Assembly: GCA_009746045.1 (NCBI GenBank)
Contig: RPFO01000594.1
Location: forward strand, 808,449-872,448
Direction of reading: 5' to 3'
DNA length: 64,000 nt
DNA from: Mesostigma viride
Lineage: Eukaryota; Streptophyta; Mesostigmatophyceae; Mesostigmatales; Mesostigmataceae
The notes beneath the pieces were generated by a model. The model was not told the origin of the DNA. It saw nothing but the letters and a program-made list of their open reading frames with translations, and did no database searches. Of the stretch, positions 1-64,000 are shown in pieces; positions within the stretch are counted from its first letter, which is position 1; every line of letters begins with the position of its first letter. The position numbers were made by a program, and so were the translations under genes.

Positions 1-202
1 GTGCCCATGCCATGCGTAAACTCACGCATAGCCGTGTGCCGTGGTTCGCTCACTCAAGCGCCGCCATGCCGTGACAGTGCCTGTTCCTCTGCCGTGACAG
101 TTCTTGTTTAAATGCCGTGCGCTTGTTCACATGCCGTGTGTGCGTTCAAGTAGCTTGCTCACTCACCTCCTGCACGCACAAGAGGCACGTGGCACGCTCG
201 GC
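1..202. other. 3' flank of the DUF5710-like gene
   Basis: This stretch lies downstream of the minus-strand stop codon. It holds several loosely spaced GCCGTG words (for example near 63, 91, 113 and 132) but no gene. I saw no clear polyadenylation signal on the minus strand (no TTACA on the plus strand, which would be the TGTAA signal used by many green algae). Confidence 0.5.
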
Positions 203-2377
203 TCAATCGAGCGCGATGATCTGCCCCGCGTCGCGCGCACCCCGCCACTTGTCTTCCTCCAACTCAAGCACAGACTTGGCTGCCACCACGATGATGTCAT
301 CGTCGCCGTCGCTGACATCATCATCACCAGCAGGCGCTACCGCAGCCGCATCAGGAGCCGCGCCGACAGACGAGGTGGGCGCCACAATCGCGCCTAGGGC
401 CGCGTCCGCGGGTCCTGCGCAGGTGGCCGGGCGTGGGCCGCGGGTGGGCAGGCCACCCCCCTGCCAGGGCAGCACGTCGTCACCACCATCCTCATCGCCC
501 TCATCATCGGATACCACGTAGAGGACACGTCGAGCGGGTGGGTGGTGGTTACACCGGTCTCGCGCCGCCCCCGCCCCCGCCCTCGCCCCCGCCCCCATCG
601 AGCTCCTGTTGGGAAAATGCCCCCCTGCGCGGTGCCAAGAGCCGTGCGCCCCCCCCCCTTGTTCGGGAGAGTCAGCATACATGTTGCTCCCCCCCGAGCC
701 TCTTGCCGTGTCGCTGGGCCAAGCGTCCCTGGGGACGGATGCTAGCGCGCTGCTACACCCTTGCCGCACTGGGCTGCCCGCGCATCGGTCACCAGGGGGG
801 GACCAGCTGTCGGACTGCACCCAGGGGCACGCGTAGAGCACCCTGGGCGCACCGGGGCCTGTCAGGGAGTTGCTGGCGGGGTGTCTACCCGCAGGATGCA
901 GCGCGTCTCCACCTCGCAGCGAGGGGGCCAGCGGGTTGAAGCGGGGCGTGTAAGCCCTTGCGCCCGTGCGGACCAGCGGGCCCGCCGGTGGTGACTGCCT
1001 TGAGGCCGCACTGACATCGTGACTGTCTGCTGGCGTCTGTTGACGGCCGCTCGCAGAACCCGCGGTGGCAGCGATGTGACCAACACGTGCGGACAACCCA
1101 TCGGAGGGGAACGACGGCGGCCGGGGGGCGGGATCCTGCGGCTGGGACTCCCCATGTGGGTGCTCTGTGCTGGCATTCCCAGGCCGGCGATCCTGTACAC
1201 ATGCGAAGTTCTGTAAGAGGGGGGGGGCCTGCACAAACGCGGGGGACTCCTGAAAGTGGGTCGGCACCCCTTCCCAGAACCCGGCGGCCACGCCACCCTC
1301 GTCGTGTGAGTATATGGGCAGGGGCGACGATGACAGCAGATCGCGGTCGATGTCATCATCGCGTCCATGATGGCTGCTCGCGTGGGGAGGTGTCCACGGC
1401 TCATGCCAGGGAGACCTGTGGTCGCAACACGTGGCGCCCGTGCCTATACCTTGCGGTCGATAGGTCATGCTCGGGCAGCGCAGGCCCGCAGACGCCAGCA
1501 ACGCGGCACCCCCACGAGCCCCCCGCCCCCACCCATCCTTGTCGCCCCGCATGGATGCGTCCCCAGCAAGGTCACCCGCAAGCACCGCGGCGCACGCTGG
1601 ATCCCCCCTCACATGCGGAAGCTCCCCCGCAACAAAGGGGTCGCCTCGCGGAGCCGCATCGTCAACCACGCCGCCACACAGGTCTCGCCAGCTGTCCTCA
1701 TGCGGGGGCTCCCAGCCACCCCCGCGTGCGTCACCCACCCACGTAAGGCTATCCCCACGCCACCCTCCATGCCCTCCCCGGGCCAACCCGTCCCTATCCG
1801 GGCTGGAGCATCCCCATCCACGCCGTGAGCTGGCGCGAGTGCTCGCATCCCCGCTGCATGAGCCCTCCGCACCAAGCACACCCCGCGCCAACTCCGCATC
1901 AAACACCCCCCGTGCCTCAAATGGGCGACCTTCCTCCCCAACACCATCACAGGGTGACGGCAGCAGCAGCGCATCAAACGTGTCCGCATACGCCCGGTCC
2001 ACCCAGGGGCCCAGCGGCGCCAGGTTGGCCCCTGCAGGCGCAAACCAGCGCTTGCTGCTCGGCTCCCACATCGCGCCGCCCTTCTTGGCCTGCTCCTTGC
2101 ACTCATAGGGGCAGCGCAGGACGGTGACCCCGGGGGACGTGGTGCCACACCGCGGGGGCCGTAGCGGCAGCCAGCGGAGGAAGTTGGCCAAGGGGACGTC
2201 GCCCAGCACGTACCAGCGCTGCTTGACCACGTCCAAGGAGGCCCCCTTCAGCTTGACGAGGTCCTTGTCGTACCAGGGGACCCACAGATAGGTGCGTCCG
2301 CCGGCCGCCGCGGGGGGGGCGCGGGGCGATGGTGCCGGCGGTGCCGGCAGCTGGCGTGGCGGCTCGTCCTCGTGAAG

Positions 2378-2419
<42 letters not shown>

Positions 2420-2578
2420 GTGGTGGGCCCAGCGCAGCGCCCCCAGCTGGCTCCTGACGGCTGGCCAGGGATCTGTCGCAGCGTCAGACAGCGAGTCAGA
2501 GGAATCTGGCTGGGAGGGGAATGGGACGAGGCAGTGGCGTCCCTGGGGGGATCCAAGAGGGTCCAGACCCATGTTCAA
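203..2578 (-). CDS. Disordered protein with two DUF5710-like motifs and a poly-Gln tract
   Basis: This is an uninterrupted 791-codon frame reading from 2578 to 203. Residues about 95-136 read R-TYLWVPWYDKD-LVKLKGA-D-RWYV. Residues about 151-192 read RCPYECKEQAKKGGAMWEPS then KRWFAPAG. Both match the pattern I know for DUF5710: (Y)L-VP---K--AK--GA-WD-----W-V. That domain is often found near primase and topoisomerase-type DNA-processing proteins in bacteria; its function is unknown. Residues 55-66 are 12 glutamines. From about 210 on, the chain is rich in Gly, Arg, Asp, Pro and Ser and is probably disordered. The C-terminus has two acidic patches beside hydrophobic runs (VLYVVSDDE at about 685, DDDIIVV at about 759-765), which look like SUMO-interacting motifs. 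The start is the first Met of the frame; an upstream exon cannot be excluded. A nuclear, DNA-related role is inference only. Confidence 0.6.
2381..2416 (-). repeat. (CAG)12 trinucleotide tract coding for poly-Gln
   Basis: Twelve uninterrupted CTG triplets on the plus strand read as CAG on the coding strand and give Gln 55-66, between His-rich stretches (AHHH before, HLH after). Pure CAG runs are prone to length change, so this is a likely polymorphic site. Confidence 0.9.
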
Positions 2579-4551
2579 TGCAGGAAACTAGGCTCGGTCC
2601 TTGGCGCGGTGTCGAGACGGGCCAACCGTGCCATGAACGACCGAGACTCGGCACGTGAACTTGTAGACGGCTACACCTGTGGCCATGGACGATGCAACGA
2701 AGCGAACATGACCACCATTTGCAACCGCAATCGTTAGAGCCGCAACCGACCTTGGTCAGGCAAGGGAAAAGCATTTCTAACCAGGGATACCCCGCGAGCA
2801 AAGATAAAGTCGCTGCACGACGCGGATGCGCCGACGGCACTCATGAAACATCCCATCCGACGCCCAGCTTGTCACGAAGGCGACCACAGAAAACTAAGTC
2901 GCATATGAATCATGTCAAGCCTGTGGCAGGCAAGGTCAGGCAGAAGCACGTGATCCTGGGGCACGACCAGAATGTCAACCAACAGTCGGCTTGACTTGCC
3001 GGGTTTTGATGTAAAGGTATCAAGAGAGTTCGATACACAATGTGCAGAGCGTACCTGCAATATTCTGGATCATTTCCACAGGTGCCAAATTCTACAAAGG
3101 ATGCACAAGCCACTTGCTTTGTCTCTTTCTGGTTATCATGTTGGCTAGAAATTTGGAAAGATTCCAAACAGAATAAAACCTACAGTTGGCCATCCTTCCC
3201 AAACATGCGTGGAATACTATGACCAGATAACGAAGCAAAAATCTCGCCTCTCTGTCTCGGGGCAGGAGCCCACCTTCCACAGTCGACTTAGTTGGGCGCG
3301 GCCAATGGCGGGCACTAGCTGACGATTCGGAAAGCGCATCGTCCGTTGTTGCGAGCATTGTTAACACCTGCGTTGCAACGTTGCAACGATTCATAACAAA
3401 GCCGTAATAAAGCTGTCAATCTTTTTTAGGTCCTTCTATACGTGAGTGAGTTAGTTAGTTAGTTGAATCCCACGCCGCACATAGGCAGCAAGCAGTGCAT
3501 CACTACTACGTGAGTACGTTTCCGCCGTTTCCAAATCTCTGCTGCCCATGTGCGGCGTGGGCAACAAGTTCTACAACCTGAACAGTGTAACGCGATGTGA
3601 CCTCGCCACTCGCCACCTCGGCCAAGTACCGGCGTAAGAGTGTATCCGACAATCGAAAAAGGAGGCATTCAGCCATAACTGTTTACCTACTATCCTGCCA
3701 TACTAACTATCCTGCCATACTCTCGCTGCCCGAAATTTGGGAATCAACAATCAACAGCAACAACAACAAATAACAACAGCCATAGTATTATACCAACTAT
3801 CCGGCCCTCGGCCAGACGGCCACTAGCTATCTAGTATCTACCTAGACTCTCTGGCTATGGCCTAGGACCGGCGTGGGATCAACACAACAACAGCCTTAGA
3901 AGTAATGCAAACGGTGGGAATCTCGGTCGCAAAATAATGCTCGCAACGAAATGGATATATGACCTGGCCTGGACCTGGCGTGGTTGTGGGTTGAGCAAGG
4001 ACAGAAAGGCATCCACAATTGCGGAGCATATCGCGGTAGCAATATGGCTTCCTCAGCAGCCCTCCTTGCTAGCCTTGCCGAAGCCAGATTGTAATTGGAA
4101 ATGTATGCAGTGAAGAACGCGAACGTTTCCTCAGGTGATGACCTGGCTTGGTGCGTTAGTTTTCCGGTATGCTGTCGCCTTCTAAGTCCACCTGAATCGC
4201 GGGGGTTGTAAGGTGTCGTAAATACATTGGGCGAAGGCTCAGCTGCCTGTGACGAACAACGTTAAAGCCGTGCACAGAGCGTGCTATTCAGGTTGCACGA
4301 TATCAACGGCGGTTTGAACATGAAAAAGTTCTAAACTCGTTATTCCATAGTAAGGGGCAATCCGTTGAAGTGTTTTACTAGGAATGCACCTCGGCTGTTA
4401 GAAAGCATGCTGGGACGTCGACGAACTCAGTTCGCAGCCATGTAAATTTGACAGGTCGCACGGATGGCGCCCAGGAATAGTGGAGTTCACACCCGTGAAC
4501 CTTTCTAGTGTAGTTATTCGCATTTCCTGCAATATCCAAGCCCCGTTAGAA
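2579..4551. other. Intergenic region between two divergent genes
   Basis: About 2 kb between the start codons of the minus-strand gene and SEC15, so it should hold the promoters and 5' UTRs of both. It is more AT-rich than the coding DNA. It contains a CAA-rich microsatellite at 3744-3780, an 18-bp-spaced duplication of CTATCCTGCCATACT at 3690-3723, and a (GTTA)n run near 3450-3465. No convincing gene or TATA element was seen. The SEC15 exon 1 frame stays open back to 4402 but has no ATG before 4552, so a 5' UTR or unseen upstream exon may lie here. Confidence 0.5.
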
Positions 4552-4689
4552 ATGCTGGTCGTGGTGGATGGAGAGGAGCTTGCCACGCAAGTGCGCACGG
4601 CGTTTGAGCGTGGCCGGCCGGAGGTGCTGCTGGAGGAACTGCGCGCATTCGTGGACGCCAAGGATGCTCAGATCGAAGAGCTTTGCAAG
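4552..4689 (+). CDS. SEC15: SEC15 exon 1
   Basis: Codes for residues 1-46, MLVVVDGEELATQVR to IEELCK. It matches the plant segment NGEDLGPFVRKTF to EIEEVCK. The ATG at 4552 is the only in-frame Met in a frame open from 4402. It leaves out the roughly 30-residue variable tail seen before this motif in Arabidopsis, so an upstream coding exon is possible. The donor is AAG|GTCCGT, phase 0. The next coding sequence that continues the alignment is 26.6 kb away. Confidence 0.85.
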
Positions 4690-7600
4690 GTCCGTTTGAC
4701 GATAACAACCGTGCTGGCCCGCCCGCGCTGGATCTTGTTTGCAAAATAGACCTCGCCATGTCTCCAGACTCGGACATTGCGCTTGTTATAGGTGGACATA
4801 ATCTCTTATTATGGTTGGAGGACAGTTCAGCATGGGACCGCGCACTAGTCTGCTTTCTGGAGGCCAGCCTTTAGAGCACGTCTGACATTGACAGATTGGT
4901 ACACCGTGGATGTTCGGGAGGCAACAATCTCCGGCCGTGCGCCTACCAGTACGGACCAAATTAGCGCTTTCCTTTCTGCTTAGCCGTTATGCTTTGGCCC
5001 AGCGGCACCGCTGCATGGGCATGGGTATGGGCTCTCCTTGCTGCATCAGCTGCAACCAGCGCACAGGGGTGGCACCTGATGCTGATTCATGTGCTTATTC
5101 AAGCGTGTAGACCACCCTGTGCCGGTGCTTGCACACAACTTCCTCCGTGCAAACCAGGCTTGCCATGCACCCCACGGGGTGCCTTGTGCTTGACTGCATG
5201 GGTAGCCCCGTTGTCTTGGGGAGCGGATATCATGGGGGATCCGATTGTGTTGTTAATAATGTTGTTAGGGTGGTAGATGAGTGTGCAAGGGGGCAGACAG
5301 CCACTCGCCACTTGAGTCGTTGCAGACAGCAGCCGCGACCATGGGAAGCGCTATTGTCTGCTGGGATGGCCACTTCTTGTCCGCGCAGCCTGGCCCGCTC
5401 ATTCTCACGCTCAATACTCTGCTTGCATGCACTATTTATGGTGTTCCCGGCCAAGCTGCGTCGCCTCCCTGGTGATCTCATGTTGTTCCCCTCGTGATCT
5501 CAAGACACTGTTGTTCCCCTCGCGATCTCAAGACACTGTTGTTCCCCTCGTGATCTCAAGACACTGTTGTTCCCCTCGTGATCTCAAGACACTGTTGTTC
5601 CCCTCGCGATCTCAAGACACTGTTGTTCCCCTCGTGATCTCAAGACACTGTTGTTCCCCTCGCGATCTCAAGACACTGTTGTTCCCCTCGCGATCTCAAG
5701 ACACTGTTGTTCCCCTCGCGATCTCAAGACACTGTTGTTCCCCTCGCGATCTCAAGACACTGTTGTTCCCCTCGCGATCTCAAGACACTGTTGTTCCCCT
5801 CGTGATCTCAAGACACTGTTGTTCCCCTCGTGATCTCAAGACACTGTTGTTCCCCTCGCGATCTCAAGACACTGTTGTTCCCCTCGTGATCTCAAGACAC
5901 TGTTGTTCCCCTCGTGATCTCAAGACACTGTTGTTCCCCTCGTGATCTCAAGACACTGTTGTTCCCCTCGTGATCTCAAGACACTGTTGTTCCCCTCGTG
6001 ATCTCAAGACACTGTTGTTCCCCTCGTGATCTCAAGACACTGTTGTTCCCCTCGTGATCTCAAGACACTGTTGTTCCCCTCGCGATCTCAAGACACTGTT
6101 GTTCCCCTCGCGATCTCAAGACACTGTTGTTCCCCTCGTGATCTCAAGACACTGTTGTTCCCCTCGTGATCTCAAGACACTGTTGTTCCCCTCGCGATCT
6201 CAAGACACTGTTGTTCCCCTCGCGATCTCAAGACACTGTTGTTCCCCTCGTGATCTCAAGACACTGTTGTTCCCCTCGCGATCTCAAGACACTGTTGTTC
6301 CCCTCGCGATCTCAAGACACTGTTGTTCCCCTCGTGATCTCAAGACACTGTTGTTCCCCTCGCGATCTCAAGACACTGTTGTTCCCCTCGTGATCTCAAG
6401 ACACTGTTGTTCCCCTCGCGATCTCAAGACACTGTTGTTCCCCTCGCGATCTCAAGACACTGTTGTTCCCCTCGTGATCTCAAGACACTGTTGTTCCCCT
6501 CGTGATCTCAAGACACTGTTGTTCCCCTCGCGATCTCAAGACACTGTTGTTCCCCTCGCGATCTCAAGACACTGTTGTTCCCCTCGCGATCTCAAGACAC
6601 TGTTGTTCCCCTCGTGATCTCAAGACACTGTTGTTCCCCTCGTGATCTCAAGACACTGTTGTTCCCCTCGCGATCTCAAGACACTGTTGTTCCCCTCGTG
6701 ATCTCAAGACACTGTTGTTCCCCTCGTGATCTCAAGACACTGTTGTTCCCCTCGTGATCTCAAGACACTGTTGTTCCCCTCGCGATCTCAAGACACTGTT
6801 GTTCCCCTCGTGATCTCAAGACACTGTTGTTCCCCTCGTGATCTCAAGACACTGTTGTTCCCCTCGCGATCTCAAGACACTGTTGTTCCCCTCGCGATCT
6901 CAAGACACTGTTGTTCCCCTCGTGATCTCAAGACACTGTTGTTCCCCTCGTGATCTCAAGACACTGTTGTTCCCCTCGCGATCTCAAGACACTGTTGTTC
7001 CCCTCGTGATCTCAAGACACTGTTGTTCCCCTCGTGATCTCAAGACACTGTTGTTCCCCTCGCGATCTCAAGACACTGTTGTTCCCCTCGCGATCTCAAG
7101 ACACTGTTGTTCCCCTCGTGATCTCAAGACACTGTTGTTCCCCTCGTGATCTCAAGACACTGTTGTTCCCCTCGCGATCTCAAGACACTGTTGTTCCCCT
7201 CGTGATCTCAAGACACTGTTGTTCCCCTCGTGATCTCAAGACACTGTTGTTCCCCTCGTGATCTCAAGACACTGTTGTTCCCCTCGTGATCTCAAGACAC
7301 TGTTGTTCCCCTCGTGATCTCAAGACACTGTTGTTCCCCTCGCGATCTCAAGACACTGTTGTTCCCCTCGTGATCTCAAGACACTGTTGTTCCCCTCGCG
7401 ATCTCAAGACACTGTTGTTCCCCTCGTGATCTCAAGACACTGTTGTTCCCCTCGTGATCTCAAGACACTGTTGTTCCCCTCGCGATCTCAAGACACTGTT
7501 GTTCCCCTCGTGATCTCAAGACACTGTTGTTCCCCTCGTGATCTCAAGACACTGTTGTTCCCCTCGTGATCTCAAGACACTGTTGTTCCCCTCGTGATCT

Positions 7601-10600
7601 CAAGACACTGTTGTTCCCCTCGCGATCTCAAGACACTGTTGTTCCCCTCGTGATCTCAAGACACTGTTGTTCCCCTCGTGATCTCAAGACACTGTTGTTC
7701 CCCTCGCGATCTCAAGACACTGTTGTTCCCCTCGTGATCTCAAGACACTGTTGTTCCCCTCGCGATCTCAAGACACTGTTGTTCCCCTCGTGATCTCAAG
7801 ACACTGTTGTTCCCCTCGCGATCTCAAGACACTGTTGTTCCCCTCGTGATCTCAAGACACTGTTGTTCCCCTCGTGATCTCAAGACACTGTTGTTCCCCT
7901 CGTGATCTCAAGACACTGTTGTTCCCCTCGTGATCTCAAGACACTGTTGTTCCCCTCGTGATCTCAAGACACTGTTGTTCCCCTCGCGATCTCAAGACAC
8001 TGTTGTTCCCCTCGTGATCTCAAGACACTGTTGTTCCCCTCGTGATCTCAAGACACTGTTGTTCCCCTCGCGATCTCAAGACACTGTTGTTCCCCTCGTG
8101 ATCTCAAGACACTGTTGTTCCCCTCGTGATCTCAAGACACTGTTGTTCCCCTCGCGATCTCAAGACACTGTTGTTCCCCTCGTGATCTCAAGACACTGTT
8201 GTTCCCCTCGTGATCTCAAGACACTGTTGTTCCCCTCGCGATCTCAAGACACTGTTGTTCCCCTCGTGATCTCAAGACACTGTTGTTCCCCTCGTGATCT
8301 CAAGACACTGTTGTTCCCCTCGTGATCTCAAGACACTGTTGTTCCCCTCGCGATCTCAAGACACTGTTGTTCCCCTCGTGATCTCAAGACACTGTTGTTC
8401 CCCTCGTGATCTCAAGACACTGTTGTTCCCCTCGTGATCTCAAGACACTGTTGTTCCCCTCGTGATCTCAAGACACTGTTGTTCCCCTCGTGATCTCAAG
8501 ACACTGTTGTTCCCCTCGCGATCTCAAGACACTGTTGTTCCCCTCGTGATCTCAAGACACTGTTGTTCCCCTCGTGATCTCAAGACACTGTTGTTCCCCT
8601 CGTGATCTCAAGACACTGTTGTTCCCCTCGTGATCTCAAGACACTGTTGTTCCCCTCGTGATCTCAAGACACTGTTGTTCCCCTCGTGATCTCAAGACAC
8701 TGTTGTTCCCCTCGTGATCTCAAGACACTGTTGTTCCCCTCGCGATCTCAAGACACTGTTGTTCCCCTCGTGATCTCAAGACACTGTTGTTCCCCTCGTG
8801 ATCTCAAGACACTGTTGTTCCCCTCGTGATCTCAAGACACTGTTGTTCCCCGCGATCTCAAGACACTGTTGTTCCCCTCGTGATCTCAAGACACTGTTGT
8901 TCCCCTCGTGATCTCAAGACACTGTTGTTCCCCTCGCGATCTCAAGACACTGTTGTTCCCCTCGTGATCTCAAGACACTGTTGTTCCCCTCGTGATCTCA
9001 AGACACTGTTGTTCCCCTCGTGATCTCAAGACACTGTTGTTCCCCTCGTGATCTCAAGACACTGTTGTTCCCCTCGTGATCTCAAGACACTGTTGTTCCC
9101 CTCGTGATCTCAAGACACTGTTGTTCCCCTCGTGATCTCAAGACACTGTTGTTCCCCTCGTGATCTCAAGACACTGTTGTTCCCCTCGTGATCTCAAGAC
9201 ACTGTTGTTCCCCTCGCGATCTCAAGACACTGTTGTTCCCCTCGTGATCTCAAGACACTGTTGTTCCCCTCGCGATCTCAAGACACTGTTGTTCCCCTCG
9301 TGATCTCAAGACACTGTTGTTCCCCTCGTGATCTCAAGACACTGTTGTTCCCCTCGTGATCTCAAGACACTGTTGTTCCCCTCGTGATCTCAAGACACTG
9401 TTGTTCCCCTCGTGATCTCAAGACACTGTTGTTCCCCTCGTGATCTCAAGACACTGTTGTTCCCCTCGTGATCTCAAGACACTGTTGTTCCCCTCGCGAT
9501 CTCAAGACACTGTTGTTCCCCTCGTGATCTCAAGACACTGTTGTTCCCCTCGTGATCTCAAGACACTGTTGTTCCCCTCGTGATCTCAAGACACTGTTGT
9601 TCCCCTCGTGATCTCAAGACACTGTTGTTCCCCTCGTGATCTCAAGACACTGTTGTTCCCCTCGTGATCTCAAGACACTGTTGTTCCCCTCGTGATCTCA
9701 AGACACTGTTGTTCCCCTCGTGATCTCAAGACACTGTTGTTCCCCTCGTGATCTCAAGACACTGTTGTTCCCCTCGTGATCTCAAGACACTGTTGTTCCC
9801 CTCGCGATCTCAAGACACTGTTGTTCCCCTCGTGATCTCAAGACACTGTTGTTCCCCTCGTGATCTCAAGACACTGTTGTTCCCCTCGTGATCTCAAGAC
9901 ACTGTTGTTCCCCTCGCGATCTCAAGACACTGTTGTTCCCCTCGTGATCTCAAGACACTGTTGTTCCCCTCGTGATCTCAAGACACTGTTGTTCCCCTCG
10001 TGATCTCAAGACACTGTTGTTCCCCTCGCGATCTCAAGACACTGTTGTTCCCCTCGTGATCTCAAGACACTGTTGTTCCCCTCGTGATCTCAAGACACTG
10101 TTGTTCCCCTCGTGATCTCAAGACACTGTTGTTCCCCTCGTGATCTCAAGACACTGTTGTTCCCCTCGCGATCTCAAGACACTGTTGTTCCCCTCGTGAT
10201 CTCAAGACACTGTTGTTCCCCTCGTGATCTCAAGACACTGTTGTTCCCCTCGTGATCTCAAGACACTGTTGTTCCCCTCGTGATCTCAAGACACTGTTGT
10301 TCCCCTCGTGATCTCAAGACACTGTTGTTCCCCTCGTGATCTCAAGACACTGTTGTTCCCCTCGTGATCTCAAGACACTGTTGTTCCCCTCGTGATCTCA
10401 AGACACTGTTGTTCCCCTCGCGATCTCAAGACACTGTTGTTCCCCTCGTGATCTCAAGACACTGTTGTTCCCCTCGTGATCTCAAGACACTGTTGTTCCC
10501 CTCGTGATCTCAAGACACTGTTGTTCCCCTCGTGATCTCAAGACACTGTTGTTCCCCTCGTGATCTCAAGACACTGTTGTTCCCCTCGTGATCTCAAGAC

Positions 10601-13600
10601 ACTGTTGTTCCCCTCGTGATCTCAAGACACTGTTGTTCCCCTCGTGATCTCAAGACACTGTTGTTCCCCTCGTGATCTCAAGACACTGTTGTTCCCCTCG
10701 TGATCTCAAGACACTGTTGTTCCCCTCGTGATCTCAAGACACTGTTGTTCCCCTCGTGATCTCAAGACACTGTTGTTCCCCTCGCGATCTCAAGACACTG
10801 TTGTTCCCCTCGTGATCTCAAGACACTGTTGTTCCCCTCGTGATCTCAAGACACTGTTGTTCCCCTCGTGATCTCAAGACACTGTTGTTCCCCTCGTGAT
10901 CTCAAGACACTGTTGTTCCCCTCGTGATCTCAAGACACTGTTGTTCCCCTCGTGATCTCAAGACACTGTTGTTCCCCTCGTGATCTCAAGACACTGTTGT
11001 TCCCCTCGTGATCTCAAGACACTGTTGTTCCCCTCGTGATCTCAAGACACTGTTGTTCCCCTCGTGATCTCAAGACACTGTTGTTCCCCTCGTGATCTCA
11101 AGACACTGTTGTTCCCCTCGTGATCTCAAGACACTGTTGTTCCCCTCGTGATCTCAAGACACTGTTGTTCCCCTCGTGATCTCAAGACACTGTTGTTCCC
11201 CTCGTGATCTCAAGACACTGTTGTTCCCCTCGTGATCTCAAGACACTGTTGTTCCCCTCGTGATCTCAAGACACTGTTGTTCCCCTCGTGATCTCAAGAC
11301 ACTGTTGTTCCCCTCGTGATCTCAAGACACTGTTGTTCCCCTCGTGATCTCAAGACACTGTTGTTCCCCTCGTGATCTCAAGACACTGTTGTTCCCCTCG
11401 TGATCTCAAGACACTGTTGTTCCCCTCGTGATCTCAAGACACTGTTGTTCCCCTCGCGATCTCAAGACACTGTTGTTCCCCTCGTGATCTCAAGACACTG
11501 TTGTTCCCCTCGTGATCTCAAGACACTGTTGTTCCCCTCGCGATCTCAAGACACTGTTGTTCCCCTCGTGATCTCAAGACACTGTTGTTCCCCTCGTGAT
11601 CTCAAGACACTGTTGTTCCCCTCGTGATCTCAAGACACTGTTGTTCCCCTCGTGATCTCAAGACACTGTTGTTCCCCTCGTGATCTCAAGACACTGTTGT
11701 TCCCCTCGTGATCTCAAGACACTGTTGTTCCCCTCGTGATCTCAAGACACTGTTGTTCCCCTCGTGATCTCAAGACACTGTTGTTCCCCTCGTGATCTCA
11801 AGACACTGTTGTTCCCCTCGCGATCTCAAGACACTGTTGTTCCCCTCGTGATCTCAAGACACTGTTGTTCCCCTCGTGATCTCAAGACACTGTTGTTCCC
11901 CTCGTGATCTCAAGACACTGTTGTTCCCCTCGTGATCTCAAGACACTGTTGTTCCCCTCGTGATCTCAAGACACTGTTGTTCCCCTCGTGATCTCAAGAC
12001 ACTGTTGTTCCCCTCGTGATCTCAAGACACTGTTGTTCCCCTCGTGATCTCAAGACACTGTTGTTCCCCTCGTGATCTCAAGACACTGTTGTTCCCCTCG
12101 TGATCTCAAGACACTGTTGTTCCCCTCGTGATCTCAAGACACTGTTGTTCCCCTCGTGATCTCAAGACACTGTTGTTCCCCTCGTGATCTCAAGACACTG
12201 TTGTTCCCCTCGTGATCTCAAGACACTGTTGTTCCCCTCGTGATCTCAAGACACTGTTGTTCCCCTCGTGATCTCAAGACACTGTTGTTCCCCTCGTGAT
12301 CTCAAGACACTGTTGTTCCCCTCGTGATCTCAAGACACTGTTGTTCCCCTCGTGATCTCAAGACACTGTTGTTCCCCTCGTGATCTCAAGACACTGTTGT
12401 TCCCCTCGCGATCTCAAGACACTGTTGTTCCCCTCGTGATCTCAAGACACTGTTGTTCCCCTCGTGATCTCAAGACACTGTTGTTCCCCTCGTGATCTCA
12501 AGACACTGTTGTTCCCCTCGTGATCTCAAGACACTGTTGTTCCCCTCGTGATCTCAAGACACTGTTGTTCCCCTCGTGATCTCAAGACACTGTTGTTCCC
12601 CTCGTGATCTCAAGACACTGTTGTTCCCCTCGTGATCTCAAGACACTGTTGTTCCCCTCGTGATCTCAAGACACTGTTGTTCCCCTCGTGATCTCAAGAC
12701 ACTGTTGTTCCCCTCGTGATCTCAAGACACTGTTGTTCCCCTCGTGATCTCAAGACACTGTTGTTCCCCTCGTGATCTCAAGACACTGTTGTTCCCCTCG
12801 TGATCTCAAGACACTGTTGTTCCCCTCGTGATCTCAAGACACTGTTGTTCCCCTCGCGATCTCAAGACACTGTTGTTCCCCTCGTGATCTCAAGACACTG
12901 TTGTTCCCCTCGTGATCTCAAGACACTGTTGTTCCCCTCGTGATCTCAAGACACTGTTGTTCCCCTCGTGATCTCAAGACACTGTTGTTCCCCTCGTGAT
13001 CTCAAGACACTGTTGTTCCCCTCGTGATCTCAAGACACTGTTGTTCCCCTCGTGATCTCAAGACACTGTTGTTCCCCTCGTGATCTCAAGACACTGTTGT
13101 TCCCCTCGTGATCTCAAGACACTGTTGTTCCCCTCGTGATCTCAAGACACTGTTGTTCCCCTCGTGATCTCAAGACACTGTTGTTCCCCTCGTGATCTCA
13201 AGACACTGTTGTTCCCCTCGTGATCTCAAGACACTGTTGTTCCCCTCGTGATCTCAAGACACTGTTGTTCCCCTCGTGATCTCAAGACACTGTTGTTCCC
13301 CTCGTGATCTCAAGACACTGTTGTTCCCCTCGTGATCTCAAGACACTGTTGTTCCCCTCGTGATCTCAAGACACTGTTGTTCCCCTCGTGATCTCAAGAC
13401 ACTGTTGTTCCCCTCGTGATCTCAAGACACTGTTGTTCCCCTCGTGATCTCAAGACACTGTTGTTCCCCTCGTGATCTCAAGACACTGTTGTTCCCCTCG
13501 TGATCTCAAGACACTGTTGTTCCCCTCGTGATCTCAAGACACTGTTGTTCCCCTCGTGATCTCAAGACACTGTTGTTCCCCTCGTGATCTCAAGACACTG

Positions 13601-16600
13601 TTGTTCCCCTCGTGATCTCAAGACACTGTTGTTCCCCTCGTGATCTCAAGACACTGTTGTTCCCCTCGTGATCTCAAGACACTGTTGTTCCCCTCGTGAT
13701 CTCAAGACACTGTTGTTCCCCTCGTGATCTCAAGACACTGTTGTTCCCCTCGTGATCTCAAGACACTGTTGTTCCCCTCGTGATCTCAAGACACTGTTGT
13801 TCCCCTCGTGATCTCAAGACACTGTTGTTCCCCTCGTGATCTCAAGACACTGTTGTTCCCCTCGTGATCTCAAGACACTGTTGTTCCCCTCGTGATCTCA
13901 AGACACTGTTGTTCCCCTCGTGATCTCAAGACACTGTTGTTCCCCTCGTGATCTCAAGACACTGTTGTTCCCCTCGTGATCTCAAGACACTGTTGTTCCC
14001 CTCGTGATCTCAAGACACTGTTGTTCCCCTCGTGATCTCAAGACACTGTTGTTCCCCTCGTGATCTCAAGACACTGTTGTTCCCCTCGTGATCTCAAGAC
14101 ACTGTTGTTCCCCTCGTGATCTCAAGACACTGTTGTTCCCCTCGTGATCTCAAGACACTGTTGTTCCCCTCGTGATCTCAAGACACTGTTGTTCCCCTCG
14201 TGATCTCAAGACACTGTTGTTCCCCTCGTGATCTCAAGACACTGTTGTTCCCCTCGTGATCTCAAGACACTGTTGTTCCCCTCGTGATCTCAAGACACTG
14301 TTGTTCCCCTCGTGATCTCAAGACACTGTTGTTCCCCTCGTGATCTCAAGACACTGTTGTTCCCCTCGTGATCTCAAGACACTGTTGTTCCCCTCGTGAT
14401 CTCAAGACACTGTTGTTCCCCTCGTGATCTCAAGACACTGTTGTTCCCCTCGTGATCTCAAGACACTGTTGTTCCCCTCGTGATCTCAAGACACTGTTGT
14501 TCCCCTCGTGATCTCAAGACACTGTTGTTCCCCTCGTGATCTCAAGACACTGTTGTTCCCCTCGTGATCTCAAGACACTGTTGTTCCCCTCGTGATCTCA
14601 AGACACTGTTGTTCCCCTCGTGATCTCAAGACACTGTTGTTCCCCTCGTGATCTCAAGACACTGTTGTTCCCCTCGTGATCTCAAGACACTGTTGTTCCC
14701 CTCGTGATCTCAAGACACTGTTGTTCCCCTCGTGATCTCAAGACACTGTTGTTCCCCTCGTGATCTCAAGACACTGTTGTTCCCCTCGTGATCTCAAGAC
14801 ACTGTTGTTCCCCTCGTGATCTCAAGACACTGTTGTTCCCCTCGTGATCTCAAGACACTGTTGTTCCCCTCGTGATCTCAAGACACTGTTGTTCCCCTCG
14901 TGATCTCAAGACACTGTTGTTCCCCTCGTGATCTCAAGACACTGTTGTTCCCCTCGTGATCTCAAGACACTGTTGTTCCCCTCGTGATCTCAAGACACTG
15001 TTGTTCCCCTCGTGATCTCAAGACACTGTTGTTCCCCTCGTGATCTCAAGACACTGTTGTTCCCCTCGTGATCTCAAGACACTGTTGTTCCCCTCGTGAT
15101 CTCAAGACACTGTTGTTCCCCTCGTGATCTCAAGACACTGTTGTTCCCCTCGTGATCTCAAGACACTGTTGTTCCCCTCGTGATCTCAAGACACTGTTGT
15201 TCCCCTCGTGATCTCAAGACACTGTTGTTCCCCTCGTGATCTCAAGACACTGTTGTTCCCCTCGTGATCTCAAGACACTGTTGTTCCCCTCGTGATCTCA
15301 AGACACTGTTGTTCCCCTCGTGATCTCAAGACACTGTTGTTCCCCTCGTGATCTCAAGACACTGTTGTTCCCCTCGTGATCTCAAGACACTGTTGTTCCC
15401 CTCGTGATCTCAAGACACTGTTGTTCCCCTCGTGATCTCAAGACACTGTTGTTCCCCTCGTGATCTCAAGACACTGTTGTTCCCCTCGTGATCTCAAGAC
15501 ACTGTTGTTCCCCTCGTGATCTCAAGACACTGTTGTTCCCCTCGTGATCTCAAGACACTGTTGTTCCCCTCGTGATCTCAAGACACTGTTGTTCCCCTCG
15601 TGATCTCAAGACACTGTTGTTCCCCTCGTGATCTCAAGACACTGTTGTTCCCCTCGTGATCTCAAGACACTGTTGTTCCCCTCGTGATCTCAAGACACTG
15701 TTGTTCCCCTCGTGATCTCAAGACACTGTTGTTCCCCTCGTGATCTCAAGACACTGTTGTTCCCCTCGTGATCTCAAGACACTGTTGTTCCCCTCGTGAT
15801 CTCAAGACACTGTTGTTCCCCTCGTGATCTCAAGACACTGTTGTTCCCCTCGTGATCTCAAGACACTGTTGTTCCCCTCGTGATCTCAAGACACTGTTGT
15901 TCCCCTCGTGATCTCAAGACACTGTTGTTCCCCTCGTGATCTCAAGACACTGTTGTTCCCCTCGTGATCTCAAGACACTGTTGTTCCCCTCGTGATCTCA
16001 AGACACTGTTGTTCCCCTCGTGATCTCAAGACACTGTTGTTCCCCTCGTGATCTCAAGACACTGTTGTTCCCCTCGTGATCTCAAGACACTGTTGTTCCC
16101 CTCGTGATCTCAAGACACTGTTGTTCCCCTCGTGATCTCAAGACACTGTTGTTCCCCTCGTGATCTCAAGACACTGTTGTTCCCCTCGTGATCTCAAGAC
16201 ACTGTTGTTCCCCTCGTGATCTCAAGACACTGTTGTTCCCCTCGTGATCTCAAGACACTGTTGTTCCCCTCGTGATCTCAAGACACTGTTGTTCCCCTCG
16301 TGATCTCAAGACACTGTTGTTCCCCTCGTGATCTCAAGACACTGTTGTTCCCCTCGTGATCTCAAGACACTGTTGTTCCCCTCGTGATCTCAAGACACTG
16401 TTGTTCCCCTCGTGATCTCAAGACACTGTTGTTCCCCTCGTGATCTCAAGACACTGTTGTTCCCCTCGTGATCTCAAGACACTGTTGTTCCCCTCGTGAT
16501 CTCAAGACACTGTTGTTCCCCTCGTGATCTCAAGACACTGTTGTTCCCCTCGTGATCTCAAGACACTGTTGTTCCCCTCGTGATCTCAAGACACTGTTGT

Positions 16601-19600
16601 TCCCCTCGTGATCTCAAGACACTGTTGTTCCCCTCGTGATCTCAAGACACTGTTGTTCCCCTCGTGATCTCAAGACACTGTTGTTCCCCTCGTGATCTCA
16701 AGACACTGTTGTTCCCCTCGTGATCTCAAGACACTGTTGTTCCCCTCGTGATCTCAAGACACTGTTGTTCCCCTCGTGATCTCAAGACACTGTTGTTCCC
16801 CTCGTGATCTCAAGACACTGTTGTTCCCCTCGTGATCTCAAGACACTGTTGTTCCCCTCGTGATCTCAAGACACTGTTGTTCCCCTCGTGATCTCAAGAC
16901 ACTGTTGTTCCCCTCGTGATCTCAAGACACTGTTGTTCCCCTCGTGATCTCAAGACACTGTTGTTCCCCTCGTGATCTCAAGACACTGTTGTTCCCCTCG
17001 TGATCTCAAGACACTGTTGTTCCCCTCGTGATCTCAAGACACTGTTGTTCCCCTCGTGATCTCAAGACACTGTTGTTCCCCTCGTGATCTCAAGACACTG
17101 TTGTTCCCCTCGTGATCTCAAGACACTGTTGTTCCCCTCGTGATCTCAAGACACTGTTGTTCCCCTCGTGATCTCAAGACACTGTTGTTCCCCTCGTGAT
17201 CTCAAGACACTGTTGTTCCCCTCGTGATCTCAAGACACTGTTGTTCCCCTCGTGATCTCAAGACACTGTTGTTCCCCTCGTGATCTCAAGACACTGTTGT
17301 TCCCCTCGTGATCTCAAGACACTGTTGTTCCCCTCGTGATCTCAAGACACTGTTGTTCCCCTCGTGATCTCAAGACACTGTTGTTCCCCTCGTGATCTCA
17401 AGACACTGTTGTTCCCCTCGTGATCTCAAGACACTGTTGTTCCCCTCGTGATCTCAAGACACTGTTGTTCCCCTCGTGATCTCAAGACACTGTTGTTCCC
17501 CTCGTGATCTCAAGACACTGTTGTTCCCCTCGTGATCTCAAGACACTGTTGTTCCCCTCGTGATCTCAAGACACTGTTGTTCCCCTCGTGATCTCAAGAC
17601 ACTGTTGTTCCCCTCGTGATCTCAAGACACTGTTGTTCCCCTCGTGATCTCAAGACACTGTTGTTCCCCTCGTGATCTCAAGACACTGTTGTTCCCCTCG
17701 TGATCTCAAGACACTGTTGTTCCCCTCGTGATCTCAAGACACTGTTGTTCCCCTCGTGATCTCAAGACACTGTTGTTCCCCTCGTGATCTCAAGACACTG
17801 TTGTTCCCCTCGTGATCTCAAGACACTGTTGTTCCCCTCGTGATCTCAAGACACTGTTGTTCCCCTCGTGATCTCAAGACACTGTTGTTCCCCTCGTGAT
17901 CTCAAGACACTGTTGTTCCCCTCGTGATCTCAAGACACTGTTGTTCCCCTCGTGATCTCAAGACACTGTTGTTCCCCTCGTGATCTCAAGACACTGTTGT
18001 TCCCCTCGTGATCTCAAGACACTGTTGTTCCCCTCGTGATCTCAAGACACTGTTGTTCCCCTCGTGATCTCAAGACACTGTTGTTCCCCTCGTGATCTCA
18101 AGACACTGTTGTTCCCCTCGTGATCTCAAGACACTGTTGTTCCCCTCGTGATCTCAAGACACTGTTGTTCCCCTCGTGATCTCAAGACACTGTTGTTCCC
18201 CTCGTGATCTCAAGACACTGTTGTTCCCCTCGTGATCTCAAGACACTGTTGTTCCCCTCGTGATCTCAAGACACTGTTGTTCCCCTCGTGATCTCAAGAC
18301 ACTGTTGTTCCCCTCGTGATCTCAAGACACTGTTGTTCCCCTCGTGATCTCAAGACACTGTTGTTCCCCTCGTGATCTCAAGACACTGTTGTTCCCCTCG
18401 TGATCTCAAGACACTGTTGTTCCCCTCGTGATCTCAAGACACTGTTGTTCCCCTCGTGATCTCAAGACACTGTTGTTCCCCTCGTGATCTCAAGACACTG
18501 TTGTTCCCCTCGTGATCTCAAGACACTGTTGTTCCCCTCGTGATCTCAAGACACTGTTGTTCCCCTCGTGATCTCAAGACACTGTTGTTCCCCTCGTGAT
18601 CTCAAGACACTGTTGTTCCCCTCGTGATCTCAAGACACTGTTGTTCCCCTCGTGATCTCAAGACACTGTTGTTCCCCTCGTGATCTCAAGACACTGTTGT
18701 TCCCCTCGTGATCTCAAGACACTGTTGTTCCCCTCGTGATCTCAAGACACTGTTGTTCCCCTCGTGATCTCAAGACACTGTTGTTCCCCTCGTGATCTCA
18801 AGACACTGTTGTTCCCCTCGTGATCTCAAGACACTGTTGTTCCCCTCGTGATCTCAAGACACTGTTGTTCCCCTCGTGATCTCAAGACACTGTTGTTCCC
18901 CTCGTGATCTCAAGACACTGTTGTTCCCCTCGTGATCTCAAGACACTGTTGTTCCCCTCGTGATCTCAAGACACTGTTGTTCCCCTCGTGATCTCAAGAC
19001 ACTGTTGTTCCCCTCGTGATCTCAAGACACTGTTGTTCCCCTCGTGATCTCAAGACACTGTTGTTCCCCTCGTGATCTCAAGACACTGTTGTTCCCCTCG
19101 TGATCTCAAGACACTGTTGTTCCCCTCGTGATCTCAAGACACTGTTGTTCCCCTCGTGATCTCAAGACACTGTTGTTCCCCTCGTGATCTCAAGACACTG
19201 TTGTTCCCCTCGTGATCTCAAGACACTGTTGTTCCCCTCGTGATCTCAAGACACTGTTGTTCCCCTCGTGATCTCAAGACACTGTTGTTCCCCTCGTGAT
19301 CTCAAGACACTGTTGTTCCCCTCGTGATCTCAAGACACTGTTGTTCCCCTCGTGATCTCAAGACACTGTTGTTCCCCTCGTGATCTCAAGACACTGTTGT
19401 TCCCCTCGTGATCTCAAGACACTGTTGTTCCCCTCGTGATCTCAAGACACTGTTGTTCCCCTCGTGATCTCAAGACACTGTTGTTCCCCTCGTGATCTCA
19501 AGACACTGTTGTTCCCCTCGTGATCTCAAGACACTGTTGTTCCCCTCGTGATCTCAAGACACTGTTGTTCCCCTCGTGATCTCAAGACACTGTTGTTCCC

Positions 19601-22600
19601 CTCGTGATCTCAAGACACTGTTGTTCCCCTCGTGATCTCAAGACACTGTTGTTCCCCTCGTGATCTCAAGACACTGTTGTTCCCCTCGTGATCTCAAGAC
19701 ACTGTTGTTCCCCTCGTGATCTCAAGACACTGTTGTTCCCCTCGTGATCTCAAGACACTGTTGTTCCCCTCGTGATCTCAAGACACTGTTGTTCCCCTCG
19801 TGATCTCAAGACACTGTTGTTCCCCTCGTGATCTCAAGACACTGTTGTTCCCCTCGTGATCTCAAGACACTGTTGTTCCCCTCGTGATCTCAAGACACTG
19901 TTGTTCCCCTCGTGATCTCAAGACACTGTTGTTCCCCTCGTGATCTCAAGACACTGTTGTTCCCCTCGTGATCTCAAGACACTGTTGTTCCCCTCGTGAT
20001 CTCAAGACACTGTTGTTCCCCTCGTGATCTCAAGACACTGTTGTTCCCCTCGCGATCTCAAGACACTGTTGTTCCCCTCGTGATCTCAAGACACTGTTGT
20101 TCCCCTCGTGATCTCAAGACACTGTTGTTCCCCTCGTGATCTCAAGACACTGTTGTTCCCCTCGTGATCTCAAGACACTGTTGTTCCCCTCGTGATCTCA
20201 AGACACTGTTGTTCCCCTCGTGATCTCAAGACACTGTTGTTCCCCTCGTGATCTCAAGACACTGTTGTTCCCCTCGTGATCTCAAGACACTGTTGTTCCC
20301 CTCGTGATCTCAAGACACTGTTGTTCCCCTCGTGATCTCAAGACACTGTTGTTCCCCTCGTGATCTCAAGACACTGTTGTTCCCCTCGTGATCTCAAGAC
20401 ACTGTTGTTCCCCTCGTGATCTCAAGACACTGTTGTTCCCCTCGTGATCTCAAGACACTGTTGTTCCCCTCGTGATCTCAAGACACTGTTGTTCCCCTCG
20501 TGATCTCAAGACACTGTTGTTCCCCTCGTGATCTCAAGACACTGTTGTTCCCCTCGTGATCTCAAGACACTGTTGTTCCCCTCGTGATCTCAAGACACTG
20601 TTGTTCCCCTCGTGATCTCAAGACACTGTTGTTCCCCTCGTGATCTCAAGACACTGTTGTTCCCCTCGTGATCTCAAGACACTGTTGTTCCCCTCGTGAT
20701 CTCAAGACACTGTTGTTCCCCTCGTGATCTCAAGACACTGTTGTTCCCCTCGTGATCTCAAGACACTGTTGTTCCCCTCGTGATCTCAAGACACTGTTGT
20801 TCCCCTCGTGATCTCAAGACACTGTTGTTCCCCTCGTGATCTCAAGACACTGTTGTTCCCCTCGTGATCTCAAGACACTGTTGTTCCCCTCGTGATCTCA
20901 AGACACTGTTGTTCCCCTCGTGATCTCAAGACACTGTTGTTCCCCTCGTGATCTCAAGACACTGTTGTTCCCCTCGTGATCTCAAGACACTGTTGTTCCC
21001 CTCGTGATCTCAAGACACTGTTGTTCCCCTCGTGATCTCAAGACACTGTTGTTCCCCTCGTGATCTCAAGACACTGTTGTTCCCCTCGTGATCTCAAGAC
21101 ACTGTTGTTCCCCTCGTGATCTCAAGACACTGTTGTTCCCCTCGTGATCTCAAGACACTGTTGTTCCCCTCGTGATCTCAAGACACTGTTGTTCCCCTCG
21201 TGATCTCAAGACACTGTTGTTCCCCTCGTGATCTCAAGACACTGTTGTTCCCCTCGTGATCTCAAGACACTGTTGTTCCCCTCGTGATCTCAAGACACTG
21301 TTGTTCCCCTCGTGATCTCAAGACACTGTTGTTCCCCTCGTGATCTCAAGACACTGTTGTTCCCCTCGTGATCTCAAGACACTGTTGTTCCCCTCGTGAT
21401 CTCAAGACACTGTTGTTCCCCTCGTGATCTCAAGACACTGTTGTTCCCCTCGTGATCTCAAGACACTGTTGTTCCCCTCGTGATCTCAAGACACTGTTGT
21501 TCCCCTCGTGATCTCAAGACACTGTTGTTCCCCTCGTGATCTCAAGACACTGTTGTTCCCCTCGTGATCTCAAGACACTGTTGTTCCCCTCGTGATCTCA
21601 AGACACTGTTGTTCCCCTCGTGATCTCAAGACACTGTTGTTCCCCTCGTGATCTCAAGACACTGTTGTTCCCCTCGTGATCTCAAGACACTGTTGTTCCC
21701 CTCGTGATCTCAAGACACTGTTGTTCCCCTCGTGATCTCAAGACACTGTTGTTCCCCTCGTGATCTCAAGACACTGTTGTTCCCCTCGTGATCTCAAGAC
21801 ACTGTTGTTCCCCTCGTGATCTCAAGACACTGTTGTTCCCCTCGTGATCTCAAGACACTGTTGTTCCCCTCGTGATCTCAAGACACTGTTGTTCCCCTCG
21901 TGATCTCAAGACACTGTTGTTCCCCTCGTGATCTCAAGACACTGTTGTTCCCCTCGTGATCTCAAGACACTGTTGTTCCCCTCGTGATCTCAAGACACTG
22001 TTGTTCCCCTCGTGATCTCAAGACACTGTTGTTCCCCTCGTGATCTCAAGACACTGTTGTTCCCCTCGTGATCTCAAGACACTGTTGTTCCCCTCGTGAT
22101 CTCAAGACACTGTTGTTCCCCTCGTGATCTCAAGACACTGTTGTTCCCCTCGTGATCTCAAGACACTGTTGTTCCCCTCGTGATCTCAAGACACTGTTGT
22201 TCCCCTCGTGATCTCAAGACACTGTTGTTCCCCTCGTGATCTCAAGACACTGTTGTTCCCCTCGTGATCTCAAGACACTGTTGTTCCCCTCGTGATCTCA
22301 AGACACTGTTGTTCCCCTCGTGATCTCAAGACACTGTTGTTCCCCTCGTGATCTCAAGACACTGTTGTTCCCCTCGTGATCTCAAGACACTGTTGTTCCC
22401 CTCGTGATCTCAAGACACTGTTGTTCCCCTCGTGATCTCAAGACACTGTTGTTCCCCTCGTGATCTCAAGACACTGTTGTTCCCCTCGTGATCTCAAGAC
22501 ACTGTTGTTCCCCTCGTGATCTCAAGACACTGTTGTTCCCCTCGTGATCTCAAGACACTGTTGTTCCCCTCGCGATCTCAAGACACTGTTGTTCCCCTCG

Positions 22601-25600
22601 TGATCTCAAGACACTGTTGTTCCCCTCGTGATCTCAAGACACTGTTGTTCCCCTCGTGATCTCAAGACACTGTTGTTCCCCTCGTGATCTCAAGACACTG
22701 TTGTTCCCCTCGTGATCTCAAGACACTGTTGTTCCCCTCGTGATCTCAAGACACTGTTGTTCCCCTCGTGATCTCAAGACACTGTTGTTCCCCTCGTGAT
22801 CTCAAGACACTGTTGTTCCCCTCGTGATCTCAAGACACTGTTGTTCCCCTCGTGATCTCAAGACACTGTTGTTCCCCTCGTGATCTCAAGACACTGTTGT
22901 TCCCCTCGTGATCTCAAGACACTGTTGTTCCCCTCGTGATCTCAAGACACTGTTGTTCCCCTCGTGATCTCAAGACACTGTTGTTCCCCTCGTGATCTCA
23001 AGACACTGTTGTTCCCCTCGTGATCTCAAGACACTGTTGTTCCCCTCGTGATCTCAAGACACTGTTGTTCCCCTCGTGATCTCAAGACACTGTTGTTCCC
23101 CTCGTGATCTCAAGACACTGTTGTTCCCCTCGTGATCTCAAGACACTGTTGTTCCCCTCGTGATCTCAAGACACTGTTGTTCCCCTCGTGATCTCAAGAC
23201 ACTGTTGTTCCCCTCGTGATCTCAAGACACTGTTGTTCCCCTCGTGATCTCAAGACACTGTTGTTCCCCTCGTGATCTCAAGACACTGTTGTTCCCCTCG
23301 CGATCTCAAGACACTGTTGTTCCCCTCGTGATCTCAAGACACTGTTGTTCCCCTCGTGATCTCAAGACACTGTTGTTCCCCTCGTGATCTCAAGACACTG
23401 TTGTTCCCCTCGCGATCTCAAGACACTGTTGTTCCCCTCGTGATCTCAAGACACTGTTGTTCCCCTCGTGATCTCAAGACACTGTTGTTCCCCTCGTGAT
23501 CTCAAGACACTGTTGTTCCCCTCGTGATCTCAAGACACTGTTGTTCCCCTCGTGATCTCAAGACACTGTTGTTCCCCTCGTGATCTCAAGACACTGTTGT
23601 TCCCCTCGTGATCTCAAGACACTGTTGTTCCCCTCGTGATCTCAAGACACTGTTGTTCCCCTCGTGATCTCAAGACACTGTTGTTCCCCTCGCGATCTCA
23701 AGACACTGTTGTTCCCCTCGTGATCTCAAGACACTGTTGTTCCCCTCGTGATCTCAAGACACTGTTGTTCCCCTCGTGATCTCAAGACACTGTTGTTCCC
23801 CTCGTGATCTCAAGACACTGTTGTTCCCCTCGTGATCTCAAGACACTGTTGTTCCCCTCGTGATCTCAAGACACTGTTGTTCCCCTCGTGATCTCAAGAC
23901 ACTGTTGTTCCCCTCGTGATCTCAAGACACTGTTGTTCCCCTCGTGATCTCAAGACACTGTTGTTCCCCTCGTGATCTCAAGACACTGTTGTTCCCCTCG
24001 TGATCTCAAGACACTGTTGTTCCCCTCGTGATCTCAAGACACTGTTGTTCCCCTCGTGATCTCAAGACACTGTTGTTCCCCTCGTGATCTCAAGACACTG
24101 TTGTTCCCCTCGTGATCTCAAGACACTGTTGTTCCCCTCGTGATCTCAAGACACTGTTGTTCCCCTCGCGATCTCAAGACACTGTTGTTCCCCTCGTGAT
24201 CTCAAGACACTGTTGTTCCCCTCGTGATCTCAAGACACTGTTGTTCCCCTCGCGATCTCAAGACACTGTTGTTCCCCTCGTGATCTCAAGACACTGTTGT
24301 TCCCCTCGTGATCTCAAGACACTGTTGTTCCCCTCGTGATCTCAAGACACTGTTGTTCCCCTCGTGATCTCAAGACACTGTTGTTCCCCTCGTGATCTCA
24401 AGACACTGTTGTTCCCCTCGTGATCTCAAGACACTGTTGTTCCCCTCGTGATCTCAAGACACTGTTGTTCCCCTCGCGATCTCAAGACACTGTTGTTCCC
24501 CTCGTGATCTCAAGACACTGTTGTTCCCCTCGTGATCTCAAGACACTGTTGTTCCCCTCGTGATCTCAAGACACTGTTGTTCCCCTCGTGATCTCAAGAC
24601 ACTGTTGTTCCCCTCGTGATCTCAAGACACTGTTGTTCCCCTCGTGATCTCAAGACACTGTTGTTCCCCTCGTGATCTCAAGACACTGTTGTTCCCCTCG
24701 TGATCTCAAGACACTGTTGTTCCCCTCGTGATCTCAAGACACTGTTGTTCCCCTCGTGATCTCAAGACACTGTTGTTCCCCTCGTGATCTCAAGACACTG
24801 TTGTTCCCCTCGTGATCTCAAGACACTGTTGTTCCCCTCGTGATCTCAAGACACTGTTGTTCCCCTCGCGATCTCAAGACACTGTTGTTCCCCTCGTGAT
24901 CTCAAGACACTGTTGTTCCCCTCGTGATCTCAAGACACTGTTGTTCCCCTCGTGATCTCAAGACACTGTTGTTCCCCTCGTGATCTCAAGACACTGTTGT
25001 TCCCCTCGTGATCTCAAGACACTGTTGTTCCCCTCGTGATCTCAAGACACTGTTGTTCCCCTCGTGATCTCAAGACACTGTTGTTCCCCTCGTGATCTCA
25101 AGACACTGTTGTTCCCCTCGTGATCTCAAGACACTGTTGTTCCCCTCGCGATCTCAAGACACTGTTGTTCCCCTCGTGATCTCAAGACACTGTTGTTCCC
25201 CTCGTGATCTCAAGACACTGTTGTTCCCCTCGTGATCTCAAGACACTGTTGTTCCCCTCGTGATCTCAAGACACTGTTGTTCCCCTCGTGATCTCAAGAC
25301 ACTGTTGTTCCCCTCGCGATCTCAAGACACTGTTGTTCCCCTCGTGATCTCAAGACACTGTTGTTCCCCTCGTGATCTCAAGACACTGTTGTTCCCCTCG
25401 TGATCTCAAGACACTGTTGTTCCCCTCGTGATCTCAAGACACTGTTGTTCCCCTCGTGATCTCAAGACACTGTTGTTCCCCTCGTGATCTCAAGACACTG
25501 TTGTTCCCCTCGCGATCTCAAGACACTGTTGTTCCCCTCGTGATCTCAAGACACTGTTGTTCCCCTCGTGATCTCAAGACACTGTTGTTCCCCTCGATCT

Positions 25601-28600
25601 CAAGACACTGTTGTTCCCCTCGTGATCTCAAGACACTGTTGTTCCCCTCGTGATCTCAAGACACTGTTGTTCCCCTCGTGATCTCAAGACACTGTTGTTC
25701 CCCTCGTGATCTCAAGACACTGTTGTTCCCCTCGTGATCTCAAGACACTGTTGTTCCCCTCGCGATCTCAAGACACTGTTGTTCCCCTCGTGATCTCAAG
25801 ACACTGTTGTTCCCCTCGCGATCTCAAGACACTGTTGTTCCCCTCGTGATCTCAAGACACTGTTGTTCCCCTCGTGATCTCAAGACACTGTTGTTCCCCT
25901 CGTGATCTCAAGACACTGTTGTTCCCCTCGTGATCTCAAGACACTGTTGTTCCCCTCGTGATCTCAAGACACTGTTGTTCCCCTCGCGATCTCAAGACAC
26001 TGTTGTTCCCCTCGTGATCTCAAGACACTGTTGTTCCCCTCGTGATCTCAAGACACTGTTGTTCCCCTCGATCTCAAGACACTGTTGTTCCCCTCGCGAT
26101 CTCAAGACACTGTTGTTCCCCTCGTGATCTCAAGACACTGTTGTTCCCCTCGTGATCTCAAGACACTGTTGTTCCCCTCGCGATCTCAAGACACTGTTGT
26201 TCCCCTCGCGATCTCAAGACACTGTTGTTCCCCTCGTGATCTCAAGACACTGTTGTTCCCCTCGTGATCTCAAGACACTGTTGTTCCCCTCGCGATCTCA
26301 AGACACTGTTGTTCCCCTCGTGATCTCAAGACACTGTTGTTCCCCTCGTGATCTCAAGACACTGTTGTTCCCCTCGCGATCTCAAGACACTGTTGTTCCC
26401 CTCGTGATCTCAAGACACTGTTGTTCCCCTCGCGATCTCAAGACACTGTTGTTCCCCTCGTGATCTCAAGACACTGTTGTTCCCCTCGTGATCTCAAGAC
26501 ACTGTTGTTCCCCTCGCGATCTCACTGTTGTTCCCCTCGTGATCTCAAGACACTGTTGTTCCCCTCGCGATCTCAAGACACTGTTGTTCCCCTCGTGATC
26601 TCAAGACACTGTTGTTCCCCTCGCGATCTCAAGACACTGTTGTTCCCCTCGTGATCTCAAGACACTGTTGTTCCCCTCGTGATCTCAAGACACTGTTGTT
26701 CCCCTCGCGATCTCAAGACACTGTTGTTCCCCTCGCGATCTCAAGACACTGTTGTTCCCCTCGTGATCTCAAGACACTGTTGTTCCCCTCGCGATCTCAA
26801 GACACTGTTGTTCCCCTCGCGATCTCAAGACACTGTTGTTCCCCTCGTGATCTCAAGACACTGTTGTTCCCCTCGTGATCTCAAGACACTGTTGTTCCCC
26901 TCGTGATCTCAAGACACTGTTGTTCCCCTCGTGATCTCAAGACACTGTTGTTCCCCTCGTGATCTCAAGACACTGTTGTTCCCCTCGTGATCTCAAGACA
27001 CTGTTGTTCCCCTCGTGATCTCAAGACACTGTTGTTCCCCTCGTGATCTCAAGACACTGTTGTTCCCCTCGTGATCTCAAGACACTGTTGTTCCCCTCGT
27101 GATCTCAAGACACTGTTGTTCCCCTCGCGATCTCAAGACACTGTTGTTCCCCTCGCGATCTCAAGACACTGTTGTTCCCCTCGTGATCTCAAGACACTGT
27201 TGTTCCCCTCGCGATCTCAAGACACTGTTGTTCCCCTCGTGATCTCATGTTGTTCCCCTCGTGATCTCAAGACACTGTTGTTCCCCTCGTGATCTCACAC
27301 TGTTGTTCCCCTCGTGATCTCAAGACACTGTTGTTCCCCTCGTGATCTCAAGACACTGTTGTTCCCCTCGCGATCTCAAGACACTGTTGTTCCCCTCGCG
27401 ATCTCAAGACACTGTTGTTCCCCTCGCGATCTCAAGACACTGTTGTTCCCCTCGTGATCTCAAGACACTGTTGTTCCCCTCGCGATCTCACTGTTGTTCC
27501 CCTCGTGATCTCAAGACACTGTTGTTCCCCTCGTGATCTCAAGACACTGTTGTTCCCCTCGTGATCTCAAGACACTGTTGTTCCCCTCGTGATCTCAAGA
27601 CACTGTTGTTCCCCTCGCGATCTCAAGACACTGTTGTTCCCCTCGTGATCTCAAGACACTGTTGTTCCCCTCGCGATCTCAAGACACTGTTGTTCCCCTC
27701 GCGATCTCAAGACACTGTTGTTCCCCTCGTGATCTCAAGACACTGTTGTTCCCCTCGCGATCTCAAGACACTGTTGTTCCCCTCGCGATCTCAAGACACT
27801 GTTGTTCCCCTCGTGATCTCAAGACACTGTTGTTCCCCTCGCGATCTCACTGTTGTTCCCCTCGTGATCTCAAGACACTGTTGTTCCCCTCGCGATCTCA
27901 AGACACTGTTGTTCCCCTCGCGATCTCAAGACACTGTTGTTCCCCTCGTGATCTCAAGACACTGTTGTTCCCCTCGTGATCTCAAGACACTGTTGTTCCC
28001 CTCGTGATCTCAAGACACTGTTGTTCCCCTCGTGATCTCAAGACACTGTTGTTCCCCTCGTGATCTCAAGACACTGTTGTTCCCCTCGTGATCTCAAGAC
28101 ACTGTTGTTCCCCTCGCGATCTCAAGACACTGTTGTTCCCCTCGCGATCTCAAGACACTGTTGTTCCCCTCGTGATCTCAAGACACTGTTGTTCCCCTCG
28201 CGATCTCACTGTTGTTCCCCTCGTGATCTCAAGACACTGTTGTTCCCCTCGCGATCTCAAGACACTGTTGTTCCCCTCGCGATCTCAAGACACTGTTGTT
28301 CCCCTCGTGATCTCAAGACACTGTTGTTCCCCTCGTGATCTCAAGACACTGTTGTTCCCCTCGCGATCTCAAGACACTGTTGTTCCCCTCGCGATCTCAA
28401 GACACTGTTGTTCCCCTCGTGATCTCAAGACACTGTTGTTCCCCTCGCGATCTCACTGTTGTTCCCCTCGTGATCTCAAGACACTGTTGTTCCCCTCGTG
28501 ATCTCAAGACACTGTTGTTCCCCTCGTGATCTCAAGACACTGTTGTTCCCCTCGTGATCTCAAGACACTGTTGTTCCCCTCGCGATCTCATGTTGTTCCC

Positions 28601-31600
28601 CTCGTGATCTCAAGACACTGTTGTTCCCCTCGTGATCTCAAGACACTGTTGTTCCCCTCGTGATCTCAAGACACTGTTGTTCCCCTCGCGATCTCAAGAC
28701 ACTGTTGTTCCCCTCGCGATCTCAAGACACTGTTGTTCCCCTCGTGATCTCAAGACACTGTTGTTCCCCTCGCGATCTCAAGACACTGTTGTTCCCCTCG
28801 TGATCTCAAGACACTGTTGTTCCCCTCGCGATCTCAAGACACTGTTGTTCCCCTCGTGATCTCAAGACACTGTTGTTCCCCTCGCGATCTCAAGACACTG
28901 TTGTTCCCCTCGTGATCTCAAGACACTGTTGTTCCCCTCGTGATCTCAAGACACTGTTGTTCCCCTCGCGATCTCAAGACACTGTTGTTCCCCTCGTGAT
29001 CTCAAGACACTGTTGTTCCCCTCGCGATCTCAAGACACTGTTGTTCCCCTCGCGATCTCAAGACACTGTTGTTCCCCTCGTGATCTCAAGACACTGTTGT
29101 TCCCCTCGCGATCTCATGTTGTTCCCCTCGTGATCTCAAGACACTGTTGTTCCCCTCGCGATCTCAAGACACTGTTGTTCCCCTCGCGATCTCAAGACAC
29201 TGTTGTTCCCCTCGTGATCTCAAGACACTGTTGTTCCCCTCGTGATCTCAAGACACTGTTGTTCCCCTCGTGATCTCAAGACACTGTTGTTCCCCTCGTG
29301 ATCTCAAGACACTGTTGTTCCCCTCGTGATCTCAAGACACTGTTGTTCCCCTCGTGATCTCAAGACACTGTTGTTCCCCTCGCGATCTCAAGACACTGTT
29401 GTTCCCCTCGCGATCTCAAGACACTGTTGTTCCCCTCGTGATCTCAAGACACTGTTGTTCCCCTCGCGATCTCATGTTGTTCCCCTCGTGATCTCAAGAC
29501 ACTGTTGTTCCCCTCGCGATCTCAAGACACTGTTGTTCCCCTCGCGATCTCAAGACACTGTTGTTCCCCTCGTGATCTCAAGACACTGTTGTTCCCCTCG
29601 TGATCTCAAGACACTGTTGTTCCCCTCGCGATCTCAAGACACTGTTGTTCCCCTCGCGATCTCAAGACACTGTTGTTCCCCTCGTGATCTCAAGACACTG
29701 TTGTTCCCCTCGCGATCTCATGTTGTTCCCCTCGTGATCTCAAGACACTGTTGTTCCCCTCGTGATCTCAAGACACTGTTGTTCCCCTCGTGATCTCAAG
29801 ACACTGTTGTTCCCCTCGTGATCTCAAGACACTGTTGTTCCCCTCGCGATCTCATGTTGTTCCCCTCGTGATCTCAAGACACTGTTGTTCCCCTCGTGAT
29901 CTCAAGACACTGTTGTTCCCCTCGTGATCTCAAGACACTGTTGTTCCCCTCGCGATCTCAAGACACTGTTGTTCCCCTCGCGATCTCAAGACACTGTTGT
30001 TCCCCTCGTGATCTCAAGACACTGTTGTTCCCCTCGCGATCTCAAGACACTGTTGTTCCCCTCGTGATCTCAAGACACTGTTGTTCCCCTCGCGATCTCA
30101 AGACACTGTTGTTCCCCTCGTGATCTCAAGACACTGTTGTTCCCCTCGCGATCTCAAGACACTGTTGTTCCCCTCGTGATCTCAAGACACTGTTGTTCCC
30201 CTCGCGATCTCAAGACACTGTTGTTCCCCTCGTGATCTCAAGACACTGTTGTTCCCCTCGTGATCTCAAGACACTGTTGTTCCCCTCGCGATCTCAAGAC
30301 ACTGTTGTTCCCCTCGCGATCTCAAGACACTGTTGTTCCCCTCGCGATCTCAAGACACTGTTGTTCCCCTCGTGATCTCATGTTGTTCCCCTCGCGATCT
30401 CAAGACACTGTTGTTCCCCTCGCGATCTCAAGACACTGTTGTTCCCCTCGTGATCTCAAGACACTGTTTTTTTTTCCTTTGTATGCGATCTCACCTTAGT
30501 GTCCCGAGGCTCTCCCCTGCCAACTGGCGTAGGGGCAGCGATGGGGCAGTGAGGAGGCAGGGATGGGGCAGCATTGCTAGATGTTGTGCCAGCGGGGCTC
30601 ATTGCGAGATGGTTGCGTCGTGCATGGATCGTTGGGAAATGGTGGTGGCCAGCAGCTCATTCACGCTCGGTGTGGGTGTGGGCAGGATGGTGGTGGCCAG
30701 CAGCTCGTTCTCGCTTGACGTGGGTGTGGGTAGGATGGTGGTGGCCAGCAGCTCATTCTCCCTCCACGTTGGTGTGGGCAGGATGGTGGTGGCCAGCAGC
30801 TCATTCACGCTCGACGTGGGTGTGGGCAGGATTGTGGTGGCCAGCAGCTCATTCTCGCTCGACGTGGGTGTGGGCAGGATGGTAGGCGAGCTGGCGCTAT
30901 TGTCACAGAGCATCATTCCTTCTACCCTGGGTCATGGGGCATGGGGCATGGGGCGTGGGGCATGGGGCATGGGGCATGGGGCATGGGGCATGGGGCATGG
31001 GGCATGGGGCATGGGGCATGGGGCATGGGGCATGGGGCATGGGGCATGGGGCATGGGGCATGGGGCATGGGGCATGGGGCATGGGGCATGGGGCGTGGGG
31101 CGTGAGGCGTGGGGCGTGAGGCGTGAGGCATGAGGCACGAGGCATGAAGCGGTCACTGAAGTATAATACAGTGTGTGCATGTGTTGCGTGTGTTGCGTAT
31201 GTTGCGTGTGTTGCGTGCGGCGTGCGTTGCGTGTGTTGCATGTATTGCGTGCGCCAGGTCCACTACGAGGAGTTCATCCGCAGCGTGGACGACCTGGTGG
31301 GCGTCAAGGACACGACCAAGGAACTGCGGCAGGACATATTGGACCATGCCGCGCGCGTGCAGGTTCGTGGTGGTAGGCAGGGCATGTCACACCACGCCGC
31401 GCGCGTGCAAGTGTGTGGTGGTTTCGAGGATGGGAGAGAGGGAAGGTCCAGTTCTTTTAGACTAACAGCTATCATCCTTTCTAGTTTGAATAGGATAATG
31501 CCTGCCTTGCTGTGCTCACCCCAGACTGCGCCCTAGTGTGACAGAGGGTGCGTCTTGGCGCCCGCCGCGCTGTTTCACAAACGTGGCCTCTGGCTTACGG

Positions 31601-34600
31601 AAGTTAAGATTCCACCACTTTTGCTATGTGTATAGTATCCAAGTCATGGGCTCATGGCCATGCCGGTGCTTGTATCATGTGACTTTTCCGGTTGCTGCAT
31701 CATGCGACATCGCCGGTTGCTGCATCATGGGACATCGCCGGTCGCTGCCTGTGTGGGTGTTCTGTTTGCACGTCGTCTCATGGCCCATCGTTCCTCCCTC
31801 ACCTGGGCGCCAGCACTATGGCGGCGAGCTGCTGACCCAGCAGGAGCAGCTGCTGTCGGTGCACCAGGCGCGCATGAACCTGGCGTCGGCAGCGCGCCAC
31901 GTCTCGCACTGCTCCACGCTGGTGGATGCGTTCGCCCGTGTGCAGAGCCTGATCAGCCAGGGCGCGCTCTACCCGGCGCTGCACACCCTGGGGGCCATTG
32001 AGCGCGCACCGCCGGCCCCCGCGCGCATCCTTTCGCTGCTCGTGCGCACGCAGGTGGGTGGGGGATGTTATGTGGGTGGGCATGTGTTGTGTGCGCACGC
32101 AGGTGGGTGGGGGATGTTATGTGGGTGGGCATATGTTGTGTGCGCACGCAGGTGGGTGGGGGATGTTATGTGGGTGGGCATGTGTTGTGTGCGCACGCAG
32201 GTGGGTGGGGGCCTTCACACACGCGGCTTGGTGGTAAACACATCGGTGGGTGGGGAGGCGGCGCGGGTGTCGGCGGTGGGCATGCCGGTGGGTAACGATA
32301 CGGGGGGTACGCATGGAGGGGGTTGGGAGATGCATTTGAAGGGGGGGGGGGGGTGACACACAGGTTGGTGGGAGACGTCAAGCATGCGCGTGGGTGGCAT
32401 GCCGGTGGATGGGTTGCGGGTGGTTGTGGGTGGATGGGTTGTGGGTGGCATGCGGGTTTTGGGTTGCGGGTGGTTGTGGGTGGATGGGTTGTGGGTGGCA
32501 TGCGGGTGGATGGGTTGCGGGTGGTTGTGGGTGGATGGGTTGCGGGTGGTTGTGGGTGGATGGGTTGTGGGTGGTTGTGGGTGATGGGTTGTGGGTGGTT
32601 GTGGGTGGATGGGTTGTGGGTGGTTGTGGGTGGATGGGTTGTGGGTGGTTGTGGGTGGATGGGTTGTGGGTGGCATGCGGGTGGATGGGTTGTGGGTGGT
32701 TGTGGGTGGATGGGTTGTGGGTGGTTGCGGGTGGATGGGTTGTGGGTGGTTGTGGGTGGATGGGTTGTGGGTGGTTGTGGGTGGATGGGCTGTGGGTGGT
32801 TGTGGGTGGATGGGTTGTGGGTGGCATGCCGGTGGATGGGTTGTGGGTGGTTGTGGGTGGATGGGTTGTGGGTGGGCATGTGGGTGGATGGGTTGTGGGT
32901 GGTTGTGGGTGGATGGGTTGTGGGTGGGCATGCGGGTGGATGTGGGTGGATGGGTTGTGGGTGGGTTGTGGGTGGTTGTGGGTGGATGGGTTGTGGGTGG
33001 CATGCGGGTGGATGGGTTGTGGGTGGTTGTGGGTGGATGGGTTGTGGGTGGCATGCGGGTGGATGGGTTGTGGGTGGTTGTGGGTGGATGGGTTGTGGGT
33101 GGTTGTGGGTGGATGGGTTGTGGGTGGTTGTGGGTGGATGGGTTGTGGGTGGTTGTGGGTGGATGGGTTGTGGGTGGCATGCGGGTGGATGGGTTGTGGG
33201 TGGTTGTGGGTGGATGGGTCGTGGGTGGGCATGCGGGTGGATGGGTTGTGGGTGGTTGTGGGTGGATGGGTTGTGGGTGGTTGTGGGTGGATGGGTTGTG
33301 GGTGGTTGTGGGTGGATGGGTTGTGGGTGGCATGCGGGTGGATGGGTTGTGGGTGGATGGGTTGTGGGTGGATGGGTTGTGGGTGGTTGTGGGTGGATGG
33401 GTTGTGGGTGGTTGTGGGTGGATGGCTTGTGGGTGGTTGTGGGTGGATGGGTTGTGGGTGGGTTGTGGGTGGTTGTGGGTGGATGGGTTGTGGGTGGCAT
33501 GCGGGTGGATGGGTTGTGGGTGGTTGTGGGTGGATGGGTTGTGGGTGGCATGCGGGTGGATGGGTTGTGGGTGGTTGTGGGTGGATGGGTTGTGGGTGGT
33601 TGTGGGTGGTTGTGGGTGGATGGGTTGTGGGTGGTTGTGGGTGGATGGGTTGTGGGTGGCATGCGGGTGGATGGGTTGTGGGTGGTTGTGGGTGGATGGG
33701 TTGTGGGTGGGCATGCGGGTGGATGGGTTGTGGGTGGCATGCGGGTGGGTGGTTGTGGGTGGATGGGTTGTGGGTGGATGGGTTGTGGGTGGTTGTGGGT
33801 GGGGATGCAGTCATATTCCTCCTATTTGGTTCAGACACACATTGTCAGTTATATCATCATCATGCATTGGCTGTCAGTGTAAACGATTAGGCGGTTTTGT
33901 CAAAGCCTTTTGTGTGCATGTGTCAGTTTCAATTGATTCTTCTGAGATCTAAACTTTTGGTTAAGGTCCAACTGTAAGATGATTACCAGTGGCTGTAGGG
34001 CCAAGGGGCGGCAATATAGTGTGCATGAAAGAATGTGTCGAAAGGGGAGCTGCATACCCCCAATGCCTGTTTGGCTGGAGGCTTGGTAAATGAGCCTGTT
34101 TGTGCCGCATGTTGGCTCTCCTGTCCACACCCCACCACCACCACTTACCCCTTGCCCTTCTGTGCACCCACCACCCAGCTCGCTCCACCTACCCCATCCC
34201 ACTCACTACCACTGGTTGGTGCTACATGTGCCATGGCAACGGAGCCCCTGTGCTTGGCCACCTAAGGGCCACGAGTCATGGTGCACGGCGGAGCATCGGG
34301 CAGGTGTGCCTGACTGCAGGCTCGTGGCGGGCAGGACACAGCTAGCGAATCATTCACTCCTCCCTGATGCATCCAATGGCCAGCGACTGACCGCTGCCCC
34401 TTTCCCTGCAGGTGCCCGCGGCGCGGCGCCACATCGAGAACATCGTCACCCGCGAGTTCAATGAGTGGATGGTGCACGCGCGCGCAGTGGCCGGCGAGGT
34501 GGGCCGCAAGGCACTCGCCCAGACCGCCGCGCAACGCAAGAAGCAGGGGGGAGGGGGGGGGGGGGGGGGCGGCGGCGGTGGCGGCTGCACCAGCCAAGGC

Positions 34601-37600
34601 AATGTCGTCGTCGGGGCCGACATCAGCGGACGTGGTGTATGAGCTGTTGCCCGCGAGAGAGGTGCGTTGCGATGCTTGGTCTTGTTTTGTTGACTAGGTT
34701 CTTGGGGGGCGGCGGGGGGGGGAGGGGGGGGTAAGATGCCTCCATTGGGCGAAGCATGCTGCACATGCTTTTCAATGTTTTGGAGCATCTGGCCTGAGGC
34801 AGCTGCGTTTATCCGAGCTTTTGCTCACCCTATCTGCGTTATAGCGGGACTACGGAAGTCTGGGGTGCGGCCGAATAGACTTTGCCGCGTAAGACTAGGA
34901 GGAGGAGGTGCGCCGGCTGTGACCGGTAGTGGTTCGTTTCGCCTGTGTGCGTTCTACCGCCTGCGCGCGGTAGAAAGACTTAGAAAATTTGTACGAATTT
35001 GTGAAAACGAATTGAAGGTAGGGGCAGACCTGGCGCAGCGCCAGCGCCAGCGCCGGTACCACTGCAGTTTTGGTACCAACGCCAGCGCCAGCGCCGCGCC
35101 AGCCTGACGGCCCTTGTAGGCTAGCATTTAGGCGGATGAGGCAATGGCAGCAAAGCCTCTTTTGGTCCGCAATTTGCTGGCATATGCTGCCAACATGACT
35201 AATTCGCTATGGCGATTATTAGACGGGCTAACGGCCTTGCCGCTGAGGCGGGAGGGCTGAAAATTTAATCGGCAATGTTAGCCGCGCGCAACGAGAGCGG
35301 CGGCTCGAAATTTGGCCCTCTATTGGCCCAGATTGGAGAAGTGGGGTGCATCTAGGTCCGCGGGGCCGCGAGATGGAAAAATAACATAAAATAATGCACT
35401 ACGATTTCGTAGACTGAGTGACGTATAAGATAGCGGCCTTCCTAAAGGTATGGAAGCGCAGGAAATTGAGGCGTCAATTGGCCTGCGGGGCAACCTGCCC
35501 AGTCGCCATGTATAGAAATCCTCAAGTCCGGACCGGAGTAGGGGGGGACTATACCCCCCCGACTTCGCCCTTCCAATGCACGCTCTGCATACCACGTGGG
35601 AGGGAACGAAATGCTGGACCCCGCTGGGGACCTTGCCGCCTTGCCATAAGATGTGACGGGGGTAGCGGCAGCATAGGTGGGGGACGAGCTGGCATGAGAG
35701 GGGGGCGCCCTATCAACTGGACGGCGACATTGCAGCGGTATCACCGGACTTGACAACAAACCGACGTGGCGGATGTGAAACGACGTTCCGGATTTGCTGA
35801 CGGCCAGGAAGGGAAGGTGGGGAATAGGTATAAGTCCACTTTTGTGGCAGCCACCCAAAGACCCCCTTTAGCACTTGTAATGAGCCCTACAGTGCATGTT
35901 GGCTCTATGTAAGCTGTACTTATTAGTAAAACAACTGTTGTCTGGTGCAACCCAAGCGTCAGTAGGTCAGCGTTAGAAGTGGATTATCCGAGCTTTTGCT
36001 CACCCTATCTGCGTTATAGCGGGACTACGGAAGTCTGGGGTGCGGCCGAATAGACTTTGCCGCGTAAGACTAGGAGGAGGAGGTGCGCCGGCTGTGACCG
36101 GTAGTGGTTCGTTCCCTTGTTTGCGGTATACCGCGCGCAGGCGGTAGAAAGAAAATTTGTACGAATTTGTGAAAAGGAACCTTTAATAGCAGTGGCACAA
36201 GTGACGGGGGGAAGGTAGGGGCAGACCTGGCGCAGCGCCAGCGCTAGCGCCGGTACCACTGCAGTTTTGGTACCAACGCCAGCGCCAGCGCCGCGCCAGC
36301 CTGACGGCCCTTGTAGGCTAGCATTTAGGCGGACGAGGCAATGGCAGCAAAGCCTCTTTTGGTCCCCCACCCACCCACCCTGAACTTGTTTTACCAGTTG
36401 TCCAAAACAGGCCAGTCTGGCAGAGCTGACTAGGGAATAGGCATAAGTCCACTTTTGTGGCAGCCACCCAAAGACCCCCTTTAGCACTTGTAATGAGCCC
36501 TACAGTGCATGTTGGCTCTATGTAAGCTGTACTTATTAGTAAAACAACTGTTGTCTGGTGCAACCCAAGCGTCAGTAGGTCAGCGCTAGAAGTGGATGCA
36601 TGGTTGTTATGGTGGCGCTGTCCATGTTTTCGTAGCAAGGGCTGTGTGGGCATGGTCGAACCATCTCTAGAGCTAGCGACTTGTTTACATTTGGCATCCC
36701 ACCTCATAACGCCGGGCTGTATTTTGTATGTACAGTACCGCGTTAAGTTGCGATCGACGCCTGAAATTCGGGGTCGCAACTTAACGCGGTCGCGCAACTT
36801 AACGCGGTAACCGGGAAGTCTGCGCGCCAGTGGAGCTTGCGTATATTTTGCCACCTAAACGTCACATAGCGGGTCCGGACTTGGCAAAAAAAGGCCGCCT
36901 GTGCGGCCAAAAATGGCCTGACACCTATAAATTGAGTCATCATCGCGTTATGTTGCTATGGCACCCAGGCTTAAGTTTCGGTCGCCGTCCAAATTTCGGC
37001 GTCGCAACTTAACGCGGTAACGCAACCTTCAGAATCGCAGCTTAACGCTGTAATGATTGCACCTGCCTGTCGTGGAGACCTTGACATTCTTGCACACCGT
37101 CAGGTGGAGGGTGGTACGATCCTCAGTACCCCTGTCTGCGAGAGCCTGTCATGGTCGTACTGGTCGTGAGAAAACTGAACCAACCCAACTGGAAAACAAT
37201 CTGTTCACTGTCGCATGATTCCCCCCACTTTGACGGCCCCCCGCCGGCAGGTGCTCGGGTCGGAGCACCCGGTGGACAAGAAGGACCTGCTGTCGCTGCA
37301 CAAGTGCCTGTACATATTCAAGTGCCTCGGCAAGCTGTCCGACTTCCAGGAGTCGTACGTCACCAACCGCCGGCTGCAGCTCAGCAGCGTGCTGCAGCCG
37401 GGGGGGCCGCCTTTCCTTGACTCATACAAGCCCTTCCTCGCGCAGGCACGTGCATGCAGTGCTGGTTGTGGTTGCCTGCATAAACTATGTGTTTTCCTGG
37501 TGGCACTGTTTCCATGGCACTGGGTGAAATACAGCAAGAGAGGCAGACATATTGAGCACGCAGGCCAGCTGTTGACAAGAGCACGTGCGAACAGAGCAAG

Positions 37601-40600
37601 ACGGGCACTCAGGCAGACGTATTGAGCACGCAGGACTAGCTGTTGACAAGAGCATACACATAGCTGCACGCTTGTAGAATTTCACTCTCTTTACTTGAAG
37701 CCCAAAACTCTTGAAAGTTCACGTCGTGGTTGTCAACAGTCTACCCCCGTACAGATACCCCCGTAGCCCCGAACAGCTCTTGGTACCTTCCTGGTGGTTG
37801 TGGTGGGATATCGCGTTCTGTGCACCCATCGTTGCGCTTAGTACCACTGCGGCCTTACCGTGTGGCGGCTCTTGGTACCTTGTTGGTGGTCGCGGTGGGG
37901 AGCCGCGTTGTGTGCGCCCATCGTTGCGCTTAGTGCCACTGTGGCCTTGCCGTGTGGCGCTGACGTCTGCCAGCAGATAGCCACCTCTTGAACTTCTACA
38001 CTCTAATCCTCCACCCTGCACCCTGCCAAGAAATCTTGGGCTTTTTTCCAGTGGAGGTCTTGGCTACGTACCATGTCAACCGTGGTATATGTGCAGTGTG
38101 GCCTGATGCTGGCCTTTTCCCTGTGCGGCCTGATGTCTGCCGGCCATAGTAACTGGTGGAGGAGAAGACTAGGCACCAACATCCGCGCTTCCTTACCTTG
38201 TACACCGCACATGTACACCCTCAACCCCGCACCCCACACCCTGCACAGATTGTGGGCTTCTTCCTGGTGGAGGACAAAACGCTGCGCACGGCGGACGGCC
38301 TGGTGACGTCGTCGCACGTAGATGCGCTGTGGGAGGCGGCGGCGGAGAAAATCCAATCTCTGGTCTGGACACAGTTTGACCGCCAGCCGCTCGCACGCGG
38401 CGCTACGCCGGACGCCTCGCACAACATCGCACCTCTTGCAGCGCTGAATGAGTTCATGCAGCTGGTGCTGGCCACGCTCGGGCGGTAGGTTGCGCGGGCC
38501 TCTTTACAGATATGCTGGTGTTGATTTGGGTATGGCTTGTGGCTTTCTTTCACCGGTGATGGGTAGTGTGCGTTAGTTGGGGGAGTGTACATACCGCATA
38601 TGGCACCTGTATGGCCCTAGATGGTAGGATCGGCCTGTTGAAGCCGTATCGTATGTTTGTAGTTGGTGGTGTGTATGTGGAAAATTTTGTACCGTTGCAT
38701 GGGTCCCTGGGTGCTGGGAGTGGGTGCACGTGCTGACGGGGCTCAGCAGATGGGTTATAATGCACTACGTTCAGGTATCTGGGGTGCTTTTAGCTTTCGT
38801 GCCATGGATGGCACTTCTGGATGAGGTGTGCTAAGGTGCAGTGCACAAGTTAGACCCAATGCTCTGCTATGCGTGGGGGGGGGGGGGGGGGGGGGGGAGT
38901 GAAGAGCCGTTGTGGGGCTGGGGTTTGAGTGGATTTGCCAGCACCTTTAGGCCGAAGGTGGTCACAAAACCCTTCATGATGATTTTACGCCAATCCAACT
39001 AGTGGGAAAGAATCTGTTAACCAAGTGGTCCTAGTGTGGGCTCCTTGTCCAGGTTTCCATATACACATCTTTTACTTCCTCTTTGTCCACTCGCTGACTT
39101 GGGTTCACCCTGGACTTCTCCACCCCCTGGTTTTGATTGGCCATTCGGCATGCATCGGGTATCCTCATGTGCCCTGTCGCCTCGTTGCGCCCCATGGATG
39201 CCTGCTGCCCCCCCCGATGCGACACATGGCGCGCCCTCGCTTGCCTCGCCAGGTACGGCCTGAAGATGAGCAACCTGGAGGCGACGATGGTGCGCTGCAT
39301 GCGCCGCTACCAGGTGCTGCTCACCGCCAACGCCGAAGAGAAGGTCCGCAACGCCATCAAGGCCGACCGCTACCAGCAGGTAGGGGACGCGATTCGCAAC
39401 CCGTTGCGGCCCACATGCAGCCGCAGGTACACCTTTCTTCGACATTCTCCAAGAAGGAAAAATTAATTATGATGGACGATGCACGATGTACGATGCACGA
39501 TGCACGATGCACGATGGATGATGGATGATGGATGATGTGTGATGTAAGCTATAAAGTAATAATATACTACCTCTATTGTTACCTCCTTTTGTGGCCGCCA
39601 TCGCACGGCACACCGCTCCCAGCAGTTAGGGCGCACAGTGGTGCACGGGGTATGCGCATGAGCTGGCTGCACATAGGACGCATGGGAGCACAGGAGCACA
39701 GGGTGTTGGCGACGGCAGATAGGCTGTATGCCAGCGCAAGTAGGCAACAGCTTGTTTGGATGATGCTTGATGCATGATGCATGAGGTTTGGAAAGCATGA
39801 GCGGCCGTACCCACAGTCTTCTGGCAAGAGCAGTGAGGCGTTACCACCTACTAGCCTTGTGCAGGCTGTCCTGGGGAACGCCCACCTCCCCAACTTGCCG
39901 CACCCTAGTTGGAAGCGATCATGCCCTTGTTCGTCCACACTGGAAGCGTCCCCTCACGTCCCCATGCCCCCCTGGGGCGTGGATGTGGGCGTGGATGTGG
40001 GCGTTGATGTGGGCATGGATGTGGGTGGGACGTGTCGATGAAGTTTGTACCCCGGCCGTCACAGGCACGCCGCCCTCCTTGACCTTCCACACGAACGCTC
40101 CCTTTTATGCGGGTGCCGCGACTTCCCCGGGGCCTGCCTGCAACATCTATGCTGGCATCCCCCGCCCCCCCCCCCCGCCAGGTCCTGATCGGCTCCCCTG
40201 TGATGCACCAGAACCTGGTGGTGGCATACCAGCTGTACCCGCGTGACCACACGGGCCCGCCCCCCGTGTCCACCATCCCCTACTACGCCGCCTTCTCACA
40301 CGGGGTGCCGGAGCTCATCTCAGTGCTGAAGAACTATGTAGAGGTGAGCGCGTTGTGTGCGTGTGCGACAGATTGATGGGATGCTGCCGAAGAACGATGT
40401 CGAGGAGAGACTGTGGTTGTGACCTTGATGGCGATTTGTGGCAGAACTATGTCGAGGTTAGCGCCCAGTGCGGTATGGCGTGCTGATCAAGACTCAGGGC
40501 TCCTGTGGGTGTCAATGTGTGTGCCGTGTGGGGACCGCGTGCTGGTCGCATGTTTAGGCGCACCCACACACAAGCTGCCCCACAGGCGACCGGCGCTCGC

Positions 40601-43600
40601 TACCACACACAATCTCCGGTGTGCCTCGGGAGCCTTCCCGTTCCCTTTCTTTTATTTTCCTTTGTCTTGGATCCCGCAGGGTACTTAAATTGTCACTACG
40701 GCACTTTTCTTGTCACCGCGACCCCTTGTCCCGCAGGACTGTTTCAGCGCGCTGGAGACGAGCCACGGGTCGACGCAGCCCTTCCCCTCACTGGGCGTGG
40801 CCAACTCCGATGCCAGCACACGCTCCAACACCAACACGGTCGGCGGCGCCGCCAACAGCGGCAGCACAAACGCCAGCAACGCCAACACCCCGGGCGGGGG
40901 CGCCACGCCCGGCGGCAGCGTGGCGGGTGGCAGTGTGCACGAGGATGACGTGGCGGCCAGTGCGGATGATGCGCTGCTGTCACCCCGCAGCGGGGGCATC
41001 AGCCTGCACAGCGCTCTCAAGGAGTGCCTCGACGCCATCCTGCGGGGTGCGGTCGCGGAGACATTCCGTGGGATCCTCTTCTCCGCGAGCCTTGCGGTGC
41101 CGCAGGCCATGCAGGTGGGTGCCTGCGGGGGGGGGGGGGGGGGGTTGACCGAGTCCAACAGAACCTTGCCTTTGATGCGTGCACGTGACCCTGGTAGAAC
41201 AGCTTGGACCACGGGGGTCAGGCGGGCACCGTGCAGGCACTTTACAGCATGGGAATGGGATGGAAGGGCCGGGCTATGGAGACCGAGGTAGCACTCTGCT
41301 AACGCTTGTATTGGTTTGTGTGGTAATTCTTGTATTAGTACCTGTAACAGCCATCCGGCAACATCCTGCCAGCAAGAAACTGCCGATTCCCCCCCCCCCA
41401 TTATCCACCCGCCAATCATGACTCTTCAGTTGCGACTCCCCAACCATGACTGCCACATCGAAACGTTGCCACCAATCATGTGCTGCCAGGTGGTCTCCAA
41501 CATCGGCTCGCTCCTGCAAGCCTGCGACGCACTGGCGCGCCACGTGGCGCTCTGCTGCGGCGTCCCCGTTGAGGCGCCCGTGCCCAAGTCGGACGGCAGC
41601 GAGGGCACCGTGCGCAGCATCTCCCTAAAGTCCCCTTCCGCGAACGTGAACGGCTGGGAGCTGCGCTCCTGGGAGGTGCTCGCGCGCGAGGTGCGGCTGA
41701 ATGACGAGCTGGCGCGCGAGATGAGGTCGTGGGAGGTGCTGGCGCGGCTGCAAGAAGAAGGGAAGGCGGTCGTCCTGCGGCTCACCGAGGAGAAGGTACG
41801 CCATGCGCGCGGCGGCTGGCACGCCATCGGCGGCGGCCGGCGCGTCGTTTCTGTGTGCTCATGCTGCTGCAAGTAGGGATGGGCGTCCATGCCAGGCATC
41901 CACGCACATGGCTGACATGGGTGCTGGTGTGTGTGTGTGTGAGATGGGATCACCCGAGCACATGGCTGACATGGGTGCTGGTGTGTGTGTGAGATGGGAT
42001 CACCCGAGCACATGGCGGACATGGGTGCTGGTGTGTGTGTGAGATGGGATCACCCGAGCACATGGCGGACATGGGTGCTGGTGTGTGTGTGAGATGGGAT
42101 CACCCGAGCACATGGCGGACATGGGTGCTGGTGTGTGTGTGAGATGGGATCACCCGAGCACATGGCTGACATGGGTGCTGGTGTGTGTGTGAGATGGGAT
42201 CACCCGAGCACATGGCGGACATGGGTGCTGGTGTGTGTGTGAGATGGGATCACCCGAGCACATGGCTGACATGGGTGCTGGTGTGTGTGTGAGATGGGAT
42301 CACCCGAGCACATGGCTGACATGGGTGCTGGTGTGTGTGTGAGATGGGATCACCCGAGCACATGGCTGACATGGGTGCTGGTGTGTGTGTGAGATGGGAT
42401 CACCCGAGCACATGGCTGACATGGGTGCTGGTGTGTGTGTGAGATGGGATCACCCGAGCACATGGCTGACATGGGTGCTGGTGTGTGTGTGAGATGGGAT
42501 CACCCGAGCACATGGCTGACATGGGTGCTGGTGTGTGTGTGAGATGGGATCACCCGAGCACATGGCTGACATGGGTGCTGGTGTGTGTGTGAGATGGGAT
42601 CACCCGAGCACATGGCTGACATGGGTGCTGGTGTGTGTGTGAGATGGGATCACCCGAGCACATGGCTGACATGGGTGCTGGTGTGTGTGTGAGATGGGAT
42701 CACCCGAGCACATGGCGGACATGGGTGCTGGTGTGTGTGTGTGTGAGATGGGATCACCCGAGCACATGGCTGACATGGGTGCTGGTGTGTGTGTGAGATG
42801 GGATCACCCGAGCACATGGCGGACATGGGTGCTGGTGTGTGTGTGAGATGGGATCACCCGAGCACATGGCTGACATGGGTGCTGGTGTGTGTGTGAGATG
42901 GGATCACCCGAGCACATGGCGGACATGGGTGCTGGTGTGTGTGTGAGATGGGATCACCCGAGCACATGGCGGACATGGGTGCTGGTGTGTGTGTGAGATG
43001 GGATCACCCGAGCACATGGCGGACATGGGTGCTGGTGTGTGTGTGAGATGGGATCACCCGAGCACATGGCTGACATGGGTGCTGGTGTGTGTGTGAGATG
43101 GGATCACCCGAGCACATGGCGGACATGGGTGCTGGTGTGTGTGTGAGATGGGATCACCCGAGCACATGGCGGACATGGGTGCTGGTGTGTGTGTGAGATG
43201 GGATCACCCGAGCACATGGCGGACATGGGTGCTGGTGTGTGTGTGTGTGAGATGGGATCACCCGAGCACATGGCTGACATGGGTGCTGGTGTGTGTGTGA
43301 GATGGGATCACCCGAGCACATGGCTGACATGGGTGCTGGTGTGTGTGTGAGATGGGATCACCCGAGCACATGGCTGACATGGGTGCTGGTGTGTGTGTGT
43401 GTGAGATGGGATCACCCGAGCACATGGCGGACATGGGTGCTGGTGTGTGTGTGAGATGGGATCACCCGAGCACATGGCGGACATGGGTGCTGGTGTGTGT
43501 GTGTGTGAGATGGGATCACCCGAGCACATGGCGGACATGGGTGCTGGTGTGTGTGTGAGATGGGATCACCCGAGCACATGGCTGACATGGGTGCTGGTGT

Positions 43601-46600
43601 GTGTGTGAGATGGGATCACCCGAGCACATGGCGGACATGGGTGCTGGTGTGTGTGTGAGATGGGATCACCCGAGCACATGGCTGACATGGGTGCTGGTGT
43701 GTGTGTGAGATGGGATCACCCGAGCACATGGCGGACATGGGTGCTGGTGTGTGTGTGAGATGGGATCACCCGAGCACATGGCTGACATGGGTGCTGGTGT
43801 GTGTGTGAGATGGGATCACCCGAGCACATGGCTGACATGGGTGCTGGTGTGTGTGTGAGATGGGATCACCCGAGCACATGGCGGACATGGGTGCTGGTGT
43901 GTGTGTGAGATGGGATCACCCGAGCACATGGCTGACATGGGTGCTGGTGTGTGTGTGTGTGAGATGGGATCACCCGAGCACATGGCTGACATGGGTGCTG
44001 GTGTGTGTGTGAGATGGGATCACCCGAGCACATGGCGGACATGGGTGCTGGTGTGTGTGTGTGTGAGATGGGATCACCCGAGCACATGGCGGACATGGGT
44101 GCTGGTGTGTGTGTGAGATGGGATCACCCGAGCACATGGCGGACATGGGTGCTGGTGTGTGTGTGAGATGGGATCACCCGAGCACATGGCGGACATGGGT
44201 GCTGGTGTGTGTGTGAGATGGGATCACCCGAGCACATGGCGGACATGGGTGCTGGTGTGTGTGTGAGATGGGATCACCCGAGCACATGGCGGACATGGGT
44301 GCTGGTGTGTGTGTGAGATGGGATCACCCGAGCACATGGCTGACATGGGTGCTGGTGTGTGTGTGAGATGGGATCACCCGAGCACATGGCTGACATGGGT
44401 GCTGGTGTGTGTGTGAGATGGGATCACCCGAGCACATGGCTGACATGGGTGCTGGTGTGTGTGTGAGATGGGATCACCCGAGCACATGGCTGACATGGGT
44501 GCTGGTGTGTGTGTGAGATGGGATCACCCGAGCACATGGCGGACATGGGTGCTGGTGTGTGTGTGAGATGGGATCACCCGAGCACATGGCGGACATGGGT
44601 GCTGGTGTGTGTGTGAGATGGGATCACCCGAGCACATGGCTGACATGGGTGCTGGTGTGTGTGTGAGATGGGATCACCCGAGCACATGGCGGACATGGGT
44701 GCTGGTGTGTGTGTGAGATGGGATCACCCGAGCACATGGCTGACATGGGTGCTGGTGTGTGTGTGAGATGGGATCACCCGAGCACATGGCGGACATGGGT
44801 GCTGGTGTGTGTGTGAGATGGGATCACCCGAGCACATGGCGGACATGGGTGCTGGTGTGTGTGTGAGATGGGATCACCCGAGCACATGGCTGACATGGGT
44901 GCTGGTGTGTGTGTGAGATGGGATCACCCGAGCACATGGCGGACATGGGTGCTGGTGTGTGTGTGAGATGGGATCACCCGAGCACATGGCGGACATGGGT
45001 GCTGGTGTGTGTGTGAGATGGGATCACCCGAGCACATGGCTGACATGGGTGCTGGTGTGTGTGTGTGTGAGATGGGATCACCCGAGCACATGGCGGACAT
45101 GGGTGCTGGTGTGTGTGTGAGATGGGATCACCCGAGCACATGGCGGACATGGGTGCTGGTGTGTGTGTGAGATGGGATCACCCGAGCACATGGCGGACAT
45201 GGGTGCTGGTGTGTGTGTGAGATGGGATCACCCGAGCACATGGCGGACATGGGTGCTGGTGTGTGTGTGAGATGGGATCACCCGAGCACATGGCTGACAT
45301 GGGTGCTGGTGTGTGTGTGAGATGGGATCACCCGAGCACATGGCTGACATGGGTGCTGGTGTGTGTGTGAGATGGGATCACCCGAGCACATGGCGGACAT
45401 GGGTGCTGGTGTGTGTGTGAGATGGGATCACCCGAGCACATGGCGGACATGGGTGCTGGTGTGTGTGTGAGATGGGATCACCCGAGCACATGGCTGACAT
45501 GGGTGCTGGTGTGTGTGTGAGATGGGATCACCCGAGCACATGGCGGACATGGGTGCTGGTGTGTGTGTGAGATGGGATCACCCGAGCACATGGCTGACAT
45601 GGGTGCTGGTGTGTGTGTGAGATGGGATCACCCGAGCACATGGCGGACATGGGTGCTGGTGTGTGTGTGAGATGGGATCACCCGAGCACATGGCGGACAT
45701 GGGTGCTGGTGTGTGTGTGAGATGGGATCACCCGAGCACATGGCTGACATGGGTGCTGGTGTGTGTGTGAGATGGGATCACCCGAGCACATGGCGGACAT
45801 GGGTGCTGGTGTGTGTGTGAGATGGGATCACCCGAGCACATGGCGGACATGGGTGCTGGTGTGTGTGTGAGATGGGATCACCCGAGCACATGGCTGACAT
45901 GGGTGCTGTGTGTGTGTGTGAGATGGGATCACCCGAGCACATGGCTGACATGGGTGCTGGTGTGTGTGTGAGATGGGATCACCCGAGCACATGGCTGACA
46001 TGGGTGCTGGTGTGTGTGTGAGATGGGATCACCCGAGCACATGGCTGACATGGGTGCTGGTGTGTGTGTGAGATGGGATCACCCGAGCACATGGCGGACA
46101 TGGGTGCTGGTGTGTGTGTGAGATGGGATCACCCGAGCACATGGCTGACATGGGTGCTGGTGTGTGTGTGAGATGGGATCACCCGAGCACATGGCGGACA
46201 TGGGTGCTGGTGTGTGTGTGAGATGGGATCACCCGAGCACATGGCTGACATGGGTGCTGGTGTGTGTGTGAGATGGGATCACCCGAGCACATGGCTGACA
46301 TGGGTGCTGGTGTGTGTGTGAGATGGGATCACCCGAGCACATGGCTGACATGGGTGCTGGTGTGTGTGTGAGATGGGATCACCCGAGCACATGGCGGACA
46401 TGGGTGCTGGTGTGTGTGTGAGATGGGATCACCCGAGCACATGGCTGACATGGGTGCTGGTGTGTGTGTGAGATGGGATCACCCGAGCACATGGCGGACA
46501 TGGGTGCTGGTGTGTGTGTGAGATGGGATCACCCGAGCACATGGCTGACATGGGTGCTGGTGTGTGTGTGAGATGGGATCACCCGAGCACATGGCTGACA

Positions 46601-49600
46601 TGGGTGCTGGTGTGTGTGTGAGATGGGATCACCCGAGCACATGGCTGACATGGGTGCTGGTGTGTGTGTGAGATGGGATCACCCGAGCACATGGCTGACA
46701 TGGGTGCTGGTGTGTGTGTGAGATGGGATCACCCGAGCACATGGCTGACATGGGTGCTGGTGTGTGTGTGAGATGGGATCACCCGAGCACATGGCGGACA
46801 TGGGTGCTGGTGTGTGTGTGAGATGGGATCACCCGAGCACATGGCTGACATGGGTGCTGGTGTGTGTGTGAGATGGGATCACCCGAGCACATGGCGGACA
46901 TGGGTGCTGGTGTGTGTGTGAGATGGGATCACCCGAGCACATGGCGGACATGGGTGCTGGTGTGTGTGTGAGATGGGATCACCCGAGCACATGGCGGACA
47001 TGGGTGCTGGTGTGTGTGTGAGATGGGATCACCCGAGCACATGGCTGACATGGGTGCTGTGTGTGTGTGTGAGATGGGATCACCCGAGCACATGGCGGAC
47101 ATGGGTGCTGGTGTGTGTGTGAGATGGGATCACCCGAGCACATGGCTGACATGGGTGCTGGTGTGTGTGTGAGATGGGATCACCCGAGCACATGGCTGAC
47201 ATGGGTGCTGGTGTGTGTGTGAGATGGGATCACCCGAGCACATGGCTGACATGGGTGCTGTGTGTGTGTGTGAGATGGGATCACCCGAGCACATGGCGGA
47301 CATGGGTGCTGGTGTGTGTGTGAGATGGGATCACCCGAGCACATGGCTGACATGGGTGCTGGTGTGTGTGTGAGATGGGATCACCCGAGCACATGGCTGA
47401 CATGGGTGCTGGTGTGTGTGTGAGATGGGATCACCCGAGCACATGGCTGACATGGTGTGTGTGTGAGATGGGATCACCCGAGCACATGGCGGACATGGGT
47501 GCTGGTGTGTGTGTGAGATGGGATCACCCGAGCACATGGCTGACATGGGTGCTGGTGTGTGTGTGAGATGGGATCACCCGAGCACATGGCTGACATGGGT
47601 GCTGGTGTGTGTGTGAGATGGGATCACCCGAGCACATGGCTGACATGGGTGCTGGTGTGTGTGTGAGATGGGATCACCCGAGCACATGGCTGACATGGGT
47701 GCTGGTGTGTGTGTGAGATGGGATCACCCGAGCACATGGCTGACATGGGTGCTGGTGTGTGTGTGAGATGGGATCACCCGAGCACATGGCTGACATGGGT
47801 GCTGGTGTGTGTGTGAGATGGGATCACCCGAGCACATGGCTGACATGGGTGCTGGTGTGTGTGTGAGATGGGATCACCCGAGCACATGGCGACATGGGTG
47901 CTGGTGTGTGTGTGAGATGGGATCACCCGAGCACATGGCTGACATGGGTGCTGGTGTGTGTGTGAGATGGGATCACCCGAGCACATGGCTGACATGGGTG
48001 CTGGTGTGTGTGTGAGATGGGATCACCCGAGCACATGGCTGACATGGGTGCTGGTGTGTGTGTGAGATGGGATCACCCGAGCACATGGCTGACATGGGTG
48101 CTGGTGTGTGTGTGAGATGGGATCACCCGAGCACATGGCTGACATGGGTGCTGGTGTGTGTGTGTGTGAGATGGGATCACCCGAGCACATGGCGGACATG
48201 GGTGCTGGTGTGTGTGTGAGATGGGATCACCCGAGCACATGGCGGACATGGGTGCTGGTGTGTGTGTGAGATGGGATCACCCGAGCACATGGCTGACATG
48301 GGTGCTGGTGTGTGTGTGAGATGGGATCACCCGAGCACATGGCGACATGGGTGCTGGTGTGTGTGTGAGATGGGATCACCCGAGCACATGGCTGACATGG
48401 GTGCTGGTGTGTGTGTGAGATGGGATCACCCGAGCACATGGCTGACATGGGTGCTGGTGTGTGTGTGAGATGGGATCACCCGAGCACATGGCGGACATGG
48501 GTGCTGGTGTGTGTGTGAGATGGGATCACCCGAGCACATGGCTGACATGGGTGCTGGTGTGTGTGTGAGATGGGATCACCCGAGCACATGGCTGACATGG
48601 GTGCTGGTGTGTGTGTGAGATGGGATCACCCGAGCACATGGCTGACATGGGTGCTGGTGTGTGTGTGAGATGGGATCACCCGAGCACATGGCTGACATGG
48701 GTGCTGGTGTGTGTGTGAGATGGGATCACCCGAGCACATGGCTGACATGGGTGCTGGTGTGTGTGTGAGATGGGATCACCCGAGCACATGGCTGACATGG
48801 GTGCTGGTGTGTGTGTGAGATGGGATCACCCGAGCACATGGCTGACATGGGTGCTGGTGTGTGTGTGAGATGGGATCACCCGAGCACATGGCTGACATGG
48901 GTGCTGGTGTGTGTGTGAGATGGGATCACCCGAGCACATGGCTGACATGGGTGCTGGTGTGTGTGTGAGATGGGATCACCCGAGCACATGGCTGACATGG
49001 GTGCTGGTGTGTGTGTGAGATGGGATCACCCGAGCACATGGCTGACATGGGTGCTGGTGTGTGTGTGAGATGGGATCACCCGAGCACATGGCTGACATGG
49101 GTGCTGGTGTGTGTGTGAGATGGGATCACCCGAGCACATGGCTGACATGGGTGCTGGTGTGTGTGTGAGATGGGATCACCCGAGCACATGGCGGACATGG
49201 GTGCTGGTGTGTGTGTGAGATGGGATCACCCGAGCACATGGCTGACATGGGTGCTGGTGTGTGTGTGAGATGGGATCACCCGAGCACATGGCTGACATGG
49301 GTGCTGGTGTGTGTGTGAGATGGGATCACCCGAGCACATGGCTGACATGGGTGCTGGTGTGTGTGTGAGATGGGATCACCCGAGCACATGGCGGACATGG
49401 GTGCTGGTGTGTGTGTGAGATGGGATCACCCGAGCACATGGCTGACATGGGTGCTGGTGTGTGTGTGAGATGGGATCACCCGAGCACATGGCTGACATGG
49501 GTGCTGGTGTGTGTGTGAGATGGGATCACCCGAGCACATGGCTGACATGGGTGCTGGTGTGTGTGTGAGATGGGATCACCCGAGCACATGGCTGACATGG

Positions 49601-52600
49601 GTGCTGGTGTGTGTGTGAGATGGGATCACCCGAGCACATGGCTGACATGGGTGCTGGTGTGTGTGTGAGATGGGATCACCCGAGCACATGGCTGACATGG
49701 GTGCTGGTGTGTGTGTGAGATGGGATCACCCGAGCACATGGCTGACATGGGTGCTGGTGTGTGTGTGAGATGGGATCACCCGAGCACATGGCTGACATGG
49801 GTGCTGGTGTGTGTGTGAGATGGGATCACCCGAGCACATGGCTGACATGGGTGCTGGTGTGTGTGTGAGATGGGATCACCCGAGCACATGGCTGACATGG
49901 GTGCTGGTGTGTGTGTGAGATGGGATCACCCGAGCACATGGCTGACATGGGTGCTGGTGTGTGTGTGAGATGGGATCACCCGAGCACATGGCTGACATGG
50001 GTGCTGGTGTGTGTGTGAGATGGGATCACCCGAGCACATGGCTGACATGGGTGCTGGTGTGTGTGTGAGATGGGATCACCCGAGCACATGGCTGACATGG
50101 GTGCTGGTGTGTGTGTGAGATGGGATCACCCGAGCACATGGCTGACATGGGTGCTGGTGTGTGTGTGAGATGGGATCACCCGAGCACATGGCTGACATGG
50201 GTGCTGGTGTGTGTGTGAGATGGGATCACCCGAGCACATGGCTGACATGGGTGCTGGTGTGTGTGTGAGATGGGATCACCCGAGCACATGGCTGACATGG
50301 GTGCTGGTGTGTGTGTGAGATGGGATCACCCGAGCACATGGCTGACATGGGTGCTGGTGTGTGTGTGAGATGGGATCACCCGAGCACATGGCTGACATGG
50401 GTGCTGGTGTGTGTGTGAGATGGGATCACCCGAGCACATGGCTGACATGGGTGCTGGTGTGTGTGTGAGATGGGATCACCCGAGCACATGGCTGACATGG
50501 GTGCTGGTGTGTGTGTGAGATGGGATCACCCGAGCACATGGCTGACATGGGTGCTGGTGTGTGTGTGAGATGGGATCACCCGAGCACATGGCTGACATGG
50601 GTGCTGGTGTGTGTGTGAGATGGGATCACCCGAGCACATGGCTGACATGGGTGCTGGTGTGTGTGTGAGATGGGATCACCCGAGCACATGGCTGACATGG
50701 GTGCTGGTGTGTGTGTGAGATGGGATCACCCGAGCACATGGCTGACATGGGTGCTGGTGTGTGTGTGAGATGGGATCACCCGAGCACATGGCTGACATGG
50801 GTGCTGGTGTGTGTGTGAGATGGGATCACCCGAGCACATGGCTGACATGGGTGCTGGTGTGTGTGTGAGATGGGATCACCCGAGCACATGGCTGACATGG
50901 GTGCTGGTGTGTGTGTGAGATGGGATCACCCGAGCACATGGCTGACATGGGTGCTGGTGTGTGTGTGAGATGGGATCACCCGAGCACATGGCTGACATGG
51001 GTGCTGGTGTGTGTGTGAGATGGGATCACCCGAGCACATGGCTGACATGGGTGCTGGTGTGTGTGTGAGATGGGATCACCCGAGCACATGGCTGACATGG
51101 GTGCTGGTGTGTGTGTGAGATGGGATCACCCGAGCACATGGCTGACATGGGTGCTGGTGTGTGTGTGAGATGGGATCACCCGAGCACATGGCTGACATGG
51201 GTGCTGGTGTGTGTGTGAGATGGGATCACCCGAGCACATGGCTGACATGGGTGCTGGTGTGTGTGTGAGATGGGATCACCCGAGCACATGGCTGACATGG
51301 GTGCTGGTGTGTGTGTGAGATGGGATCACCCGAGCACATGGCTGACATGGGTGCTGGTGTGTGTGTGAGATGGGATCACCCGAGCACATGGCTGACATGG
51401 GTGCTGGTGTGTGTGTGAGATGGGATCACCCGAGCACATGGCTGACATGGGTGCTGGTGTGTGTGTGAGATGGGATCACCCGAGCACATGGCTGACATGG
51501 GTGCTGGTGTGTGTGTGAGATGGGATCACCCGAGCACATGGCTGACATGGGTGCTGGTGTGTGTGTGAGATGGGATCACCCGAGCACATGGCTGACATGG
51601 GTGCTGGTGTGTGTGTGAGATGGGATCACCCGAGCACATGGCTGACATGGGTGCTGGTGTGTGTGTGAGATGGGATCACCCGAGCACATGGCTGACATGG
51701 GTGCTGGTGTGTGTGTGAGATGGGATCACCCGAGCACATGGCTGACATGGGTGCTGGTGTGTGTGTGAGATGGGATCACCCGAGCACATGGCTGACATGG
51801 GTGCTGGTGTGTGTGTGAGATGGGATCACCCGAGCACATGGCTGACATGGGTGCTGGTGTGTGTGTGAGATGGGATCACCCGAGCACATGGCTGACATGG
51901 GTGCTGGTGTGTGTGTGAGATGGGATCACCCGAGCACATGGCTGACATGGGTGCTGGTGTGTGTGTGAGATGGGATCACCCGAGCACATGGCTGACATGG
52001 GTGCTGGTGTGTGTGTGAGATGGGATCACCCGAGCACATGGCTGACATGGGTGCTGGTGTGTGTGTGAGATGGGATCACCCGAGCACATGGCTGACATGG
52101 GTGCTGGTGTGTGTGTGAGATGGGATCACCCGAGCACATGGCTGACATGGGTGCTGGTGTGTGTGTGAGATGGGATCACCCGAGCACATGGCTGACATGG
52201 GTGCTGGTGTGTGTGTGAGATGGGATCACCCGAGCACATGGCTGACATGGGTGCTGGTGTGTGTGTGAGATGGGATCACCCGAGCACATGGCTGACATGG
52301 GTGCTGGTGTGTGTGTGAGATGGGATCACCCGAGCACATGGCTGACATGGGTGCTGGTGTGTGTGTGAGATGGGATCACCCGAGCACATGGCTGACATGG
52401 GTGCTGGTGTGTGTGTGAGATGGGATCACCCGAGCACATGGCTGACATGGGTGCTGGTGTGTGTGTGAGATGGGATCACCCGAGCACATGGCTGACATGG
52501 GTGCTGGTGTGTGTGTGAGATGGGATCACCCGAGCACATGGCTGACATGGGTGCTGGTGTGTGTGTGAGATGGGATCACCCGAGCACATGGCTGACATGG

Positions 52601-55600
52601 GTGCTGGTGTGTGTGTGAGATGGGATCACCCGAGCACATGGCTGACATGGGTGCTGGTGTGTGTGTGAGATGGGATCACCCGAGCACATGGCTGACATGG
52701 GTGCTGGTGTGTGTGTGAGATGGGATCACCCGAGCACATGGCTGACATGGGTGCTGGTGTGTGTGTGAGATGGGATCACCCGAGCACATGGCTGACATGG
52801 GTGCTGGTGTGTGTGTGAGATGGGATCACCCGAGCACATGGCTGACATGGGTGCTGGTGTGTGTGTGAGATGGGATCACCCGAGCACATGGCTGACATGG
52901 GTGCTGGTGTGTGTGTGAGATGGGATCACCCGAGCACATGGCTGACATGGGTGCTGGTGTGTGTGTGAGATGGGATCACCCGAGCACATGGCTGACATGG
53001 GTGCTGGTGTGTGTGTGAGATGGGATCACCCGAGCACATGGCTGACATGGGTGCTGGTGTGTGTGTGAGATGGGATCACCCGAGCACATGGCTGACATGG
53101 GTGCTGGTGTGTGTGTGAGATGGGATCACCCGAGCACATGGCTGACATGGGTGCTGGTGTGTGTGTGAGATGGGATCACCCGAGCACATGGCTGACATGG
53201 GTGCTGGTGTGTGTGTGAGATGGGATCACCCGAGCACATGGCTGACATGGGTGCTGGTGTGTGTGTGAGATGGGATCACCCGAGCACATGGCTGACATGG
53301 GTGCTGGTGTGTGTGTGAGATGGGATCACCCGAGCACATGGCTGACATGGGTGCTGGTGTGTGTGTGAGATGGGATCACCCGAGCACATGGCTGACATGG
53401 GTGCTGGTGTGTGTGTGAGATGGGATCACCCGAGCACATGGCTGACATGGGTGCTGGTGTGTGTGTGAGATGGGATCACCCGAGCACATGGCTGACATGG
53501 GTGCTGGTGTGTGTGTGAGATGGGATCACCCGAGCACATGGCTGACATGGGTGCTGGTGTGTGTGTGAGATGGGATCACCCGAGCACATGGCTGACATGG
53601 GTGCTGGTGTGTGTGTGAGATGGGATCACCCGAGCACATGGCTGACATGGGTGCTGGTGTGTGTGTGAGATGGGATCACCCGAGCACATGGCTGACATGG
53701 GTGCTGGTGTGTGTGTGAGATGGGATCACCCGAGCACATGGCTGACATGGGTGCTGGTGTGTGTGTGAGATGGGATCACCCGAGCACATGGCTGACATGG
53801 GTGCTGGTGTGTGTGTGAGATGGGATCACCCGAGCACATGGCTGACATGGGTGCTGGTGTGTGTGTGAGATGGGATCACCCGAGCACATGGCTGACATGG
53901 GTGCTGGTGTGTGTGTGAGATGGGATCACCCGAGCACATGGCGGACATGGGTGCTGGTGTGTGTGTGAGATGGGATCACCCGAGCACATGGCGGACATGG
54001 GTGCTGGTGTGTGTGTGAGATGGGATCACCCGAGCACATGGCGGACATGGGTGCTGGTGTGTGTGTGAGATGGGATCACCCGAGCACATGGCTGACATGG
54101 GTGCTGTGTGTGTGTGTGAGATGGGATCACCCGAGCACATGGCGACATGGGTGCTGGTGTGTGTGTGAGATGGGATCACCCGAGCACATGGCTGACATGG
54201 GTGCTGGTGTGTGTGTGAGATGGGATCACCCGAGCACATGGCTGACATGGGTGCTGGTGTGTGTGTGAGATGGGATCACCCGAGCACATGGCTGACATGG
54301 GTGCTGGTGTGTGTGTGAGATGGGATCACCCGAGCACATGGCTGACATGGGTGCTGGTGTGTGTGTGAGATGGGATCACCCGAGCACATGGCTGACATGG
54401 GTGCTGGTGTGTGTGTGAGATGGGATCACCCGAGCACATGGCTGACATGGGTGCTGGTGTGTGTGTGAGATGGGATCACCCGAGCACATGGCTGACATGG
54501 GTGCTGGTGTGTGTGTGAGATGGGATCACCCGAGCACATGGCTGACATGGGTGCTGGTGTGTGTGTGAGATGGGATCACCCGAGCACATGGCTGACATGG
54601 GTGCTGGTGTGTGTGTGAGATGGGATCACCCGAGCACATGGCTGACATGGGTGCTGGTGTGTGTGTGAGATGGGATCACCCGAGCACATGGCTGACATGG
54701 GTGCTGGTGTGTGTGTGAGATGGGATCACCCGAGCACATGGCTGACATGGGTGCTGGTGTGTGTGTGAGATGGGATCACCCGAGCACATGGCTGACATGG
54801 GTGCTGGTGTGTGTGTGTGAGATGGGATCACCCGAGCACATGGCTGACATGGGTGCTGGTGTGTGAGATGGGATCACCCGAGCACATGGCTGACATGGGT
54901 GCTGGTGTGTGTGTGAGATGGGATCACCCGAGCACATGGCTGACATGGGTGCTGGTGTGTGTGTGAGATGGGATCACCCGAGCACATGGCGGACATGGGT
55001 GCTGGTGTGTGTGTGAGATGGGATCACCCGAGCACATGGCTGACATGGGTGCTGTGTGTGTGTGTGAGATGGGATCACCCGAGCACATGGCTGACATGGG
55101 TGCTGGTGTGTGTGTGAGATGGGATCACCCGAGCACATGGCTGACATGGGTGCTGGTGTGTGTGTGAGATGGGATCACCCGAGCACATGGCTGACATGGG
55201 TGCTGGTGTGTGTGTGAGATGGGATCACCCGAGCACATGGCTGACATGGGTGCTGGTGTGTGTGTGAGATGGGATCACCCGAGCACATGGCTGACATGGG
55301 TGCTGGTGTGTGTGTGAGATGGGATCACCCGAGCACATGGCTGACATGGGTGCTGGTGTGTGTGTGAGATGGGATCACCCGAGCACATGGCTGACATGGG
55401 TGCTGGTGTGTGTGTGAGATGGGATCACCCGAGCACATGGCTGACATGGGTGCTGGTGTGTGTGTGAGATGGGATCACCCGAGCACATGGCTGACATGGG
55501 TGCTGGTGTGTGTGTGAGATGGGATCACCCGAGCACATGGCTGACATGGGTGCTGGTGTGTGTGTGAGATGGGATCACCCGAGCACATGGCTGACATGGG

Positions 55601-58600
55601 TGCTGGTGTGTGTGTGAGATGGGATCACCCGAGCACATGGCTGACATGGGTGCTGGTGTGTGTGTGAGATGGGATCACCCGAGCACATGGCTGACATGGG
55701 TGCTGGTGTGTGTGTGAGATGGGATCACCCGAGCACATGGCTGACATGGGTGCTGGTGTGTGTGTGAGATGGGATCACCCGAGCACATGGCTGACATGGG
55801 TGCTGGTGTGTGTGTGAGATGGGATCACCCGAGCACATGGCGGACATGGGTGCTGGTGTGTGTGTGAGATGGGATCACCCGAGCACATGGCTGACATGGG
55901 TGCTGGTGTGTGTGTGAGATGGGATCACCCGAGCACATGGCTGACATGGGTGCTGGTGTGTGTGTGAGATGGGATCACCCGAGCACATGGCGGACATGGG
56001 TGCTGGTGTGTGTGTGAGATGGGATCACCCGAGCACATGGCTGACATGGGTGCTGGTGTGTGTGTGAGATGGGATCACCCGAGCACATGGCTGACATGGG
56101 TGCTGGTGTGTGTGTGAGATGGGATCACCCGAGCACATGGCTGACATGGGTGCTGGTGTGTGTGTGAGATGGGATCACCCGAGCGTGCGTCGGTAAGGGG
56201 CGCGTGGGATGCCTGGCATGCGTGCGCGTGTTGCGGATGAAATCGCGGCCCCTGGAGAAACAGATTTCTTGGCTGTTTTCAAGCACCTTTCCCTGTGACA
56301 GCTGGGGACTCGCGGCATTGTGCCCATCTCAACATATCCATCGGCTTTCTTCACGCCAACTTCGATCCTATAGAGCAACAAAAACACCGTGACGGGTAGA
56401 CGAAAATCTTGTCTTCTTTGCAACACCTCTCGCTTTCTCCGCCCGGTTGTTCGGAACGACTTGCCGCCGCGCCCGCAGCTGCGCTCCTTCCTCGTGCTCC
56501 CCGAGGAGTGGACGCCCGAGGTGGCGCCGAGTGGGCCCTCTGAGTACCTGTCCGACCTGGTGGCCTACCTGCGCACGGTGCTGGAGACGTCGCTGCGGCT
56601 GCTGCCGGCTGTCACGGTGCACACACTCCACGTGATGGCGCTGCAGCTGGTGGCCGACGCGCTGCTCGAGAAGGTGGGGGATACAAGGGGTGTGAGAAGG
56701 TGGGGGAGGTGGCATTGTTGCTTGAGAAGGTGGGGGATACAAGGGGTGTGAGAAGGTGGGGGAGGTGGCATTGTTGCTTGAGAAGGCGGGGGATACAAGG
56801 GGTGTGAGAAGGTGGGGGAGGTGGCATTGTTGCTTGAGAAGGCGGGGGATACAAGGGGTGTGAGAAGGTGGGGGAGGTGGCATTGTTGCTTGAGAAGGTG
56901 GGGGATGCAAGGGGTGTGAGAAGGTGGGGGAGGTGGCATTGTTGCTTGAGAAGGCGGGGGATACAAGGGGTGTGAGAAGGTGGGGGAGGTGGCATTGTTG
57001 CTCGAGAAGGCGGGGGATGCAAGGGGTGTGAGAAGGTGGGGGAGGTGGCATTTTGCTCGAGAAGGTGGGGGATACAAGGGGTGTGAGAAGGTGGGGGAGG
57101 TGGCATTGTTGCTCGAGAAGGTGGGGGATGCAAGGGATGTTGAGAGGGTGGGCAATATGGCATTGTTGCTCGAGAAGGCGGGGTTAGATGGGATGTTGAG
57201 AGGGTGGCGAAGCTGGAATTATTGCTCGAGGCGGGGCGTATAAGGGATGTTTAGATGGTGGCGAAGGTGGGAGAGTGGCCATGTCGTGGGAAGAGGTGTG
57301 TGTGCCCCGTGTGGCGCCGTGGGAGTCGCACCGGCCACTTAGTCAGACCCTGGCGGTGCATTCTGCATCCATGTCCATGAGGGGCGCGCGGCTGGTGGTG
57401 GGTCACGCGGGATGAGCTGCGGAAAGCAATGAGCTTGGTGTGGGCTCACCCTGGCGGGCTTTCCACACGTTCGTGTTGACGGTGTATTCCATATAGATAT
57501 TTTCCATGGCTTTAATTTGTCCCCATGTATTCATCCTATTTCATGACGTTACAAGTTACCTAGTATGTGCACCCATTTCTGCTCGTGCGGGCTTTCATGG
57601 TCCCGCCGCATGGGTGGAGTGTGAGTAAGCCAGGAACTCGCCACCCATGTTCAGCTCACGTGGCGCAGTCTACGTGTCAATAAACTCATGTTCAGCACTG
57701 CCAGGTAGACACCAGTAATTTGCCATGTTCGTGTACATGACATCCGCCCCTGACGAGTTCAAGTGGACCCGTTTGTGCCCTCCCTTCTTGCCTTGCTCCC
57801 CCCCCCCCAGCTGAGCAGCGACGCGGTGAAGGGTTTCAACATGCGCGCGATTGAGGGGCTGGACCTGGACGTTACGGTGCTGGAAGCGTTTGCCGACGAC
57901 CGCACTGCGGTGGCCATCAACGCGCGCACCACGCCCGTCCCCGTGGGTGAGTCGCCGATGTCGCGAAATTCTGGTGACAGTTTTACGACATGCGGGCCGC
58001 TTTGATGGTGATGTATGTCCCAATGATAGGAGCGTTGAGAGTTGCCCTATTTACGGCGGTATCCGTGACTACAACCGAAGTGTACTCTTGGGGTGTCAGC
58101 GACAGGGCTGATAGGCACTACAGAAGTGGGCAAGTGCGTGCATGTGCCCAAAGCACAGGCCCAAGCGGTTGGGTGCAAGCGGGTGAACAAACTAGCATGT
58201 CTGAGCGAGCATGTGGCAGCTCAACCAGGAATGCTGACAACCACAGCCAGGGCCCCCGGTCTGAATATATATTCGGAGTCTGCATAAGGCTACACATTTT
58301 CACCTCCATTCATTTCCATCATCCTGAACAACTCGACAAATGCGGATAAGATAATGGCAGGCTTGAGCTACCATGGCCCAGATGCTCCAGATGTGTGACC
58401 GGCGCTGCTTGTCTCGTTGATATACGCAGTCTGTTTCTCTCAAAGGATCCATTTTTCTATATTTTACCACGCAGCTCTATAGATATGACTGTGCCAGCAT
58501 CTATAGACCTATTTACAGATGCGGTAGCGCTAGCACAAGACTCACCCTGTGCGCCAGCCGATTCAAGGGTCGTTGCCGCCAAATGCCTGAAGATGAGACT

Positions 58601-59604
58601 GCACCCCAGCTTCGGGCGGCCAATTGGACAAGACTCCAAGCAAATGACTTTGTAATATGTATGACTTTGTTCTACTTGGTGGAGAAGGCTGGCGATCCCA
58701 ATTCTTGAGTAACGTCTGAGCACGGCCTTGGTGAGGGTCCTTGCGGGTTGTTTTTGGCCAAGGCAAGCCGTGATTGGTCCAAAGATTGACCCATTTGGCC
58801 TGCTGAGCTTGTTATCGTCATGATTGATGAATCCCCACCCACCCACCCACCCACCCAATGGAAAACATCCTGCGTGTTTTGTTCGGCCGTTGTTCTTCGG
58901 CCGTTTCCGTTCGGCCTTTGTTCCCCCGTGAGCAGGCGGCAGCGGCACCAATGCGACGGGCGTCAGCAATGAGCTGGCGAAGCTGTTCAAGGAGTCGCTG
59001 CCACTCAAGGAGTGCATGTCGGGCCCGCGCCACCTCATCAACTTCTTCAAGCGCGCGTGCGTGGAGGAGGACGAGACGCTGCTGGCAGGGAACGTCAAGG
59101 ACAAGTTCTTCCCCCACATGAAGAAGGCACAGGTGAGGGGGTGCTTTTCTCCCAGTTATTCATAAAAAGGAAGCGGCGCAGGTGCTTTCCCCCCCTGAAC
59201 AATGTGCAGGTGCATCCCCACCATTCCAGGCTCTGTCTACTTCGTGCCGTGGGCATCGGGGGATGGGTTCTCTTGTGTCCCCTTGATCTGTCTCACGCGA
59301 TCTGCGGCGTTCTCTTGGTCAGCGGGTTGCCTTCCCCACATGTCTGTTTTTCCTATGGTGCAGTTGCCATTTCCTGACAATCATAAGCCACAGAAGGCAA
59401 TGGAAGTGTCACATTAGCAGCGACTTACGTTGTCCGCCACGCCTCAACTTGGCACTGTTGCTCCTTTCCCTGCAGGTGGCTACAATTTTGGACAAGTACA
59501 GGAAGGCCCCTAGTGCTGGCCTCTTTGGGATGAAAAACAAGAAGCGCGACCCCCGGAAGAGCACCGTGTATGCGTGCGCCAGGCTGTTGCGAGCGTCTCC
59601 TTAA
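4552..59604 (+). CDS. SEC15: Exocyst complex subunit SEC15 (14 exons, 55-kb gene)
   Basis: SEC15 belongs to the eight-subunit exocyst, which tethers secretory vesicles to the plasma membrane before SNARE fusion; in yeast and animals it binds the vesicle Rab GTPase and SEC10. The joined exons are 4552-4689, 31258-31362, 31814-32053, 34412-34661, 37251-37445, 38249-38484, 39253-39379, 40182-40343, 40737-41114, 41490-41795, 56479-56673, 57811-57946, 58936-59132 and 59476-59604. They give about 930 residues, against about 790 in Arabidopsis SEC15. Similarity to the plant protein, as I remember it, runs collinearly from the N-terminal GEEL motif through the SEC15 C-terminal domain to the final KVATI-type segment. 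Every junction has AG before the exon and GT (GC once) after it. Eleven of 13 introns are phase 0; intron 6 is phase 2 and intron 12 is phase 1. Extra length comes from linkers in exons 9 and 10. Exon 4 needs a one-base correction at a G run. Introns 1 and 10 are giant satellite arrays. Confidence 0.93.
4690..5471 (+). other. SEC15 intron 1, single-copy 5' part
   Basis: The first 782 bases of the 26,568-bp intron (4690-31257), before the satellite begins. No gene or obvious repeat was recognised. Short open frames here have no recognisable product and lie inside the intron. Confidence 0.7.
5472..30468 (+). repeat. 28-bp satellite array, about 890 copies, in SEC15 intron 1
   Basis: A 25-kb head-to-tail array with a 28-bp period; the unit core is TCCCCTCGTGATCTCAAG followed by ACACTGTTGT. 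The main variant is T or C in CTCG(T/C)GATC. C units are frequent from 5.5 to about 8.5 kb and from about 25.5 to 30.4 kb, sparse between, and absent by eye from about 12,870 to 20,050. Shortened units (22, 23 or 26 bp) lie near the edges, for example at 5471-5481, 8848, 25597, 26070, 26523 and many sites from 27.2 to 30.4 kb. The period is 1 mod 3, so three copies run through all frames and give 28-residue periodic open frames, which I treat as artefacts. The unit has no CAG or TAG trinucleotide on the sense strand. There are no spacers, so this is not a CRISPR array. Confidence 0.98.
27491..29855 (+). repeat. Higher-order repeat inside the right edge of the 28-bp array
   Basis: Shortened units mark a superstructure. 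The 23-bp units recur at 27491, 27850, 28209 and 28456, with spacings of 359, 359 and 247 bp (12 or 8 full units plus one short). The 22-bp units recur at 29117, 29475, 29721 and 29855, with spacings of 358, 246 and 134 bp. Scoring each unit as T or C, the 13-unit block TCCTTTTTTCCTC followed by the 9-unit block TCCTTCCTC occurs at 27850-28456 and again at 29117-29721. Confidence 0.8.
30469..30640 (+). other. Intron 1 sequence after the satellite
   Basis: A poly-T run and a partial unit (GCGATCTCAC near 30484) show the decay of the array edge. The rest is single-copy with a short GGGGCAG-containing duplication near 30540-30570. Nothing else was seen. Confidence 0.5.
30641..30880 (+). repeat. 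48-bp minisatellite, 5 copies
   Basis: Copies start at 30641, 30689, 30737, 30785 and 30833, each beginning with GGTGGTGGCCAGCAGCTCAT (30833 has GATTGTGG at the join). The period is a multiple of 3, so one frame reads a 16-residue repeat (MVVASSSF-L-VGVGR). Differences between copies change amino acids freely, and the region is intronic, so it is not called coding. Confidence 0.9.
30932..31150 (+). repeat. 7-bp GGGGCAT minisatellite, about 30 copies
   Basis: A near-perfect GGGGCAT run to about 31095, then degenerate copies (GGCGTGA, GGCATGA, GGCACGA). Four-G runs every 7 bases on the sense strand make G-quadruplex formation plausible in DNA and pre-mRNA. Open frames on both strands here are repeat artefacts. 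Confidence 0.95.
31169..31252 (+). repeat. TGTGTTGCG-type short repeat just before exon 2
   Basis: Eight or nine imperfect copies of a TGTGTTGCG / TGCGTGCG word run directly into the exon 2 acceptor (GCGCCAG at 31251-31257). The acceptor therefore has no ordinary pyrimidine tract; its upstream bases are a G/T repeat. Confidence 0.8.
31258..31362 (+). CDS. SEC15: SEC15 exon 2
   Basis: Thirty-five codons, VHYEEFIRSVDDLVGVKD to HAARVQ, residues 47-81. It continues exon 1 exactly as plant SEC15 does (CKAHYQDFIHAVDDL). It is phase 0 on both sides. The donor is CAG|GTTCGT. This match across the 26.6-kb gap is the main proof that the satellite lies inside the gene. Confidence 0.92.
31363..31813 (+). 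other. SEC15 intron 2 with a copied splice donor and a 25-bp repeat
   Basis: At 31391-31424, 48 bp downstream, there is a second copy of the exon 2 end plus donor: GCCGCGCGCGTGCA followed by AGTGTGTGGTGG, against AGGTTCGTGGTGG at the real site. A 25-bp repeat runs from 31663 to about 31750 in four copies, starting at 31663, 31688, 31713 and 31738 (CCGGTTGCTGCATCATG). Confidence 0.8.
31814..32053 (+). CDS. SEC15: SEC15 exon 3
   Basis: Eighty codons, HYGGELLTQQEQLLSVHQ to ILSLLVRTQ, residues 82-161. It includes SLISQGALYPALHTLGAIE, equivalent to the plant HLQSGNFYMALKCVDSIE helix. The acceptor is GCGCCAG and the donor is CAG|GTGGGT, both phase 0. Confidence 0.92.
32040..32214 (+). repeat. 49-bp minisatellite that spans the exon 3 / intron 3 donor
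   Basis: The exon end and donor, GTGCGCACGCAG|GTGGGTGG, recur every 49 bp, with the cAG|GT junction at 32053 and its copies at 32102, 32151 and 32200. Between them lies GGGATGTTATGTGGGTGGGC. Each copy keeps a full GTGGGT donor and also a GCAG that could act as an acceptor. Confidence 0.9.
32391..33801 (+). repeat. 25/26-bp minisatellite, about 55 copies, in intron 3
   Basis: A G/T-rich array built from GGATGGGTTGTGGGTGG plus either TTGTGGGT (25 bp) or CATGCGGGT (26 bp), in mixed order, with a few shorter units. Runs of GGG on the sense strand are dense. All six frames are nearly free of stops, which gives long His/Pro/Thr-rich or Gly/Trp-rich open frames; these are artefacts of the repeat. 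Confidence 0.95.
33802..34411 (+). other. SEC15 intron 3, 3' part
   Basis: About 600 bp of single-copy intron sequence. A CACCCCACCACCACCAC-type run lies near 34125-34145. It ends in a conventional acceptor, a pyrimidine tract followed by TTTCCCTGCAG. No gene was recognised. Confidence 0.7.
34412..34661 (+). CDS. SEC15: SEC15 exon 4 (frame break at a G run)
   Basis: The exon starts VPAARRHIENIVTREFNEWM and runs to AAQRKKQ in one frame, matching plant IPAIRSYVERKV-EFGDWLV. After a 17-G run at 34553-34569 the sense continues in the +1 frame as AMSSSGPTSADVVYELLPARE, with donor GAG|GTGCGT. The exon is 250 nt, while its neighbours need a multiple of 3 (phase 0 on both sides). So the assembled run has one G too many or two too few. 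The insert codes for a Gly/Ala-rich linker in a part of SEC15 that varies between species. Confidence 0.85.
34662..34808 (+). other. Start of SEC15 intron 4
   Basis: Short intron lead-in with a G-rich run near 34705-34732. Nothing else was seen before the duplicated block begins. Confidence 0.5.
34809..36597 (+). repeat. Two tandem copies of a repeat unit in intron 4 (1,175 bp and 613 bp)
   Basis: Copy 1 (34809-35984) and copy 2 (35984-36597) begin with the same segment (TATCCGAGCTTTTGCTCACC, then GCGGGACTACGGAAGTC). Both continue through a CAGCGCCAGCGC-rich part containing two KpnI-like GGTACC words, and both end with the same 164-bp segment (35820-35984 and 36433-36597; GTGGCAGCCACCCAAAGACC). 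Copy 1 has about 650 bp in the middle (35166-35819) that copy 2 lacks. Copy 1 carries a small hairpin TCTACCGC-GCGGTAGA near 34955. I do not recognise an element family and see no transposase. Confidence 0.8.
36737..37052 (+). repeat. Dispersed inverted motif (CGCAACTTAACGCGGT) in intron 4
   Basis: ACCGCGTTAAGTTGCGA at 36737 faces TCGCAACTTAACGCGGT at about 36774. Further direct copies lie at about 36794 and 37003, and a degenerate one at about 37036 (TCGCAGCTTAACGCTGT). The inverted pair could be the ends of a small MITE-like element, with the others its relatives, but no target duplication was identified. Confidence 0.55.
37053..37250 (+). other. End of SEC15 intron 4
   Basis: Single-copy sequence ending in the acceptor GCCGGCAG at 37250. 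No feature was recognised. Confidence 0.6.
37251..37445 (+). CDS. SEC15: SEC15 exon 5
   Basis: Sixty-five codons, VLGSEHPVDKKDLLSLHKCL to DSYKPFLAQ, residues about 245-309. YIFKCLGKLSDFQESYVTNR aligns with the plant HTCLGVPERFREYYYRNR motif. The exon must end at the CAG at 37445, because exon 6 continues the plant FFAQIAGFF match. That makes the donor CAG|GCACGT, a GC donor. Confidence 0.9.
37446..38248 (+). other. SEC15 intron 5 (GC-AG) with three internal duplications
   Basis: It starts with GCACGT and ends with CTGCACAG. It holds a pair about 73-77 bp apart at 37540-37651 (TATTGAGCACGCAGG, AGCTGTTGACAAGAGCA). It also holds a tandem pair of about 93 bp at 37778-37965 (GCTCTTGGTACCTT, CCCATCGTTGCGCTTAGT). 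Third, at about 38006-38060 there is a degenerate copy of the acceptor region and start of exon 6 (CACCCTGC, ATCTTGGGCTTTTTTCCAG, TGGAGG). Confidence 0.75.
38249..38484 (+). CDS. SEC15: SEC15 exon 6
   Basis: Codes for IVGFFLVEDKTLRTADG through ALWEAAAEKIQSLVWTQFD to FMQLVLATLG, residues about 310-388. IVGFFLVEDKTLRT is nearly the plant IAGFFIVEDRVLRT, the most recognisable SEC15 signature here. The exon ends two bases into an Arg codon (phase 2) before GTAGGT; reading on would hit TAG at once. The second half carries a linker not in Arabidopsis (RQPLARGATPDASHNIAP). Confidence 0.95.
38485..39252 (+). other. SEC15 intron 6
   Basis: A 768-bp intron with donor GTAGGT and acceptor CTCGCCAG. It contains a 23-G run at 38875-38897 and is otherwise single-copy. 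No gene was seen. Confidence 0.8.
39253..39379 (+). CDS. SEC15: SEC15 exon 7
   Basis: Completes the split Arg codon, then YGLKMSNLEATMVRCMRRYQ to IKADRYQQ, residues about 388-430. It matches plant RRYGYPVDALLEVLSKHRDKYHELL to ALAADKFEQM. It is 127 nt, 1 plus 42 codons, with donor CAG|GTAGGG in phase 0. Confidence 0.93.
39380..40181 (+). other. SEC15 intron 7
   Basis: An 802-bp intron with a GATGCACGATG / GATGGATGAT short repeat at about 39466-39545, a 12-bp GTGGATGTGGGC repeat of about four copies at 39977-40028, and a C run at 40165-40176 ahead of the acceptor CCGCCAG. No gene was seen. Confidence 0.8.
40182..40343 (+). CDS. SEC15: SEC15 exon 8
   Basis: Fifty-four codons, VLIGSPVMHQNLVVAYQL to ELISVLKNYVE, residues about 431-484. 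STIPYYAAFSHGVPELISVL matches plant PAFPYIAPFSTTVPDCCRIV, the start of the SEC15 C-terminal helical domain. The donor is GAG|GTGAGC, phase 0. Confidence 0.94.
40344..40736 (+). other. SEC15 intron 8 with two relics of the exon 8 donor region
   Basis: The real junction is CTGAAGAACTATGTAGAG|GTGAGCGC. Within the intron, similar strings occur at 40383 (CTGCCGAAGAACGATGTCGAG then GAGAGA) and 40441 (GCAGAACTATGTCGAG then GTTAGCGCC). They are spaced about 58 bp apart. The last keeps a GT. The remainder is single-copy, ending CCCGCAG. Confidence 0.75.
40737..41114 (+). CDS. SEC15: SEC15 exon 9 with a low-complexity insert
   Basis: It opens DCFSALETSHGS, then about 75 residues rich in Asn, Ser, Thr, Gly and Ala (VANSDASTRSNTNTVGG; NASNANTPGGGATPGGS), then an acidic stretch (HEDDVAASADD). 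It resumes at GISLHSALKECLDAILRGAV to ASLAVPQAMQ, matching plant YDVVKKYLDRLLGEVLDEAL to SVHGVSQAMQ. The insert has no plant counterpart and is probably a flexible loop. Phase 0 at both ends; donor CAG|GTGGGT. Confidence 0.92.
41115..41489 (+). other. SEC15 intron 9
   Basis: A 375-bp intron with an 18-G run at 41127-41144 just inside the donor and a C run at about 41391. CCAATCATG words near 41411 and 41472 are a minor duplication. It ends GTGCTGCCAG. No gene was seen. Confidence 0.8.
41490..41795 (+). CDS. SEC15: SEC15 exon 10
   Basis: One hundred and two codons, VVSNIGSLLQACDALARHVA to VVLRLTEEK, residues about 611-712. The first 28 residues match plant VAANMAVFERACDFFFRHAAHLSG. The rest is a charged, probably helical or coiled stretch with an internal near-duplication (LRSWEVLAREVRLNDELARE, then MRSWEVLARLQEE), longer than in plants. 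Donor AAG|GTACGC, phase 0. Confidence 0.92.
41796..41904 (+). other. Start of giant intron 10
   Basis: About 110 bp of single-copy sequence after the donor, ending in the palindrome ATGCCAGGCAT at 41889-41899 and CCACGC. A reversed counterpart lies beyond the far end of the array. Confidence 0.6.
41905..56184 (+). repeat. 50-bp satellite array, about 285 copies, in SEC15 intron 10
   Basis: A 14.3-kb head-to-tail array; the unit contains GAGATGGGATCACCCGAGCA, CATGGC(T/G)GACATGGGTGCT and a GT run. The main variant is T or G in GGC(T/G)GAC. Both are mixed from 41.9 to about 49.4 kb and from about 53.9 kb to the end; all units from about 49,440 to 53,930 are T by eye. Other variants change the GT run length (extra GTGT near 42731, 43243, 43392, 43500, 43953, 44057, 45061, 48161) or lose bases (47450, 47890, 48344, 54143, 54865). 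Each unit has a GTGAG donor-like word but no CAG or TAG. No spacers are present and the open frames are artefacts. Confidence 0.98.
44041..45900 (+). repeat. Higher-order blocks within the 50-bp array
   Basis: Scoring units as G or T at the variable base, 44.07-45.06 kb reads G5 T4 then GGTGTGGTGGT and ends with a long-GT unit. The next block, 45.06-45.9 kb, reads G4 T2 then GGTGTGGTGGT and ends with another altered GT unit. The shared 11-unit order and the boundary marker point to duplication of a block of about 17-20 units. Confidence 0.7.
56185..56478 (+). other. End of giant intron 10
   Basis: Single-copy sequence containing ATGCCTGGCAT at 56209-56219, the inverted counterpart of the left flank. 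It ends CGCCCGCAG at 56478, with a pyrimidine-rich stretch near 56405-56450. Confidence 0.7.
56479..56673 (+). CDS. SEC15: SEC15 exon 11
   Basis: Sixty-five codons, LRSFLVLPEEWTPEVAPSG to QLVADALLEK, residues about 713-777. GPSEYLSDLVAYLRTVLETS matches plant GGNEYMNEVLIYLETLVSTA. It joins exon 10 in phase 0 across the 14.7-kb intron, at a place where the plant protein is continuous. Donor GAGAAG|GTGGGG. Confidence 0.94.
56662..57245 (+). repeat. 56-bp minisatellite that spans the exon 11 / intron 11 donor
   Basis: The last bases of exon 11 plus the donor (TGCTCGAGAAG|GTGGGGGAT) recur every 55-56 bp about ten times, with GAGAAG(GT/GC)GGGG at about 56668, 56724, 56780, 56836, 56892, 56948, 57004, 57059, 57115 and 57171. 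Copies decay to the right. About half keep GT after AAG and half have GC. Within each unit TGTGAGAAGGTGGGGGAGG supplies another donor-like word. Open frames on both strands here are artefacts. Confidence 0.92.
57246..57810 (+). other. SEC15 intron 11, 3' part
   Basis: Single-copy intron sequence with no gene recognised. It ends in a C run (57798-57808) that forms the pyrimidine tract, then CAG at 57810. Confidence 0.7.
57811..57946 (+). CDS. SEC15: SEC15 exon 12
   Basis: Codes for LSSDAVKGFNMRAIEGLDLD to AINARTTPVPV, residues about 778-823. It matches plant CGDLVKRLSMAAIKGLDVDIQLLDSFTE. It ends one base into a Gly codon (phase 1) before GTGAGT, the best consensus donor in the gene. Confidence 0.93.
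57947..58935 (+). other. SEC15 intron 12
   Basis: A 989-bp intron. An (ACCC)6 microsatellite lies at 58834-58857 and a triple TTCGGCC(G/T)TT motif at about 58880-58917. It ends GTGAGCAG. No gene was recognised. Confidence 0.8.
58936..59132 (+). CDS. SEC15: SEC15 exon 13
   Basis: Completes the Gly codon, then GSGTNATGVSNELAKLFKES to FFPHMKKAQ, residues about 823-888. ECMSGPRHLINFFKRACVEE is the counterpart of plant EMKKAFVEIRQMINLLLSSH. It is 197 nt, 2 plus 65 codons; donor CAG|GTGAGG. Confidence 0.92.
59133..59475 (+). other. SEC15 intron 13
   Basis: A 343-bp intron with donor GTGAGG and acceptor TTTCCCTGCAG. No repeat or gene was seen. Confidence 0.85.
59476..59604 (+). CDS. SEC15: SEC15 exon 14 (terminal)
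   Basis: Forty-two codons plus TAA: VATILDKYRKAPSAGLFGM, KNKKRDPRKSTV, YACARLLRASP. The first part matches plant KVATVSEKFRDPSDSIFGTF and KNKS. The last 11 residues match less well but have nearly the plant length. A GTGTATG donor-like word at 59567 leaves room for an alternative last exon. Repeat DNA begins within a few bases of the stop. Confidence 0.85.
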   Translation: MATILDKYRKAPSAGLFGMKNKKRDPRKSTVYACARLLRASP

Positions 59605-59792
59605 TTCATTCATTCAAACATTAATTAATCAAACACATCGTCCCTTTGGGGACGAACGGAGCATACACCCAAAGGATGGATGGATTAATTAATTAATTAA
59701 TAGACGCGTGACTGCCTCACGTGAGCATAAGTCCTCAGTGGGAGGGGAACATGGGATGGATGGATGAATAACACAATCAATTAATAAATTAT
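59605..59792 (+). repeat. Repeat-derived 3' flank of SEC15 with segment R1, copy a
   Basis: AT-rich sequence with ATTAATTAAT runs, then R1 (59684-59760): AATAGACGCGTGACTGCC, GTGAGCATAAGTCCTCAGTG and GGAACATGGGATGGA. R1 recurs at 63815-63892. It is followed by TGGATGGATGAATAAC and the 12-bp TTAATAAATTAT (59781-59792), the left target duplication of the LINE. No TGTAA polyadenylation signal was seen between the SEC15 stop and the LINE. Confidence 0.8.
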
Positions 59793-62187
59793 CGAGCACC
59801 CCCGCGCCCGACCAGCCCCGCTCTACCTGCGCGACGCCCGGGTGGTTGCCGCCCGGCTGGCGCTAGCGCAGGCCCGCCGCCGCGGGGAGGACCTGTACCC
59901 GTACCAGGAACGGCTTACTCAAGCATATACTGCCGCACATGCGGAGGAGGTGGAGACACTTGCCGCCGAAATCAATCGCCACACGGCCGCCAACCAGCAC
60001 AAGGCGGCCTGGCGCTCTCTCGACCGTCTCACCGGACGCCGGGAAACGCAACGGGCTGACATCCCAGGCACCCCCAGTGAACGCCTTGAGATTTGGTTCA
60101 GCTCCCAGGCCATACTATCAGGGGCCCCTGGCCCGCCCCCCCCGCTTGACCCCGCTGCAGCTGCACGCCCTGCGGCCAGCCGAGGCGGCCCCATCGAGCC
60201 CCCGCAGGCGCCCACCAGCGAGACGGACTACCTGGTCCCACCGCTCTCCGGCCCCCTGGTGGACGGCCCCCACGACGAGTGGACTCCCCAGGAATGGGCT
60301 GCTGCCATCTCCACCCTCCGCAATGATGCTGCCATGGGAGTGGACAATATTTCACCGGAGGTGGTTAAGATGCCTGAGCTTGAGCCCTTCCTCCGGGGTG
60401 TTTGCAACCGGATTCTACGAGATGGCCTCCCCCCGCCGACGTATTGGAAGACCGCTGTACGGGTCATGCTCTACAAGGGCAAGGGGTCCGCCGCGGATAC
60501 CGGCAACTACCGCGGCGTATGCCTCCAAAGCTGCGTGCTGAAAGTCTTCATGCGTCTCCTGCTGAACCGCATGCGCGCCAGCCTCGATCCCCACCTAGGT
60601 GAGTCCCAGATGGGCTTCCGTGTTGGTCGCAATTGTGTTATGGTCACTATTACCGCGCGCCGCCTGATCGAGGAAGTGGGTCGCCTGGCCCCCGGCCTCT
60701 TGCCATTGCTATTGATCTTCGTGGATTACACCAAGGCATTCGATACGGTTACCTGGGACGCCCTGTGGGTGGTCCTTCACCTGTTCCGTGTCCCATCGTA
60801 CATCGTTGAGATCATCCGCCAGTTCTATGAAGGGTCCCAAGCCCAGGTCCGTACCGCCGACGGCGTCACTCCGGCGTTCCCCCTGCACACCGGGGTGTGG
60901 CAGGGCTGTGTGCTCTCCCCATATCTATTCATCATTATGGTGGACTATATTATGCGGCGTGCACAAGCCCGCTTCGCCCGGGTGGAGGGGCGCCCGCCGG
61001 GGATCGAGATCACGGAGTACGCCAGCTACGGCGGGGTTGACCCACCCTACCGCCTGAGCGATCTGATCTACGCTGATGACACGACACTCGTGGAAACCCC
61101 AGAGTCAGCCCAACTGTGGCTAGACAGCTTATCACTGGAAGCGCGGGCGGTGGGGCTTATGATCAGCAAGAAAACGGAGGTCATGGCCATCGGCTTCCCT
61201 GCTGGGATAGCCCCACCCACCCTCCTCTTGCTGGACGGCAGCCCCGTCCCCCCGGCGACTCGCTTCAAGCTCCTTGGCAGCTGGCTTCCCTCCACGGCCG
61301 ACGACATCAACACCCGCATTGGCCAGGCCTGGGCGGCCCTCCGCCGCCTCGACAGGTTCTGGACCTGTCGCTACCTGAGTGAGCGACGCAAGCGCATTCT
61401 GTTCAAGGCCCTTGTCCTCAGCATCCTCCTTTATGGCTGCGAGGCGTGGACCCTGGACCAGGCGCTGAGCCAGCAGCTTGACGGCACCGTCACTCGAATG
61501 CTCCGTCATATCCTCGGCGTCCGCTACCAAGAACGCCGCACCCGGGCCGAGCTCTACTGCGAGCTCCCTCTTGTCACCCATACCATCCGACACCGCCGCC
61601 TCCTCTTTGCCGGCCATCTTGCCCGCACAGACCAGGTGAATACCGATGTGGGCCCTGCCGGGGGGCTTAAGACGGGCCAACCAGGTAGACACCTCCTCCT
61701 ATGGCAGGGTCCCCTTGTCCCATCGCAACCCACTGGCAAACTTGCGCGCGCCGGGCACCGGCGCGGCGCGACCCGGACCTATGTGACACAACTGCTTGAA
61801 GATGCAGGGCTTCTGGGACTATCCGTACTCCGCGCCCGCATGATTGCCAGTGACAAGGAGAAATGGGCTGCCATCTGCGATAAGCACCTTCCCGAGGGGT
61901 ATGCTCCTGTTTTCTCCCCACGGGCCCCGCGGCCCGTTGCTAGCCAGGGTAGAAGTCCGCAGGTGGAGGTTATTGGTCCTGAGGATAGCCGCTACACTAC
62001 CGCCTCGTCTGCCATTACAGTAGAGGACAGCTCGGATGAGGATTACATCCCCATCTAGTGCTTAACGGTTGGGGGATGATGCAGACGATATTTGTTTAAA
62101 CTTTTGTGTAATTATTTTTCTAATGAGATTAGCATAGTACTCCGTGGCATGCCTTTGCGCATGACACGCAAGTACTTACTTACTTAC
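59793..62187 (+). mobile_element. 5'-truncated LINE (non-LTR retrotransposon)
   Basis: The 12-bp direct repeat TTAATAAATTAT at 59781-59792 and 62188-62199 brackets this segment. It holds an open reverse transcriptase frame, a short 3' UTR and an ACTTACTTACTTAC tail at its 3' end. There is no endonuclease or nucleic-acid-binding ORF1, which fits the usual 5' truncation by incomplete reverse transcription. It inserted between the R1 and R2 segments of another repeat. The clade was not assigned. Confidence 0.85.
59842..62058 (+). CDS. LINE reverse transcriptase (partial ORF2)
   Basis: The frame is open from 59788; no ATG begins it, because the 5' part was lost. Numbered from the GTG at 59842 it has 738 residues. 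RT motifs in order: NYRG (about 222), GFR (258), FVDYTKAFDT (293-302), GVWQGCVLSPYLF (351-363), LIYADD with the catalytic YADD at 410-413, ISKKTEV (441) and FKLLGS (475). After the RT comes the LLYGCEAWTL, RMLRHILGV and RRLLFAGHLAR segment common downstream of LINE RTs. All catalytic Asp residues visible in the motifs are present and there is no internal stop, so the insertion may be recent, though without a 5' part it cannot be autonomous. The C-terminus is acidic (VEDSSDEDYIPI). Confidence 0.93.
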   Translation: MVAARLALAQARRRGEDLYPYQERLTQAYTAAHAEEVETLAAEINRHTAANQHKAAWRSLDRLTGRRETQRADIPGTPSERLEIWFSSQAILSGAPGPPPPLDPAAAARPAASRGGPIEPPQAPTSETDYLVPPLSGPLVDGPHDEWTPQEWAAAISTLRNDAAMGVDNISPEVVKMPELEPFLRGVCNRILRDGLPPPTYWKTAVRVMLYKGKGSAADTGNYRGVCLQSCVLKVFMRLLLNRMRASLDPHLGESQMGFRVGRNCVMVTITARRLIEEVGRLAPGLLPLLLIFVDYTKAFDTVTWDALWVVLHLFRVPSYIVEIIRQFYEGSQAQVRTADGVTPAFPLHTGVWQGCVLSPYLFIIMVDYIMRRAQARFARVEGRPPGIEITEYASYGGVDPPYRLSDLIYADDTTLVETPESAQLWLDSLSLEARAVGLMISKKTEVMAIGFPAGIAPPTLLLLDGSPVPPATRFKLLGSWLPSTADDINTRIGQAWAALRRLDRFWTCRYLSERRKRILFKALVLSILLYGCEAWTLDQALSQQLDGTVTRMLRHILGVRYQERRTRAELYCELPLVTHTIRHRRLLFAGHLARTDQVNTDVGPAGGLKTGQPGRHLLLWQGPLVPSQPTGKLARAGHRRGATRTYVTQLLEDAGLLGLSVLRARMIASDKEKWAAICDKHLPEGYAPVFSPRAPRPVASQGRSPQVEVIGPEDSRYTTASSAITVEDSSDEDYIPI

Positions 62188-62227
62188 TTAATAAATTATT
62201 ATTATTATTATTATTATTATTAGTTAA
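62188..62227 (+). repeat. (ATT)n microsatellite and right target duplication
   Basis: TTAATAAATTAT (62188-62199), the right copy of the target-site duplication, runs into about eight ATT units. This microsatellite is probably the original insertion site of the LINE. Confidence 0.85.
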
Positions 62228-62316
62228 GAACAAAACTCCGTTGGGAGTATACGTAACACATGGCCCTGGGAAGGGGGCCTGTGGTTTTTAATACATTCTG
62301 GGCTACAACCTGCAGG
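62228..62316 (+). repeat. Repeat segment R2, copy a
   Basis: Contains AACTCCGTTGGGAGTATACG, AACACATGG, GAAGGGGG, ATACATTCTG and CCTGCAGG. A second copy follows R1b at 63913-64000. The two copies differ at scattered bases. Confidence 0.85.
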
Positions 62317-62748
62317 TGGGGGGTGTAAACAGCCACCTACTCTGGGTGCACTAGGTGCACCTGCACCGCCATGTATTTCAGCAGCTAAGGTGCGGACATG
62401 GGGTAGAAGATGATTGTGGCTAGGCAATAGCTAGGGCATAACATCTCAGCAGAGAGTAACTCTCTGCATGGACAAAGCATGGCTAAATACTGCTAATGCA
62501 TCATCTGGTGTGGATCCCATGAAGGTGACGATCCCAGCGCGAATTTTTTGGCGCGGTACCCGTCCGTACCGTGAAAAAGTGGTGCACGGTGCGCGCACCC
62601 CTAGTGAGGCTGGCCATGGCGACGTGCTCCAGGCAAAACTAGACAAAGCTAGCATGCGGAATGCAGAATTATTGTGCGAATCTTAAAGACGATGAGTTTA
62701 TGATGTTATTTCTTAGCGGAGTCTGTGCGTGTTGATGAATAATTTTTT
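62317..62748 (+). other. Unassigned intergenic sequence
   Basis: No recognised gene. It contains a perfect hairpin, GCAGAGAGTAACTCTCTGC at 62449-62467, and GGTGCACTAGGTGCACC-type symmetry near 62345. A 72-codon open frame at 62468-62686 has no recognisable product and is not supported. Confidence 0.5.
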
Positions 62749-62886
62749 ATGAGTATCGCCACGGTTACATCCGCCACGATTACATCCGCCACAAGACCAA
62801 CCCCGAGAAGCCGCAAGTGTACTGGTGGGGCGGGGACCTCTATGTCAACAAGAAACTGTGGAAGCCCCCCCGGGCTTACCCGGGAT
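62749..62886 (+). pseudogene. Possible coding fragment of unknown identity
   Basis: One frame reads YRHGYIRHDYIRHKTNPEKP, then QVYWWGGDLYVNKKLWKPP, then RAYPG and TAG. Codon use is GC3-rich like the SEC15 exons and unlike the AT-rich flanks, and aromatic and charged residues are spaced as in a real protein. The start has a small duplication (CGCCACGGTTACATC / CGCCACGATTACATC). No Met is in place, so it could be a last exon or a decayed gene piece. I do not recognise it. Confidence 0.35.
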
Positions 62887-63270
62887 AGAGCACTCCAGCT
62901 AGTTGTCTAGATGGGGGCAATCGATGATGGGATAGCTGAGGCATTACAGCATGCACTTGAAACGATATTAGCGCACAGCGTTATAGTACCTTCAATTAGC
63001 TCTGGCACCTTGTGGCCATCAACTTGCGCGCCTTAATTAGCCGACGTCTTGAGCCCACCTCACATTTGTAGCATAAGCTATGCGTCAGCCTACCTATGGT
63101 ATTGCACTGGTTGTATTGCACCCACAGTGTTGCGCCCCGGCATGATGCACCATGCCGTGGAGAGAGAGCCCTGTGGCCTGCCCACTTGCGGCAGTGAGAG
63201 AAGCTAGGGCGCCCTCCCTCCTTCTTGCTGTGTATATAGGGTTGAAGGTTCCTTTACTCTGTATTGGCAC
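62887..63270. other. Unassigned intergenic sequence
   Basis: About 380 bp with no gene, RNA or clear repeat that I could support. TTGCACTGGTTGTATTGCAC near 63103-63120 is a small internal duplication. Confidence 0.5.
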
Positions 63271-63322
63271 CCACGTGACGCAGTCACGTGCTTATTAATT
63301 ATTAATTAATTAATTAAGTAGC
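63271..63322 (-). repeat. Inverted partial copy of R1
   Basis: CACGTGACGCAGTCACGTG (63272-63290) is a perfect palindrome with a 3-base centre, followed by TTATTAATTATTAATTAATT. The reverse complement matches the AATTAATT-AATAGACATG-TGACTGCGTCACGTG part of R1b, so this is R1 on the opposite strand. Confidence 0.65.
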
Positions 63323-63442
63323 TTCCATCATCATTCCGTCATCATTCCGTCATCGCGGCTCACAGAAGGGCACCAGCCTTATGCTGGCATCTGCCACCCC
63401 TATAGTGACCCTATAGTGACCGCGGCCTAGGGTGGGGTATCA
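63323..63442 (+). repeat. Short tandem duplications before the telomeric block
   Basis: ATCATTCCGTC occurs twice near 63330-63352 and CTATAGTGACC twice at 63401-63421. The latter, and TTATGCTGGCATC near 63378, recur near 63660-63708, so this stretch shares an ancestor with the duplicated block downstream. Confidence 0.6.
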
Positions 63443-63498
63443 CCCTAAACCCTAAACCCTAAACCCTAAACCCTAAACCCTAAACCCTAAACCCTAAC
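63443..63498 (+). repeat. Interstitial plant-type telomere repeat (CCCTAAA)8
   Basis: Seven perfect CCCTAAA units and a final CCCTAAC. On the complementary strand this is TTTAGGG, the telomere repeat of most plants and many green algae. Unique sequence continues on both sides, so it is interstitial. Confidence 0.95.
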
Positions 63499-63551
63499 AC
63501 TGTCTCCAGACACCCACGGCATCCCCCCACCCTGGCTATCACCCTCCCACT

Positions 63552-63776
63552 GTGACTAAATTTACTAAGTTTACTATGGGTTTTTGGTTTTTTTTCTAGG
63601 AAATTCAAGCCAGCTGCCGTGAGGTCAAGGTGCTACAGGTGCTGTGTGGTACAAGGTAGCTATAGTGACCTTATAGTGACCATGGTGGTAGACTCTTATG
63701 CTGGCATCCCAGGGTGACTAAATTTACTAAGTTTACTATGGGTTTTTGGTTTTTTTTCTAGGAAATTCAAGCCACC
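63552..63776 (+). repeat. About 60-bp segment duplicated 163 bp apart
   Basis: TGACTAAATTTACTAAGTTT to CTAGGAAATTCAAGCCA occurs at 63552-63613 and again at 63715-63776, almost identical, including GGGTTTTTGG and a T run. Between them lie TATAGTGACC copies and TTATGCTGGCATC. Confidence 0.85.
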
Positions 63777-63814
63777 TCCCATCACCCTCGTGGTCATGCA
63801 ACACACTAGTGGAG

Positions 63815-64000
63815 AATTAATTAATTAATTAATAGACATGTGACTGCGTCACGTGAGCATAAGTCCTCAGTGGGAGGGGAACATGGGATGGAATTGAATT
63901 GAATTGAATTGTAACATAACTCCGTTGGGAGTATATGTAGCACATAGCCCAGAGAAGGGGCATATGGCCTATCATACATTCTAAGCTACTTCCTGCAAGG
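63815..64000 (+). repeat. R1b-R2b repeat without the LINE
   Basis: R1b (63815-63892) is followed by four ATTGA-type units (63890-63911) and then directly by R2b (63913-64000, running off the window). Near 59684-62316 the same two segments are separated by the LINE. The element's own nature is unknown. Confidence 0.8.

Follow-up and report, generated by a model that had tools for sequence, protein, structure and literature searches.

How does a gene with 2794 nt of coding sequence come to occupy 55,053 nt, most of it tandem satellite, and how might its transcript still be made and spliced? We addressed this question at the SEC15 locus of Mesostigma viride in a window of 64,000 nt (the whole stretch of DNA analysed, C1989:808449-872448). 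Genome-wide searches covered a 439.9-Mb assembly of 2243 contigs.

A single SEC15 gene encloses both arrays

The gene model was rebuilt from the sequence. It has 14 exons, and the coding share is 5.1%, in agreement with the initial annotation, which gave about 2.8 kb of coding sequence in 55 kb. The exons can be joined with good splice sites, as had been proposed: 12 of the 13 introns are GT-AG and one (intron 5) is GC-AG, and the acceptor is CAG in all 13. The accompanying statement that phases are consistent across the exons did not hold, as the two halves of exon 4 lie in different frames around a run of G. The features of the gene are as follows.

4552..4689, + strand: exon 1; start codon, 46 aa, ends EELCK, donor GTCCGT; profile match and alignment
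4690..31257, + strand: intron 1; 26,568 nt, 94% satellite
31258..31362, + strand: exon 2; starts VHYEEF; model and profile match
31814..32053, + strand: exon 3; profile match; overlaps the genome's one EXOC6_Sec15_N match
34412..34661, + strand: exon 4; 250 nt; frame break in the 17-G run at 34553-34569
37251..37445, + strand: exon 5; model and profile match; followed by the GC-AG intron
37446..38248, + strand: intron 5; GC-AG; the published model Mesvir1 22855 uses the same junction
38249..38484, + strand: exon 6; model and profile match
39253..39379, + strand: exon 7; weak profile match; identical in Mesvir1 22855
40182..40343, + strand: exon 8; weak profile match; identical in Mesvir1 22855
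40737..41114, + strand: exon 9; weak profile match; identical in Mesvir1 22855
41490..41795, + strand: exon 10; model and profile match
41796..56478, + strand: intron 10; 14,683 nt, 97% satellite
56479..56673, + strand: exon 11; profile match; holds the genome's one Sec15_C match
57811..57946, + strand: exon 12; model and profile match
58936..59132, + strand: exon 13; model; identical in Mesvir1 22855
59476..59604, + strand: exon 14; stop codon; model; identical in Mesvir1 22855

To identify the gene, we used a profile made from four plant SEC15 proteins, run on the 2831 six-frame open segments of the window with at least 20 residues each. At E ≤ 0.5 this gave 12 matches, all on the + strand and collinear with the model, which correspond to exons 1-12. 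Nine of them had E values of 0.0053 or better and those of exons 7, 8 and 9 were weak (E 0.13-0.19); exons 13 and 14 had no match at E ≤ 0.5 in the six frames of the window. The point on which the placement of the larger array depends is the junction of exons 1 and 2. Exon 1 by itself matches the profile (4558-4695, E 5.4e-10) at profile positions 25-70, and exon 2 matches positions 68-103. In the alignment with the four plant proteins, EELCK at the end of exon 1 is followed without a gap by VHYEEF at the start of exon 2, which bears out the earlier argument that these residues are adjacent in plant SEC15 and that the 25-kb array is intragenic.

The joined product is 32-35% identical to the four plant SEC15 proteins and collinear with them from N to C terminus, so that, with the ordered profile matches of exons 1-12, it does follow plant SEC15 from end to end as claimed; the last 13 C-terminal residues align poorly. 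A search of the joined protein against exocyst profiles had been suggested as a check. With X placed at the frame break, both domains scored above their Pfam cut-offs: EXOC6_Sec15_N at 1.7e-32 (113.1 bits; cut-off 27.2) and Sec15_C at 8.3e-35 (121.1 bits; cut-off 28.3). In the 440 Mb of the genome, each family has one match at E ≤ 0.001, PF20651 (EXOC6_Sec15_N) overlapping exon 3 and PF04091 (Sec15_C) within exon 11 of this gene. The gene is thus SEC15, encoding an exocyst subunit; it is single in the genome, and both large arrays lie inside its introns.

Satellites and smaller repeats in the introns

Tandem Repeats Finder delimits array 1 at 5481-30468 (period 28, 895.1 copies, 98% matches) and array 2 at 41904-56184 (period 50, 285 copies, 98% matches). 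Together they cover 39,269 nt, or 71.3% of the gene, matching the earlier figures of about 39.3 kb and 71%; they account for 94% of intron 1 and 97% of intron 10. The 895 units of array 1 divide into 748 of a T-type and 130 of a C-type, named for one site, and 17 others. Introns 1, 3, 10 and 11 each have different repeat units (Tandem Repeats Finder), and at two exons the repeat includes the exon end and its donor.

5481..30468, + strand: 28-bp satellite (array 1), 895 units, intron 1
30639..30883, + strand: 48-bp minisatellite, 5 copies, intron 1
32042..32211, + strand: 49-bp repeat, 3.5 copies; the last 12 nt of exon 3 and the donor are copied into intron 3
32404..33802, + strand: 25/50-bp G-rich minisatellite, intron 3
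41904..56184, + strand: 50-bp satellite (array 2), 285 units, intron 10
56663..57230, + strand: 56-bp repeat, 10 copies; starts in exon 11 and copies the exon end and donor into intron 11

Allowing up to two mismatches, the 28-mer occurs 879 times in forward and 0 times in reverse orientation genome-wide, and the counts in the window are the same 879 and 0. The 28-bp satellite is therefore private to SEC15 intron 1, and its distribution would most simply be accounted for if it was born there. The 50-bp unit, with up to three mismatches, was counted 265 times in the window.

Two further observations concern these introns. Near-palindromic words flank the 50-bp array at 41880-41906 and 56184-56225 (ATGCCAGGCATCC and GGATGCCTGGCAT); they are mutual reverse complements, which may be due to chance. 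Intron 4 contains, at 34810-36600, two near copies of one sequence (at about 34814 and 35980) that look by eye like a mobile element.

Exon 4 and the published model

The upstream half of exon 4 reads ...AAQRKKQGG and the downstream half reads ...SADVVYELLPARE in a different frame, with 17 G between them (34553-34569). The G run sits in a linker that is poorly conserved among plant SEC15 proteins, and the break is most simply read as a miscount of bases in the run.

The best protein match of SEC15 is EukProt jgi/Mesvir1/22855/Mv20107-RA.2, with 100% identity over 74% of the query. This published model (Mesvir1 22855, P0001) begins in intron 4, lacks exons 1-4, is identical for exons 5-14 and joins exon 10 to exon 11 across array 2. 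A start in intron 4 is what would be expected if gene prediction stumbled at the frame break in exon 4. No separate protein model for exons 1-4 was found among 766 candidates in a search limited to proteins of about 114-364 aa (0.55-1.75 times as long as the query), and therefore no independent model crosses intron 1. The published Mesvir1 models, which are at least partly computed, cross two introns of this kind, SEC15 intron 10 and an intron of a lysyl-tRNA synthetase (LysRS) gene, and they are the sole evidence bearing on the junctions across arrays.

Reliability of the assembled array lengths

The published assembly was built from PacBio RSII subreads with an N50 of 11.2 kb, using Canu, gap filling by PBJelly and Illumina polishing (PMC6947507). 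Because this N50 is shorter than both arrays, the array lengths are doubtful. Arrays that are real and intronic may have been assembled at the wrong length, with unresolved consensus interiors and with stretches duplicated or collapsed, and we judge the chance of this to be a little under even. Evidence for it comes from array 1, where variant units number 8-13 per 25 near both ends and 0 over the middle; they are common in the outer 3-5 kb or so at each end, become sparse over about 8 kb and disappear beyond that, leaving 256 identical units in a row. Near the right end, a block of 45 units, about 1.2 kb long, occurs twice at a shift of 46 units; the two copies are distinguished at three sites only, each time by an identical single-base change.

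12871..20038, + strand: unbroken run of 256 identical 28-bp units (monomer index 264-519); may reflect consensus averaging
27688..30190, + strand: 45-unit block present twice (27688-28926 and 28955-30190); possible assembly seam

The doubled block looks like an unmerged overlap, and the uniform middle may represent either true homogenisation or a consensus of unplaceable reads. A U-shaped profile of variants would, however, also be expected from unequal exchange, which homogenises the middle of an array. Array 2 is asymmetric, being variant-rich on the left over about 6.5 kb with fewer variants on the right, and this is harder to attribute to read anchoring alone. The arrays are also each bracketed by sites at 4675, 38901 and 59556 that we take to be BspQI-type label sites. 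Optical mapping served to detect conflicts in the published assembly (PMC6947507). The assembled counts of 895.1 and 285 agree with the approximately 890 and 285 copies given initially, but the exact array sizes are less certain, given the uniform middle and the doubled block.

Array-filled introns in other genes

The initial annotation treated SEC15 by implication as unique, and this did not stand: a LysRS gene and a kinesin gene of the same genome also have long introns filled with arrays. The stretch C1989:1200001-1210000, met as an arbitrary sample of the genome, is wholly a 32-bp repeat. The array extends from 1193250 to about 1210559, and the same repeat was read in the probes at 1196001 and 1198001; 1193301-1196000 and 1198301-1200000 fall between the stretches read. 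It is flanked by exons for neighbouring parts of a bacterial-type LysRS, the left one ending ...GFLEIETPTLQ|GTGCAT at 1193102 and the right one starting at 1211052, which gives an intron of 17,949 nt. The joined pieces (218 residues) match NCBIfam PRK00484 at 7.9e-73 with 245.8 bits, below the whole-protein cut-off of 468, and the closest named relatives are plant chloroplast/mitochondrial LysRS.

The published model Mesvir1 22865 (P0039) joins the two LysRS exons directly across the 32-bp array. Part of its protein is the translation of a 22-bp repeat found in this assembly, which means that the model derives from this assembly or from one almost identical to it. Neither the locus nor Mesvir1 22865 has a recognisable exon for what we take to be motif 2, and this LysRS copy may be defective or only partly assembled. 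Across the gene (C1989:1186301-1217682), tandem arrays of 41, 32, 22, 21, 25, 30 and 31 bp lie between the exons.

As yardsticks for intron length we used two gene families. For kinesins, we took introns separating motor exons with neighbouring profile positions, using 119 of 129 rows. The median of these 32 introns is 604 nt, and 31 of them are at most 1223 nt long; the remaining one, on C1579, measures 7,808 nt and showed a 60-bp tandem repeat in four of five probes. Two kinesin exon gaps with missing profile positions were also probed, and one of the eight probes was wholly tandem, three were partly so and four were not. For the chaperonin family (TCP1; 56 of 58 rows used), 23 introns have a median of 691 nt and the longest is 4,081 nt. 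This longest CCT intron (on C1641) carries an insertion of about 3.1 kb, LTR-like and bounded by repeated ends, that is absent from a 97-99% identical copy on C887, and we accordingly rejected satellite growth as the cause of the difference between the two copies. A further difference between them, of a single unit in the copy number of a 43-bp repeat, shows that units are gained or lost. They lie at C1641:63548-67934 and C887:345845-347056 and are either allelic or a recent duplication.

All four examined introns of at least 7.8 kb, in three genes (SEC15, LysRS and kinesin), are satellite-filled; only the kinesin intron was chosen by length alone, SEC15 being given and LysRS having been found through its array. 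The next-longest intron examined is the CCT intron of 4,081 nt, explained by the transposon-like insertion. Intron growth by tandem arrays has thus taken place in at least two other genes of this genome, and array-filled long introns look like a recurrent feature of the genome rather than a peculiarity of SEC15.

How widespread are such arrays? Our genome sample consisted of 15 existing stretches, of which two were the window flanks and the rest arbitrary; eight were on C1989, one was all N and one half N. Tandem repeats made up 22% of the 144,766 sampled bases (N included in the total). The readable stretches numbered 14, 13 of them 10 kb long and the last 4.8 kb; eight were on C1989, including the two window flanks. 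One of the 14 was wholly tandem. On contig C1, none of 18 readable 600-base probes was wholly tandem (two further probes were N), and neither were the two probes on C2122 and C2134. We therefore rejected the idea that giant arrays are everywhere, given 0/18 and 0/2 against 1/14 in the first sample; they are unevenly spread in the genome.

Proposed origin and splicing of the arrays

We favour, with a probability of about 0.8, the explanation that stretches of SEC15 introns grew in tandem into satellites that are carried as passengers, transcribed and spliced out. Its observed basis is the gene, its exon order, the arrays within introns, the privacy of the 28-bp unit and the absence of YAG from the sense repeat units; from these we infer the mode of growth, the transcription and the splicing. 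Two short intron stretches would have been duplicated in tandem and expanded by slippage or unequal exchange into the satellites that fill introns 1 and 10. With the arrays as mere passengers, the primary transcript would read through them, and the spliceosome would join exon 1 to exon 2 and exon 10 to exon 11, the outer splice sites being intact and the sense units having no YAG. The initial annotation stressed what it would cost a cell to transcribe and splice past so many copies. Transcripts of 55 kb are not extreme among animals, and because of this the burden on the cell is lighter than that wording implied; the oddity lies in what the introns contain and in how large the arrays are for a unicellular alga.

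Several other explanations of the locus have to be weighed against passenger arrays. Exons 1 and 2 could come from different places and have been joined through the repeat during assembly, since few reads would be able to span 25 kb. This is very improbable: the 28-bp unit is found nowhere else in the assembly, leaving no second assembled array to confuse with the first, and the flanks hold neighbouring parts of a single gene, correctly ordered and on the correct strand, with the family profiles matching only here at E ≤ 0.001. There is similarly little to be said for separate transcription of exon 1 followed by trans-splicing to exons 2-14, or for the use of an alternative first exon. The published model, beginning in intron 4 and lacking exons 1-4, would be compatible with either, but its start just after the frame break explains the loss better, and exon 1, whose sequence the four plant proteins share, is found in cis on the strand of the other exons. 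If the gene were a decaying pseudogene, array growth would be unconstrained; the exon 4 frame break and the poorly aligned 13 C-terminal residues could be taken as signs of such decay. We consider it unlikely to a high degree, because at E ≤ 0.001 the genome has no second SEC15 match, the remaining 13 exons have open frames and intact splice sites, and the break falls in a 17-G run of a poorly conserved linker, where base-count errors are expected. Finally, the arrays might be selected for a role, for example in chromatin formation or in slowing SEC15 output. An indirect point in favour is that Drosophila Y genes with satellite introns require dedicated factors (PMC6508621). Against this, the units differ between introns and between genes, and the 28-bp unit, the one with a genome-wide count, is private, so that a selected role has only a slim chance of being correct.

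If arrays are passengers that must be spliced out, their content of 3' splice-site trinucleotides (YAG, which is CAG or TAG) may matter. Per kb, YAG occurs 0 times in the sense and 35.5 times in the antisense strand of the 28-bp array, 0 and 35.2 times in the 50-bp array, and 0.1 and 62.4 times in 10 kb of the LysRS 32-bp array; non-array SEC15 intron has 29.4 and 30.2. An array without acceptors would yield few cryptic exons, whatever its number of donor-like sites. For units of 28, 50 and 32 bp, the chance that a random unit from this intron has no YAG in sense and at least one in antisense is 0.27, 0.19 and 0.27, and the joint chance is about 0.014, for a test picked after the data had been seen. 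There are counter-examples, namely the 48-bp array (61 sense, 0 antisense per kb) and the 60-bp kinesin array (67 and 33). A strand rule for all arrays was rejected: among 10 arrays, seven were lower in sense (one by a single site), two were higher and one was equal, and a sign test was not significant. The YAG pattern, being post hoc and having counter-examples, is thus a lead only. It leads us to a tentative proposal, to which we give appreciably less than even odds: the upper tail of intron lengths in M. viride may consist mainly of private minisatellites born within single introns of ordinary genes, those reaching tens of kb being the ones without sense 3' splice-site trinucleotides, so that splicing would filter array growth.

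Comparison with known systems

VNTRs in human genes have units of tens of bases and some are intronic; they are usually far shorter than the SEC15 arrays. For the VNTR of ABCA7, a length of 10,000 bp is stated (PMC6857246). A closer likeness is the "sequence stuttering" of genes on avian dot chromosomes, where intron motifs are locally expanded, some of them copying an exon edge and splice site (PMC12954441). As far as the available text of that source describes them, the avian repeats resemble those of SEC15 in being locally born and intronic, with units of tens to hundreds of bases and intact exons, and in the copying of an exon edge with its splice site, here by the 49-bp (exon 3) and 56-bp (exon 11) repeats. 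They differ in being imperfect, less organised and mainly confined to one chromosome class, whereas the SEC15 arrays have about 98% matches and an assembled length of 14-25 kb; moreover, the avian case concerns bird dot microchromosomes and SEC15 here belongs, by protein match, to a green alga.

In intron content, the Drosophila Y genes kl-3, kl-5 and ORY are the nearer parallel, as they have satellite-filled introns and need dedicated RNA-binding proteins (PMC6508621). The introns of a protein-coding gene are mostly tandem satellite in both cases (94% and 97% here). The Drosophila introns, as described in the accessible part of that work, are of megabase size, consist of simple satellites (AATAT, AAGAC) and belong to genes expressed in spermatocytes (PMC6508621), whereas the SEC15 introns measure 26.6 and 14.7 kb, have other units and occur in housekeeping-like genes. 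On this analogy, the SEC15 case would be bird-like in origin and fly-like in intron content and a member of neither group.

For Mesostigma viride, a mean intron of 1141.9 bp has been reported, the second longest among the species compared, with repeats making up 30.1% of intron space, and the size of the genome was credited to LTR elements (PMC6947507). The portions of that text available to us do not describe satellite-filled introns; they do describe full-length cDNA, RNA-seq and optical-map data (PMC6947507). The NIES-296 assembly has 441.8 Mb in 2363 scaffolds (PMC6947507) and the CCAC 1140 assembly 281 Mb (PMC7027972). We found no account of satellite-filled introns in an alga in the open-access literature, subscription journals and preprints being mostly outside the scope of the search. 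Among open-access papers on intron gigantism, none concerned an alga by its title or the start of its abstract, and the accessible parts of PMC8226300, PMC11228838, PMC5741210 and PMC7754599 give no description of satellite-filled introns.

The initial observation is sound and slightly overstated, and it is more telling as one case of something that recurs in this genome. Earlier work on satellite-filled introns has dealt with male fertility genes on fly Y chromosomes and, where the repeats are smaller, with bird dot chromosomes. If our explanation is true, arrays can grow in single-copy genes that ordinary growing cells presumably need, and a unicellular relative of land plants would offer a tractable test of the limits on repeat growth in transcribed DNA. 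There is a practical side as well: the published SEC15 model is missing exons 1-4, and similar truncation may affect other genes that adjoin such arrays.

Neighbourhood of the gene

Three features of the window lie outside SEC15. A 738-aa open reading frame at 59842-62058 (+ strand), with a reverse transcriptase domain (RVT_1, 1.4e-24), starts about 240 bp after the SEC15 stop codon, and one of 791 aa occupies 203-2578 on the - strand. At 63442-63497, inside the contig, there are eight perfect copies of ACCCTAA, which we take to be the plant-type telomere unit.
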